A DNA stretch of 43,743 nt, taken from IMG/VR virus record IMGVR_UViG_3300013126_000067, positions 1-43,743 of that record; one strand, 5' to 3'. This stretch comes from a virus. The translations under genes were made by a program, and so were the position numbers. Positions 1 to 43,743 of this stretch are shown piece after piece (position 1 is the stretch's first letter; each line of letters starts with the position of its first letter). The notes beneath the pieces are model-generated. The model was not told the origin of the DNA. It saw only the letters and a list, made by a program, of their open reading frames with translations, and ran no database searches.

Positions 1-133
1 AAACTCCAAATGTTGCTGTAAGAGGAACGCGAACAATTACGTTGTCAGCAGAAAGTGTTCCGGGTGTCAGAATTGTTGAGCTGGCAGCTAGTGCGTCACC
101 AGCGATTTCAAGAGGTACTGTAATACTTGGCAT
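1..133 (-). CDS. Partial virion-type protein, N-terminal 44 residues only
   Basis: The gene starts with ATG at 133 (minus) and runs off the left edge of the window, so only the N-terminus is visible. It begins MPSITVPLEIAG and is rich in Ala, Thr, Ser and Val without charged clusters, as in beta-rich phage surface proteins. A late-promoter-like box lies 6 nt before the start codon, so it is probably a late gene. It lies downstream of the capsid genes on the same strand. The family is not recognised and the structural role is inferred from context and composition only. Confidence 0.6.
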   Translation of the reverse strand, partial: MPSITVPLEIAGDALAASSTILTPGTLSADNVIVRVPLTATFGV

Positions 134-139
134 ATAATA

Positions 140-147
140 TATTTATT
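140..147 (-). promoter_or_regulatory. T4-like late promoter box AATAAATA
   Basis: Octamer AATAAATA on the minus strand, 6 nt before the ATG at 133. One mismatch to the T4 late consensus TATAAATA. Predicted transcription start is within 1 nt of the start codon. Confidence 0.6.
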
Positions 148-157
148 CTTTTTGTTG

Positions 158-367
158 TTAAATTCCGAATTTTGTCTTTAAAATGTCCCAAAGAAAAGTG
201 GCTAATGCTGAAATGGTTATGGCCCCGCCCACTATTTTTGTTTTAAATTTCTCAATATTGGTAAGACGGTCATGATGATCATCCATTTTGTTGATCACAT
301 GGTCCAATTTGGTTTCTATGCGAGTTACACGTTCCCGCACTTCTACAATGTCATCTTGATAAGGCAT
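158..367 (-). CDS. Small coiled-coil plus single membrane-segment protein (XhlA/holin-accessory-like)
   Basis: 69 residues. Residues 5-42 form a charged amphipathic helix with heptad-spaced I, V and L (V8, V14, I17, L21, I25, L35, I38). Residues about 45-60 (IVGGAITISALATFLW) are one hydrophobic membrane segment, followed by a short Lys-containing tail. This layout resembles XhlA-type haemolysin/holin-accessory proteins and other small phage membrane proteins, but no catalytic motif is present and lysis function is not shown. Its AATAAATA box is 15 nt upstream, farther than usual here. A spanin-like or virion-associated role is also possible. Confidence 0.65.
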   Translation of the reverse strand: MPYQDDIVEVRERVTRIETKLDHVINKMDDHHDRLTNIEKFKTKIVGGAITISALATFLWDILKTKFGI

Positions 368-382
368 ATGTGTTATTTTTAA

Positions 383-390
383 TATTTATT
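383..390 (-). promoter_or_regulatory. Late promoter box AATAAATA
   Basis: AATAAATA on the minus strand, 15 nt before the ATG at 367. The implied leader is about 10 nt, making this one of the few boxes not fused to its start codon. Confidence 0.5.
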
Positions 391-392
391 AA

Positions 393-689
393 TTACGGTG
401 CTGGAATTGTAAGGATTTTAGGTAAAAACTTAACATTTTCTGGATCAAATTGTTTCATGGTTTCAAGCTTTGGATGTATCATTTTTTGCCATACTCGACT
501 GGCATGTTCATATCTTTTTGACAAAATCTCCTGTTTTTCATCAGGAGAATATAATATATTATTTTCTATTTTGTATGTGTTTTCGATATATTTGTTCAAA
601 TTGTCGATTAAGCTTTTTAAAATATCAAATTCTTGTTCACCACCATATGGAATATTGAATTCCCTGAGAAAAGCCTGCTTGAACTTCAT
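393..689 (-). CDS. Candidate internal head protein with capsid-targeting N-terminus
   Basis: 98 residues when started at the second of two adjacent ATGs (692 and 689). A longer reading from 752 would run through a transcription terminator and is rejected. The TATAAATA box ends 5 nt before 689, placing the predicted transcription start on that ATG. The N-terminus MKFKQAFLREF resembles T4 internal-protein capsid-targeting peptides (IPIII begins MKTYQEFIAE), with an L-R-E protease site after which gp21 would cut. The mature remainder is a mixed-charge, mainly helical domain ending in PAP. It lies just downstream of the gp23 terminator. The mature domain is not recognised. Confidence 0.65.
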   Translation of the reverse strand: MKFKQAFLREFNIPYGGEQEFDILKSLIDNLNKYIENTYKIENNILYSPDEKQEILSKRYEHASRVWQKMIHPKLETMKQFDPENVKFLPKILTIPAP

Positions 690-694
690 CATAT

Positions 695-702
695 TATTTA
701 TA
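695..702 (-). promoter_or_regulatory. Late promoter box TATAAATA
   Basis: Perfect T4 late consensus on the minus strand, 2 nt before ATG 692 and 5 nt before ATG 689. It lies directly after the gp23 terminator U-tract, so this gene has its own transcription unit. Confidence 0.75.
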
Positions 703-710
703 TTTAGACA

Positions 711-743
711 AAAAAAGAAGGGAGTCGCAAGACTCCCTTCTTT
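711..743 (-). terminator. Rho-independent terminator after the gp23 gene
   Basis: Perfect 13-bp inverted repeat (714-726 with 731-743) around a 4-nt loop, followed on the minus strand by a run of T (716-711). It is 60 nt beyond the gp23 stop codon and separates the capsid operon from the small gene at 393-689. A weaker imperfect hairpin lies at about 750-770. Confidence 0.88.
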
Positions 744-802
744 AAATTTCACGGGACTTACCGTGTGAAAAAAATTTCTTTTCCACTCAGTGACTACTTT
801 TT

Positions 803-2299
803 TTAGAAGTAGACGCTTTGTGTGGCCGGTGTGAACGGCTGACCCAGACCCACGACGATAATGACGTGGTAGTACAGGTTAGCCCCGAAAATATTATCCA
901 CAACGCCGTAACGAGTCATCAATCCAACGCGAGGCGAGAAGTCGTTAGGACCAATCGTGCGCTGAACGAGGACTGGGATGTACGGGCAATAGATAATACC
1001 TGTGTCGTAATACTCCGGACCCTTGTAGCCCAGAAGGGCGTACTCGAGACGGGTTGTACGCTGCGGATTCGTGCCGGACCAAGGATATGCTCCTTGATTT
1101 TCGGCTTGAGCGTCCGTGCGTGTATCACGATACACATTGAACCGACCACCGAGATTACCGACCTTGGCCACGCCAACAGGTTGAGTGTTGACATTGCCTT
1201 GGACCGGCACCCACTGGAATTCAGGAAGCATTTCCAGAATTGCGCAAACGCGAGGTGTGGCAACGATGAAGTTGGCAGCACCACGACGGTTACGAACTGC
1301 AATACGGTTGGCTTCGATGATCAGTCTCTGGTAGAAGTCGCGATTGCGTTCAACTAGCCAGCGACCGTCTGCGGAAGCCGGGGACCATACGGAATATCCT
1401 GAACCGAAGCCTGCATTGAGGGCAACCTGAATCATACGAATGATCATCTCACGGTCGATTTCAGCCTGTAGCTCATAGCTCATAGCGTTTGTCAACTCTG
1501 TGTCGATGTCGATACCATTCATATTCTTCAAGTCTTGCTCAAGTTCGACTGACCAGCGAGCGGCGAGCCTACGTGTTCCGGCTTCGACTGCGGTTTTCTC
1601 GAAAGAAACCTCAATCTGAGGAATACGACCGGTAAGTTCGAACTGGCTCAGGATCTGGGCAACGCCCTGATCGCTACCGAGCATTGTGAATTGATCATAA
1701 TACGGCTGCGAAGGGGAAGCACCAGAGAGCTGAGAGGACGATGTACCAGTGAAGCGTGTGTCGAGGAATTGGTAACCCAATTCAGCGCCATTAGCTTGGC
1801 TGTAAGGAACGCCCAGAGAACCGTTAGCGTTGGTGCCGCTACCGTCTACGCCTGTGTTACCCAGCTGTTTGCCGAGGTACTTATAGCGAAGAGCGAAAGC
1901 AAGACCGACGGGACCGGACATGGGCTGTACGCCTACAATCTCGTTGGTGATTAGTTCGGGGAATGTACGACGAATCATCGGAATCAGAATCTTCGGCAAA
2001 CGGGCATCACCCTTGGCATAGTCGTCACCAGAGGTGATCTTGCCGGGGGGATTGAATGCCGCACCGATTGTGCTTCCACTACCGAAGACACCGCCGGAAC
2101 CGGAAGTGTTATCTTCGCTAATCATGCACCATTGTTCTTGGTTTTCCAAGAGCATGGCGGTGTTGAGACGTGTGTGATCGTCTTCGATGGCCCGGACGGA
2201 GTCCGAGGTGTAATCGAGAACGGGTGCCCACTTCTCAAGGAGGGACTTGGCGCGAGATTGATTGATGTAACTCGTGGGAGGAGCGATACGCTTACTCAT
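803..2299 (-). CDS. 23: Major capsid protein gp23
   Basis: 498 residues, close to T4 gp23 (521). The N-terminal section LLEKWAPVLDYTSD, then AMLLENQEQW, is characteristic of T4-type major head proteins, which form the hexameric lattice of the capsid. A Gly/Ser-rich stretch follows at about residues 66-80. The likely gp21 cleavage site is I60-S61-E62, just before it, matching the T4 position (after residue 65). A Shine-Dalgarno AGGAG is 10 nt from the start. The GC content and use of C-ending codons are visibly higher than in most neighbours, as expected for the most expressed gene. No TAAATA box lies in the 79-nt gap to gp22, so transcription probably enters from gp22 or beyond. A strong terminator follows. 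Confidence 0.97.
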   Translation of the reverse strand: MSKRIAPPTSYINQSRAKSLLEKWAPVLDYTSDSVRAIEDDHTRLNTAMLLENQEQWCMISEDNTSGSGGVFGSGSTIGAAFNPPGKITSGDDYAKGDARLPKILIPMIRRTFPELITNEIVGVQPMSGPVGLAFALRYKYLGKQLGNTGVDGSGTNANGSLGVPYSQANGAELGYQFLDTRFTGTSSSQLSGASPSQPYYDQFTMLGSDQGVAQILSQFELTGRIPQIEVSFEKTAVEAGTRRLAARWSVELEQDLKNMNGIDIDTELTNAMSYELQAEIDREMIIRMIQVALNAGFGSGYSVWSPASADGRWLVERNRDFYQRLIIEANRIAVRNRRGAANFIVATPRVCAILEMLPEFQWVPVQGNVNTQPVGVAKVGNLGGRFNVYRDTRTDAQAENQGAYPWSGTNPQRTTRLEYALLGYKGPEYYDTGIIYCPYIPVLVQRTIGPNDFSPRVGLMTRYGVVDNIFGANLYYHVIIVVGLGQPFTPATQSVYF

Positions 2300-2346
2300 T
2301 TATTACATTCTCCTTTATAGTAAATTCGACCGGTAGCATTGCTACC
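2300..2346 (-). promoter_or_regulatory. gp23 leader: hairpin, Shine-Dalgarno and ATG-TAA-TAA-ATG
   Basis: On the minus strand a 6-bp hairpin with a 3-nt loop (2332-2346) precedes AAAGGAGA. Next comes ATG TAA TAA directly in frame before the gp23 ATG, so a one-codon minimal ORF separates the ribosome-binding site from the real start. The hairpin might stabilise the gp23 message. Confidence 0.5.
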
Positions 2347-2378
2347 AAATAATCTCAGGCTTAAAACCTCAGAAATGG

Positions 2379-3260
2379 TTACCAGCGACTCAGTTCACTA
2401 AGATAACCGGAGGTGTTCTCGTCGCTGGAATCTTCTGCTTTTTGTTCAGTAGCAGATTCTTCTACAACAACGCGATCAACTGTTTCGGTTTGCTTAGTGG
2501 CTTCGTCGCGAATGGTTGAAAGACGCTCCTCTTCAGTTTTGTTGAAGAGTTTAAGGGTGTAATCGTAGTTCTCGTTAATGAAGGACACATCCTTATTACC
2601 CAGAAGCTTTTGGATGAACTTCTTTTTGTTCTCCGGAAGCTCCCGTGTCTTCTGTTCAAGCAGAAGAGAGGCTTGTGTCTTATTCAGTTCTTTTTCAAGA
2701 ACTACTACGCGCCCTTTAGCGCTTTCAAGCTCTTTACGAGCTTCATCTAATTGTTTCTTGCCGTCCATTACTGCCTCACGAATGCTTTCTTGGGCAATCG
2801 CGGCATCAACGGCTAGAAGATTGCGAACCTTGGCGAGAGTGTCATTGGCTTTGCGATTGGCAACAGCCTTTTTGATATCCTCGGCAGGTACTACTTCGTC
2901 AAGATAAGCTTCCAGATAGGTGCTGATATCATTGACAGTTTCTGTTTTGAAGCTTTTGGCTTCGTTGGAAAGGGCAGATTGATATTTTTCAACGATTGCC
3001 TTGAGTTTACCGCTGTGATTTTCGTCAATTGCGGCAACAACCTTGTTTAGCTTGGCAACGTGATCTTTATCGATGGCTTCAACAAGGGCTTCCAGCTTTT
3101 TGCTGTGATCTTCATCTTGTTCGGCCAGAGCTTTTTCAACGTGTATTTTTACTTTTTCGTTTACAGAAGCTTCAAAAGCTTGCTGGATTTCGTTCAGTGT
3201 TTGCTCAGTGAGAATGTCCTTTGTGGCTTCTTTGAGTACTTCTACAACGTTTTTGCTCAT
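2379..3260 (-). CDS. 22: Prohead core scaffolding protein gp22
   Basis: 293 residues (T4 gp22 is 269). Almost entirely charged amphipathic helix, with repeated segments around DHxxKLxxxVxxID at about residues 50-90 and long coiled coil through residue 220. This is typical of the internal scaffold that templates head assembly and is then degraded by gp21. Many L-x-E sites (for example L18-T-E) fit digestion by that protease. Position between gp21 and gp23 matches the T4 order. AATAAATA ends 5 nt before the ATG, so the message is predicted to be leaderless. Identification rests on composition, size and synteny more than on sequence identity. Confidence 0.85.
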   Translation of the reverse strand: MSKNVVEVLKEATKDILTEQTLNEIQQAFEASVNEKVKIHVEKALAEQDEDHSKKLEALVEAIDKDHVAKLNKVVAAIDENHSGKLKAIVEKYQSALSNEAKSFKTETVNDISTYLEAYLDEVVPAEDIKKAVANRKANDTLAKVRNLLAVDAAIAQESIREAVMDGKKQLDEARKELESAKGRVVVLEKELNKTQASLLLEQKTRELPENKKKFIQKLLGNKDVSFINENYDYTLKLFNKTEEERLSTIRDEATKQTETVDRVVVEESATEQKAEDSSDENTSGYLSELSRW

Positions 3261-3265
3261 AAAAT

Positions 3266-3273
3266 TATTTATT
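3266..3273 (-). promoter_or_regulatory. Late promoter box AATAAATA for gp22-gp23
   Basis: AATAAATA on the minus strand, 5 nt from the gp22 ATG at 3260. T4 geometry puts +1 on the A of the ATG. It is probably the main promoter for gp22 and gp23. Confidence 0.65.
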
Positions 3274-3300
3274 TAAAACCTTTCTATTTTTTTGATTTTT

Positions 3301-3450
3301 TTATTTTTTTAAATCTTTGACAGCGTTCTGGATGCGATTTTGCAATTTAATATCCATGACAGCTTGGAGCGATTTTTTGGCGCTGCTATAGTCTTTTTCA
3401 GTAAGACATTTCAGAAAATTCGTGATCAAGGATTTTTGTTTGTTGTCCAT
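3301..3450 (-). CDS. Small prohead core protein, gp67/gp68-like
   Basis: A 49-codon reading frame from ATG 3450 to TAA 3301, beginning MDNKQKSLITNFLKCL. It is a single Lys-rich amphipathic helix with the pattern Ala-x2-Ser-Leu-x2-Val-Met-x2-Lys (residues 24-34), like the small gp67/gp68 core proteins encoded between gp21 and gp22-type genes in T4 relatives. An L16-T17-E18 site fits gp21 processing. A GCTAAATA box lies 8 nt upstream. It fills the gap between gp21 and gp22 exactly. Homology is suggested by position and composition, not proven. Confidence 0.65.
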   Translation of the reverse strand: MDNKQKSLITNFLKCLTEKDYSSAKKSLQAVMDIKLQNRIQNAVKDLKK

Positions 3451-3458
3451 AATTTTTA

Positions 3459-3466
3459 TATTTAGC
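3459..3466 (-). promoter_or_regulatory. Late promoter box GCTAAATA
   Basis: GCTAAATA on the minus strand, 8 nt before the ATG at 3450. It straddles the end of gp21, whose stop codon lies at 3462-3464. Predicted leader is about 2 nt. Confidence 0.5.
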
Positions 3467-4142
3467 TTTTTGCACTGAGTTTTCTAAAGAACAGAACGAC
3501 CTGTTCCTTGAGAAAATTTTCCACATCATTTTTGGGAAGATTGGAAAGGGCGGATGTGAAGCTGTCATACACTTCTTCATATTGTCCACTTTCTTTCAAA
3601 ACAAATTGTTTGCTTTCCAAAATACCATCCACAAATGCCTTGGGGAACGACGGATCAGCAACACAGTCAATAGCAACAAGACGAAGATCTGTTACTTTAT
3701 TGGTGCCGTTACCAGCTTCTGTCAGTTTTCCGAGGGCGCGGCTGCTCATGCCAACCTTGACTCCGTCTTGAATCAAGCTTTTCACAATCATGCCCATGGG
3801 TGTGCTCAAAACTTTGCTCTTGCCGTAAAAAATATTTCCGTCCTGACGCAGTTCAGTAACCATGTGACAAACCCGTTCCAGATTCACTTCCGGTGTTTGG
3901 GGGTGATTCAATTCACCCATGCTGCGATTATTCCGAATCATTTCACTTGTGTAACGGCCCACTTCCTTGGCCATTTCTTCCAGATTGTAAATTCGGCGGT
4001 TGCGATTGGCTTGTTCCGCCATCATGTAAGGACCTTTGATATAAAGAGTAGCAGGCTGATTGGGGTTTTTTTCCTCCAATACATATTCGAAATCATCATT
4101 CGATGCGGGACGTTCAACGATTAGCTTTAGACCATCATTCAT
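3462..4142 (-). CDS. 21: Prohead core protease gp21
   Basis: 226 residues, near T4 gp21 (212). This serine protease sits in the prohead core and cleaves scaffold, capsid and internal proteins after I/L-x-E motifs before packaging. Visible family features are the GELNHP motif with the presumed catalytic His80, VGMSSRALG with the presumed catalytic Ser133 or Ser134 (spacing near T4 His85/Ser140), and VADPSFPKAFVDG near residue 160. The C-terminal helix (about 180-226) is probably the self-cleaved tail. A perfect TATAAATA is 8 nt upstream. It heads the gp21, gp68-like, gp22, gp23 series. Confidence 0.95.
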   Translation of the reverse strand: MNDGLKLIVERPASNDDFEYVLEEKNPNQPATLYIKGPYMMAEQANRNRRIYNLEEMAKEVGRYTSEMIRNNRSMGELNHPQTPEVNLERVCHMVTELRQDGNIFYGKSKVLSTPMGMIVKSLIQDGVKVGMSSRALGKLTEAGNGTNKVTDLRLVAIDCVADPSFPKAFVDGILESKQFVLKESGQYEEVYDSFTSALSNLPKNDVENFLKEQVVLFFRKLSAKS

Positions 4143-4150
4143 TGTTTAAA

Positions 4151-4158
4151 TATTTATA
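4151..4158 (-). promoter_or_regulatory. Late promoter box TATAAATA for gp21
   Basis: Perfect consensus on the minus strand, 8 nt before the gp21 ATG. Predicted leader is 2-3 nt, with no Shine-Dalgarno. Confidence 0.75.
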
Positions 4159-4166
4159 TAATTTGG

Positions 4167-4640
4167 TTATTTTTTCGAGGGATTTATTTTTAAATTTTTC
4201 TCTGTAAGGATAATGAACTGCATGTCATGTTTCTTTGCAAAATTTTTTGCAGCCTCCCATTTTGCACAATTTGTTACGTAAGTCATTTGTTCATAAAGCA
4301 TTGTGGCTTTTCTGCACTTGCTATTTGTGAAATCCGGCTTTCGTGTTTGTTTCTCTGGTTTAATCTCTACGAGATACTTTTTATAAACATCTCCTTCTTT
4401 TATTACCATGTTCAAATCCACATGATACAGGCGAGTGCTCTTTTCAAACGGATGAAAATATGGAATTTTTACACTTTCACTGGCCCAACGGGAAACATTT
4501 GGATTATCATCACAAAAACGAAAAAATTTAAGCTCATAAGATGAACGATAAACAATTGGCTTTTTTCCCACATATTTATTTTCATTCTTGGGAGAAAAAA
4601 TTCCTTGAATGAATCTTGAATTTTTTTGGAGAGGAATCAT
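4167..4640 (-). CDS. 4: Head completion protein gp4 (gp50/gp4), TnsA-like nuclease fold
   Basis: 157 residues (T4 gp4 is 150). The sequence YRSSYELKFFRFCDDNP, then HVDLNM and YLVEIKPEKQT, forms the E...D...E-x-K pattern of a TnsA/restriction-endonuclease-like core. It matches the T4 head-completion family, which acts after packaging to stabilise the filled head. The likely metal ligands are E37, D75 and E93, with K95 (positions counted by eye). A clear AGGAG precedes the ATG by 5 nt. It follows the gp13-like gene with a 30-nt gap and is probably co-transcribed from the promoter at 6306. Confidence 0.9.
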   Translation of the reverse strand: MIPLQKNSRFIQGIFSPKNENKYVGKKPIVYRSSYELKFFRFCDDNPNVSRWASESVKIPYFHPFEKSTRLYHVDLNMVIKEGDVYKKYLVEIKPEKQTRKPDFTNSKCRKATMLYEQMTYVTNCAKWEAAKNFAKKHDMQFIILTEKNLKINPSKK

Positions 4641-4670
4641 GCGTCTCCTAAATTGGAATTATTTCCAAAA

Positions 4671-5675
4671 TTAACCAATTCCCATCATTATTGGGGAAGC
4701 ATCACCCAACCCCGGAGCAGAACCTTCATACAACCGCTTCTCCAATTCTTCTTTTTCTCGAAGACCTTGTTGAAGCATGTCATTATAATTGAGTTGCCCG
4801 CCTCCGAAAAGGTTTACGGCAGTGTATTTTCCGCGCACATGGCCCACGGCAATCTTGGTCAATGCAAGGGCATATTGTTGCACCCATTGTTCCTGAATCA
4901 GCTGTTGAACCGGACGTTCCACATAACAATTTAAAACTCCATAAAATCTGGAATTCCGGGGAGGTGGATACATTTGCATATATTGTGTGCGCTCATCAAA
5001 TTTAATTGCACGAGGAATGCTCAATAGTTTTTCGCGGTTTTTCAGCCAATCTTTTAGGATATACCAGCTGATAAGATCAAATCCATAATTGCCCATGGCA
5101 TAACTAAAATAAGTTTGTTGGGCCAATGTTTGTTCGATTGTGAACAATGTGTTGACTCCTGTGCTACTGCCTTCCTCAAAATAACGAATGTCTATAACCT
5201 TACGGTACGTTTTAACAAGGTAATCATAGGAATTTAAGATAGAAATTTGATCTGCAAAATTTCCCTCTGGATCTGGACTGGCCACCTGAAACGCCATGGG
5301 ATTTTCCGGATCACCAATCACCATGTTACCAATGTTATACATGCTGTTGATGCTGGTGTTACGAACATCGTAACGGAAATTGAAATCCGGAGTCAAGCTG
5401 AACAATGTGTCTAAGCGTAGCCCCTTTCCTTCATCATAAAGTGCGCTATCAAACACAACATATTCTTCGGTATAACCTGCAAACTTGCTGAACATTTCCA
5501 CGGCAATTGCTATGTTCTCATAAAGCTGATCCTGATGAATTTCCACATTGACAAGAGGTGCACCCAACTGACGACTGATACGAATTCCCAAATCATTGAA
5601 TGCCTGAATCCGGCTATTCAGATTTGTGCTATAAAACGTGCTGACGTTTTGTGTGACTGTGCAACTGAGACTCAT
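4671..5675 (-). CDS. 13: Neck protein, gp13-like
   Basis: 334 residues (T4 gp13 is 309). The N-terminal part has L-G-A-P-L-V-N-V-E-I-H-Q-D-Q-L followed by an aromatic helix. The C-terminal part has QQYALALTKIAVGHVRGKY, then a Gly-rich loop and a helix reading NDMLQQGLREKEELEK. Both are typical of the neck/head-completion proteins of marine T4-like phages that dock on the portal. It lies one base beyond the stop of the upstream repeat protein with no Shine-Dalgarno, so translation is probably coupled. The gp13 assignment is from pattern memory; a related connector protein is the alternative. Confidence 0.65.
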   Translation of the reverse strand: MSLSCTVTQNVSTFYSTNLNSRIQAFNDLGIRISRQLGAPLVNVEIHQDQLYENIAIAVEMFSKFAGYTEEYVVFDSALYDEGKGLRLDTLFSLTPDFNFRYDVRNTSINSMYNIGNMVIGDPENPMAFQVASPDPEGNFADQISILNSYDYLVKTYRKVIDIRYFEEGSSTGVNTLFTIEQTLAQQTYFSYAMGNYGFDLISWYILKDWLKNREKLLSIPRAIKFDERTQYMQMYPPPRNSRFYGVLNCYVERPVQQLIQEQWVQQYALALTKIAVGHVRGKYTAVNLFGGGQLNYNDMLQQGLREKEELEKRLYEGSAPGLGDASPIMMGIG

Positions 5676-5676
5676 A

Positions 5677-6300
5677 TTAGTTGTTGCTGGTTATGGAAAC
5701 AATGATGGTGGATTGGTTGGCAGTTAGACCAGTGAACATAACATAAAGAGCATTTACCCTTTCATGTAAAGCAGATATGGCGGATTGAACTGTGGCATAA
5801 TTTAAATCCAACGCCTGTATTCTATTTTGGTAATAAACGTTAGGAGAAAGAATTGCATCAAATCCAACCGATGAAAGAAACGAAGTATAATTGGCACTGT
5901 TTGCCACAAGATTTGCATATGCTTCACTCCAATAAGCACTGTCTGCTTTTACAGTTGTATAAACCGATGTCCAACTACCTGACAGTGTGTTTACAGTAAT
6001 ATAAGTGCTTTGCCAATTAGAACTGAAAGACAAAACATGGGTATAAACACTTTCCCAATCAGAACTGTTTGTTTGAACCGTGGTGTAAACACTGACCCAA
6101 TAACCGCTATTGGCTTGAAGGGTTAGATATGCACCATACCAATTTTCACTGGTTCCTTGATCTTGGGTATAAAAAACTCCCTGAAATTTTGAATTGGGTC
6201 CGGCAACAGGATCGGTTCCACTTTCCAATATGCCCGGAGTGGGATTGGTATGGTGGGTAGAGCGATGAAGTTTTCCGTGAAAAGGATAATTGCCAGCCAT
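5677..6300 (-). CDS. Fibrous virion protein with six 14-residue W/Y repeats
   Basis: 207 residues. Residues 1-50 are polar, with clustered His, Pro and Gly. Residues 51-134 are six consecutive 14-residue units of the form S-x-x-W-x-x-x-Y-x-x-V/L-x-x-x, followed by a degenerate seventh. W, Y, V and S recur with 4-3-4-3 spacing, as in a coiled-coil core. The C-terminal part (about 160-207) is a helix and then a Thr/Ser/Ile-rich strand region. Such repeats occur in phage fibres and whiskers, so a head or neck fibre is suggested by the gp13-like neighbour. The family is not otherwise recognised. TATAAATA sits 5 nt before the ATG. Confidence 0.75.
   Translation of the reverse strand: MAGNYPFHGKLHRSTHHTNPTPGILESGTDPVAGPNSKFQGVFYTQDQGTSENWYGAYLTLQANSGYWVSVYTTVQTNSSDWESVYTHVLSFSSNWQSTYITVNTLSGSWTSVYTTVKADSAYWSEAYANLVANSANYTSFLSSVGFDAILSPNVYYQNRIQALDLNYATVQSAISALHERVNALYVMFTGLTANQSTIIVSITSNN
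5899..6150 (-). repeat. Six tandem 42-bp coding repeats (14 residues each)
   Basis: Codons 51-134 of the fibrous protein. Each unit keeps Ser at 1, Trp at 4, Tyr at 8 and Val or Leu at 11. Length is exact in all six units, while the nucleotide sequence has diverged, which points to old duplication under selection. Confidence 0.9.
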
Positions 6301-6305
6301 ATATT

Positions 6306-6313
6306 TATTTATA
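6306..6313 (-). promoter_or_regulatory. Late promoter box TATAAATA
   Basis: Perfect consensus on the minus strand, 5 nt before ATG 6300. Predicted +1 is the A of the start codon. It probably drives the fibre gene, gp13-like and gp4. Confidence 0.8.
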
Positions 6314-6326
6314 AATTAATTGCATA

Positions 6327-8081
6327 TTATGTGCAGAGGATGCTGATTATAAATGCTCCGTCACCCATGCCTATCATGTCTTCACCTGCCTGAATTGTTA
6401 TAATATTACAATCTGTTTTAAACAATGGTATGGGCAAAGGTGTATCTCCCTGAATAACATCAAGAATGGCTAATTGTTGCAAATATAATTCATACAAACA
6501 GCGATTAATTGTGTCGCTTTGGTAATTTTCATTATTTCCAATAAAATTATTACAAGTGACTGCCAAATCAGGATTGGATAAAACCGAATCATCAGTATAG
6601 ATATTTTTTACAAATTTGTAACTTTCAAAAATATCCTGATTGTTCATTTGAATATCAACGGCAGATAAAGGAAGAAACGGATCCAGATCAAACTTGAATC
6701 GTTGCCGCGCCTGATTCAAAAGAATATAATTGTTGTTGATCAGCTTGCTTATGCTTTTGTTGAAAACAAAACTTTGTGAATATTCGTCATCTTCCACATG
6801 TATCTGGTCCGGGGAGAATATTTCAAAATCATAAGAATACAGCATGTTGTTTGTTGTGTTAGGTTCCAAAAATCTGAAAAACTGCCCACCCGAAAGATTT
6901 GTTCCAAGAGTTGTCAGGGAGAACAATAAAATATCATCCACATTTTCATTCAAATAAAGATCCACTGCCTGTAAACTATAATTTTTTATATTATCTTTGG
7001 CCAAATTATATTTTCCAATTTTTGTTGTGGGTCGGGAAAAATACTTTTTGTATAGTGATTTGTTCGTTAGAATATAAAAAATATTTTCATTTTCTTTGCT
7101 GAAAACATATTTTTCCGAATATTCTCCGGATGAAGTTTCTTCGGAAAAATCTATGATTTTGTATGTGGAATCTGAAATATTAACTATAATGATTTTGTTT
7201 TCTTTGGCCAAAAGAAATATTTCAGTTAAATTTGTGAACTGATTTTTGTGAAGCTTAATGTCAATAATTGTATATGTGGAAAATAACTTTTTAAGTATGA
7301 GCGAATATCTCCAATTCAATTGATCATCAAAAAATTTCAGACAGGAATTTCCACTGTCCATCACAACTAATGTGGAAAGGTATAAATCGGCAGCAAACGG
7401 ATTATTGAATTCATTGTTGTCATATCTTCCACCCTGACCACCTATGATTTTTTTGACATAACGTTTGTTGAATTTTACGTTTTCGCCCCCAATAAAACCC
7501 TCAACATCATAAAGAATTACTTCATTGTTAACAGAATCCACAACATACAAATCATTTCCTTCAAGAATTAGATCTGTTATATTTCCGTTTCTCAACTGTG
7601 TTTGCTCATCCACATAAATGCTGGAAAGAATTATATTAAAAGTGCTATACTCTTTATTAAATTTTGTAAAAAATATGGTTTGTCCCTGTGAAGCTATCAG
7701 CACTCGATTTTGATTATCGGTTGTTGGTGCTACCACAAAATCCTGAATATAATCCAAAGCAGACAATCCAACATTTAAAAAAGATGAGCCGCTTGTATTG
7801 GGTGTTGTGGTGAAATTCCATTTGATTTGGTTTTGTCCGGAAGGAACACCCAGCCATTGTGTGTATGAATATGGAATTTGATTTGTGAGAATTTTTGTTC
7901 TCGAGTAAAGATGCAAAAGGTTTTTATACAAATAATTCAACCGAATATTCAAAGCTCCTGCCACACTAAGTTCATTCACAGGAATCTGAATTTTATCAAA
8001 TTTATAAGGCAAAGTGACAAAATCACCAACTACCCGGTCAAAAATTAGGTTTTCGTTTTGAAACGATTCAGAGATTTTCAT
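6327..8081 (-). CDS. Large virion protein with NHL-like beta-propeller
   Basis: 584 residues when started at ATG 8081, which overlaps the upstream stop as TAATG and has GGAGGG 10 nt upstream. The in-frame ATG at 8099 lies inside that ribosome-binding site. Residues about 170-400 show repeated blades such as ILEGNDLYVVDSVNNEVILYD and DLYLSTLVVMDSGNSCLKFFD, resembling NHL/WD-like propellers. The C-terminal region is helical (CLYELYLQQLAILDVIQ). Probably a baseplate-peripheral or fibre-network protein, by its place among similar genes. No named family recognised. Confidence 0.8.
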   Translation of the reverse strand: MKISESFQNENLIFDRVVGDFVTLPYKFDKIQIPVNELSVAGALNIRLNYLYKNLLHLYSRTKILTNQIPYSYTQWLGVPSGQNQIKWNFTTTPNTSGSSFLNVGLSALDYIQDFVVAPTTDNQNRVLIASQGQTIFFTKFNKEYSTFNIILSSIYVDEQTQLRNGNITDLILEGNDLYVVDSVNNEVILYDVEGFIGGENVKFNKRYVKKIIGGQGGRYDNNEFNNPFAADLYLSTLVVMDSGNSCLKFFDDQLNWRYSLILKKLFSTYTIIDIKLHKNQFTNLTEIFLLAKENKIIIVNISDSTYKIIDFSEETSSGEYSEKYVFSKENENIFYILTNKSLYKKYFSRPTTKIGKYNLAKDNIKNYSLQAVDLYLNENVDDILLFSLTTLGTNLSGGQFFRFLEPNTTNNMLYSYDFEIFSPDQIHVEDDEYSQSFVFNKSISKLINNNYILLNQARQRFKFDLDPFLPLSAVDIQMNNQDIFESYKFVKNIYTDDSVLSNPDLAVTCNNFIGNNENYQSDTINRCLYELYLQQLAILDVIQGDTPLPIPLFKTDCNIITIQAGEDMIGMGDGAFIISILCT

Positions 8082-11000
8082 TATAAATTTTCCCTCCAAA
8101 CCAAATTTCGTATTTCAGTCATGTAAGGAAGGTTGTTCAACAATATGGTATTTAATTGTTTTTGAATGTATGCTCGGGCATTTTCATCCGTAATTTTTGA
8201 ATTGTTTATGGATATATCTATTGCCGGAGATTTATGGTATGGAATTCTTTGCCGGAAAAACTTTTCAATTGTATCTGTATAGTTTCTGTTTTCAGAAGGT
8301 AGGTTAAGCATCAAAGGCTGAATATTTTTTGAATATTTTTGCATGAGTCTGATAGTGTAATAATCCAAAGATTTTGTGAAGAAAAACACATCTCGAATAT
8401 CCATGTTTTTTACTGTGAATGCATTCTCTATTTTTAATTTGTCATACAAATTAATACCGGCAAAATATTGAGTGGCCCCATATGTAAGAGGTTCATTAAC
8501 AATTTGACTCAACGTATATTTTCCCGGACTAAAAGTTTTGGAATCCACTATTTGTCCGTCCACAAATAAAACACAATTTCCGGCTACAGAATCAAATGAT
8601 AAAGCAAATTCATGATAACCAAATTTTAACTGAGTAGCATCAAACGAAAGATTTAATTCTTCAGAAGCTTCTGAAGGATAAGCATTGGGTAGGTTAATTC
8701 TTATGCTTATTCCATTTTCTGGATAAATTTGATTTAAAACTTCATGATTATACACTGAATTTGTTGTGGGTACATTAAAACAAGCGGAAACTGGATAATT
8801 CAATACAACTACATCTTCATTAGTCACCAAAGTTTTTGTGTCTATGAGTGCAACCGATCCGGTCGAATTAGTACTTGAACAAATTGCATATACTGTTGAA
8901 ATGTTTTCCCCGGCAACATAAGTGGAACTAAAATCACTGGCTATCACGTTTGTTGCACTCACAGGAAGTCTGAATGTGTTAATCACAAATCCTGCAGAAT
9001 TGTGGACGTAGCATGTTGAATTGTTATCAAAAATAAAGAAATTTAAATTGTTGTCTATAGTAAAGGTTGTGACAGTACCACTGCTATTATAAAATCTTGT
9101 TTCAATATTGTTTGTACTGACATTCCATTCTTTTATTTCTCCATTAGATTTGTAAAATATTCTGACTTGTTCTCGTATTTCTGAATCATTACCATCCAAG
9201 ATATAAATGGCGTTGCCTATTTTTTTCAAAGATTTTGCACTGACCATGGGTGTTGTTGAATAGTATCTGGTCAAATTATTAAATCCAAACTGTTCGGTTC
9301 TGCGGTTATAGGAGACAAAATCGCCAGCAGGTGAAACCAAGAAATATGTACTTGAAGTGTCAGAATAGTGTGAAATTGCAGAGGAAAGAGGATTGTATTG
9401 TGAACTATCCAGTATGGTGTTTTGTGAATTTATTTGGAACAATTCTCCTGTGTTGTCTAAAACAAAATAATCATCCAAACTTTCTATTTGAACCACATCC
9501 AAAAGAGGATTATTGAACTGTATTGTATCCAATAACGTCCATTCAGAATTGTAAATTTTTAAAATATTACCATCTATGACACGAACAAATGGGGTTACAG
9601 CTCGGTCTGAATAAACACCGATTCCTGTATTTTTGTAATTGCCCACAATTTCGTGTCCAAATGGTTGATTGAAATCTTTGCTTCCTATTGTGAAGAAAAA
9701 TGTGAATCTATTATCAAAACTTTTGCTGTTGATGGTTTCATTTATGGCATATTCATTACCTAAAAATTTATAAACACCATTTTCTGGGGCCAAAATGGTT
9801 CCATTTGTTTGAATATATTGGTCAATTCCATTGAATAATATGGAAGAATCATTTTTCAAAATATATTCATTAATGTCTTGTTTGCCTATCCGGTAGTAAG
9901 CATAAAGAGTGTAAGGTTCAAATGTCATCTGACTTTTTACATCAAATATCTCTGTGGGAACTGACACCTGATTTGTTATGCAATCATAGTAACTCTCGTA
10001 TGCAAAAACATCGTTGGCAGAAAATGCCATCTGCCTAGTAGTTTTGTTTGGAATAAAATATCTATCATACCATATTGGTCGAGTATTGGGATTGGAAGAA
10101 CCACTCAACCAAGAGCAAAGCCAAGTTCCGTTTATTTCTCCCCGAGGATTTCCGAAATTACTGGTATCTTTATAATTTGCGTTTTTCTTCCAAATTTTAT
10201 CTGAAAATTCCGGTGTATTTGAGTAAATCGCACCACATTCAGCCAAATTACTGTCATTTATGTTTACAAAATTATATTCTCCCATGTCTAGAGGAGTGTG
10301 AAAATATGTCAGTTTGCCCGGTTCAAATTTGTATTCACTAATTTTGCTTTGATAATTCTGAGAAAATCTCAAATTTCCTTTTTCTTGGGGTGCACCCGTG
10401 TTTAAGGAAATATACGATCTTACATCTTTGTTTTCTCCCAAAGAAATATTTTCTGATTTAGGTGTTAAGTTGTTTTTTTCCGTAACAAAATTATAAGGAA
10501 CTTTTTCAGATGAAATATTATTGAATTCACTGTGAAACACTATTTGGTTTTTTACCACAGAAGAATCTGCGCATGCCACGTTCAAATTATTTGTATCAAA
10601 TTCTTTTTTATAAGAAAACCAATGAGATGAAAGAGAATCAATCAAATTAAATTTTATAGGAAGAACATTAAATGTATTTTCGATTGTTAATTGAATATCG
10701 CTACCGGTCAAAGCAACAAATCCCAAAGAAGAGAATTGTCTTACCAACGTGTAAACATTGTTATTTTTTCTGTAAAATAAAGCTATGCAATTGTTAACAT
10801 CATCAAAAATATATTCAAAAGCCTGATGATACAAACTGTTTTTATCGTAGATATCAGTAGTTGATGAAAGCAAGTATACACGATTGGTTAGAAAATTAAC
10901 ATTCAAGTAATATTTTGAATTATAATATTCGTGAGAAATTCTACAAAGATTATTTGATATAAAGTCTATTTCAAAATAATAATTTGGATTTTTTGAAGCA

Positions 11001-11362
11001 AAGAAATTATTTGTGGTTATGTCCAAATAATTTGAAGACACTGAGGAAGTTATAGCCCAATAGCGTTGAGCAGTATCTTTTACATTCAACAAACCATTAC
11101 TGATGGTTGTAGTAAATCCATTTCCATTTTCAGTAGGATTTGTTAAAGAAAAAATTTTAGAAAAGTTTACAGATGATGTTAAAGCAAAGCTTGAATAATT
11201 GTTATTTTTTTGGTCAAACGTTTTTGCAAATAATTCGGGGTATGCAAAATTTATGCAAGAATCACTGAATATCTTCTGTTGTTTTGTCTGTAAATCATTG
11301 TCCTGAACATAGAAAACCTCCATGTTAGACCAGTTATTTTCGTCAAAAATCTTTACAGGCAT
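8081..11362 (-). CDS. Very large virion protein with propeller and LamG-like domains
   Basis: 1093 residues from ATG 11362. A longer frame to 11395 exists, but AATAAATA ends 5 nt before 11362 and that start clears the upstream stop. The middle (about 620-830) has propeller-like repeats such as NLNFFIFDNNSTCYVHNSAG. Residues about 880-1010 read FGYHEFALSFDSVAGNCVLFVDGQ, a concanavalin/LamG-type strand pattern used for glycan binding, then VFFFTKSLDYYTIRLMQKY. The C-terminal 80 residues are charged and helical, perhaps an anchoring segment. Likely an adhesin or receptor-binding component. Specific family not recognised. Confidence 0.8.
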   Translation of the reverse strand: MPVKIFDENNWSNMEVFYVQDNDLQTKQQKIFSDSCINFAYPELFAKTFDQKNNNYSSFALTSSVNFSKIFSLTNPTENGNGFTTTISNGLLNVKDTAQRYWAITSSVSSNYLDITTNNFFASKNPNYYFEIDFISNNLCRISHEYYNSKYYLNVNFLTNRVYLLSSTTDIYDKNSLYHQAFEYIFDDVNNCIALFYRKNNNVYTLVRQFSSLGFVALTGSDIQLTIENTFNVLPIKFNLIDSLSSHWFSYKKEFDTNNLNVACADSSVVKNQIVFHSEFNNISSEKVPYNFVTEKNNLTPKSENISLGENKDVRSYISLNTGAPQEKGNLRFSQNYQSKISEYKFEPGKLTYFHTPLDMGEYNFVNINDSNLAECGAIYSNTPEFSDKIWKKNANYKDTSNFGNPRGEINGTWLCSWLSGSSNPNTRPIWYDRYFIPNKTTRQMAFSANDVFAYESYYDCITNQVSVPTEIFDVKSQMTFEPYTLYAYYRIGKQDINEYILKNDSSILFNGIDQYIQTNGTILAPENGVYKFLGNEYAINETINSKSFDNRFTFFFTIGSKDFNQPFGHEIVGNYKNTGIGVYSDRAVTPFVRVIDGNILKIYNSEWTLLDTIQFNNPLLDVVQIESLDDYFVLDNTGELFQINSQNTILDSSQYNPLSSAISHYSDTSSTYFLVSPAGDFVSYNRRTEQFGFNNLTRYYSTTPMVSAKSLKKIGNAIYILDGNDSEIREQVRIFYKSNGEIKEWNVSTNNIETRFYNSSGTVTTFTIDNNLNFFIFDNNSTCYVHNSAGFVINTFRLPVSATNVIASDFSSTYVAGENISTVYAICSSTNSTGSVALIDTKTLVTNEDVVVLNYPVSACFNVPTTNSVYNHEVLNQIYPENGISIRINLPNAYPSEASEELNLSFDATQLKFGYHEFALSFDSVAGNCVLFVDGQIVDSKTFSPGKYTLSQIVNEPLTYGATQYFAGINLYDKLKIENAFTVKNMDIRDVFFFTKSLDYYTIRLMQKYSKNIQPLMLNLPSENRNYTDTIEKFFRQRIPYHKSPAIDISINNSKITDENARAYIQKQLNTILLNNLPYMTEIRNLVWRENL

Positions 11363-11367
11363 AAAAA

Positions 11368-11375
11368 TATTTATT
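11368..11375 (-). promoter_or_regulatory. Late promoter box AATAAATA
   Basis: On the minus strand, 5 nt before ATG 11362, overlapping the stop codon of the upstream gene (11374-11376). Predicted +1 is on the ATG. Confidence 0.6.
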
Positions 11376-12258
11376 AATATATCGGGGCAACACAACTAAT
11401 TGGAACCAAATAAGTTGGGTTGAATACATTAACACCTATCAACAATTCATTGTTTACAATCGTTAGCAGTGCACAATATGCACTTAAAGGAGGTATAACC
11501 GGATAAATTGGTTCTGATGTAATTGCCGGAAGAATCGTTATTGCAAATTCAAGAGGAGGAAGTTCCGGTCTTACTATCAAAGGTGCTGTGAAAAGATAAT
11601 CGCCCGTGCCCAAAACACCATAATGAATGTCTAACAAATTGGATCCTTGCAGAGTCAGCAAGTAGTTTCTTGCATCATTCAACAATTGATAATTTAATAT
11701 TTTATAATCCAAAATAGGATTAATTATACTTGGTTGGGTGCAGCTTAATTGCACAACAAAAACATCCACATAAAAATTTTCTCGATAACAGCTGATACTT
11801 GCCGTATATGATTCCAAGAAATTTTTTGTTGTTTCATAAACACCAGAAACTGTCGTTAACGTGGTAGTGTTCGGATTGACCAAATTAACATGGGTTTCAA
11901 CAGAGTTATCATTCAGATTTGCTGAAATTTTTTGAATTTTGTAAAGAGTTTGTTTAACTCCGGACAAAGAAAAGGTTATGATAACAGGCGCTGTGAACAA
12001 GAATTCATTTTGCTCATAGCGATGAATAACTATATTTTCAGAAGCTGAAAAATTGGACGTATACGTGTAAGCAGACAGAGGAAGGGCGGAAAGAGGTGGG
12101 TATGCGCTTAAGGACGAAAAAGTACCCGAACAAAGTATGTCGGTATATGTGAAACCATAACCAAAAATAGGATCTTTATATACATATCCGTCAATTGTTC
12201 CATAATTGACAAAATTTTCATCAGCACTGAGATAAATTATGGCCGTATTGTATCTCAT
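11374..12258 (-). CDS. Virion protein of unknown family; shares C-terminal module with upstream gene
   Basis: 294 residues, rich in Ser, Thr, Tyr and Leu, with beta-strand character and repeated LSAY/PLSAL motifs at about residues 49-65. The last 39 residues (PPLSAYCALLTIVNNELLIG and on to PISC) match the last 39 of the next upstream protein, with two conserved Cys near the same places. A CAGGAG Shine-Dalgarno overlaps the end of that upstream gene, one base before the start. It is probably co-transcribed from the box at 14216. Function unknown; a fibre accessory or adaptor is plausible. Confidence 0.75.
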   Translation of the reverse strand: MRYNTAIIYLSADENFVNYGTIDGYVYKDPIFGYGFTYTDILCSGTFSSLSAYPPLSALPLSAYTYTSNFSASENIVIHRYEQNEFLFTAPVIITFSLSGVKQTLYKIQKISANLNDNSVETHVNLVNPNTTTLTTVSGVYETTKNFLESYTASISCYRENFYVDVFVVQLSCTQPSIINPILDYKILNYQLLNDARNYLLTLQGSNLLDIHYGVLGTGDYLFTAPLIVRPELPPLEFAITILPAITSEPIYPVIPPLSAYCALLTIVNNELLIGVNVFNPTYLVPISCVAPIY

Positions 12259-12259
12259 T

Positions 12260-14209
12260 TTATGGTACTCCTGTCAAAGGACAAACAATAGGGCTGAGAA
12301 TATCAAACCCGTTAATTGAATAGAGAGGTATGCTGTTATCCACAATTTCAACCAAGGCACAATATGAGCTTAAAGGAACGACCGGAGGTTTCGGACACTG
12401 TATGGTCAACACATATCCACTCAAATCTATCTTCTTAATGTATGAAACCGGCAACGGAGTCAGCAAGGCAATTGCACAAGGAGGTACGACTGGTGCAGGA
12501 ATATATGCAGGATCACAAGTTAAATTAAAAATGCTTATTCCATTTGTAGAACGGGCTGCCAAAATATTTCCCTTAATATCCATATTGCTTCCCAAATAAA
12601 CATTAGGGGTGAGGGATATAGGAGGGTATGTTTTGATTAATGTCAGAGATTCATTTGAAACAGAATATTCATAAACATCAATTAGCCCTGCATTTGAATT
12701 TAATGAAACTGTGTTTCCGGGGCGAGAAATTGCCAGTGTGTCATTTTTAATAACCATTCCTGTTCCAAATCGGGCATCTGAATTTTGTCCTGTGGATAAT
12801 TGAACTGAGTAGGACCAAACATTTGTAGATGAATTTTTAGTGAAAACAAATACAGATCCATCCGATGTGTTCAAACATGTTTTTAATGGAGAACTTATTG
12901 CCGCAAAATAGTCACCTACAGCTATCCCATAACCAAATCTTTCGGCGGCATTTGAAATGCCTGATAGATAAAAAACGCTAGTATAATTGGTGAAGTCTGT
13001 ACTTTCAAAAATCTGAGCAGATCCATCTATGTAAGAAATTATTCCTTTATTATTCTTGAACCTTATGTTTGTGGGTATGGAAGATAATCCTGTCAATGTA
13101 TTTGCATGATTCCAATTGTAATTGGTTCTTTTGTAAATTTCCACTGATGACAATGTGGAAAGGTACAAATAATCATTATCAATACTTCCATGCATTCCAA
13201 ATCCTGAAACATTATTAGAATAGACCGTATATTCTTTAATGACATTTCTTCCTAAATTTCTGTATATATCAACAGAATTGTTTACAGTATTTCTTACAAG
13301 AAGATTGTCATTTGAATTGTCCAAGAAATTTTCAACAGAAGAAAGATCGTAAACAACAGTTTGTCTAAGATCGTACGGGGCATCCAAAGATGTTGTTAAA
13401 ATATAATCTGAAAAAGATTTATTACCGGCAACTTCTGAAAATATATTATTGGAACCTAGAAAAAGTTTGGTTGTTTGACCCGTGCTAAAAACGTTGGTTC
13501 GTATAAATTGCAAACAGGTTCCCAAATTATTGTCTAAAATACTGTCAGCAACTTTGTTTTCAAATCCATAACAATCAAATTCTTTAAGTTTAAAAACGGT
13601 TGTATCATCGTTTGAAACAAAATTACAAGCGACCCGATATGCCGTATTTTTTCTTTTATCCAGATATGTTTCGGCTAGTGTAACAAAATTATCAGGATTG
13701 ACCATCTTTTGAACTTTTATCCGGCGGCCGTGATCAGTTAAAACAACCCGTATGGTTTGAAAAATAGCATTATTTTCCAAGGTATATCCTTGACCCAAGA
13801 TGACGTTGGACACTGACGAAAGATTTTCAGTAAAAGTTAAAAGAGGGTAATTGTTGGCTTCTGGTCCACGAATAGCGATTGTATTTGGATTGTTTTTATA
13901 ATCTCCGTCTGCTTTTCCATCTCCCTTTTTTGAAAAATTTCCGGTTATGTCGAGTCCTACTCCCACATAAGCACCTTTCAATCCCTCATAATTGGTTTGG
14001 GAAAATACAGACGCCCCTGCATATGGTGAATACCCTAAAGACCCGCTTGGTCCTCCTCCATAAGGAGAAATTAACGAATCCTCATAAAATGCTATGCTGA
14101 TTCCACCTGAACAGGAAGACACCGGATTAAAAACAGAAAACGTCAATGAAGCCGCTATGTCATGGCGACTATCAAATGGTGTTTCGTTGTATATCCTGTT
14201 GAATTGCAT
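12260..14209 (-). CDS. Virion protein with FG-GAP/integrin-like beta-propeller
   Basis: 649 residues. Residues about 330-560 contain FG-GAP-like blades: ERFGYGIAVGDYFAAISSP, ARFGTGMVIKNDTLAISRPG, and VYLGSNMDIKGNILAARS, each pairing a conserved G-x-x-[MIV] with a following strand. The N-terminal 240 residues have lectin-like beta character (GGISIAFYED, VVLTDHGRRIKVQK), perhaps concanavalin-like. The C-terminal 39 residues form the module shared with the next gene. ATTAAATA is 6 nt upstream. Likely a surface-exposed receptor-binding or baseplate component; no named homologue recognised. Confidence 0.8.
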   Translation of the reverse strand: MQFNRIYNETPFDSRHDIAASLTFSVFNPVSSCSGGISIAFYEDSLISPYGGGPSGSLGYSPYAGASVFSQTNYEGLKGAYVGVGLDITGNFSKKGDGKADGDYKNNPNTIAIRGPEANNYPLLTFTENLSSVSNVILGQGYTLENNAIFQTIRVVLTDHGRRIKVQKMVNPDNFVTLAETYLDKRKNTAYRVACNFVSNDDTTVFKLKEFDCYGFENKVADSILDNNLGTCLQFIRTNVFSTGQTTKLFLGSNNIFSEVAGNKSFSDYILTTSLDAPYDLRQTVVYDLSSVENFLDNSNDNLLVRNTVNNSVDIYRNLGRNVIKEYTVYSNNVSGFGMHGSIDNDYLYLSTLSSVEIYKRTNYNWNHANTLTGLSSIPTNIRFKNNKGIISYIDGSAQIFESTDFTNYTSVFYLSGISNAAERFGYGIAVGDYFAAISSPLKTCLNTSDGSVFVFTKNSSTNVWSYSVQLSTGQNSDARFGTGMVIKNDTLAISRPGNTVSLNSNAGLIDVYEYSVSNESLTLIKTYPPISLTPNVYLGSNMDIKGNILAARSTNGISIFNLTCDPAYIPAPVVPPCAIALLTPLPVSYIKKIDLSGYVLTIQCPKPPVVPLSSYCALVEIVDNSIPLYSINGFDILSPIVCPLTGVP

Positions 14210-14215
14210 ATGAAT

Positions 14216-14223
14216 TATTTAAT
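14216..14223 (-). promoter_or_regulatory. Late promoter box ATTAAATA
   Basis: On the minus strand, 6 nt before ATG 14209. Predicted leader is about 1 nt. Confidence 0.5.
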
Positions 14224-14238
14224 TGTAAATTTTCTTTG

Positions 14239-17028
14239 TCATCTTGGATCTATGTAAATAACGTGTTGGCCGCTGGCCACATATGTTATTGAGAATTGAT
14301 TTGGACCATCTTGGGCTGTTACCGAATCGTTAATTGTTGTAAAATAATGCTCGTTTGACCCGGAAAAATCATATACCAACGTTCCATAAACATCTCTTAA
14401 GTTAAGATTTTTATTTCCTGCAGACACTGTAAACACATTTGTAATTGTAGAATCACAAACAACAAATGAGGAAACTGTGCTGCTTATTGTCAACGGCAAG
14501 GTCGAAACATAATAAAAATTATAATAACTTTGTGAAGATGCTGCAAAAACCAAACTGTTAAATTGATTTTGATTTGCCACAGATGATGAATAGAAAGATA
14601 TGGCCCGAACTGTCTGATTTTTTATAATATCGTTATAATTTCTATCATAAATGAATCCACAAGGTTTTATTGTTAAAAATTGCTCCAGATTTACGCCGTT
14701 AAATGATCTTTTGAATTTGTAATTTTGAAGCAAAGGTATGCCGTTATTGTTATAACTTTTTACTAGAACACCCAGTGTTTGTGATTCGTGGTGAACATTT
14801 AGAAGACTTCTATCATTGTAAGAAGAATAATAATTTTCAGAACTTAAATTGACCACAATCGAACTTAAAGTTTGAATAGTTTCTGTCTTGGGGAAAAACT
14901 TTTCAAACTCCAAATTCTGTATGTCTGCAACTAAAATTTTAGGATAAACTATTTTTTCACTTTTGGCGGAATTGGTTTCAAACAACGTTAAAAAGCTCAA
15001 AATTATTTTTTTGTATTCGTCGTCATACCAAAAATTAGAATAATTTTCTATGGAAGAATTTTTTGTGAATTTTTCATAATATGTGTTTTTAGTATAATTT
15101 CCGTTAAACAGATTAGTTTCGAAATCAAAATTAATTTTGTCTAGAACAACGTAATTAGGAGTTTCCAAAATTACAGTGTTAAAGATCAGATCAAAATCTA
15201 CCAGAGAATTTTGCAGTTCTGTTCTTACGTTTATTGGATATTTTACAAAAATTCCACTTAATGCCGCACTCAAAGGTAAAACGCTGCTGTCATCATACAA
15301 ACGAACAAACACCTGACCTAATTGTATATTTTGCTTTTCGTAAAGAGAAGAAAGTGGTGTTGAGCGGATAGAAAATAAATCCGTAGATGATGGATAATGT
15401 AAAGAAGTAGAAATTGCAGAATAACTGTTTGTTAATGAATTTTTAAATAATCCGTAATGATTTCCAAAAATATCTGTTTTATATTTTGTTAATATTCCTT
15501 TATTATACAAAAGATATTTTTTACGTTCGTCCAAAGGATAGAAGTCATCTCCGCTAAAATCAAAAACGTCTTTATTTCTCCAGATTATGCGGTCATCCCA
15601 AAAATCTTGATAATCTGATATTCTGGAAATACCATCATCTCCGTCTTCATAAATTTCAGTTTTTCCGGTGTAAGGATAGAACTTGTGAATTTTAGGATTA
15701 GAATATATTTTACCAAAAGCATAGTCATTTGACCAATCAAAACGATTCCATTGAAGATCGGTTTGATAATCTATTCCACTAAGAGATTGGTCATACAAAG
15801 ATAATCCAGAAGCATTAGAACCAACTTCAGGATCGGGTATAACAAGAATTTCACTGGAAGATAATTGTCTTGAGAAAGAATATTCTTTTTTATATGTATT
15901 CCAAAACAAAAGACCCAAATTGTCTTTAGTAAAGAAATTACCCAAATATTTTTCACGCTGGGCCCGCACTATTTCCGGAACATGTGCAACAGTAGGAAAT
16001 CTTCTGTTTAAAATGTTTTGATACGGGGCTTCTGGAGTCAAAACATAACCACTAACCGGACTAATAAGTTCTCGTCCTGTCAAAGCGAGTAGCTTATTTC
16101 CTAAATTTTTTTGATATAATTTTGTATATTCAAAAACATTTGTGTTTGTTGCAGTCGCATTATTATCATAATTTTGAAAATCTCTTCCATCCAAATATGT
16201 GTAATTTGTTGTTGAAAGTGGGAAATTTACAGAAAAATTAGTGAAACCCAGTTCCTGCAAAAAGAACGGATATGATTCAATAGCGTTTATGATTGCTTGA
16301 TCCAAATCAAATATAGGCGTGTCGTCTACCTTGGTTGAATCTAAACCAAAAAATTCTATTCTTTCAGGGTCTTGTACACCATAGGTTTCATAATTGGATC
16401 CGGGTTGGATATCATAATAATACTGCTGGTTATCATAAGCATCATTAATTTGAACATGAAGATCAGGTAAAACCGATGAAAGAGGGGGTAAATTTACACC
16501 CAAAGGTTCAAATTCATTGGTTTGAAGAATAGAAACAATCGCTTTTTTAACAATTGTTTCAACGCCAAAATCACTTCCCTTTAAATTGGCTCGAACAACT
16601 CCCGACGTTAATGTATCACGATTTTGTGCATAGTATTGACAAATCTTTTTTATCTTTTTAGTGAAAAATGGAATGGCAACATCCAACGATTGATTGTCAT
16701 CGAAATTAAGGTTGGCTAAAAATCTGCGTTCATCCGGGGAAGAATATTTTAAACTTATTTCTTTAAGCAAATTTATATATTGAAGTCGAACATATGCAGT
16801 TTTGTCGGATTTCTTTACGTTTTTATAATCAAACCAATCACTCAAATATTTGTTGTAACTGGATATGTAAGCAGAGGTGTCTGTGCTGGATATCTTTAAA
16901 TTTTTAAGCCAATCTATAAGTGAATAGGCAGAATTAAAATCCCCCGGAACATCTGTATTGTCCGGATTCAGAACAGAATTATTTGGAATATAATTTTCCA
17001 AATTTGAAGATGTGAAATCACTTGCCAT
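14239..17028 (-). CDS. Large conserved-type virion protein, probable baseplate component
   Basis: 929 residues from ATG 17028, four bases after the upstream stop. A longer start at 17046 would overlap that gene. The N-terminal 150 residues are helical: an N-K-Y-L-S-D-W segment, then YVRLQYINLLKEISLKYSSP, ERRFLANLNFDD and IPFFTKKIKKICQYY. I recall a similar pattern in large structural proteins of other T4-like phages but cannot name the family. The middle is rich in aromatic and Asp residues, and the C-terminal 120 residues look beta-rich. Position next to gp6 corresponds to the T4 gp7-gp8 region, so a wedge role is inferred. Confidence 0.75.
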   Translation of the reverse strand: MASDFTSSNLENYIPNNSVLNPDNTDVPGDFNSAYSLIDWLKNLKISSTDTSAYISSYNKYLSDWFDYKNVKKSDKTAYVRLQYINLLKEISLKYSSPDERRFLANLNFDDNQSLDVAIPFFTKKIKKICQYYAQNRDTLTSGVVRANLKGSDFGVETIVKKAIVSILQTNEFEPLGVNLPPLSSVLPDLHVQINDAYDNQQYYYDIQPGSNYETYGVQDPERIEFFGLDSTKVDDTPIFDLDQAIINAIESYPFFLQELGFTNFSVNFPLSTTNYTYLDGRDFQNYDNNATATNTNVFEYTKLYQKNLGNKLLALTGRELISPVSGYVLTPEAPYQNILNRRFPTVAHVPEIVRAQREKYLGNFFTKDNLGLLFWNTYKKEYSFSRQLSSSEILVIPDPEVGSNASGLSLYDQSLSGIDYQTDLQWNRFDWSNDYAFGKIYSNPKIHKFYPYTGKTEIYEDGDDGISRISDYQDFWDDRIIWRNKDVFDFSGDDFYPLDERKKYLLYNKGILTKYKTDIFGNHYGLFKNSLTNSYSAISTSLHYPSSTDLFSIRSTPLSSLYEKQNIQLGQVFVRLYDDSSVLPLSAALSGIFVKYPINVRTELQNSLVDFDLIFNTVILETPNYVVLDKINFDFETNLFNGNYTKNTYYEKFTKNSSIENYSNFWYDDEYKKIILSFLTLFETNSAKSEKIVYPKILVADIQNLEFEKFFPKTETIQTLSSIVVNLSSENYYSSYNDRSLLNVHHESQTLGVLVKSYNNNGIPLLQNYKFKRSFNGVNLEQFLTIKPCGFIYDRNYNDIIKNQTVRAISFYSSSVANQNQFNSLVFAASSQSYYNFYYVSTLPLTISSTVSSFVVCDSTITNVFTVSAGNKNLNLRDVYGTLVYDFSGSNEHYFTTINDSVTAQDGPNQFSITYVASGQHVIYIDPR

Positions 17029-17032
17029 AAAA

Positions 17033-20000
17033 TTAGTTATTCGCACTCAACAGTCCTAACCCCACGGAAAGTTGATAATTTATCATGCTATCCACTATAT
17101 TGTTCGTATTGAACCAATCGGAATAAGCACTGTTGGTTTGGTTTATTGTTGTTTTGGAATCAGTCCAATCAATAAGATTGTTGTAAAATAAATTGTTTGT
17201 TCCTTCATTATGTGCATAAACATCATAATACCGGGATACTTCAGTGCCGGTTGTTCCGTCTCCGACCACCAACGGCCATCCCCAAGATGAATTAACATCA
17301 CTCAAATGCACAACTTGCGTGGAACCTGACAAAAACGAATTGGTCAAAACACCATAATTGGTAAGAATTCCGTCTGAATACACTTCTCCGAATCTTTCAT
17401 ACAAAACAACCTTGCCTGAAGTTGGAACTGTGGATGTAAACCAGCTTAATTTTGTTCCAAGATTCTTCCCATAATTGGGGTTTGATATGGTTTGTTTCTT
17501 GTCATAGTTGGATGAAAATTGGTTTGGTGATCCTCTAAAATATGAAAGTTTTGTGGAAAACAAATTAACTAATCTTTGAATATCAGGGGGAAATGGGAAA
17601 TTATAATTTTCTAAATCAACACCAATTACGGATTCCATGCTTTGAAGTGCTGATAACTCGTCTGCATCCAAATCTGAATTATTAAGAACGAAATTAGCTA
17701 TTTTTTCATATATTCTTTTGCCCAATGAATTCAATTGGCTTTTGCTGTTTCCTACAATAGGTCCTAGAAATTGATCAAAAAGGACATTTTTATTCAACAA
17801 AGATTCTTGCAGAACATAAGATTTTATATTTTCAATTGCATTAAAATCTTCATTTATTTTTGCAATTCCATATGCTCCACTGACCGGATATATGTTGAAT
17901 GTGTTGCTTTGGCCTGTGATGGTTCTGGTTCTTGTGTTATAATAATATTTGTTGATCCAACGCATTCCTGTCCAATCCCCATATGCCCTAAGATTGCAAG
18001 GATTCACATCATCGGTGTTTATGCGATTTACATCCACCGTGTTCAAAACCGTGAATTGATTCAAGGGATACAAATATATTTTCTTGTCAAAATTGTGAAC
18101 CACCCAAAGAATGTTTTCCGTGTCACACGCCAAACCTTCAATACTTTGATATTCAGTTGTAAGATTGGTTCCGCTTCCTACTGAAAATGTAGTAACGTCT
18201 GTTCCAGTTTTAACTCGAAGAATATCTTGTTTGTTGAATAATCCATACACATATTGATCTTTATCCACTGCCAACGGACCCAATCCACTGTATCCGCTCA
18301 ACGGATAATTGGAATCCAACACACCTGTATTTGACGCATATTTGTAAAGAAAATCATTACGATTTGTTATGCTAGAATTATTTTTCAAATAAGTCATCAC
18401 TGTCATGTAAAGATTATTATCACGGTCGATTAACAATTGTTGGGGACTGAACAACGTTGGAAATTCTTTTGCCGCCAAGAAATTACCGTTTGCATCAAAT
18501 TTTATCAGATATCCTTTTAGAGGATTTGAATATGTTACCCAAATATTACTGTCCAAGTCGGTTTCAATACAGGTAGGTAAAATTGTACTTTCATTTGCGT
18601 AAAGACCACTCAATGCCGGTGTGGTATATTCCAAGAAAATTTCTATCGGAATACCCAGATACGAATCAATAGGACCGGCACTAAATGTATTAAGAATTGA
18701 AAAATTGGCATTTGGGTATCGGGGGTACGCTTCTGCATCAACATATCCAGTGTCTCTTTGAATTCTTATGCAGGAACCAGACGTGTACAAAGTTATCCAT
18801 GCATTTGCCTGACCATCCAGAGCAATCGATGAAGGAGTTGCTCCTGAAACCACGCCCTGATAATTGTAATAAACAACATTACCTGCCGCATCAATTCTTG
18901 GAACATTTGAAAGATCTATATCAAATATAACCTCTCCATTCTTTTTTAGCTTCAATATTCTATCCCGGTCTGAGTCTGCAAACCAAACTGCGTCATCTTC
19001 AGAAGGACTTACGGCTATAGCAAATGGATTTTTAAGAACGCCTGCAAAAACCGTGGGAGATGTGCTGTTTGCAGTAAGCTGAAGTGCTAATGTGTCTCCA
19101 CATGCGTCATAATTTCTGAATTTGTTGTACCGATATATGTTGGATGCAATTGCCTGATTGGATGTTATCGACACTGAGTATGAATCCAATCCTTGACCAA
19201 CCCAAGAATAAGGAGAATCTTTTGCAAAAAACGCAGGATCTGTAACCGTAACTGAAGCGGTCAATGCAACATTTTCCAAAGCATAAGGACTATTAAAATA
19301 TCCTGCGTAGAATCCACCGGTTCTTGTTATATTTTTAACATTATTATTCTTGTAAAATTGAATTCCATCTATGACTTTTTGCGAACAAACCGAAATCAGA
19401 TTGCAGGTAAGATCAAAATCTTGAGATGTGTTGTTGAAAGTTAAAAGAGGATACTGCTTTGTGCTGTAATTTTGTCCGTCTTTTAATTTTACCAAAAATG
19501 AAACGGGGTAATTTTGCCATTTGATCTTATTAATATAAAATGTTTCGTCCGGATACCCTTCGCCATCAATTCCATTCGAAGTTATGGATAATACTTCGGC
19601 TGGATTGTATCTGTTTTTTACCGGTGTTACAACCGATGAGAAATTGTTATAAGGTAAATTTGCATAATTTTCAGTATAGTTCAGATTTGGTGTTTCATTC
19701 CTAGAAGGGAATTTTGAAATGTCCAAGGACGCAAAAAGAAAAATTGGAGCTTCTGATGTTAGATTTTTGGGGTATTGATCAACATAATAAACTGTTGCAG
19801 TTCCGCTTGTGCCTGCCGAAGTGCTTCCTGCGTAGGGATATGACGTTTCTACTATTTGATTGTTTGAAACATATACATAAATTGGATCTGCGGTTGTAGT
19901 TGCCGAGCTTAAGATTCCGAATCTGCTGTCTGATTTTTGAACAAAGAAAAAATAAGCCTGTAAATGTGCCCAAGGATCTTTGACATAATTTTCAAGCTGA

Positions 20001-20476
20001 AGATAGTCTGCCTTGCTTCCACTTGCATAGAAATTTAATGTATATCCTGTGGCAGAAACTGAAGGATATGACTGCCATGAGTTGAATCTTGAAAATTTAA
20101 TTGCGTCCGAAACTTGACCACTTCTTATTGAAGATATCTTTTCATCATCCAAATATGAAGATTGCAGATAGTCACCTATATAATTAAAAGCTGTTACCTG
20201 AAATGTTTGGCAAGCCTGCACCGCATTTCCTGCGCTGGTATAAGCATAAAACGTGACATCATATGTCCCCGGCCAAGAATAATAATGTGTGGTGCTAAGA
20301 CTTGTTGAAACCGTGCCATCCCCAAAATTCCAAAGACCCTTCTTGTCGCTTATGGCCAGATTGTTTGAGGATAATGATGCTACAAAAATTAAAGGAGTTA
20401 CATCAAGCGTATAAGTGCTTAAAGATTCCAAACCCGTGAAGTTTTTTACACTTATATTGATATAGGTGCATGTCAT
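17033..20476 (-). CDS. Virion protein: PKD domain plus six-bladed NHL-type propeller
   Basis: 1147 residues. Residues about 30-95 are a PKD/Ig-like domain with WNFGDGT at 49-55 and HYYSWPGTYDVTFYAY at 64-79. Residues about 495-830 carry propeller blades: AIAVSPSEDDAVWFADSDRD, SIALDGQANAWITLY, ETDLDSNIWVTYS, LLIDRDNNLYMTVMT, PLAVDKDQYVYGLF and LACDTENILWVVHN, i.e. six. The C-terminal 250 residues are a separate part with helical and beta segments. It lies 8 bases after gp6 in the same operon, the T4 gp7 position, suggesting a baseplate wedge/periphery protein that carries adhesive domains. The gp7 relation is unproven. Confidence 0.85.
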   Translation of the reverse strand: MTCTYINISVKNFTGLESLSTYTLDVTPLIFVASLSSNNLAISDKKGLWNFGDGTVSTSLSTTHYYSWPGTYDVTFYAYTSAGNAVQACQTFQVTAFNYIGDYLQSSYLDDEKISSIRSGQVSDAIKFSRFNSWQSYPSVSATGYTLNFYASGSKADYLQLENYVKDPWAHLQAYFFFVQKSDSRFGILSSATTTADPIYVYVSNNQIVETSYPYAGSTSAGTSGTATVYYVDQYPKNLTSEAPIFLFASLDISKFPSRNETPNLNYTENYANLPYNNFSSVVTPVKNRYNPAEVLSITSNGIDGEGYPDETFYINKIKWQNYPVSFLVKLKDGQNYSTKQYPLLTFNNTSQDFDLTCNLISVCSQKVIDGIQFYKNNNVKNITRTGGFYAGYFNSPYALENVALTASVTVTDPAFFAKDSPYSWVGQGLDSYSVSITSNQAIASNIYRYNKFRNYDACGDTLALQLTANSTSPTVFAGVLKNPFAIAVSPSEDDAVWFADSDRDRILKLKKNGEVIFDIDLSNVPRIDAAGNVVYYNYQGVVSGATPSSIALDGQANAWITLYTSGSCIRIQRDTGYVDAEAYPRYPNANFSILNTFSAGPIDSYLGIPIEIFLEYTTPALSGLYANESTILPTCIETDLDSNIWVTYSNPLKGYLIKFDANGNFLAAKEFPTLFSPQQLLIDRDNNLYMTVMTYLKNNSSITNRNDFLYKYASNTGVLDSNYPLSGYSGLGPLAVDKDQYVYGLFNKQDILRVKTGTDVTTFSVGSGTNLTTEYQSIEGLACDTENILWVVHNFDKKIYLYPLNQFTVLNTVDVNRINTDDVNPCNLRAYGDWTGMRWINKYYYNTRTRTITGQSNTFNIYPVSGAYGIAKINEDFNAIENIKSYVLQESLLNKNVLFDQFLGPIVGNSKSQLNSLGKRIYEKIANFVLNNSDLDADELSALQSMESVIGVDLENYNFPFPPDIQRLVNLFSTKLSYFRGSPNQFSSNYDKKQTISNPNYGKNLGTKLSWFTSTVPTSGKVVLYERFGEVYSDGILTNYGVLTNSFLSGSTQVVHLSDVNSSWGWPLVVGDGTTGTEVSRYYDVYAHNEGTNNLFYNNLIDWTDSKTTINQTNSAYSDWFNTNNIVDSMINYQLSVGLGLLSANN

Positions 20477-20484
20477 ATGCCATG

Positions 20485-22323
20485 TTAGACTGTCTCAACG
20501 ACGATTTCGATTCTTTCCAAGAAATTGTCTTTATCAAAAAGATAAGGGAATTGAAAATATTCCATGTTTACGTTTTGTGTGGACACATGAATGTCTTCTT
20601 TGTCATACACGCTGTTCCAATAAAGAACACTAATCCCATCTGCTTCCAAGATGCGACCATCCGCTGCCACTCGTTTTGTGTAAAAACTTTTTACCCCATT
20701 AACCTCTGCCACGGAATTGTTTAAGGATGTCAGATCAATTGTTTGTTGTAATTTGATGTTGTTAGGATCGAAGTAATTTTGAAAAATCTTTGTCACAACA
20801 CTTTTAATTTCATCGTCATTGACACGAGAATCGAATCTTTTAACTATGACGAGTTTGGTTTGTTTATAAATTTCTTTGTTTAGAATTTCTACAGGAAGGG
20901 ATATTCCCAGATTAAAAGCCATATAAACAGGATCAGAATATATGACTTCAGAAGAAGTGAGTTTGATTGGATCGATAAATGATTCGATATATTGTTTTTG
21001 GGAATCTGTTACAAAATTATTGTTAACCTTTATGGAATTTGCTTTTTGAAGTTTTGGAACCAAATAGCAATAAACATTATTGAAATTGCAGGTGTCAGCA
21101 AATGTTACCTGATTGTAGAGAACGCGACTTTCCAAAGATGGATATTTAAGACCCAGATTATACAAATATTTCATGTGACCGTTCAGATATTCCTTGTTAT
21201 TAACAACCTGAACATCATGAATAATGTTTTTAAATGTGTTTGAAATATAGCTTTTAAAGTCGTTTGTTGTGATCAAACGATATTGTCTCTTGAAAGTGTT
21301 GGGTGCATTTTCCCGTATATTATCAACTGTTTCTGGTTCGCCAAAGGTTGTTGAAGGGTCAGAGTTGGTGAATGTCAAAAATGCAAACTGACTTGGCGTC
21401 ATGTAGGTTATATTTTCATTTTTGGTATCGATTGTTACTGGAGAATAGTTGGAGCTGCTGTATTGGAACAAACCGTTTCCATCCAGTGTACCCACTCCGG
21501 TTTCACCCGGTGTTCCATCGCTTTGGAGATAGTACACAAGTACTTCGTCGCCACTGTTTAGCTTTTTACCAGTAACATCATTACCAAATTTTATTTCATA
21601 TCGGCCATTTTCATTGAAACGTAGTTCGTAAATCTCGTCTTGATTTTCGTAAAGGAAAAGATTGGGTACCTGTGACCACAATTTCCATTTTTGTGTTACT
21701 TTGTCTTTCACATAAACATTGATAGTAAAATGATCCACAAAAGGGGCATTTCCATTTTGATCCACAAGAACAACACGAAGAACTTCATAAGGTTCGCCTA
21801 TGGCCGTGTAAATGGGATATTCAACAAATCTTCCTTGATACAACAGATTATTCTTGGACAATTGGTCAAGAGATGTGGTGCCTGCCTCTGTTTTTGTGAA
21901 TGTAATGTCTTCCCGGAATGAATATTGAACACCATTAACAATAAAGTAGGCATATCTTGGAATTGTATATGTGCCTATTGGAAGATTTTCGCTGGCAGTT
22001 ACATTGAATGAAAGAAGGCTTGTTTGATAACCGATGGGCTTATAGTCGATTTGTTTGACTATTCGGTTCATGTTTTCGTAAATCTGTGCCTGTGAAAATA
22101 AACTTTCCGATGAAGTCTTGTTCAAATAAAACAAAAGAACGTGGTAGCTGTATGCAATAATATCCAAAAAGCTGTTGAAATTGCTGCCTTCAAAAATCTG
22201 ATCTGTGAACACACCGCCTCGGTTTAGCTGATCGAGCATCAAACTCTTTAAGCTTTGAGCATCAAATGCAGCATAGGCATTTTGCTGCAAAGGAAAATCT
22301 GTTTTTGAAATTTCGTTGGCCAT
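20485..22323 (-). CDS. 6: Baseplate wedge protein gp6 (J-like)
   Basis: 612 residues (T4 gp6 is 660). gp6 forms the inner wedge ring of the contractile-tail baseplate. The N-terminal region LKSLMLDQLNRGGVF, FLDIIAYSYHVLLFYLN and ESLFSQAQIYENMNRIVKQI is highly typical of T4-like gp6. The middle has the strand pattern of baseplate J proteins (RFNENGRYEIKFGNDVTGK), and the C-terminal half holds the TTNDFKSYI and KLVIVKRFDSRVNDDEI segments. It starts two bases after the gp25 stop with no Shine-Dalgarno, so coupled translation is likely. Confidence 0.93.
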   Translation of the reverse strand: MANEISKTDFPLQQNAYAAFDAQSLKSLMLDQLNRGGVFTDQIFEGSNFNSFLDIIAYSYHVLLFYLNKTSSESLFSQAQIYENMNRIVKQIDYKPIGYQTSLLSFNVTASENLPIGTYTIPRYAYFIVNGVQYSFREDITFTKTEAGTTSLDQLSKNNLLYQGRFVEYPIYTAIGEPYEVLRVVLVDQNGNAPFVDHFTINVYVKDKVTQKWKLWSQVPNLFLYENQDEIYELRFNENGRYEIKFGNDVTGKKLNSGDEVLVYYLQSDGTPGETGVGTLDGNGLFQYSSSNYSPVTIDTKNENITYMTPSQFAFLTFTNSDPSTTFGEPETVDNIRENAPNTFKRQYRLITTNDFKSYISNTFKNIIHDVQVVNNKEYLNGHMKYLYNLGLKYPSLESRVLYNQVTFADTCNFNNVYCYLVPKLQKANSIKVNNNFVTDSQKQYIESFIDPIKLTSSEVIYSDPVYMAFNLGISLPVEILNKEIYKQTKLVIVKRFDSRVNDDEIKSVVTKIFQNYFDPNNIKLQQTIDLTSLNNSVAEVNGVKSFYTKRVAADGRILEADGISVLYWNSVYDKEDIHVSTQNVNMEYFQFPYLFDKDNFLERIEIVVETV

Positions 22324-22325
22324 AA

Positions 22326-22799
22326 TTAGATGAAGTAAAATCCGCTATCTTTTAAAACTCCTTTAATACTTACGTTTGAAAGGTTAAGAGAAGGAACATT
22401 GATGCGCATGTTTATTGTGTATTGATTTTGATCATAGTCCACATTCACATTAATATTTAAAATGGACACCCGTGGTTCAAATAATTCTGTTCCTTCAAAA
22501 ATAACTTTTCCTATGAGTCTGGCATTTGCTTCGCTCAGATTGGTAAACACAAATTGAACCAGATTTAAACCATATACAGGATTAAGAATTTTTTGTCCGG
22601 GTAATGTTGTAAACAAATTAAAAAGACTGTTTTTTATAGCATCCATATCATAATCAGATTTTAAATCCTTGATTTCCAGCTTTTTATCTAATTCAGTTCC
22701 ACGGGTATAATTCTTTTCTAAATCGAAATGAATGTCCTTATAAACATGATCATCTACCTTTGGTGGTTCCTGCAGGAAGGATAGGTTTATGGTGGCCAT
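22326..22799 (-). CDS. 25: Baseplate wedge protein gp25
   Basis: 157 residues (T4 gp25 is 132). gp25 joins gp6 in the wedge core and is conserved in all contractile injection systems. The core SLFNLFTTLPGQKILNPVYG followed by a leucine-rich turn (LNLVQFVF) matches the gp25/GpW-like signature, where the E/N-P-x-x-G turn is invariant. C-terminal strands (VNVDYDQNQYTINMRINVP) complete the fold. It heads the operon gp25, gp6, PKD/NHL protein and 929-residue protein. ATTAAATA lies 10 nt upstream and faces a divergent plus-strand promoter. Confidence 0.93.
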   Translation of the reverse strand: MATINLSFLQEPPKVDDHVYKDIHFDLEKNYTRGTELDKKLEIKDLKSDYDMDAIKNSLFNLFTTLPGQKILNPVYGLNLVQFVFTNLSEANARLIGKVIFEGTELFEPRVSILNINVNVDYDQNQYTINMRINVPSLNLSNVSIKGVLKDSGFYFI

Positions 22800-22809
22800 A
22801 TTTTATAAA

Positions 22810-22817
22810 TATTTAAT
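22810..22817 (-). promoter_or_regulatory. Late promoter box ATTAAATA for gp25-gp6
   Basis: On the minus strand, 10 nt before ATG 22799. Predicted leader is about 4-5 nt. It lies 19 bp from the divergent box at 22837. Confidence 0.5.
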
Positions 22818-22836
22818 ATAAAAGTTTGTTTTTAAA

Positions 22837-22844
22837 GATAAATA
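22837..22844 (+). promoter_or_regulatory. Late promoter box GATAAATA
   Basis: On the plus strand, 6 nt before ATG 22851, with no Shine-Dalgarno. Divergent from the gp25 promoter. Confidence 0.6.
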
Positions 22845-22850
22845 TTCAAG

Positions 22851-23462
22851 ATGAGAAAATTCACAAGTTTGTACGAATCATTTATTAGCCGTTATACCCG
22901 TGGTGGATTTTTGACTGGAGATATTGTCAAATTCAAAGAGGGTGCTTTGAAGAATGAATGGTTCAAAAAGCAGGGTGGTGCCATTCTTGAGAAAGCCAAA
23001 CAGTTTGCTGACAGTGGTCTTCTTATGCGGGTGAGTGCTGTAAAGACAAATCGTCCCAGTGTTCAGCCCGGTTTTGTGGAAGCAAACAATGCAGATGATT
23101 TTTATTGTGATGTGACACTTGAATTGGCACCGGGTCTTTACAAAGATTTTCTGACCCTTCCTGCTGCTATTCTTGAATATAAAGATTATTACCCCAATCT
23201 TCCGGAAGTTCCTGAAGCTTTAAAGCGTCCCAACAACAGCAACATCAAGCCGGAAGAAATTGAAGAAGAAAAGAAAAAGGGTGCAACTTATTTAAATCCA
23301 ACTTATCAAACCTCACAATCCGACAGAGGTGATGGTAAGAACACACCTTCCGAAGTTGAATTGAAAAATTCCAACGTAAAGATTCCTTCCAACCCAGCCG
23401 AAGGTGTCAAGAATCCCAGCGTCGCCTCTTATACCTACAGCTATCTCCCTAAGAACCAATAA
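22851..23462 (+). CDS. Candidate internal head/virion protein with capsid-targeting N-terminus
   Basis: 203 residues. N-terminus MRKFTSLYESFI resembles a capsid-targeting peptide with an L7-Y8-E9 cut site. Residues 14-60 read RYTRGGFLTGDIVKFKEGAL and on to LLMRVSAVK, a beta-rich core I recall in unassigned proteins of marine T4-like phages. Residues 84-130 contain ELAPGLYKDFLTLPAAILEY. The tail (135-203) is low-complexity, rich in Pro, Asn, Lys and Glu. The gene is an isolated plus-strand unit between gp25 and gp44 and overlaps the gp44 3' end by 14 nt. Function unknown. Confidence 0.75.
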   Translation: MRKFTSLYESFISRYTRGGFLTGDIVKFKEGALKNEWFKKQGGAILEKAKQFADSGLLMRVSAVKTNRPSVQPGFVEANNADDFYCDVTLELAPGLYKDFLTLPAAILEYKDYYPNLPEVPEALKRPNNSNIKPEEIEEEKKKGATYLNPTYQTSQSDRGDGKNTPSEVELKNSNVKIPSNPAEGVKNPSVASYTYSYLPKNQ

Positions 23463-24384
23463 TAGTTTGTAATTTGCAGATACAAGCGGAAAAGTTAATT
23501 TCCGGATCTAAAACCTGCTTGCTTCGGTACAAATGCTCTGAAATTTCAAGAAAACACTTCTTTCTCTTTTCGTTTTCCATATCTGAATAAAAAATAACAT
23601 CACATATTTTCTTTAAAAGATCCGGATAGTCTGTGTTAAATGCTTTTTCATTTTCTATAATATATTTTCTTATTGATACAAAATCCTCTTTTGATAATTT
23701 ATTCAAAATATTTGCTGCTACGCTTTCAAGGTTTTGAACACCCTCGTTTAAATTGATTGAAAGATCCAAAGATGTTTGCAATTCAAAAATAATTTTACGT
23801 ATGTCCGGATAAAATGCTTTTACCTTGTTTGAAATTATTGATTTGTTTTTATCATTAATTTCTATTTTTTCATTTTTAAGAATATTAACACATCGTTCCA
23901 AACAATTTTTTATGGGGGGATTGTAAACATTTATTTCTTGAACGCGGCTACGAATAGGTTCAATTACTCTGCTAATATCATTACAAGTGAAAATAAAACG
24001 GTTTGTTTCTGAATATTCCTCCAACATGTTCCGAAGTGCTCGCATTGCATCTCCTGTAAATCCATCGAATTCGTCCAATATTACAATTTGAATTGAACCG
24101 TTGCTAGGCATGAGTTGAAGAAAGTTTTTAATTTCATCTCGAACTGTATCAATTCCACGGGTATCTGATGCGTTGATATAAAGATAATCACACTCCAATT
24201 CTTTTACTATGATTTTGGCCAAAGATGTTTTTCCCATACCCTGCTTTCCATATAGTAAAAGATGGGGAATGGTCTTTTTTTGCAAACAATTCTTTACAAA
24301 TTCACGGGTTTTGTCATCCAATATTATTTCATCAAGAGTTTTGGGTCTGTATTTTTCAACCCACAGGTTATTTGCAATATTCAT
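23449..24384 (-). CDS. 44: Sliding-clamp loader large subunit gp44
   Basis: 311 residues (T4 gp44 is 319). This AAA+ ATPase, with gp62, opens and loads the gp45 clamp for replication; T4 gp45 also activates late transcription. The WVEKYRPKTLDEI start is characteristic of RFC-type loaders. Walker A is GKQGMGKT (46-53), Walker B is ILDEFD (101-106), sensor 1 is near FTCND (131-135) and the arginine finger is within SRV at 145-147. No late box precedes it and no gp62 or gp45 gene adjoins it, which is unusual for the family. Its start is 23 nt from the divergent gene at 24408. Confidence 0.95.
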   Translation of the reverse strand: MNIANNLWVEKYRPKTLDEIILDDKTREFVKNCLQKKTIPHLLLYGKQGMGKTSLAKIIVKELECDYLYINASDTRGIDTVRDEIKNFLQLMPSNGSIQIVILDEFDGFTGDAMRALRNMLEEYSETNRFIFTCNDISRVIEPIRSRVQEINVYNPPIKNCLERCVNILKNEKIEINDKNKSIISNKVKAFYPDIRKIIFELQTSLDLSINLNEGVQNLESVAANILNKLSKEDFVSIRKYIIENEKAFNTDYPDLLKKICDVIFYSDMENEKRKKCFLEISEHLYRSKQVLDPEINFSACICKLQTIIGS

Positions 24385-24391
24385 GATTGGC

Positions 24392-24399
24392 CGTAAATA
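24392..24399 (+). promoter_or_regulatory. Late promoter box CGTAAATA
   Basis: On the plus strand in the 23-bp gap between divergent gp44 and the gp16-like gene, 8 nt before ATG 24408. Weaker match, keeping only the TAAATA core. Confidence 0.45.
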
Positions 24400-24407
24400 T
24401 ATATGAT

Positions 24408-24869
24408 ATGGATCAAAAGGTTGAAGTCAAGAATTTATTGGATCAATTGAAGGAAGTGCAGGCGCTTTCAGAAACTCCTCGTAGTCCTGAAACAAAAATA
24501 AACAAGGATGAAATTGAAGACTTTGTCATACAGCAATCGTCCAGATTAATAAAAGAAACCAATGAGCTTATCCTTTCTATGAAGGATTATATAGCTCACA
24601 GTCCTGAAAGCAAAGAAATATTGGCAATATCCGAACTTATCAAAGCCAGTACTGCTGCCATAGATACACTTAACAAAATTAATCTGGCAGAAAAGAAAGA
24701 CAAAACAGCTAAAGAGATAAAACTGTTGGACATTGCTTCCAAAAAAGAACTTAAAACCACAAACGATGAAAACCGTGTGACATTTACACGGGAGGAAATT
24801 TTAAAACAGCTGATGCAATCTTCGGTTGGTATTGAAAGTGTTACTGTTGATGCTAAGAAACCGGTATAG
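24408..24869 (+). CDS. 16: Candidate terminase small subunit, gp16-like
   Basis: 153 residues from ATG 24408. A TTG at 24387 is in frame but lies upstream of the promoter box. Small terminase subunits recognise phage DNA and regulate gp17. The central helical hairpin (about 38-95), IKETNELILSMKDYIAHSPES then SELIKASTAAIDTLNKI, and a C-terminal FTREEILKQLMQ match the layout of gp16 in T4-like phages: two long helices, then an N-x-x-F-x-x-[ST]-x-x-[EI]-L motif. Sequence identity is low. Unlike in T4 it is about 13 kb from gp17. It overlaps the convergent gene by 17 nt. Confidence 0.6.
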   Translation: MDQKVEVKNLLDQLKEVQALSETPRSPETKINKDEIEDFVIQQSSRLIKETNELILSMKDYIAHSPESKEILAISELIKASTAAIDTLNKINLAEKKDKTAKEIKLLDIASKKELKTTNDENRVTFTREEILKQLMQSSVGIESVTVDAKKPV

Positions 24870-25707
24870 TGTCCAAAGCAGCTTTGTTGGTATAAGACGT
24901 TAAAATATCTGCTGCCCTACTTTTGAGTTTTGTTTGGTATTGGACCTGACCCTCCACAAGTGTCGTGATAATTGTTGGAGGTATAACTTGGACATTGGTG
25001 GATTTGCTATTTGGATTATAATTGGAATAAAATTCAGTAAGTTTGAAGAAATCCTTAAATTCTTGCCGAATTTTTTGTGTAAGGTCATTCACAATTTTCA
25101 TCATTCTTTGATAATGTCCATAATCAGGTATCAAATTTTGTCCGTGAGAAAGCGTGTTTTCTGATATTTTTTCCTGTATGTTAAAACTTGCATAGCGGAA
25201 AAGACTATTTGCTGCTTTTGAAAAGGATGAATTGACTATTTTTGCATTATTGCTGAGTTGATTCTCAAGTCCGGCTCCATAAAATGATGGAATTGGGAGA
25301 TTTTCCATGTCTCGATCAGAAAGAAGTTGGGTGGAATTGTTGGTATAATTGCTCATTCTTGCTAGTGAACCTATGCAATCAGATTGGCCTCGGGAATAAA
25401 TTGATCCTTGTCCCATTTCAAATTTAACTTTATCTTTTACCTCAGAAAGTGATGTGTTGTATTGCTTCAACCAGTGGGCAGCAAAATCAGCATCCAGATT
25501 CGCTATATCTAGTTTTTTAAAAAAATTTGTTTTGGCTGTGATCGGGTCGTTTGCATAATCTGTTTTGTTCCATTCCAAAAAAAGATCCAATTCTTTGCCA
25601 CGAGAGCCTATAAAATCCAGATAATTTGAAGCAGACTGATAGAAATCTTTCTTGAAAAAAAGCTGGGCAGATACCATTTCCGGATCAATTGTTTTGATAT
25701 TATTCAT
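24853..25707 (-). CDS. Unrecognised tail/baseplate-module protein
   Basis: 284 residues, mostly helical, with segments AQLFFKKDFYQSASNYLDFI (15-34), NFFKKLDIANLDADFAAHWL (61-80) and a C-terminal helix ending YTNKAALDTIPVS. No signal peptide, membrane segment or catalytic motif is visible. Its ATG overlaps the stop of the upstream hub-like gene as ATGA, so the two are translationally coupled. The operon context (gp29-, gp48-, gp53- and gp27-like) suggests a baseplate hub or assembly protein. Not assigned to a family. Confidence 0.7.
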   Translation of the reverse strand: MNNIKTIDPEMVSAQLFFKKDFYQSASNYLDFIGSRGKELDLFLEWNKTDYANDPITAKTNFFKKLDIANLDADFAAHWLKQYNTSLSEVKDKVKFEMGQGSIYSRGQSDCIGSLARMSNYTNNSTQLLSDRDMENLPIPSFYGAGLENQLSNNAKIVNSSFSKAANSLFRYASFNIQEKISENTLSHGQNLIPDYGHYQRMMKIVNDLTQKIRQEFKDFFKLTEFYSNYNPNSKSTNVQVIPPTIITTLVEGQVQYQTKLKSRAADILTSYTNKAALDTIPVS

Positions 25708-27314
25708 AGAGTTTCTGTATTGAATTTAGGATCTTTATAGTTGTATGTTTTTACAGCAAATATTTCATTAAAATATTTTTGGTCCACAAATACATGTTCG
25801 CATCGAATAATAAGATAAATTCCAAGATTTTTATCGTCAAAATAATTGTCAGGTACTGTATTGTGTCGTTGTATGCTTATAAATTGTCCGGCTTGACGGC
25901 TGCTAACGCCTTTGGTTCTGAATTTTATGCAATTATTCAGAAATAAAGAAGAATATAATATTTCATTACGGCCAAATGAATATCTTTGTGTTTGGCTTTC
26001 GCTGCTTATGGTGAAAACATTTTTAATGTTTTGTTGCTTGGTTCTGTATTGATTCAATGCCAGATTTGAAGCGGGTGCATTCCCTCCTGACCCTTTCAGA
26101 TTGCGCACATAATTATTATAATAAGTTTTTGAAGCAGTGTCTAAACTGTTATTTTGAAAATCAATTCTAAATGTGTTTGTGTTGAAATTGTGGCTATGTA
26201 CCAAATGAGAAACTATTTGACCTTGAGAATCTTTCCCAGAAATATTTGTAAATTCGTATCGATTTAAAATACTAGAATCGTTATAAGTTATCATATTTCC
26301 TGCAAAATCAGGAATTCTGGTTTGAACATCCGCTGTCATGGATTCGTCCATAGGCATGCCCAGAAAAAAACTTTCAACAAGCCCCGGACCTGAAGACTCA
26401 GATAAACCAAACTGAGAAAGAGCGGGAGAGTTAAAGAAAGCAGATTTAAATAAATCTTTAAAACTTTCCAGTTTCCATTCATCGGTATATCTTTCTATAC
26501 GAAGATAGCAATTATCATAATCTGATTCCGGAGAGCTTACGTGGTAGCTCAAAAGATAGTTAAGATCATCAATCGCTTTAAATTGTGCAGGGCTACTGTA
26601 AAAAATAGAACTTCCTCCTATGTCCCATTTTTGTGAAAATTTAGGACTATAACCCTCTTCTGGATTGAATGTTTTTTTAATTAAATTTTGGATGGCATTT
26701 CCTGTATCAATCCCACGTCCTTGATTATTCAGACGAATAATATCCTTTTCTTCAACATAATCAGAAGTTGTGAAATATACTTCTTTTTCTGTCATGATTT
26801 GATAAGAAAAATCATGAAAATACAGCTTTTTGTATTTTTCGTTTAGCTTATCACCCCGAATATCTTCTGTATCGTAAACGGTAAAAACAAATCGAAGATT
26901 AAAAACTTTCTGATCTTTTTCATTTATATTCCCTTTTTTTATAGTTCCGGGAGAAACTTCCGGCATGATATCCACAATCAAAAAGTCACGGGCGTCTCCC
27001 CGATACCGATATCCTTTGGATCCTGTTCCTCGCTGTGTTCCATCCATTAAAGAAGGTGTTGAATAAAAATTGGATTGAAGAGAATTTAAAGATTCAATAA
27101 CATCAAATTTATTGTCATATATCAAGTAACCTCTGTGATAAAAAAGGTCTAGGTTGTCCTCCAAAAATAATGTTTTTATTGCAGACTGTTTTATGCGGAC
27201 CACATCCAAATCTGGATTAAACAATAATATATTATATTTGTATAAAATATCATTGATTTGAACAACCTGATCATCATAATTTTGCAGGTTGGTAATAGGC
27301 AACGGCAAACTCAT
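25704..27314 (-). CDS. Probable baseplate hub protein (gp27-like candidate)
   Basis: 536 residues. Beta-rich throughout, with FNLRFVFTVYDTEDIRGDKL followed by KKLYFHDFSYQIMTEKEVYF at about residues 140-180. I associate this pattern with hub proteins of T4-like marine phages. Further segments (FRTKGVSSRQAGQFISIQR and IYLIIRCEHVFVDQKYFNE near the C-terminus) resemble gp27/GpD-type hub domains ending in a conserved barrel. Start and stop both overlap neighbours as ATGA. It is longer than T4 gp27 (391). The assignment is by pattern and synteny with gp53 and gp48 candidates; another hub subunit remains possible. Confidence 0.55.
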   Translation of the reverse strand: MSLPLPITNLQNYDDQVVQINDILYKYNILLFNPDLDVVRIKQSAIKTLFLEDNLDLFYHRGYLIYDNKFDVIESLNSLQSNFYSTPSLMDGTQRGTGSKGYRYRGDARDFLIVDIMPEVSPGTIKKGNINEKDQKVFNLRFVFTVYDTEDIRGDKLNEKYKKLYFHDFSYQIMTEKEVYFTTSDYVEEKDIIRLNNQGRGIDTGNAIQNLIKKTFNPEEGYSPKFSQKWDIGGSSIFYSSPAQFKAIDDLNYLLSYHVSSPESDYDNCYLRIERYTDEWKLESFKDLFKSAFFNSPALSQFGLSESSGPGLVESFFLGMPMDESMTADVQTRIPDFAGNMITYNDSSILNRYEFTNISGKDSQGQIVSHLVHSHNFNTNTFRIDFQNNSLDTASKTYYNNYVRNLKGSGGNAPASNLALNQYRTKQQNIKNVFTISSESQTQRYSFGRNEILYSSLFLNNCIKFRTKGVSSRQAGQFISIQRHNTVPDNYFDDKNLGIYLIIRCEHVFVDQKYFNEIFAVKTYNYKDPKFNTETL

Positions 27315-27682
27315 AAATTAACGTTTTTTTGAATTATGTTTAGTATGGTTGCTAGATAGTTTCTTCTTATAACTTTTAATTCGGTCCCCGGTTCTGCAAA
27401 TTTTATAGGATTGATGATTTTATTTACAAGACATATGAACCACCACAAGTCTATTGTTCCATATTGTTCATAACTAATAGTTGTCCAAGGAACACGTCGA
27501 TTTATTTTTATTATATAAAAAAATTGTTTATCGATATTTTCTGGAACAACAATATCATTTAAAATATTGTAAAAATATATAGAATTTGAATCTTTATATA
27601 ATTTAAAAATATTTTCATATCTGGATGGATTCAACGGTTCCAGATCAGGTATGTTGTTTTGTTGTTGTCCCAGATCAATCAT
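27311..27682 (-). CDS. 53: Baseplate wedge protein gp53-like (LysM-like)
   Basis: 123 residues (T4 gp53 is 196, so this is short). The middle reads TTISYEQYGTIDLWWFICLVN (about 71-91), the LysM-type pattern shared by gp53 and Mu/P2 tail protein X, which clamps wedges together. An N-P-I-x-F-A-E-P-G-T-E-L turn follows. The N-terminal segment YENIFKLYKDSNSIYFYNIL fits a short wedge-binding strand region. It follows the gp48-like gene by 2 nt and overlaps the next gene as ATGA. Good match in motif; truncated N-terminus relative to T4. Confidence 0.7.
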   Translation of the reverse strand: MIDLGQQQNNIPDLEPLNPSRYENIFKLYKDSNSIYFYNILNDIVVPENIDKQFFYIIKINRRVPWTTISYEQYGTIDLWWFICLVNKIINPIKFAEPGTELKVIRRNYLATILNIIQKNVNL

Positions 27683-27684
27683 GA

Positions 27685-28917
27685 TTATATGCCTCCCGTT
27701 GAGGTTACCGAAACAGGATCTGCATTCAAAGATGTATATAAGAAGTTTCTTGTTTCAGCAACCAATCCTTTAAGGGTTATTTGTATCTGATAACCGTCTG
27801 GAATGATTGTGTTAACTGTGTTTTGTCCTTGACCCAAGCTACTTTCGTCTTTGAAAGATATCTCCATGGGACGTCGGGAACCTACAAATTGCACTTCCAA
27901 ACGACTCACATATGCATAAGGCATGTATTTGTGTCCCGGCAAAGAAACCTCATAAATTACGGGAGGTTCAATCAAATCCCGAGTAAAACGTATGGGGCGG
28001 TTTTGGTAAACCAGAAGATATATCAATTGCCAATTTCTCACCACATCTTTATAGGTGGCGTGACCTGTGTTCAGCAAAGGAAACGTAACAGTAACATCAT
28101 CTCCGCTGTCTTGAAACTGATAAAACTTTGGTTTTTCTATGTATGTTCCCGGTTCCATGATATTCAATGCACCTGCCATACTTTCAGCCAATGCACGTGT
28201 GCCTTCTACAAATGTGCTTGCTCCTCCTGCCAAAATACCTTCTCCTATTCCTCCCACATTTTGATCGCCAAAATCATTGGATACTCCGTTTTGATAGTCT
28301 TCAAAATAAGGAAATGTGTATTCCCATCCAGTAGGTTCAGTTATGTAAAGACCTTCATACACACGCAAAACGCTACGAGCCGCTTGATTTTGTGGAAGAC
28401 TAAACAATCCTTCACCCCCCAAGAAATTTCCAAATTTTTCTTTTGCAGCACCTATGGTGGCTCCCAACTTGTCGATGGTGCTACCTGTGGGTCCTGATTG
28501 AAGAAAGTTCTGAACTTTCTGTAATTGTTCACTAAGTTTACCTTGAGTAGCCGCATCCAAGGATCTTCCGGCACGTTGAACCAAACCTGTTTTATCAAAC
28601 AATCCTATTGTCATGGAATTATAAGCTGCTTGAGCGATGAGGGCATTTGTTTTTAACCGTTTTTCACTTAAAGCTATGAAAGGAACTTCTTCCCGTTTTG
28701 TCAGCGGAGTATGTGTCCAGTAAAATCCATTTACAACATCCACAGGAAATTTGTCACCCACTCGTAATCTTTGAGTAGATCCGGGCGCTAGGGATGAATT
28801 GACAGAATATCCTGCTCCCACCAAAACAGGAGGTGCTGAATCCCCGGTTGTGTCACGTCCCTCAAAATTAATAGGGTTATCAGCAAACTTCCAAATGTCT
28901 CCTACAAAACTAGACAT
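27685..28917 (-). CDS. Baseplate tube-cap protein, gp48-like
   Basis: 410 residues (T4 gp48 is 364). The C-terminal part has YKDVVRNWQLIYLLVYQNRP, then PPVIYEVSLPGHKYMPYAYV and a strand pair ending GYQIQITLKGLVAETRNFLY, the type of tube-fold domain seen in tail-tube initiators. Residues about 115-235 are Gly/Ala-rich with low complexity. gp48 caps the hub and nucleates the tube with gp54; a gp54-like gene is at 32426. The start is two bases after the tape-measure-like stop. Confident as a baseplate/tube protein, less so as gp48 specifically. Confidence 0.6.
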   Translation of the reverse strand: MSSFVGDIWKFADNPINFEGRDTTGDSAPPVLVGAGYSVNSSLAPGSTQRLRVGDKFPVDVVNGFYWTHTPLTKREEVPFIALSEKRLKTNALIAQAAYNSMTIGLFDKTGLVQRAGRSLDAATQGKLSEQLQKVQNFLQSGPTGSTIDKLGATIGAAKEKFGNFLGGEGLFSLPQNQAARSVLRVYEGLYITEPTGWEYTFPYFEDYQNGVSNDFGDQNVGGIGEGILAGGASTFVEGTRALAESMAGALNIMEPGTYIEKPKFYQFQDSGDDVTVTFPLLNTGHATYKDVVRNWQLIYLLVYQNRPIRFTRDLIEPPVIYEVSLPGHKYMPYAYVSRLEVQFVGSRRPMEISFKDESSLGQGQNTVNTIIPDGYQIQITLKGLVAETRNFLYTSLNADPVSVTSTGGI

Positions 28918-28919
28918 AA

Positions 28920-30746
28920 TTAATCACTTTCCCGGTGGTGTCTTCTCATATCAAACACCGATGTTGATTGTGGAAAACTATTCACTGAATTTTGTGTCAT
29001 TACGTTGTTTACAACATTCCTACTATTTGCTAATTGCTCTATAAGCATATCAAATTTTTGATTTAATGTTTTGAATTCACGGAGTTGATCCACGGCTATT
29101 TTATTTGTAACATTTCCTGTTTTGTTTAGAGTTTGTACTTGATCGCCAAACATTGAAAAAGCTTCTGTTGTGTTATCTTCTTTCAAGGAAAGGAAATCAT
29201 CAAATTTTTGTTGTGTCAAACTTTCCTGACCTGAAAAATCAATAACTCGTGTGGGCGAAGATGCCACAGCAGGTGCAGGTGTGGCCATTTCAGTTACTTG
29301 TGATTCAGTTGCTATTGCTTTAAGTTCATCTCCAACCTTTTTCATAAAAGGTATTTTAGAAATTTTATCCGCAAGAGATTTTATCCCTTCAAATATCATG
29401 CTAAAGAAATTTTTTATATAACCGAAAACTTTTGAAACTAAAGATCCTATTCCTTTCATTAAAGGAACAGCATATCCAAAAACTTTTTTCAACATTTGGA
29501 ATGCCAAAAATACCGGACCACCCAAAAGTTTAAGAAGAGGACCTAAAAACGGTCCTAACTTTTCAGATATTCCATTAAAAAACATTTTTATACTATTAAA
29601 AAACGGAACTATTCTTTTAAAAATTGCTTCTCTGAATTTTGCAAGATCGAATTTATCAAAAAACTGCATTATTTTTCCACCAAGTTCCTTATCAAACCAG
29701 CCCACAATCCATCCTACGATTTTTCCCGGAATTGAAATAACAACAGAAAGCAATTGATCTTGTATAGCTTGCAACCCCTGCAACCATTTTCCTTCCCGGA
29801 AAGGTTTAAATATGGCTTCGATTCGGTCCCGGATGGTTTCAAATTTAAAAAGATCCAAGCCAAAAATTTCAAAAAAATCAAAAAAGTTAAGCAATCCTTG
29901 TGTTAAACCTGTAATTGTTTTTTGAAGAAAAGATTTGTCACTTAATTTTGGATCTGTAAATGCCTGAACCAATCCAACAACAACTTCAAAAAGAGCCATT
30001 ACGGGTCCCAACAATTTACCAAACAGTCTTCCTATTTTTATTCCTATTTGAAATGCTTTAGAAATTACTCTTATGTAATCTTCAAAAAACTTAAAAAGAG
30101 TAGGAAATGCTTTCATCATGAATAAAGGACCTTTTCCGCCCTCAAAAATTTTAAATATTCTTCCGATATTTTCGAAAAGTTTTGATATAGGTTTTATTAT
30201 TTTTTCACCCAAAAGATTTTCAAAAAACTTTCCTATTTTTGTTTCTCTTAATGGTTTTAAAATTTCTAAAAATTTTGCTTTAATTCTTCCAAATATTTCT
30301 TTTATAAATTTTCCAAATTTTGTTTCGCTCAGAAACATTTTTAGTCCTTTTAAAATTTTTCCAATCTCTGCAATAGCACCTGTAATAATTCCAGCCAATA
30401 GTGCAAGCGCACCTAGAATCATTTTTAGCCATTTGTTGGATGTATCCTGAATTTTGGCAAATGTCGGGCTAAGAACTAAATCCTGAATTTCTTTTGTTTT
30501 AAATTCGGGACGACCTACTTTTTCCTCTCCTTTTGGAAAAACAATATCTTTTATGGATCTGGCAAGAATTTTGGACATGGTTTCCCACCGGCGTTTTTCC
30601 GTGGTGGAAAGTGTTGAGGAAAGTTTATCGTCCTCACTTATTATGGTATCGCCTTTTTTGTCTTCCTTTTTGTTTTCAAAAGAAGCCAGACGATCTACCG
30701 CCTGTGAAATGGTTTTTAAGAGATTGATCGTCTCATCACTTGTCAT
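28920..30746 (-). CDS. Probable tape measure protein, gp29-like
   Basis: 608 residues (T4 gp29 is 590). The N-terminal 90 residues are charged helix. Residues about 115-135 (LKMILGALALLAGIITGAIA) are membrane-like. From 145 to 470 the chain is a long series of amphipathic Phe/Lys/Ile-rich helices such as FGKFIKEIFGRIKAKFLEIL and KIGRLFGKLLGPVMALFEVV. That is the composition of tape-measure proteins, which set tail length and may enter the membrane. Length fits a T4-sized tail. ACTAAATA is 6 nt upstream. No gp29-specific motif was recognised, so the assignment rests on composition, size and context. Confidence 0.65.
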   Translation of the reverse strand: MTSDETINLLKTISQAVDRLASFENKKEDKKGDTIISEDDKLSSTLSTTEKRRWETMSKILARSIKDIVFPKGEEKVGRPEFKTKEIQDLVLSPTFAKIQDTSNKWLKMILGALALLAGIITGAIAEIGKILKGLKMFLSETKFGKFIKEIFGRIKAKFLEILKPLRETKIGKFFENLLGEKIIKPISKLFENIGRIFKIFEGGKGPLFMMKAFPTLFKFFEDYIRVISKAFQIGIKIGRLFGKLLGPVMALFEVVVGLVQAFTDPKLSDKSFLQKTITGLTQGLLNFFDFFEIFGLDLFKFETIRDRIEAIFKPFREGKWLQGLQAIQDQLLSVVISIPGKIVGWIVGWFDKELGGKIMQFFDKFDLAKFREAIFKRIVPFFNSIKMFFNGISEKLGPFLGPLLKLLGGPVFLAFQMLKKVFGYAVPLMKGIGSLVSKVFGYIKNFFSMIFEGIKSLADKISKIPFMKKVGDELKAIATESQVTEMATPAPAVASSPTRVIDFSGQESLTQQKFDDFLSLKEDNTTEAFSMFGDQVQTLNKTGNVTNKIAVDQLREFKTLNQKFDMLIEQLANSRNVVNNVMTQNSVNSFPQSTSVFDMRRHHRESD

Positions 30747-30752
30747 CCAAAA

Positions 30753-30760
30753 TATTTAGT
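30753..30760 (-). promoter_or_regulatory. Late promoter box ACTAAATA
   Basis: On the minus strand, 6 nt before ATG 30746. It heads the tape-measure-like, gp48-, gp53- and gp27-like operon. Confidence 0.55.
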
Positions 30761-30773
30761 AAAAAAATACTTT

Positions 30774-31550
30774 TTAGACGTTGGAGAAGAAACTCGTATC
30801 TAGATTCAAATCAACAGTTTGCTCACCTATCTTCTGGCTGGTTATATTATTTTCCAAATTTTTGATATTTGAAATAAATCCCAGTATTTTTTGTACAAGG
30901 GAAGCAGTAAGACTTTCCACTGTGCGGATGTTCTGGGCTATAGTCTGTCCTTTAAGATCCAAAACTACTGGTTCTTTTTCAGTAAGTTCGATGGTTGTTA
31001 TGTATTTGGCTATTTCCAATATATAAATTTCACTAAGAAGCTTCTGAATCTTGGAATCGTTCTCAAATTCAGCAGAACGATACTTCAGATAAGAATCCAG
31101 AATCTTATTTTCCTGCTCAATAGAAGGAATGTTGCAATTCACAGTTATGGGACCTTGGGTAAAAGTTTCTTTATATTTTATTTCTGTGTTTTTGTCAAAA
31201 TTATCCAGTATTTTTTGAAGATTTACCTCTATGGTTTCGCCTTCCTTGTCTACCTTTTGAACTGGACCAAAAGAATGTACTCGAAGGGCCATAATGATCA
31301 GTGCCCGATCACTCACAAGCAGGTTTTTATCCTCACTATTCTCTAAAAGAATGCTGTTAACTACCTTTGGATATAAAAATGCAGCTTTGGAACCGGATGC
31401 AGCTGCTTCGATAAGATCTTTTTGTTGCTTTGCGGTAAGCGGTGTGAACTTACCATTCTCTTTTTTGCTGAGAATATAACAATCAGCCTTATCAGAACTT
31501 GAATATTCCTTTAATTTACTTAAAACCTTGTCTAAATTGACTTCTGCCAT
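30774..31550 (-). CDS. Baseplate hub assembly protein (gp26/gp51 type candidate)
   Basis: 258 residues, acidic and soluble. Residues 1-60 are helix with a low-complexity EAAASGSKAAF stretch. LLVSDRALIIMALRVHSFGP (about 78-97), then ITVNCNIPSIEQENKILDSY, resemble the hub-assembly chaperones of T4-like phages, in which a conserved helix precedes a short beta domain. The C-terminal 100 residues are helical. It lies between a second chaperone-like gene (31572) and the tape-measure gene, mirroring the T4 hub cluster. No late box or strong Shine-Dalgarno was found, so it is probably part of the operon starting near 33368. Confidence 0.5.
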   Translation of the reverse strand: MAEVNLDKVLSKLKEYSSSDKADCYILSKKENGKFTPLTAKQQKDLIEAAASGSKAAFLYPKVVNSILLENSEDKNLLVSDRALIIMALRVHSFGPVQKVDKEGETIEVNLQKILDNFDKNTEIKYKETFTQGPITVNCNIPSIEQENKILDSYLKYRSAEFENDSKIQKLLSEIYILEIAKYITTIELTEKEPVVLDLKGQTIAQNIRTVESLTASLVQKILGFISNIKNLENNITSQKIGEQTVDLNLDTSFFSNV

Positions 31551-31571
31551 AAAAGTAATTAACTCACAATC

Positions 31572-32423
31572 TTATTTTTCAACACCGTTTTTCTTTTGCA
31601 TCTCTTCTATAGTGTCTAATTCTTTTTTATATAAATTAAGATGCAGTTCTGCCTCAATTATTGTCATATTTTTAAGGTCAGAAAGGGAAAAACGCAGTCT
31701 TCTTATCAAAATATACTCCAATTCATAGATACTCATCAGGTCATAATTGAAAATCGACACAAGATATTGTACAAGAGATTCATTGTAGGGATTTAATTTT
31801 ATATTTTTAAAATCTTTGATGTCCATGTCTTCAAAAAGACAGGTATTTTCAAAAATTTTTGTTATTTTTTGTGTAAATTTTATAATTTCTCCGGAAAAGC
31901 TGGCATCCAAATTTTGTAATATCTGTTCTTTATCATACTGATTTAATTCAGAAAAGCTTATGTAGTCTTTATCTATTTTTAATGATCTAATATTCCGACT
32001 TATAACGTCAAAATTATCGTCAGGTAACAAATTATGAGGTAATCCCACCGTCAATTCTATATTTTTATTGCAGATATATTGGTCATCACACTCTTTTATT
32101 TGTGAGGAAAAGTTTAAAACTCGATTTATGCTGTGCTTATACACAACCGGGCTGCCATTTTCATTTTGACCTTCTAATTTAACCGTATCACCGTAGCAAT
32201 AAGAGCGCAATTGACAAAGAATGGCCAACATGTCCAACACATGATAGCTTTTTGGTTCCACTCCATTTGTATTGACAATATTTTCCACACACTTGGAAAA
32301 GCCAATAACATCGTTGTTTTTGATGTATTTGCTTATGGTTTTGCTTGTCAGGAAATCTATTTCTCGGAAATATTCGTACTTTCCTGTTGAAGGTATAAGA
32401 ACCTTGCAAAGAAAACTTTTCAT
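31572..32423 (-). CDS. Baseplate hub assembly protein (gp26/gp51 type candidate)
   Basis: 283 residues. The start MKSFLCKVLIPSTGKYEYFREI and the C-terminal YELEYILIRRLRFSLSDLKN, followed by an acidic helix (EAELHLNLYKKELDTIEEMQ), match the layout of T4-type hub assembly proteins: a beta N-terminus, a CKxI- or Cys-containing middle and a final helical hairpin. Several Cys (6, 44, 70, 77, 112, 118) are unusual for a phage virion protein and may bind metal, unproven. It begins two bases after the gp54-like stop. A chaperone used in hub assembly, not a virion component, is the likeliest role. Confidence 0.5.
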   Translation of the reverse strand: MKSFLCKVLIPSTGKYEYFREIDFLTSKTISKYIKNNDVIGFSKCVENIVNTNGVEPKSYHVLDMLAILCQLRSYCYGDTVKLEGQNENGSPVVYKHSINRVLNFSSQIKECDDQYICNKNIELTVGLPHNLLPDDNFDVISRNIRSLKIDKDYISFSELNQYDKEQILQNLDASFSGEIIKFTQKITKIFENTCLFEDMDIKDFKNIKLNPYNESLVQYLVSIFNYDLMSIYELEYILIRRLRFSLSDLKNMTIIEAELHLNLYKKELDTIEEMQKKNGVEK

Positions 32424-32425
32424 GT

Positions 32426-33349
32426 TTAAAAGAATCCAGCTACGTTATTGGGAAGATTGGCGCTTGTAAAGCTATTTCCTTGCTGGAACGGAGAAACATT
32501 CGGAATGGTTCCGTTACTGATGCGATTAATAATGTTAGGTAGGGCCAAATATAGATTAGAATGCACTGTATAATTGGTGTAAGTCCAGAAAGTTTGATAT
32601 TTTTCATACTCCGTGTCGGGAGAATAGGTTAGACTTTGATCACTCAATCCTACAGGAACGCAATTATAAAAAGTCCAGACTTTGCGGGGAATTTGGCTTA
32701 TTCTTTGATATGATCTTGTGTATTGAAGAATGGTTATTGTTGATTTTATGTTTCTCAGATCGTTTTCTCCGCCCTCACGAGCCACAAATCCATAATGACT
32801 TGCCAAAATTACCCATGGACGGATGACCATGTCCATGAAAGATGTGTTGGTTTCCCGAAACTCTATGATCAAAGGAAGTCCCGAATACCCTGTACGCTCT
32901 GCTGCAACTAATCCGGGCACAAATCCCCGGTTATTTTTGATTGAAAGATTCTGAACATCATATTTTTCGTTTGGAATGTTGACACCTTGTGCAAAAAGAC
33001 ATCCTAAAACCTTCTGATAAAAATAACTGGTAAGTATTCCTTTAGGTTGAGACACGTCCCAACCCTTTCTGGCACCGTCTGTGTATTCAAGATTTTGAAT
33101 AATGTTGCTGGAAATGGCCCGAGGATAAGGATCAATCAGAACAACCCACTGGCTGTTCATGGGTATGGAACTGAACCAGCTTTCCATTTGCACAAGAAAA
33201 TACTCCTGTGCACTGATAAGAGGTACACCCGGTATGTTGAATCCGAAAAGACTGGTTATTTGTGGTGCAAAAAGCGGATTTTGTCCGTTTGAAAGTCCCC
33301 GGACATTGTCGCTTAAGCCACGAATGGCATCTGTTACAGGATTATTAAT
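32426..33349 (-). CDS. 54: Baseplate tail-tube initiator, gp54-like, with AUU start
   Basis: 307 residues if started at ATT 33349, close to T4 gp54 (320). The frame is open without ATG back to a stop at 33371-33373. GGGGAGG lies 8 nt before ATT. The extra N-terminus, NNPVTDAIRGLSDNVRGLSN then NPLFAPQITSLFGFNIPGVP, looks clearly coding, so the GTG at 33193 is too late. The tube-like core includes RPWVILASHYGFVA, then ILQYTRSYQRISQIPRKVW and YNCVPVGLSDQ, as in gp19/gp54-fold proteins. gp54 sits on the hub and starts tube polymerisation. It follows gp19 directly. Confidence 0.65.
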   Translation of the reverse strand: MNNPVTDAIRGLSDNVRGLSNGQNPLFAPQITSLFGFNIPGVPLISAQEYFLVQMESWFSSIPMNSQWVVLIDPYPRAISSNIIQNLEYTDGARKGWDVSQPKGILTSYFYQKVLGCLFAQGVNIPNEKYDVQNLSIKNNRGFVPGLVAAERTGYSGLPLIIEFRETNTSFMDMVIRPWVILASHYGFVAREGGENDLRNIKSTITILQYTRSYQRISQIPRKVWTFYNCVPVGLSDQSLTYSPDTEYEKYQTFWTYTNYTVHSNLYLALPNIINRISNGTIPNVSPFQQGNSFTSANLPNNVAGFF

Positions 33350-33360
33350 GCTATTAACCT

Positions 33361-33377
33361 CCCCTAATATTTAGGGG
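33361..33377 (-). promoter_or_regulatory. Hairpin containing late box and gp54-like ribosome-binding site
   Basis: Perfect 7-bp stem with a 3-nt loop between gp19 and the gp54-like gene. The minus-strand 5' arm and loop contain CCTAAATA (33368-33375) and the 3' arm contains GGGG of the GGGGAGG site. Transcripts starting at the predicted +1 (33362) would lack the 5' arm and begin with the ribosome-binding site. Read-through mRNA would fold it away. Confidence 0.6.
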
Positions 33378-33383
33378 AATATA

Positions 33384-33935
33384 TTAACTTTGGTAGGTAC
33401 GACGGAAATATTGATAAGCAACGGTCACTGTGAATGTTACAAACTCACCACCGTTGGTAATATCATATTCCAGCGGGCCGAGGGTACGAGGAGATACCCC
33501 GACCAGCTGGTATTGTGCAACGCGGTTCAGCTGATTGTTCAACTGAACAAGATCAATGACGGATGTTTGCTTGGCGGCAAAATAATTACCGGTGCTTGTG
33601 ACATCATCAAACACGTCCCGTGTCCAATTCTGGAACTTTTGATAAAGCTGAGTGCTTTGATCACAATAGAATTCCATAGAATATGCTTCGCTGCCAGTAT
33701 ATTTGGCACTGCCCGGGATGTGGAAATCCAAACCCATATAAGGAACAGTCACTTCAGTGATTTCACGGCCGGGAAGTGTTGCTGTACGAACATAAACCAG
33801 ATCATCTTCATTCCAGACTTGGCTGCTGCTGTCGCCGGGATTGATGTTGATTACACGGAAATTAAATTTACGAGCGAAATCGCGTTCAGTTACTACCCGG
33901 TAGAAATTTTGAATTGTCTGTTGTGTGTCGGCCAT
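33384..33935 (-). CDS. 19: Tail tube protein gp19
   Basis: 183 residues (T4 gp19 is 163). It polymerises into the inner tube of the contractile tail. The ERDFARKFNFRVININPG start, VRTATLPGREITEVTVPYMG, DFHIPGSAKYTGSEAYSMEF and final TVTVAYQYFRR are classic for T4-like tubes. GC is somewhat higher than in neighbouring genes, consistent with abundant expression. AATAAATA lies 7 nt before the ATG, without a Shine-Dalgarno. A Dps-like gene separates it from the sheath gene, a departure from the T4 gp18-gp19 adjacency. Confidence 0.95.
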   Translation of the reverse strand: MADTQQTIQNFYRVVTERDFARKFNFRVININPGDSSSQVWNEDDLVYVRTATLPGREITEVTVPYMGLDFHIPGSAKYTGSEAYSMEFYCDQSTQLYQKFQNWTRDVFDDVTSTGNYFAAKQTSVIDLVQLNNQLNRVAQYQLVGVSPRTLGPLEYDITNGGEFVTFTVTVAYQYFRRTYQS

Positions 33936-33942
33936 ATAATAT

Positions 33943-33950
33943 TATTTATT
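33943..33950 (-). promoter_or_regulatory. Late promoter box AATAAATA for gp19
   Basis: On the minus strand, 7 nt before ATG 33935, overlapping the end of the Dps-like gene. Predicted leader is about 1-2 nt. Confidence 0.6.
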
Positions 33951-34350
33951 CTAAAGTTAACAAATACTTTAATTTATTTAGATCTGCAACGATTTCTTCC
34001 ACAATGTTTTGGGCATCGGTATCGTTTGGATTGAGTATTTTGCAATTTTGTCCCCCTAGAATTTCTAAGTACTGGTTAATTTTTTGCAAAATATTTTCAG
34101 GCGAATGAGGAATAAGCTGAAGATTCAGAGGTTTATATTCATACTTACGATATCGTCCCAGAAGAGTTTCCACCAGCTTATCGAATGATTTTGCCAGATC
34201 TTTTCCTATTTTATCAAATGCTTCATGCTGGGCAAAACTAAAGGTTTGCCAATGAAACAGTTTGAATTGTGCGCTACAGTCCAGTGCCAATGTGATTATG
34301 GCTGTAGGATCGTAAACCGGTTGTTGATAAACTTTAATTACCTTTAACAC
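33946..34350 (-). CDS. Dps/ferritin-like protein
   Basis: 134 residues from GTG 34350. The frame opens upstream to ATG 34386, but that start lies inside a terminator hairpin, and TATAAATA ends 5 nt before the GTG. Residues 29-64 read FKLFHWQTFSFAQHEAFDKI and on to DKLVETLLG. The spacing of H42, D46, D57 and E61 equals that of the E. coli Dps ferroxidase residues H63, D67, D78 and E82, and H33-W34 corresponds to the HW of the first ligand. The C-terminal helices are less Dps-like. It may bind iron or be a scaffold using the fold. The phage family DUF5856 may be the best match. Confidence 0.8.
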   Translation of the reverse strand: MLKVIKVYQQPVYDPTAIITLALDCSAQFKLFHWQTFSFAQHEAFDKIGKDLAKSFDKLVETLLGRYRKYEYKPLNLQLIPHSPENILQKINQYLEILGGQNCKILNPNDTDAQNIVEEIVADLNKLKYLLTLE

Positions 34351-34355
34351 AAGTA

Positions 34356-34363
34356 TATTTATA
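34356..34363 (-). promoter_or_regulatory. Late promoter box TATAAATA for the Dps-like gene
   Basis: Perfect consensus on the minus strand, 5 nt before GTG 34350 and immediately after the gp18 terminator. Predicted +1 is the G of GTG. Confidence 0.75.
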
Positions 34364-34396
34364 ATAAAACACCCCACTTTCAACAAGTGGGGTGTT
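34360..34396 (-). terminator. Rho-independent terminator after gp18
   Basis: 12-bp perfect stem (34368-34379 with 34385-34396) and 5-nt loop, followed on the minus strand by TTTTATTAT. It lies 22 nt after the gp18 stop and isolates the sheath transcript from the Dps-like gene. Confidence 0.88.
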
Positions 34397-34417
34397 CTAA
34401 TATTTTATATTATTTGA

Positions 34418-36787
34418 TTAGGATACCAACTCTTGGAAGTCCTGACCAGTTCTCGTGGCGTAGAAGTTGACCAAGATGAATTCGGCGGCACGTACAGGTT
34501 TGATGTAGATGTCCACCACAAGCTCATTTTGATCAATTACATCGGGTGTATTGTTTCTTTCGTCACATATGATCAGATAGTCATATACTCCCTGTGTATT
34601 CTTGGCCAATTCGAATATCGGTGTAAGGACGTTGATGACTTGAGTCCTTGTGAACAACGTATTCGGTTCGAACAAGAAGAACTTGACGGTATTCCGTGTG
34701 GCCACTTCCAGATACAAGAAGAGACGGCGCACGTTGATACGATCAAACGCACTGGGTTTCTTGAGAAGGGTCTTTTGACCGAAGATGACGAAACCTTCAG
34801 CCGGGAAGAACGCCACAGGATTCAGATTGATCTTGTAAAGTTGATCACGATGTTTCTGTGTGGGATAGATCGGAAGATCGTTTACACCTAGAAGAACACC
34901 TCGTGTAAATCCAGCCGGGGCGAACCAAGGTTGGAAGTTGTCATCTGTATTGGCCATGGCTGCACCGGCGAATCCAGAGAACGGCACCCATGTTTGCTTG
35001 CCCAGACCATCATCATACACCTTGGGGAAGGTGGCATAAGTACAGGCATAGCTGCTGTTCAGGAGACTGTACAGATGGCGGAGCGGCCAGTAAATGTGTT
35101 GGTTAAAGTTCTTGGTTTCATCATCCAGAACCTTGCTGTTCTCACCTTGTACAAAGATGTTACGCAGAGGATCAGCAATATACAGGTGATCTTTACGTAC
35201 ATTTTGAGCAAAGTTGGTGAACACACTGGCAACCGTGTTGTAATTTTCACGGATGGTGATTGCGTTACCTTCCAAAGCTTCATTGTTTGTCTTGAAGAAG
35301 CCATCCATATCCAGAGGAATGGTGTCATCAAAGATATTTGCGCCGCTAAGAGCACTCTTGTTGTATTCAGCAGCTGCAAATACTGTTCCAAGACCGGCTT
35401 CCAGAGTCAAGCTGAGATTGTATAGATCCGGATTTTCCAGAAGTGTTTGCACACGTTCCAGTTTTGTAGGAACGCTGCCAATCAGTTTGGTTGAAGCAAC
35501 TGTGGAATCAAACGCACCGAAGCTGTAAAGTGCATCACCTCTGCGGATAATTCCGTTATTCAGCATTCCTGAAACGATTCCGCTGGGAGCGCCCACACGA
35601 GTTTCATAGGTTTGCTGGGTGTCAACAAATCCATCACTGTTATAAGGTATGGCAAGATTAGGATTCAGTACGCGAACCTTCTTACCGGGATTACCAGCGC
35701 TGTTTAGCCATGTTTGAGTGTTGCGATTGGTGATGTAAGGATTAATGAACACTGTCATATTGGGGCTATCATCTTCCCGTGTGCCCAAATAGAAGGTTAC
35801 GGGCGGGCCGCCTGCTTCGCTGTTGATTTGACGCCAGTAGTCCAAGCTGCCTGTATAGCTTTCAGAAAGAACGTAATCCAGTGTGATGACATCCGGAGCA
35901 AATACGCTTTGACGTAGTTTAAACAATCCAACGATCAGTGTATCGTCGAACTGACGTGTGCTGATGTCGAATGTAGGAATATTTTCCATGACTTCACTGA
36001 CACTGTTGCCCAGACCAAATTGTGTTGCGCTCAGAGGGAAATTCAAACGAGTCCGAGGAACATTCAGGAAGTTGTATGTTGTTTCAGACTGTGAATCAAC
36101 AGTGCTGACACGATTGATTCCGTCAAACTGAGTTGCCGGATTCAGGTTCGTGTTATCAATCATTCCCAGATAATAACCTTCAAATTTGTCATTGATGCTG
36201 GTTTGAGCCTTGTTGAGAACAATCATTCCAGCGTTTGCAAGTTGGGTCAATTTGGTTGCACCCGTGTTTGTGAAGCTGAATTGTGTCGGTTCGTTCTTCC
36301 AGCTTGTGAAAGCTTCGCCGTTCAAAATGCTTTGATATTCAGCAGCATTAAGTTCGATTTGTGTGGGTTGACCAAGGAAATAGGTGTGAGCAGCCGACAA
36401 ACCAAAACCTGTGTTGGCGGACACCAATTGATCGCCGTTGTAGTAGGAACCTTTATAGGATGTTACAGGATAAACTAGGGCTGAATAAGAATCGGTAAAA
36501 CCTGCACCGCTACCGGAACCGTAGGGCATACGGCTGACAAGCACTTCGGCTTGGCTTTGGAACATGGCTTTAACAGTGTGATAAAAATAACGTTCAGCTG
36601 CATTTGTGGGCTTACCATAAATTTGTTCAAATTCACTCAGACTTGTGGGTTGAAGAATTTCATCAATAGGACCTTGAGGAGCAAAACCGGGAATCAAAAC
36701 CGTTGTGGGAACGTTAATTACCGGCCGCAGGGAAAGGTCGATTTCATTAATTTCAACTCCGGGACTCTGAATTGTACGCTTTGGCAT
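34418..36787 (-). CDS. 18: Tail sheath protein gp18
   Basis: 789 residues (T4 gp18 is 659, so this is about 130 longer). It forms the contractile sheath around the tube. The start PGVEINEIDLS and IDEILQPTSLSEFEQIYGKP are universal sheath features, and the C-terminal domain with FVIFGQKTLLKKPSAFDRIN, then RRLFLYLEVA and the final strands VDIYIKPVRAAEFILVNFYA is conserved across contractile tails. The extra length lies in the middle, the surface-exposed domains. TATAAATA is 6 nt upstream and a terminator follows, so it is monocistronic, as befits a high-copy protein. Confidence 0.97.
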   Translation of the reverse strand: MPKRTIQSPGVEINEIDLSLRPVINVPTTVLIPGFAPQGPIDEILQPTSLSEFEQIYGKPTNAAERYFYHTVKAMFQSQAEVLVSRMPYGSGSGAGFTDSYSALVYPVTSYKGSYYNGDQLVSANTGFGLSAAHTYFLGQPTQIELNAAEYQSILNGEAFTSWKNEPTQFSFTNTGATKLTQLANAGMIVLNKAQTSINDKFEGYYLGMIDNTNLNPATQFDGINRVSTVDSQSETTYNFLNVPRTRLNFPLSATQFGLGNSVSEVMENIPTFDISTRQFDDTLIVGLFKLRQSVFAPDVITLDYVLSESYTGSLDYWRQINSEAGGPPVTFYLGTREDDSPNMTVFINPYITNRNTQTWLNSAGNPGKKVRVLNPNLAIPYNSDGFVDTQQTYETRVGAPSGIVSGMLNNGIIRRGDALYSFGAFDSTVASTKLIGSVPTKLERVQTLLENPDLYNLSLTLEAGLGTVFAAAEYNKSALSGANIFDDTIPLDMDGFFKTNNEALEGNAITIRENYNTVASVFTNFAQNVRKDHLYIADPLRNIFVQGENSKVLDDETKNFNQHIYWPLRHLYSLLNSSYACTYATFPKVYDDGLGKQTWVPFSGFAGAAMANTDDNFQPWFAPAGFTRGVLLGVNDLPIYPTQKHRDQLYKINLNPVAFFPAEGFVIFGQKTLLKKPSAFDRINVRRLFLYLEVATRNTVKFFLFEPNTLFTRTQVINVLTPIFELAKNTQGVYDYLIICDERNNTPDVIDQNELVVDIYIKPVRAAEFILVNFYATRTGQDFQELVS

Positions 36788-36793
36788 ATAAAT

Positions 36794-36801
36794 TATTTAT
36801 A
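36794..36801 (-). promoter_or_regulatory. Late promoter box TATAAATA for gp18
   Basis: Perfect consensus on the minus strand, 6 nt before ATG 36787. Predicted leader is about 1 nt. Confidence 0.78.
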
Positions 36802-36828
36802 TTTTTTCGGAACTTTTTTTGCCTTTAT

Positions 36829-37398
36829 TTATATCAAAGTGGCAATGAACTGGGAAAAGCTGAATGTAAACGAGCTTTCTGCTTCGCTACTGTCCCGGTA
36901 ATTGTAATTAATTCCACCCAATTCAACAGGTATGGCTCCGGTATAATCAAACTTTATTTTGTTATTATTATATTCATCTAACCCATAAACGGTTATGGTT
37001 GTGCTATAATCCCCTAATTTCGGGTTAGTATTAGGATTTCTGGCGTTGGGTATGCTAAGTTTTTCGTCATTAAGGAAGTTTAACCAAGAATAAATGAACC
37101 AATAATTATTAAACAAATTGTCCACGGTAAAATTAACCGCCACATTTTCATAACTGGGCCGTTCCAAACTGGAAGTTTTGAGTACCTGACCACCATATTT
37201 GGTTTCAACTTCAGGAACCTTGATAGTGGGCACTACAATACCATAAACTGAAAACTGAAAAGATTGCAGATTAACACCCCGATTATTTCTTTCATATTGG
37301 TTCAGATAAGGTTTCAAAATATCAGGAGGTGTTACCACCATGATAAATTTGTCGCGACGTGTCTTGTTGAGCATCGCCTGATCGTAAAAAGCAGCCAT
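36829..37398 (-). CDS. Second tail-tube-fold protein
   Basis: 189 residues from ATG 37398. An in-frame ATG at 37422 would overlap gp17 and lies upstream of the TTTAAATA box that ends 5 nt before 37398. The core DKFIMVVTPPDILKPY, SFQFSVYGIVVPTIKVPEVE, LKTSSLERPSYENVAVNFTV and a final FTFSFSQFIA strand resemble gp19-type tube subunits. It could be a tube paralogue, a tail-completion protein (gp3/gp15 role) or a head-tail adaptor built on the tube fold. It lies between gp17 and gp18, where T4 has no tube gene. Confidence 0.7.
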   Translation of the reverse strand: MAAFYDQAMLNKTRRDKFIMVVTPPDILKPYLNQYERNNRGVNLQSFQFSVYGIVVPTIKVPEVETKYGGQVLKTSSLERPSYENVAVNFTVDNLFNNYWFIYSWLNFLNDEKLSIPNARNPNTNPKLGDYSTTITVYGLDEYNNNKIKFDYTGAIPVELGGINYNYRDSSEAESSFTFSFSQFIATLI

Positions 37399-37403
37399 AG
37401 TAT

Positions 37404-37411
37404 TATTTAAA
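37404..37411 (-). promoter_or_regulatory. Late promoter box TTTAAATA
   Basis: On the minus strand, 5 nt before ATG 37398, overlapping the gp17 stop codon. Predicted +1 on the ATG. Confidence 0.5.
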
Positions 37412-39071
37412 GAACTTTCCAACCTTCTTTATCCAAATATTCCAATTCAACATCCCGTTCATCCCTTTCGGAATTTGAAAACATTACGGGCATGCTGGGT
37501 GTTTGATCTTCCCGGCCGCCAAATTGATAAATTATATTTTCATTTCGTTTGAAAGGAATAATGCTGCTGGGTCGATTATTGGTGTCCCGGCCCGTCACTT
37601 CAAAATATTTCTCAACCAATTCATCATTTAAAATAAGAAGTGCCATGGCCATGCTCATGACACAATCATCAAAATTATTTGCACCTTTTCGTGCAGCCCA
37701 TGTTCCGTTCGGATAGCGGGTAAAGTTTTTCAATTCATCCAGTGTGATCATGTCCTTGAAAACAATAGCCCGAAGTTCATTGATCCAATATCGCATGTTG
37801 ATTACTGCCTGATATTTTGTGTTTGTATTTGTGAATATTCCGGGCTTTTCAAAAGTTTTGCCATGGGAATAGCTGATGATTGGGTCATAATTATAATTTT
37901 CAAAAAGAGCATCCACCACCTGTGCTCCGCAATTGTTCCGCTCAATTAACAGAGGAGGATTGCCCCACTGAGCCAATATTTCCAATAATTTTGTTGTAAA
38001 ATTATAGGGAGTAATGGTGTTGTCCCGGAAACATGCAACCTGACGAATGGCGCTCAGATCTGCCAAATCAAATATCTGCACCACGCTGCTGGCTTGTCCC
38101 ACACCTTCAGCCACGTCTACACCGGCCACATATACTCCGTTCTTTTGGGGTTGTTCCCATATCTTGTATTTGCCTTCATCAAAAATAAAAAGAGGACTGC
38201 TGCAACCGCTTTTATATTTCTCGTAATCGTCCCCGTTCAGGGCAGATTCACCTTCCTGAAGAAATTCATTTCCAAATTCCTGATCAAAAAGCTCCCGACT
38301 ACCCAGACTTTTGATTGTATCATTCTTCCATTTTTCATCCCGACCCGGCACTTCATGCCAATCCACCCGCTCAGTTTTCCAGTTGTTTTTGCCTTCTATG
38401 CCATCTGTGTATAACTGATAAAAAAGATTGCCGGTCCCGTTTGGAGTGCTGGCCACAAAGATTTTGCTTTTTTTACTGGAAGATATAATGGGATACACAG
38501 CAGACCAAAACGTGTCCACCATGTTATTGTCAATATGCGCCAACTCGTCAATGACCAACACGTTGACAGAACTGCCTCGGCCTGCGTCGGATGACGTGGT
38601 GCTGATGCTAATACGACTGCCATTGGCCAAACCCATGGCAGTTTTACCATATTCTGTCACTCCCGGTTTCAAATAATTCGGAAGATTTTCATAGGCAAGA
38701 CGCACTCGGGCAAAAATTTCTTTGGCAGTTTCCTCTTTATTTGCCACCAAAAGTATTCTTTGATCTTCGTTGAAACATGCCAGCCAAAGACAGTAAATGG
38801 TCATGACGGTTGTTTTTCCTGCCTGACGACTGGACAACAAACATACAAAACGGTTGTCTCGCAAGCTGCGTAAAATTCTTTTTTGATAGGGATGTAATTT
38901 AATTTTGATGCGACCCACATCCAGATTGATGATGTAAAAATGATTTTCGGCAAAGTGCAGAATGTTTTGTTTGCACTTGGCAACTTCTTTGATCATCTCG
39001 GCGGAATATTCGAATTCAGCCTGAGAAGTGGGAAGATTTGGATTGCCCAAATATCTATCATTTGGTTTCAT
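37407..39071 (-). CDS. 17: Terminase large subunit gp17
   Basis: 554 residues (T4 gp17 is 610). This packaging motor has an N-terminal ATPase and a C-terminal headful nuclease. Walker A is SSRQAGKTT (80-88), Walker B is VLVIDE (171-176) with catalytic E176, followed by coupling motif ASTPNGTG. The nuclease begins at GVDVAEG (first Asp), and the final acidic pair lies in NNFDDCVMSMAMA. No TAAATA box was found just upstream on this strand; it starts 23 nt from a divergent gene and may use another promoter class. The gp16 candidate lies far away at 24408. Confidence 0.97.
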   Translation of the reverse strand: MKPNDRYLGNPNLPTSQAEFEYSAEMIKEVAKCKQNILHFAENHFYIINLDVGRIKIKLHPYQKRILRSLRDNRFVCLLSSRQAGKTTVMTIYCLWLACFNEDQRILLVANKEETAKEIFARVRLAYENLPNYLKPGVTEYGKTAMGLANGSRISISTTSSDAGRGSSVNVLVIDELAHIDNNMVDTFWSAVYPIISSSKKSKIFVASTPNGTGNLFYQLYTDGIEGKNNWKTERVDWHEVPGRDEKWKNDTIKSLGSRELFDQEFGNEFLQEGESALNGDDYEKYKSGCSSPLFIFDEGKYKIWEQPQKNGVYVAGVDVAEGVGQASSVVQIFDLADLSAIRQVACFRDNTITPYNFTTKLLEILAQWGNPPLLIERNNCGAQVVDALFENYNYDPIISYSHGKTFEKPGIFTNTNTKYQAVINMRYWINELRAIVFKDMITLDELKNFTRYPNGTWAARKGANNFDDCVMSMAMALLILNDELVEKYFEVTGRDTNNRPSSIIPFKRNENIIYQFGGREDQTPSMPVMFSNSERDERDVELEYLDKEGWKVL

Positions 39072-39075
39072 TCTG

Positions 39076-39083
39076 TATAAATA
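39076..39083 (+). promoter_or_regulatory. Late promoter box TATAAATA
   Basis: Perfect consensus on the plus strand, 11 nt before ATG 39095, in the 23-bp gap with divergent gp17. Predicted leader is 6 nt. Confidence 0.7.
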
Positions 39084-39094
39084 CTTAACAGCGT

Positions 39095-39700
39095 ATGAGC
39101 CAAAACAATAAATATATAAAGAAATACGGTATGCCTAAAAGTCGCGTAAAAACACTGGAAGAGATTGGAGCAGTCTATCACAAGATGCTTCTGGAAACCC
39201 CTGTAGTTCAACAGGAAACAGTTATTGAAGAGAAGAAGCAAAAGAAATTGGCGGATCCTAAAGCCAAATTTGGAACCAAACCCGGCAAAGGCGGCGTTCA
39301 AGCTTTCGAACTTGTTAAAGATAAAAAGCCTGTTTTGGAACCTAAACTTAAAGATTTTGCACATAAAGACAGTGGCCCGGATCTGAAACAACTCAGGGAA
39401 CCAATTGATCCTAAAGTGAAGAAATTTACCAAAGATAACTACTTCGAACCAGAACAACTTAGCAGCGCCAATGAAAGTGTTGTTAACACAAAGAATGTGG
39501 AACTTATTGCAGACGAATTAAAGAAAGAAAACAAGAATGAAGCCTATGAACGTCTTTGTGAATACAAGACACTCTGGGGAAAAGATAATTTTGTAAACCT
39601 TCTCACAGTGGCAGCCGTCAATGGCCATACCGAAGCACTTGAAGAATTTTTCACTTTTGTAAATAAAAATACAAAAAATAAAAAGGAGAACAATAAATAA
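39095..39700 (+). CDS. Unrecognised Lys-rich protein, probable head-associated
   Basis: 201 residues with many Lys and Glu. The N-terminal 35 residues (KYIKKYGMPKSRVKTLEEIG) are basic helix. Residues 50-115 are low-complexity and basic (KKQKKLADPKAKFGTKPGKG). The C-terminal part (about 125-185) is a helical pair including NEAYERLCEYKTLWG and VNLLTVAAVNGHTEALEEFF, the latter reminiscent of one ankyrin-type helix pair. An L32-L33-E34 site is present but not at a typical targeting-peptide position. Context next to the acidic protein and gp14 suggests a head or packaging role. The family is unknown. Confidence 0.7.
   Translation: MSQNNKYIKKYGMPKSRVKTLEEIGAVYHKMLLETPVVQQETVIEEKKQKKLADPKAKFGTKPGKGGVQAFELVKDKKPVLEPKLKDFAHKDSGPDLKQLREPIDPKVKKFTKDNYFEPEQLSSANESVVNTKNVELIADELKKENKNEAYERLCEYKTLWGKDNFVNLLTVAAVNGHTEALEEFFTFVNKNTKNKKENNK
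39692..39699 (+). promoter_or_regulatory. Late promoter box AATAAATA
   Basis: On the plus strand, overlapping the last codons of the preceding gene, 6 nt before ATG 39706. An AAGGAG lies farther upstream (about 17 nt from the ATG), too distant for standard initiation and outside the predicted late transcript. Confidence 0.6.
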
Positions 39701-39705
39701 ATTAT

Positions 39706-40335
39706 ATGAGTAACTTCGATAAACTATATGAAGCCGTGATGTCCGAGGACGACGTTGAACTTGGTATCACCGGTGCTCAATCTGGCGCAGCTGAAGTCGC
39801 CCCAGCCGCCACCGGTGAAGAACAAGAGTTGACTCCTAAAGAGCATCTCGCCAAGGCAATCGAGCTTCTGCAAAAGCTACAAAGCCTCGACCTTATCCCC
39901 GATCAAGCCGGTGGTGAGGAAGACGCTGAAGCAGCTTCCGACGAAGATTACGAAGCAGCTTCTGATGAAGACGCCGAAGAAAAAGGCGAAGACGAAAGCG
40001 AAGATGAGGATTCCGAAGAAATCGCCACTGAAGAAGTGGAAGCCGAAGATATCGGACACGCCCTCGTCAATGCTAAAAAGGGTCAGGAACTGACAAAAGT
40101 TTCCTCTGGCAGCAACAAGGTTGCCAGCACAGTATCCTCTCTTGCCAAGGGTGGCAAGGGCGGTGATGCCAAGGTAACTGACAAGGTAGGCACTGAAGGC
40201 GAAAAGGGCCACGCACTTGTCGGATCTGGTGTCAAAGGTGGAGCACCCACAAGCACAAAGGGCAAAGCCAACGTCGTGTCCAGCGTGATCAAGGGTGGTG
40301 GAAAAGGCGATCAAGACTTTTTCCAGTCCAACTGA
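39706..40335 (+). CDS. Acidic, Gly-rich candidate internal head protein
   Basis: 209 residues. N-terminus MSNFDKLYEAVM has an L7-Y8-E9 site, then Ala, as in T4 internal-protein targeting peptides. Residues about 65-110 are almost pure Asp, Glu, Ala and Ser with two repeated A-A-S-D-E-D units. Residues 115-205 have repeated GHALV, SSLAKGGKGG, GHALVGSGVKGG and SSVIKGGGKG units and end in DQDFFQSN. Codon use is C-rich like gp23, implying very high expression, and a strong terminator follows. It could be an internal protein, a scaffold component or a decoration protein. No known family. Confidence 0.75.
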   Translation: MSNFDKLYEAVMSEDDVELGITGAQSGAAEVAPAATGEEQELTPKEHLAKAIELLQKLQSLDLIPDQAGGEEDAEAASDEDYEAASDEDAEEKGEDESEDEDSEEIATEEVEAEDIGHALVNAKKGQELTKVSSGSNKVASTVSSLAKGGKGGDAKVTDKVGTEGEKGHALVGSGVKGGAPTSTKGKANVVSSVIKGGGKGDQDFFQSN

Positions 40336-40352
40336 TTAAAAAAAATATAAAG

Positions 40353-40386
40353 AAAACCCCCGTTGATAAGACGGGGGTTTTTTTTT
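40353..40386 (+). terminator. Rho-independent terminator
   Basis: 7-bp GC-rich stem (40357-40363 with 40371-40377), extended by A-T pairs, with a 7-nt loop and nine Ts, 18 nt after the acidic-protein stop. It separates that gene from the nucleotidyltransferase. Confidence 0.92.
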
Positions 40387-40387
40387 G

Positions 40388-40395
40388 ACTAAATA
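40388..40395 (+). promoter_or_regulatory. Late promoter box ACTAAATA
   Basis: On the plus strand directly after the terminator T-run and 5 nt before ATG 40401. Predicted +1 is the A of the ATG. Confidence 0.6.
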
Positions 40396-40400
40396 CATAT

Positions 40401-41447
40401 ATGCCTTTTGAATATCACAAAAACCTGAACAACAAGTTTTGGAAAGATTTTATATTAAATGAATCTGTTGCAGGCAAGCTTGTGGATATTGCTTTGGATT
40501 TTTACAGGAATTTGAAAACAAATGCTCCCCTAGAAGACATAGAATTAACAGGCTCTCTTACAAACTACACATACACCAACAAAAGCGATCTGGATGTGCA
40601 TCTGCGCATAGATTTCAACAAGGTAAAAGCCAAACCAGAACTGGCCAAACAACTGTTTGAAGCAGAAAAATACAAATGGAATTTGAATCATGATATTGTA
40701 ATAAAAGGTCATCCTGTGGAAATATATGTGGAAGACACCAGTGTAAAACCGTATTCAACCAAGCCTGTATACAGTCTTTTAAAACATAAATGGCTTCAAA
40801 AACCATCCTATAACCCACCAGAAATAGATGAACAAAACGTTAGTAAAAAAGTACAATCATATCGGGAAGAAATTGATAATCTGCAAAAAATGCTGAATGA
40901 AACAGATTGTAAGATAGTTTTGCGTCAGATTCATAACCGGGCAAATTTTATCCGGCAAAAATTGGCAGACAACCGTAAGGAATGCATGCAAGATAAAACT
41001 GTTGTCTTCGATTTTTGTATTGAAAATCTTGTGTTTAAACGTCTTCGCGACATGGGATATCTGGACAAATTGAATGATATCAAACTGGAATCTTATGATA
41101 AAATGTTCACGGAACAAACATGGAATAGCGGTCTTCAAACCATGTTCATGAGTGATATGATGGGTAAGGTTAAAAAGAAAAAAGATCCACGCCATATGAA
41201 GCCATTTATTCGTGATCCGGGAACACGTAAACATGTGCAAACCATACCCAACATGCATAAAAATCTGGACAAATTTCCCGAGGTTGGAATGTTGAAAAAA
41301 ACAAAAGGACGCAAAATCATCAGTGAACCTCGGGCCCTGCAAATAGCCCGATTTTATAATATAAATTTAAGTGAGAAGCCATCCAAGCTGGGAAGGTCCC
41401 CTGTAAGTATTAGAAAACAAAACAACATTTATGTACTGGAGAGCTAA
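40401..41447 (+). CDS. Nucleotidyltransferase-fold protein with possible capsid-targeting N-terminus
   Basis: 348 residues. The motif TGSLTNYTYTNKSDLDVHL (50-68) is the G-S...D-x-D signature of the polymerase-beta nucleotidyltransferase superfamily; a third acidic residue is E107 in HPVEIYVED. Residues 140-190 are helical. The C-terminal part is strongly basic (KVKKKKDPRHMKP near 250-270; GRKIISEPRALQIARFY near 305), suggesting nucleic-acid binding. The N-terminus has KFWKDFILNES, with an L19-N20-E21 site that gp21 might cut. Substrate unknown: it could modify RNA, protein or a small molecule. It overlaps gp14 as TAATG and shares its operon. Confidence 0.85.
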   Translation: MPFEYHKNLNNKFWKDFILNESVAGKLVDIALDFYRNLKTNAPLEDIELTGSLTNYTYTNKSDLDVHLRIDFNKVKAKPELAKQLFEAEKYKWNLNHDIVIKGHPVEIYVEDTSVKPYSTKPVYSLLKHKWLQKPSYNPPEIDEQNVSKKVQSYREEIDNLQKMLNETDCKIVLRQIHNRANFIRQKLADNRKECMQDKTVVFDFCIENLVFKRLRDMGYLDKLNDIKLESYDKMFTEQTWNSGLQTMFMSDMMGKVKKKKDPRHMKPFIRDPGTRKHVQTIPNMHKNLDKFPEVGMLKKTKGRKIISEPRALQIARFYNINLSEKPSKLGRSPVSIRKQNNIYVLES

Positions 41448-42214
41448 TGAGTATTGATCGTTATGTGGGTCCCGGGTGTGTTTCGGTATATCCTTACACA
41501 TATACTCCCAGTGTTCTTCGTTTTACCGACAAGGAAAACAATGAATGTGAACGGGAAGTAATAGGTGATCAGATGCGGGAAATCATAGATCTTTACGGTC
41601 AAAAGGTTGCTTACTGGCAAAATCCTTATAGCACACTCAGCGCTGACAACATTTACGGAGAAGATCCTACCCGAAATTGGCCGCAACCTCAATACATTAT
41701 CATGGGCATCAAGCTGGACGAAGACAATCTCACCCTAAACAAATTTGGTTTTGATGCACAGGATTACATGACTGCCATGGTTCATATCAGCAGCTTTTAT
41801 GCAACATTTGGCCCCGGCCAAGAACCAAAAAGTGGAGACGTTCTTAAATTAACAGAATATGGAAACGACCGTCCGGGCGACCGCGATGGTAAATTGTTTG
41901 AGGTAACCCAGAGATTGGACAGTGAAAATAGCAGTATCAATCCGTTGGCCGGTCATTATGTGTGGCTCCTCAAACTGAAACGTTTTGATTATAGTGAAGA
42001 GGTTGATTTGCCTAATGAAAAGGGCAGCATACAGGTATTGGACAATACCGGATATGGCACCCTTTCCGCCACTGTCAGCGGAGAACAGCCCCGAGTAACA
42101 CGTCCGTCCACATTGGACGGAAGCGCACAGGAAGTCACCAAGAGGTTTGTGTTTGATTACTCAGGAACAACCAACGACAATGTGTATGGCACTTATGATG
42201 TGCACAATGACTGA
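41447..42214 (+). CDS. 14: Neck protein gp14
   Basis: 255 residues (T4 gp14 is 256). gp14 with gp13 completes the neck to which the tail attaches. Diagnostic segments are EIIDLYGQKVAYW, DNIYGEDPTRNW, NKFGFDAQDYMTAMVHISSF, then PKSGDVLKLTEYG, FEVTQRLD and YVWLLKLKRFDYSEE, in the order of the T4 gp14 family. It is translated by stop/start overlap with the nucleotidyltransferase, after GGAGAG. Its 3' end overlaps the convergent gene by 22 nt. In T4, genes 13 and 14 adjoin; here the gp13-like gene is about 36 kb away on the other strand. Confidence 0.9.
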   Translation: MSIDRYVGPGCVSVYPYTYTPSVLRFTDKENNECEREVIGDQMREIIDLYGQKVAYWQNPYSTLSADNIYGEDPTRNWPQPQYIIMGIKLDEDNLTLNKFGFDAQDYMTAMVHISSFYATFGPGQEPKSGDVLKLTEYGNDRPGDRDGKLFEVTQRLDSENSSINPLAGHYVWLLKLKRFDYSEEVDLPNEKGSIQVLDNTGYGTLSATVSGEQPRVTRPSTLDGSAQEVTKRFVFDYSGTTNDNVYGTYDVHND

Positions 42215-42849
42215 TCACGCTCGCTGATTTCTTCTTCCTCTTCTTCCATCTGTTCCAACCGCTCCAAACTGCGCTTTTTCTTCAGAATGTGCATATTGGC
42301 AGATTTAGTATCAACCCCAAATTCATGATGATTCACCTCGTCCATCATGGTTTCAAACCGGCTATCCATGTACTTCTGCATGGCAATCGGCTGGATCCAA
42401 AAATCATCCGACATGTTCACGTTCATTTCTTCACATTTCTTTTCAATCAAATCAATTGATTCGATCAAACAAAGCCAGCGGGCAAATTCAGCTTTCTTCA
42501 TTTCCACACGGGCCGGACGATTGTTAAGGGTCATTTCCAATGAAATTTGATTATGGGTCTTTTTCGGATCATGTGAACTGTTGATCAATATGGTTTCTTG
42601 TAAAATTTTATATTCTTTTTTGTTCACATTCAGCTGGGCCATACGACCAAGGAAAACCATGGGAAGTGTGAACATTTGACCGGAAGTGGAATTGTTGGCT
42701 TGCTTTCCGATCACATTTTGGATGTCATACCATTCATCGCTGGTCATTTGCACTCGGGCAGAACGACCCTGCAAATCCAAATCCAGAATAATGTTTTGAG
42801 TGTTATTAATTTCGGGGTTGAGACTGATCGTGGATGTATTGTTGAACAT
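42193..42849 (-). CDS. Unrecognised protein with three internal repeats
   Basis: 218 residues from ATG 42849, inside the 3' end of the preceding gene (44-nt overlap). A start at 42885 is in frame but overlaps more. Residues about 22-47, 64-88 and 104-128 are three copies of a unit with consensus L-x-G-R-x-A-R-V-x-M-x-x-x-E-[WYF], followed by a helix. The C-terminal 45 residues are helix ending in a run of seven acidic residues. No enzyme motif. It might be a regulatory or virion-assembly protein; function unknown. Confidence 0.7.
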   Translation of the reverse strand: MFNNTSTISLNPEINNTQNIILDLDLQGRSARVQMTSDEWYDIQNVIGKQANNSTSGQMFTLPMVFLGRMAQLNVNKKEYKILQETILINSSHDPKKTHNQISLEMTLNNRPARVEMKKAEFARWLCLIESIDLIEKKCEEMNVNMSDDFWIQPIAMQKYMDSRFETMMDEVNHHEFGVDTKSANMHILKKKRSLERLEQMEEEEEEISERDQSLCTS

Positions 42850-43240
42850 ATGCAGCCAAAATACAGAAAAGCAGAGGGACGTCAAGCTTTATCTTAAGTT
42901 CACTCATGATACTGAATGCGGCTGATACAGATTCATAAATTTTATGCACCACAAAACTTTTCCGGTCCAAACCTTCTGGTTTTTGTATACTCAATTTTTT
43001 ATATTCTTGAAAGATTTCATCAAAAAAATCCATAATGATGCGTTCTGAATCATTCAGATTCTTCTTTTTGGTCCGAAATATTTTATATAAATTATAATAA
43101 TCTGGTCCTTTTTTAATGAAAAAATTAGCAAGCTCTTCATCAAACCCTTGCATCCAGTTTTCATTTTTTACTGTGGAAAGTGGAACAACGCTGCTACTGG
43201 TCACACTTTTGGCAATTTGAAAAAGAAGATTATTATTCAT
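42806..43240 (-). CDS. Unrecognised helical protein
   Basis: 144 residues, mainly helical: FFIKKGPDYYNLYKIFRTKK (40-59), SERIIMDFFDEIFQEYKKLS (65-84) and a hydrophobic final helix KLDVPLLFCILAAYVQQYIH that may be buried or membrane-associated. Its ATG overlaps the preceding stop by 8 nt, and its own end overlaps the next gene by 44 nt, so the three genes form one tightly packed operon. No family recognised. Confidence 0.65.
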   Translation of the reverse strand: MNNNLLFQIAKSVTSSSVVPLSTVKNENWMQGFDEELANFFIKKGPDYYNLYKIFRTKKKNLNDSERIIMDFFDEIFQEYKKLSIQKPEGLDRKSFVVHKIYESVSAAFSIMSELKIKLDVPLLFCILAAYVQQYIHDQSQPRN

Positions 43241-43652
43241 CTTTCAGATTCAATGGAAGGGCATCCAAGGATTGGGCAACTACCGGTTCGGTATTCAGGG
43301 CAGTACCAAGCTTCACATAAACAGAAACCTTCTTTTCACATTTGGGACAATCATAAATTGTTCCTTCCTGAAGATCGATTGGAACAAAACATTTATGCTT
43401 ATCCATGCATGGGCAAGTAAGCTCAAATCCTCGTTTGTTATATTCCTGTTCCAACTCCAGATCCACTTTTTTCAGTTGAAGACCGTAACGTACGATTGCA
43501 AATTTCCTGAATCCAAAATCAATTGCATATTGCAATCCCACTGAAAACAATGATGCAAAGAAATAGGGCCAAAACCCCGAAACACCCAACGAATACAGGA
43601 TGCCGCAGGCAGCAATTGGAAGACTTAAAAATATGAATATTCTAAATGTCAT
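43233..43652 (-). CDS. Membrane protein with C-terminal zinc ribbon
   Basis: 139 residues. Two hydrophobic segments at about 3-22 (FRIFIFLSLPIAACGILYSL) and 26-44 (GFWPYFFASLFSVGLQYAI) are followed by a charged helix and a zinc-ribbon-like motif with C80, C82, C88, C102 and C105 (CPC...C...CPKC). The likely topology is two membrane helices with a cytoplasmic metal-binding tail. It begins by TAATG overlap with the truncated upstream gene, and its GAGGG ribosome-binding site lies in a hairpin. A host-membrane or assembly-site function is possible; not assigned. Confidence 0.7.
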   Translation of the reverse strand: MTFRIFIFLSLPIAACGILYSLGVSGFWPYFFASLFSVGLQYAIDFGFRKFAIVRYGLQLKKVDLELEQEYNKRGFELTCPCMDKHKCFVPIDLQEGTIYDCPKCEKKVSVYVKLGTALNTEPVVAQSLDALPLNLKDE

Positions 43653-43743
43653 TAGCCCTCTAAAATTTTATTTAGAGGGTCTACGGTTTCTTCAAGTATC
43701 TTCTGGGCTTTTTGTATCTTTTCTATGACTTGTTCCAATTGAT
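43652..43743 (-). CDS. Partial gene, C-terminal 29 residues
   Basis: The frame enters from the right edge of the window and ends at TAA 43654-43652. The visible part reads QLEQVIEKIQKAQKILEETV then DPLNKILEG, a charged amphipathic helix, perhaps coiled coil. The stop overlaps the next ATG as TAATG. The last 8 codons contain the hairpin with the TCTAAATA box. Identity unknown. Confidence 0.65.
   Translation of the reverse strand, partial: QLEQVIEKIQKAQKILEETVDPLNKILEG
43656..43679 (-). promoter_or_regulatory. Hairpin containing late box and zinc-ribbon gene ribosome-binding site
   Basis: Perfect 9-bp stem with a 6-nt loop at the end of the truncated gene. The minus-strand 5' arm and loop hold TCTAAATA (43669-43676) and the 3' arm holds GAGGG, 4 nt before the ATG at 43652. 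Predicted +1 (43663) is within the hairpin, so late transcripts would free the ribosome-binding site. Confidence 0.55.

Follow-up and report, generated by a model that had tools for sequence, protein, structure and literature searches.

The DNA analysed here, referred to as the window, is a viral record of 43,743 nt (43.7 kb). It encodes a capsid protein, terminase, tail sheath, tail tube and clamp loader of the T4 type, as judged from PHROG matches, and is thus that of a T4-like myovirus; its capsid protein is about 33% identical to the best listed full-length matches in named phages. The 30 nt before 41 chosen start codons were read, and the hexamer TAAATA was found 5 to 8 nt upstream of all 17 starts listed below. 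The claim of a preliminary description, which had counted 16 cases of an octamer in this position, therefore held. The gap is the number of nucleotides between box and start codon.

140-145, minus strand: late box TAAATA, gap 6 to the start at 133; the gene runs past the window edge
695-702, minus strand: late box TATAAATA, gap 5 to ATG 689
3266-3271, minus strand: late box, gap 5 to ATG 3260 of a gene at the gp22 position
3459-3464, minus strand: late box, gap 8 to ATG 3450 of a 49-aa ORF
4151-4158, minus strand: late box TATAAATA, gap 8 to ATG 4142, gp21 protease
6306-6313, minus strand: late box TATAAATA, gap 5 to ATG 6300
11368-11373, minus strand: late box, gap 5 to ATG 11362; it overlaps or abuts the end of the preceding frame (11374-12258)
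14216-14221, minus strand: late box, gap 6 to ATG 14209
22839-22844, plus strand: late box, gap 6 to ATG 22851; second full octamer at 22804-22811
24394-24399, plus strand: late box, gap 8 to ATG 24408
30753-30758, minus strand: late box, gap 6 to ATG 30746, tape-measure-like
33943-33948, minus strand: late box, gap 7 to ATG 33935, tail tube, gp19-like
34356-34363, minus strand: late box TATAAATA, gap 5 to GTG 34350
36794-36801, minus strand: late box TATAAATA, gap 6 to ATG 36787, gp18 sheath; second full octamer at 36826-36833
37404-37409, minus strand: late box, gap 5 to ATG 37398, tail-tube-like in PHROGs
39694-39699, plus strand: late box, gap 6 to ATG 39706
40390-40395, plus strand: late box, gap 5 to ATG 40401
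22810-22815, minus strand: late box, gap 10, before gp25 (22799)
2300-2390, minus strand: gp22-gp23 spacer with hairpins, GGTCGA and the Shine-Dalgarno (SD) sequence AAAGGAG before gp23 (2299); no late box
23449-24384, minus strand: gp44 clamp loader, no box; early-class control

As previously described, the commonest gaps were 5 nt (seven starts) and 6 nt (six starts); one start has a gap of 7 nt and three have a gap of 8 nt. The statement that the full octamer is often TATAAATA was overstated, as it applies to 5 of the 17 starts. The 17 of 41 starts with a box at gap 5-8 compare to a mean of 0.66 and a maximum of 4 in 2000 dinucleotide shuffles of the same 41 upstream sequences. Since TAAATA is not enriched over the whole window (42 found vs 54.6 expected), the signal is the position of the box. 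Chance origin of the start-proximal boxes was ruled out by these shuffles and by the reversed-pattern controls given below. For five starts (689, 11362, 24408, 34350 and 37398), the chosen codon is not the first in-frame start of its frame; near start 689, another ATG is present at 692, only 2 nt from the box, in a region where the frame is open from GTG 752. When ORFs were called automatically and each ATG within the first 150 nt of a frame was considered, 10 sites were left at gap 5-7. An SD-like core within 20 nt was found at none of the 17 box starts vs 8 of the 24 others (Fisher p 0.013). Box genes thus mostly lack SD sites, as had been claimed, but so do 16 of the 24 non-box starts. The SD sites reported at gp4 (4640), 8081 and 12258 and the lack of a box before gp44 (24384) were confirmed.

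The analysis was extended to a clade set of 14 records, including six long relatives of 119-230 kb (G001-G006). The clade consists of uncultivated T4-related bacterial viruses. In G001 to G006, TAAATA precedes ATG at gaps 5-7 in 38, 49, 33, 38, 39 and 23 cases, respectively, compared to 9, 6, 9, 9, 8 and 9 cases at gaps 18-32. The lower edge of this spacing is sharp at gap 5 in five of the six long relatives; in G001, 12 sites lie at gap 4, and the peak in G006 is broader. Pooled over the 14 records (our own sums over records), there were 412 matches at gaps 5-7 vs 133 for the reversed pattern. Among the shorter records, G013 showed no excess over the control (4 vs 7), and G008 and G011 showed little (14 vs 8 and 21 vs 12). 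Permutations of the hexamer letters failed as a plain control, as ATAATA, too, is common at gaps 5-7, with 6-26 sites in each long relative; this frequency is not due to overlap with TAAATA and led to the TATAAT promoters described below.

The position of the box is also retained between orthologues. For these counts, six loci were swapped for whole records, queries were truncated at 300 residues and matches beginning after residue 12 were omitted. A box at gap 4-9 was found for 47 of 52 gp21 orthologues, 34 of them at gap 5, and at gap 5-9 for all six orthologues of the gp19-like tail tube. All four orthologues of the gene starting at 39706 have it at gap 5, and the six gp25 orthologues have it at gap 5 (five) or gap 7 (one). 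The clade gp18 genes carry a box 6-8 nt from the start without SD in six of seven cases, the exception being G001 with a box at 45 nt and an SD. At the gp23 start, a late box was found in 0 of 80 orthologues.

An SD core was detected in 9 of 294 late-box genes vs 128 of 1044 others. The long relatives make little use of SD sites in their non-box genes as well: in G006, SD frequency is no different between the two gene groups (2/28 for box genes vs 6/120 for non-box genes), and the non-box genes show no SD above control (4/96 vs 6/96 in the control region). One alternative is that translation really begins at in-frame codons farther downstream that have SD sites of their own, which would place the boxes at ordinary leader distance. 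In favour of it, start codons were picked by rule, and ORFs called without other evidence are often over-extended. Against it, an ATG or GTG preceded by an SD within the next 25 codons was found in only 3 of 230 box genes vs 37 of 972 others, and protein conservation extends up to the box-proximal ATG in both the gp21 and the gp13-like orthologues. For gp21, moreover, an in-frame stop lies at most 30 nt upstream in 33 of 35 distinct sequences. We regard this alternative as all but excluded.

In order to compare gene classes, the best-placed ATG or GTG within 150 nt was used for both late and early genes of the window and the six long relatives. A box was present at the start of 41 of 93 late orthologues vs 0 of 48 replication or early orthologues (p 8e-10); 52 of the 93 late orthologues thus lack a box at the start. 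The early set comprised genes 43, 44, 45, 46, 47, 55, 61, uvsW and uvsY. In T4, uvsW is a late gene; without it, the early count is 0 of 42. Of the T4 queries, 18 of the 37 late ones and 5 of the 14 early ones had no match in the clade, and the matches of gp24 and gp54 fell on frames assigned to better-scoring families.

The preliminary description had proposed a search for homologues of gp55, gp33 and gp45. Homologues of gp55 and gp45 were found in all six long relatives. The late sigma family phrog_234 was matched in two scanned long relatives (E 2.7e-27 and 9.8e-25) and phrog_223, for gp45, in G001 (E 8e-12); the gp45 proteins of G003 and G005 gave no PHROG match, yet are homologous to the G001 protein, as are those of G002, G004 and G006. 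The Pfam gp45 C-domain was found in 0 of the 14 clade records, in a search without a match anywhere. For gp33, whose family is short and weakly conserved, nothing significant was found in the clade, either by phmmer from T4 or with a profile of five homologues. None of the scanned proteins of the window, which is a 43.7-kb fragment, matched gp55 or gp45.

A second promoter class, absent from the preliminary description but in agreement with its inference, shows a parallel spacing. Sigma70-type promoters, defined by a TTG-containing -35, a spacer of 16-18 nt and a -10 matching TATAAT in at least five of six positions, were found at gap 6 in 29, 11, 8, 16, 10 and 7 cases in G001 to G006, and at gap 5 in 1, 0, 1, 0, 1 and 0 cases. 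The six comparison phages combined have 6 such promoters at gap 6, and the window itself has none at gaps 5-7. When 89 TATAAT sites were picked regardless of a -35, TTGA appeared 17 nt before them (T 72, T 62, G 61, A 60). Only 1 of 99 genes with a sigma70-type promoter has an SD core. Since the late box has its own gap of 5 and the sigma70-type promoter its own gap of 6, the predicted +1 of each class falls on AUG, and leaderless expression in the long relatives is therefore probably not confined to late genes.

It could be argued that the boxes are late promoters, but that the main late mRNAs begin farther upstream, at a second promoter or by read-through, and have ordinary leaders, with the proximal box being minor. 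The second full octamers 38-39 nt before 36787 and 22851, which would yield leaders of about 33 nt, speak for this, as does the clustering of the late genes, which makes read-through likely. However, in the 14 clade records gaps 20-28 are not above the reversed control (296 vs 410), and the sharp edges at gap 5 for the late box and gap 6 for the sigma70-type promoter suit starts on AUG. In addition, given the scarcity of SD sites in box genes, an upstream start would supply no canonical ribosome site. We consider this explanation very unlikely.

The textbook case of T4 late transcription depends on gp55, gp33 and gp45 and on TATAAATA at -13 to -6; the late box comprises 8 bp with its first base at -13 (PMC2988020), and T4 late promoters lie well upstream of the ribosome sites. 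The clade shares with it the hexamer core, the late gene classes, the gp55 and gp45 homologues and the lack of a box at the tested early orthologues. It differs in that the box lies 5-8 nt from the start rather than about 18-32 nt, that SD sites are rare, that gp33 was not found by homology search, and that the two letters preceding TAAATA are mostly AA instead of TA; the clade gp55 has an N-terminal extension and a different C-terminus. In T4, syn9, P-SSM2 and DSL-LC02, the number of sites at gaps 5-7 is 0, 0, 5 and 1, compared to 31, 21, 39 and 27 at 18-32 nt, and gp18 of these phages has a box at 28, 39, 34 and 37 nt, respectively, plus an SD. Purines occupy the position box+6 in 93 of 118 leader sites of T4 and the cyanophages and 58-70 at the other seven positions. 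This peak coincides with the T4 +1 position and is indirect support for the start site. The 12 gap-4 sites of G001 conflict with strict T4 geometry, as a start at box+6 would remove the A of AUG.

The cyanophage late promoter NATAAATA (PMC2984593), known from Kyanoviridae such as syn9 and P-SSM2, has the same box as the clade, but most of these boxes lie 18-32 nt upstream and syn9 has none at gaps 3-19. P-SSM2 has four sites at exactly gap 5; since its raw pattern equals the control (6 and 6), a start-proximal mode is not established there. Cyanophage late-promoter methods are reported to be unsatisfactory in pelagimyophages (PMC7029224). The Pelagibacter myophages HTVC008M and Mosig have 11 and 6 genes, respectively, whose late box lies at a gap of exactly 5, and none at gap 6; the HTVC008M box starts 49760 and 75830 are annotated starts, and 2 of its 11 box genes have an SD-like core. 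In HTVC008M-like loci, 68 sites lie at gap 5 and none at gap 6, albeit these counts pool homologous genes of related loci and are not independent. For Mosig, the raw pattern at gap 5-7 is barely above control (21 and 19), whereas gap 5 alone is above it (11 and 3). In contrast to the clade, the start-proximal boxes of these two phages are a minority mode, with many late boxes 15-32 nt upstream, often with SD; there is no gap-6 peak of sigma70-type promoters (1 and 3 sites), and the capsid tree places both phages apart from the clade of the window. Pattern searches of eight more named phages (phiM9, Cr30, RHph_N34, vB_Psh_XG4, C48C1, PC14, BUCT-ZZ01 and Vibrio K485) gave none above the reversed control at gaps 5-7.

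A further alternative is that the motif is mainly an A/T-rich, SD-free translation signal as in Bacteroidota and not a promoter that fixes the 5' end. F. johnsoniae uses Kozak-like sequences (PMC6847099); these are A-rich, and in the long relatives the sequence preceding non-box genes is likewise A-rich, with few SD. However, a ribosomal signal should also serve the replication and early orthologues, none of which has the box. Moreover, the motif is the T4 late box, TATAAT has a gap of 6 of its own and is preceded at 17 nt by a -35, which a ribosome does not need, and the HTVC008M-like loci have 68 sites at gap 5 and none at gap 6. This alternative, too, has very little to recommend it.

Thus, the box, its spacing, its late-gene specificity, the rarity of SD sites, the gp55 and gp45 homologues of the relatives and the parallel sigma70 spacing are shown, whereas the reading of the box by gp55, the +1 position and initiation on leaderless mRNAs are inferred. 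Our preferred reading, which we consider likely, is that the boxes are T4-type late promoters giving leaderless or near-leaderless mRNAs, and that the relatives also make such mRNAs from sigma70-type promoters. The systematic leaderless or near-leaderless late translation proposed in the preliminary description is supported by these tests at the level of sequence alone; mapped 5' ends are lacking. The boxes would be read by the host RNA polymerase carrying a gp55-type sigma factor. With the promoter moved against the start codon in this lineage, the first base of the mRNA would be the A of AUG at gap 5, and transcription would begin 1-3 nt before it at gaps 6-8. Many late transcription units would then have their first gene translated from a leaderless or near-leaderless mRNA, and the remaining genes would rely on an SD site (gp23 above all), on coupling or on means not recognised. 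The sigma70-type promoters of the long relatives would be placed likewise, at their own distance. Leaderless mRNAs are known from bacteria such as mycobacteria (PMC4633059), with which the clade shares the predicted 5' end at the start codon and the lack of SD; the difference is that a phage late sigma factor would render much of a temporal class leaderless.

In a bolder reading, the whole programme, early and late, would be leaderless and a phage-encoded bS21 would retune ribosomes toward such mRNAs. bS21 is encoded in 6 of the 14 clade records and is annotated also in HTVC008M and Mosig. We find this reading unlikely as a whole, but lean slightly towards its first half alone, i.e. that all expression is leaderless, with two unrelated promoter classes, those of host sigma70 and phage gp55, each in register with AUG at its own distance. 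An initiator tRNA was dropped as part of the system, as most tRNA(CAU) genes examined in the relatives resemble, in our reading, tRNA-Ile2, and an initiator-like one is present only in G001.

With regard to the host, no relative was found when 84,980 prokaryote genomes were scanned, once with the capsid protein (17 pattern matches) and once with an alignment of 18 capsids (113 pattern matches). WhiB was found in 0 of 14 clade records, which is weak evidence against actinobacteria. Whole-genome promoter counts were mixed, with sigma70-type vs control counts of 6/1, 8/1 and 13/3 in G001, G002 and HTVC008M, and Bacteroidota-type vs control counts of 8/2 in the window. The Bacteroidota promoter type differs from TTG-17-TATAAT, and the presence of the latter points away from a Bacteroidota host.

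In these phages, a single box seems to determine where transcription of late genes starts and also where ribosomes enter; their sigma70-type promoters seem to act similarly, and pelagiphages of abundant ocean bacteria show start-abutting boxes in part. HTVC008M and Mosig are cultured systems for the late-gene form, and HTVC008M on HTCC1062 makes the late half testable. If the preferred reading is true, these genes would bypass Shine-Dalgarno recognition, gene and promoter calling should change, and a host that translates leaderless mRNAs well would be indicated; the phages would also offer a natural test of protein yield from leaderless mRNAs.

The window (43,743 bases, the record of an uncultivated T4-like virus) gave PHROG matches to the gp21 protease, gp4-type and gp14-type head-closure proteins, Ad2 (gp13), the baseplate wedge proteins gp6 and gp25, the gp44 clamp loader, tape measure, hub, tube, sheath (gp18) and large terminase (gp17). 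Three further features are:

803-2299, major capsid protein (PHROG match)
2300-2390 (-), gp22-gp23 spacer
33946-34350 (-), late-box gene inside the structural cluster, matching phrog_858 (starvation-inducible transcriptional regulator, E 1e-14)

The best full-length matches listed between the capsid protein and named phages have about 33% identity, and at least 80 IMG/VR loci show 70-94% capsid identity to the window. The 17 clade rows of a 40-row capsid tree are split off by a branch from cyanophages, pelagiphages and T4, the deep placement being unsure because of long branches. Two adjoining frames in one relative (G006:35834-39897) match the terminase large subunit profile (E 4e-63 and 3e-17), which may point to an insertion or a broken frame.

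The preliminary description had listed 17 start codons (counted there as 16 cases) with a T4-type late-promoter octamer ending 5-8 nt upstream. TAAATA, the core of this box, was confirmed at all of these (17/17), with gaps between box and start codon of 5 nt (seven starts), 6 nt (six), 7 nt (one) and 8 nt (three). Among the 41 window starts examined, 17 thus carry a box at gap 5-8, whereas 2000 dinucleotide shuffles averaged 0.66 and never exceeded 4; TAAATA is rather under-represented across the whole window (42 found vs 54.6 expected). The claim that such starts mostly lack Shine-Dalgarno (SD) sites held as well, since an SD core was present within 20 nt of 0/17 box starts vs 8/24 other starts (p 0.013).

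Six long relatives (G001-G006, 119-230 kb) were scanned in full for TAAATA-to-ATG gaps. The scan revealed 21, 32, 20, 22, 22 and 9 sites at gap 5 and 15, 13, 7, 14, 10 and 10 at gap 6, respectively, and almost none at gaps 0-4, except for 12 sites at gap 4 in G001. Summed over 14 clade records, there were 412 matches at gaps 5-7 vs 133 for a reversed-pattern control, and 296 vs 410 at gaps 20-28; the short record G013 showed no excess at gaps 5-7 (4 vs 7). T4 behaves in the opposite way (16 vs 13 at gaps 5-7, 68 vs 47 at gaps 20-28), with its maximum at 28 nt; the maxima of syn9 and DSL-LC02 lie at about 20-27 nt and that of P-SSM2 at 20-25 nt.

Applying one box rule (gap 5-8) to T4-gene orthologues assigned by profiles in seven records, we found the box at 41/93 late vs 0/48 early or replication orthologues (p 8e-10). 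The gene uvsW is late in T4, though counted here among the early genes; leaving it out gives 0/42. Inferred from sequence alone, there is little doubt that the TAAATA boxes are late promoters. The box is absent from gp4, gp6, gp14 and gp23 in all seven records (0/80 gp23 and 4/45 gp4 in a wider orthologue set); judged by gene order, these genes would be operon-internal. For gp21, the box lies at gap 4-9 in 47/52 loci, the bases above it being freely variable. The sheath gene gp18 has its box 28 nt upstream together with an SD in T4, and 39, 34 and 37 nt upstream in syn9, P-SSM2 and DSL-LC02, whereas in 6/7 clade records it lies 6-8 nt upstream without an SD; the exception, G001, retains 45 nt and an SD.

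In T4, the late promoter box spans 8 bp and begins at -13 (PMC2988020), and +1 is therefore the sixth base below it. At T4 and cyanophage sites with leaders, purines peak at this base (93/118 vs 58-70 at the other seven positions). In the clade, it is the A of AUG when the gap is 5, and C occurs there in 0/230 cases (gap-5 sites being A by construction). With +1 at this base, leaders of 0-3 nt are predicted for gaps 5-8, and late-box genes probably have leaderless or near-leaderless mRNAs, a prediction from box spacing without RNA data. Regarding the reliability of the start codons, SD-preceded internal starts are rare in box genes (3/230 vs 37/972 in other genes). In gp21 and gp13-like genes, conservation begins at the box-proximal ATG with variation mostly at codon position 3, and an in-frame stop lies just upstream of this ATG in 33/35 and 22/25 cases, respectively. 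A search of the open-access literature, including the late promoter TATAAATA and gp55/gp33, and covering mainly titles and abstract openings, found no description of a T4-like phage with leaderless late mRNAs; one paper remarks in passing that transcripts of phages often lack leaders (PMC5312081).

In the pelagiphages HTVC008M and Mosig, 11 and 6 genes, respectively, have a late box whose gap is exactly 5, and none has one at gap 6. In 80 HTVC008M-like loci, pooling homologous genes, there were 68 sites at gap 5, one at gap 4 and none at gap 6, besides a broad set at 14-35 nt; both gap-5 starts in the HTVC008M stretch whose annotation was fetched are annotated starts. In Mosig, raw matches at gaps 5-7 hardly exceed the control (21 vs 19), though those at gap 5 do (11 vs 3). 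SD use elsewhere is strong (66/138 and 71/148 non-box genes), and leaderless late genes thus seem to coexist with leader-bearing ones, as inferred from spacing and SD use without RNA data. In pelagimyophages, cyanophage-style late-promoter detection gave unsatisfactory results (PMC7029224).

The preliminary description had proposed searches for gp55, gp33 and gp45. Homologues of gp55 were found in 6/6 long relatives (phrog_234 in both scanned), as was gp45 by chaining from G001, but no gp33 was found in the clade. Compared to T4 gp55, the clade proteins have N-terminal extensions and a different C-terminus. Promoter recognition thus looks conserved, which we consider likely, and the activation step may differ from that of T4, a more tentative inference.

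Non-box genes of the long relatives also use few SD sites (in G006 none above control). A bS21 gene is present in 6/14 clade records (G001-G005 and G007; loci L181-L186), five above cut-off, and in both pelagiphages; in G002-G005 it and the gp45 homologue are no more than about 3 kb apart. Phage bS21 was proposed to favour late phage mRNAs in Bacteroidetes (PMC9723584, where the word leaderless is absent), and a tie to leaderless translation remains conjecture. G001 encodes an initiator-like tRNA-Met (CAU) (L113:14333-14406 (-); U29-A41 and U1-G72 by our reading); other tRNA(CAU) genes inspected in relatives are tRNA-Ile2-like. A tmRNA-like call in G005 (L151:283-688 (-)) has an unusually long tag peptide and is possibly false.

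The gp22-gp23 spacer of the window and relatives (L003-L082) holds a conserved RNA-like element: a hairpin, in some a second one, then GGTCGA and, in many cases, an SD preceding the capsid gene. The hairpin GAGG-n-CCUGA, picked by regular expression, occurs in 46/68 distinct sequences, its innermost pair being Watson-Crick in 38/46 with four pair types, and GTCGA in 61/80. No Rfam match was obtained there, and the element could be a novel cis-acting RNA for the capsid gene. In some relatives (L027, L038, L049, L050; L048, L052, L060), an AGCGCTC...GAGTGCT-like or AGTACA...TGTACT-like hairpin replaces the GGTCGA form.

A control motif proved to be a signal: TATAAT, known as the -10 element recognised by host sigma70, likewise abuts ATG in the relatives. 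In G001-G006 it does so at gap 6 in 21, 9, 4, 14, 4 and 4 cases, respectively, compared to 0-1 in HTVC008M, Mosig, syn9 and T4 and 2 in P-SSM2. At 89 TATAAT sites (gaps 5-8) selected without any -35 requirement, TTGA emerges 17 nt above (T 72, T 62, G 61, A 60). Requiring both elements gave 29, 11, 8, 16, 10 and 7 sites at gap 6 and three in total at gap 5, with smaller groups at gap 9 in G001 (8) and G004 (7). Altogether, 99 such sites fall at gaps 5-7 vs 34 over gaps 15-35, compared to 7 vs 58 in six comparison phages; a scrambled -35 gave 22 at gaps 5-7 in the six relatives. Only 1/99 has an SD core. The window, mostly structural genes, has no sigma70-type site at gaps 5-7. TTG-17-TATAAT promoters at gap 6 are found in G001-G006 at loci L087-L124 and L151-L165. 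By textbook geometry, -7 is the last base of the sigma70 -10 box, and at gap 6 the A of AUG therefore becomes +1. The peaks differ by promoter class (late box gap 5, sigma70 box gap 6), each equalling its own start distance. These class-specific gaps are the strongest argument available from sequence alone that the RNA 5' end, rather than the ribosome, sets the register, which we regard as likely. Judging from promoter spacing, with the genes served not annotated, early-type genes of these relatives seem to be leaderless too.
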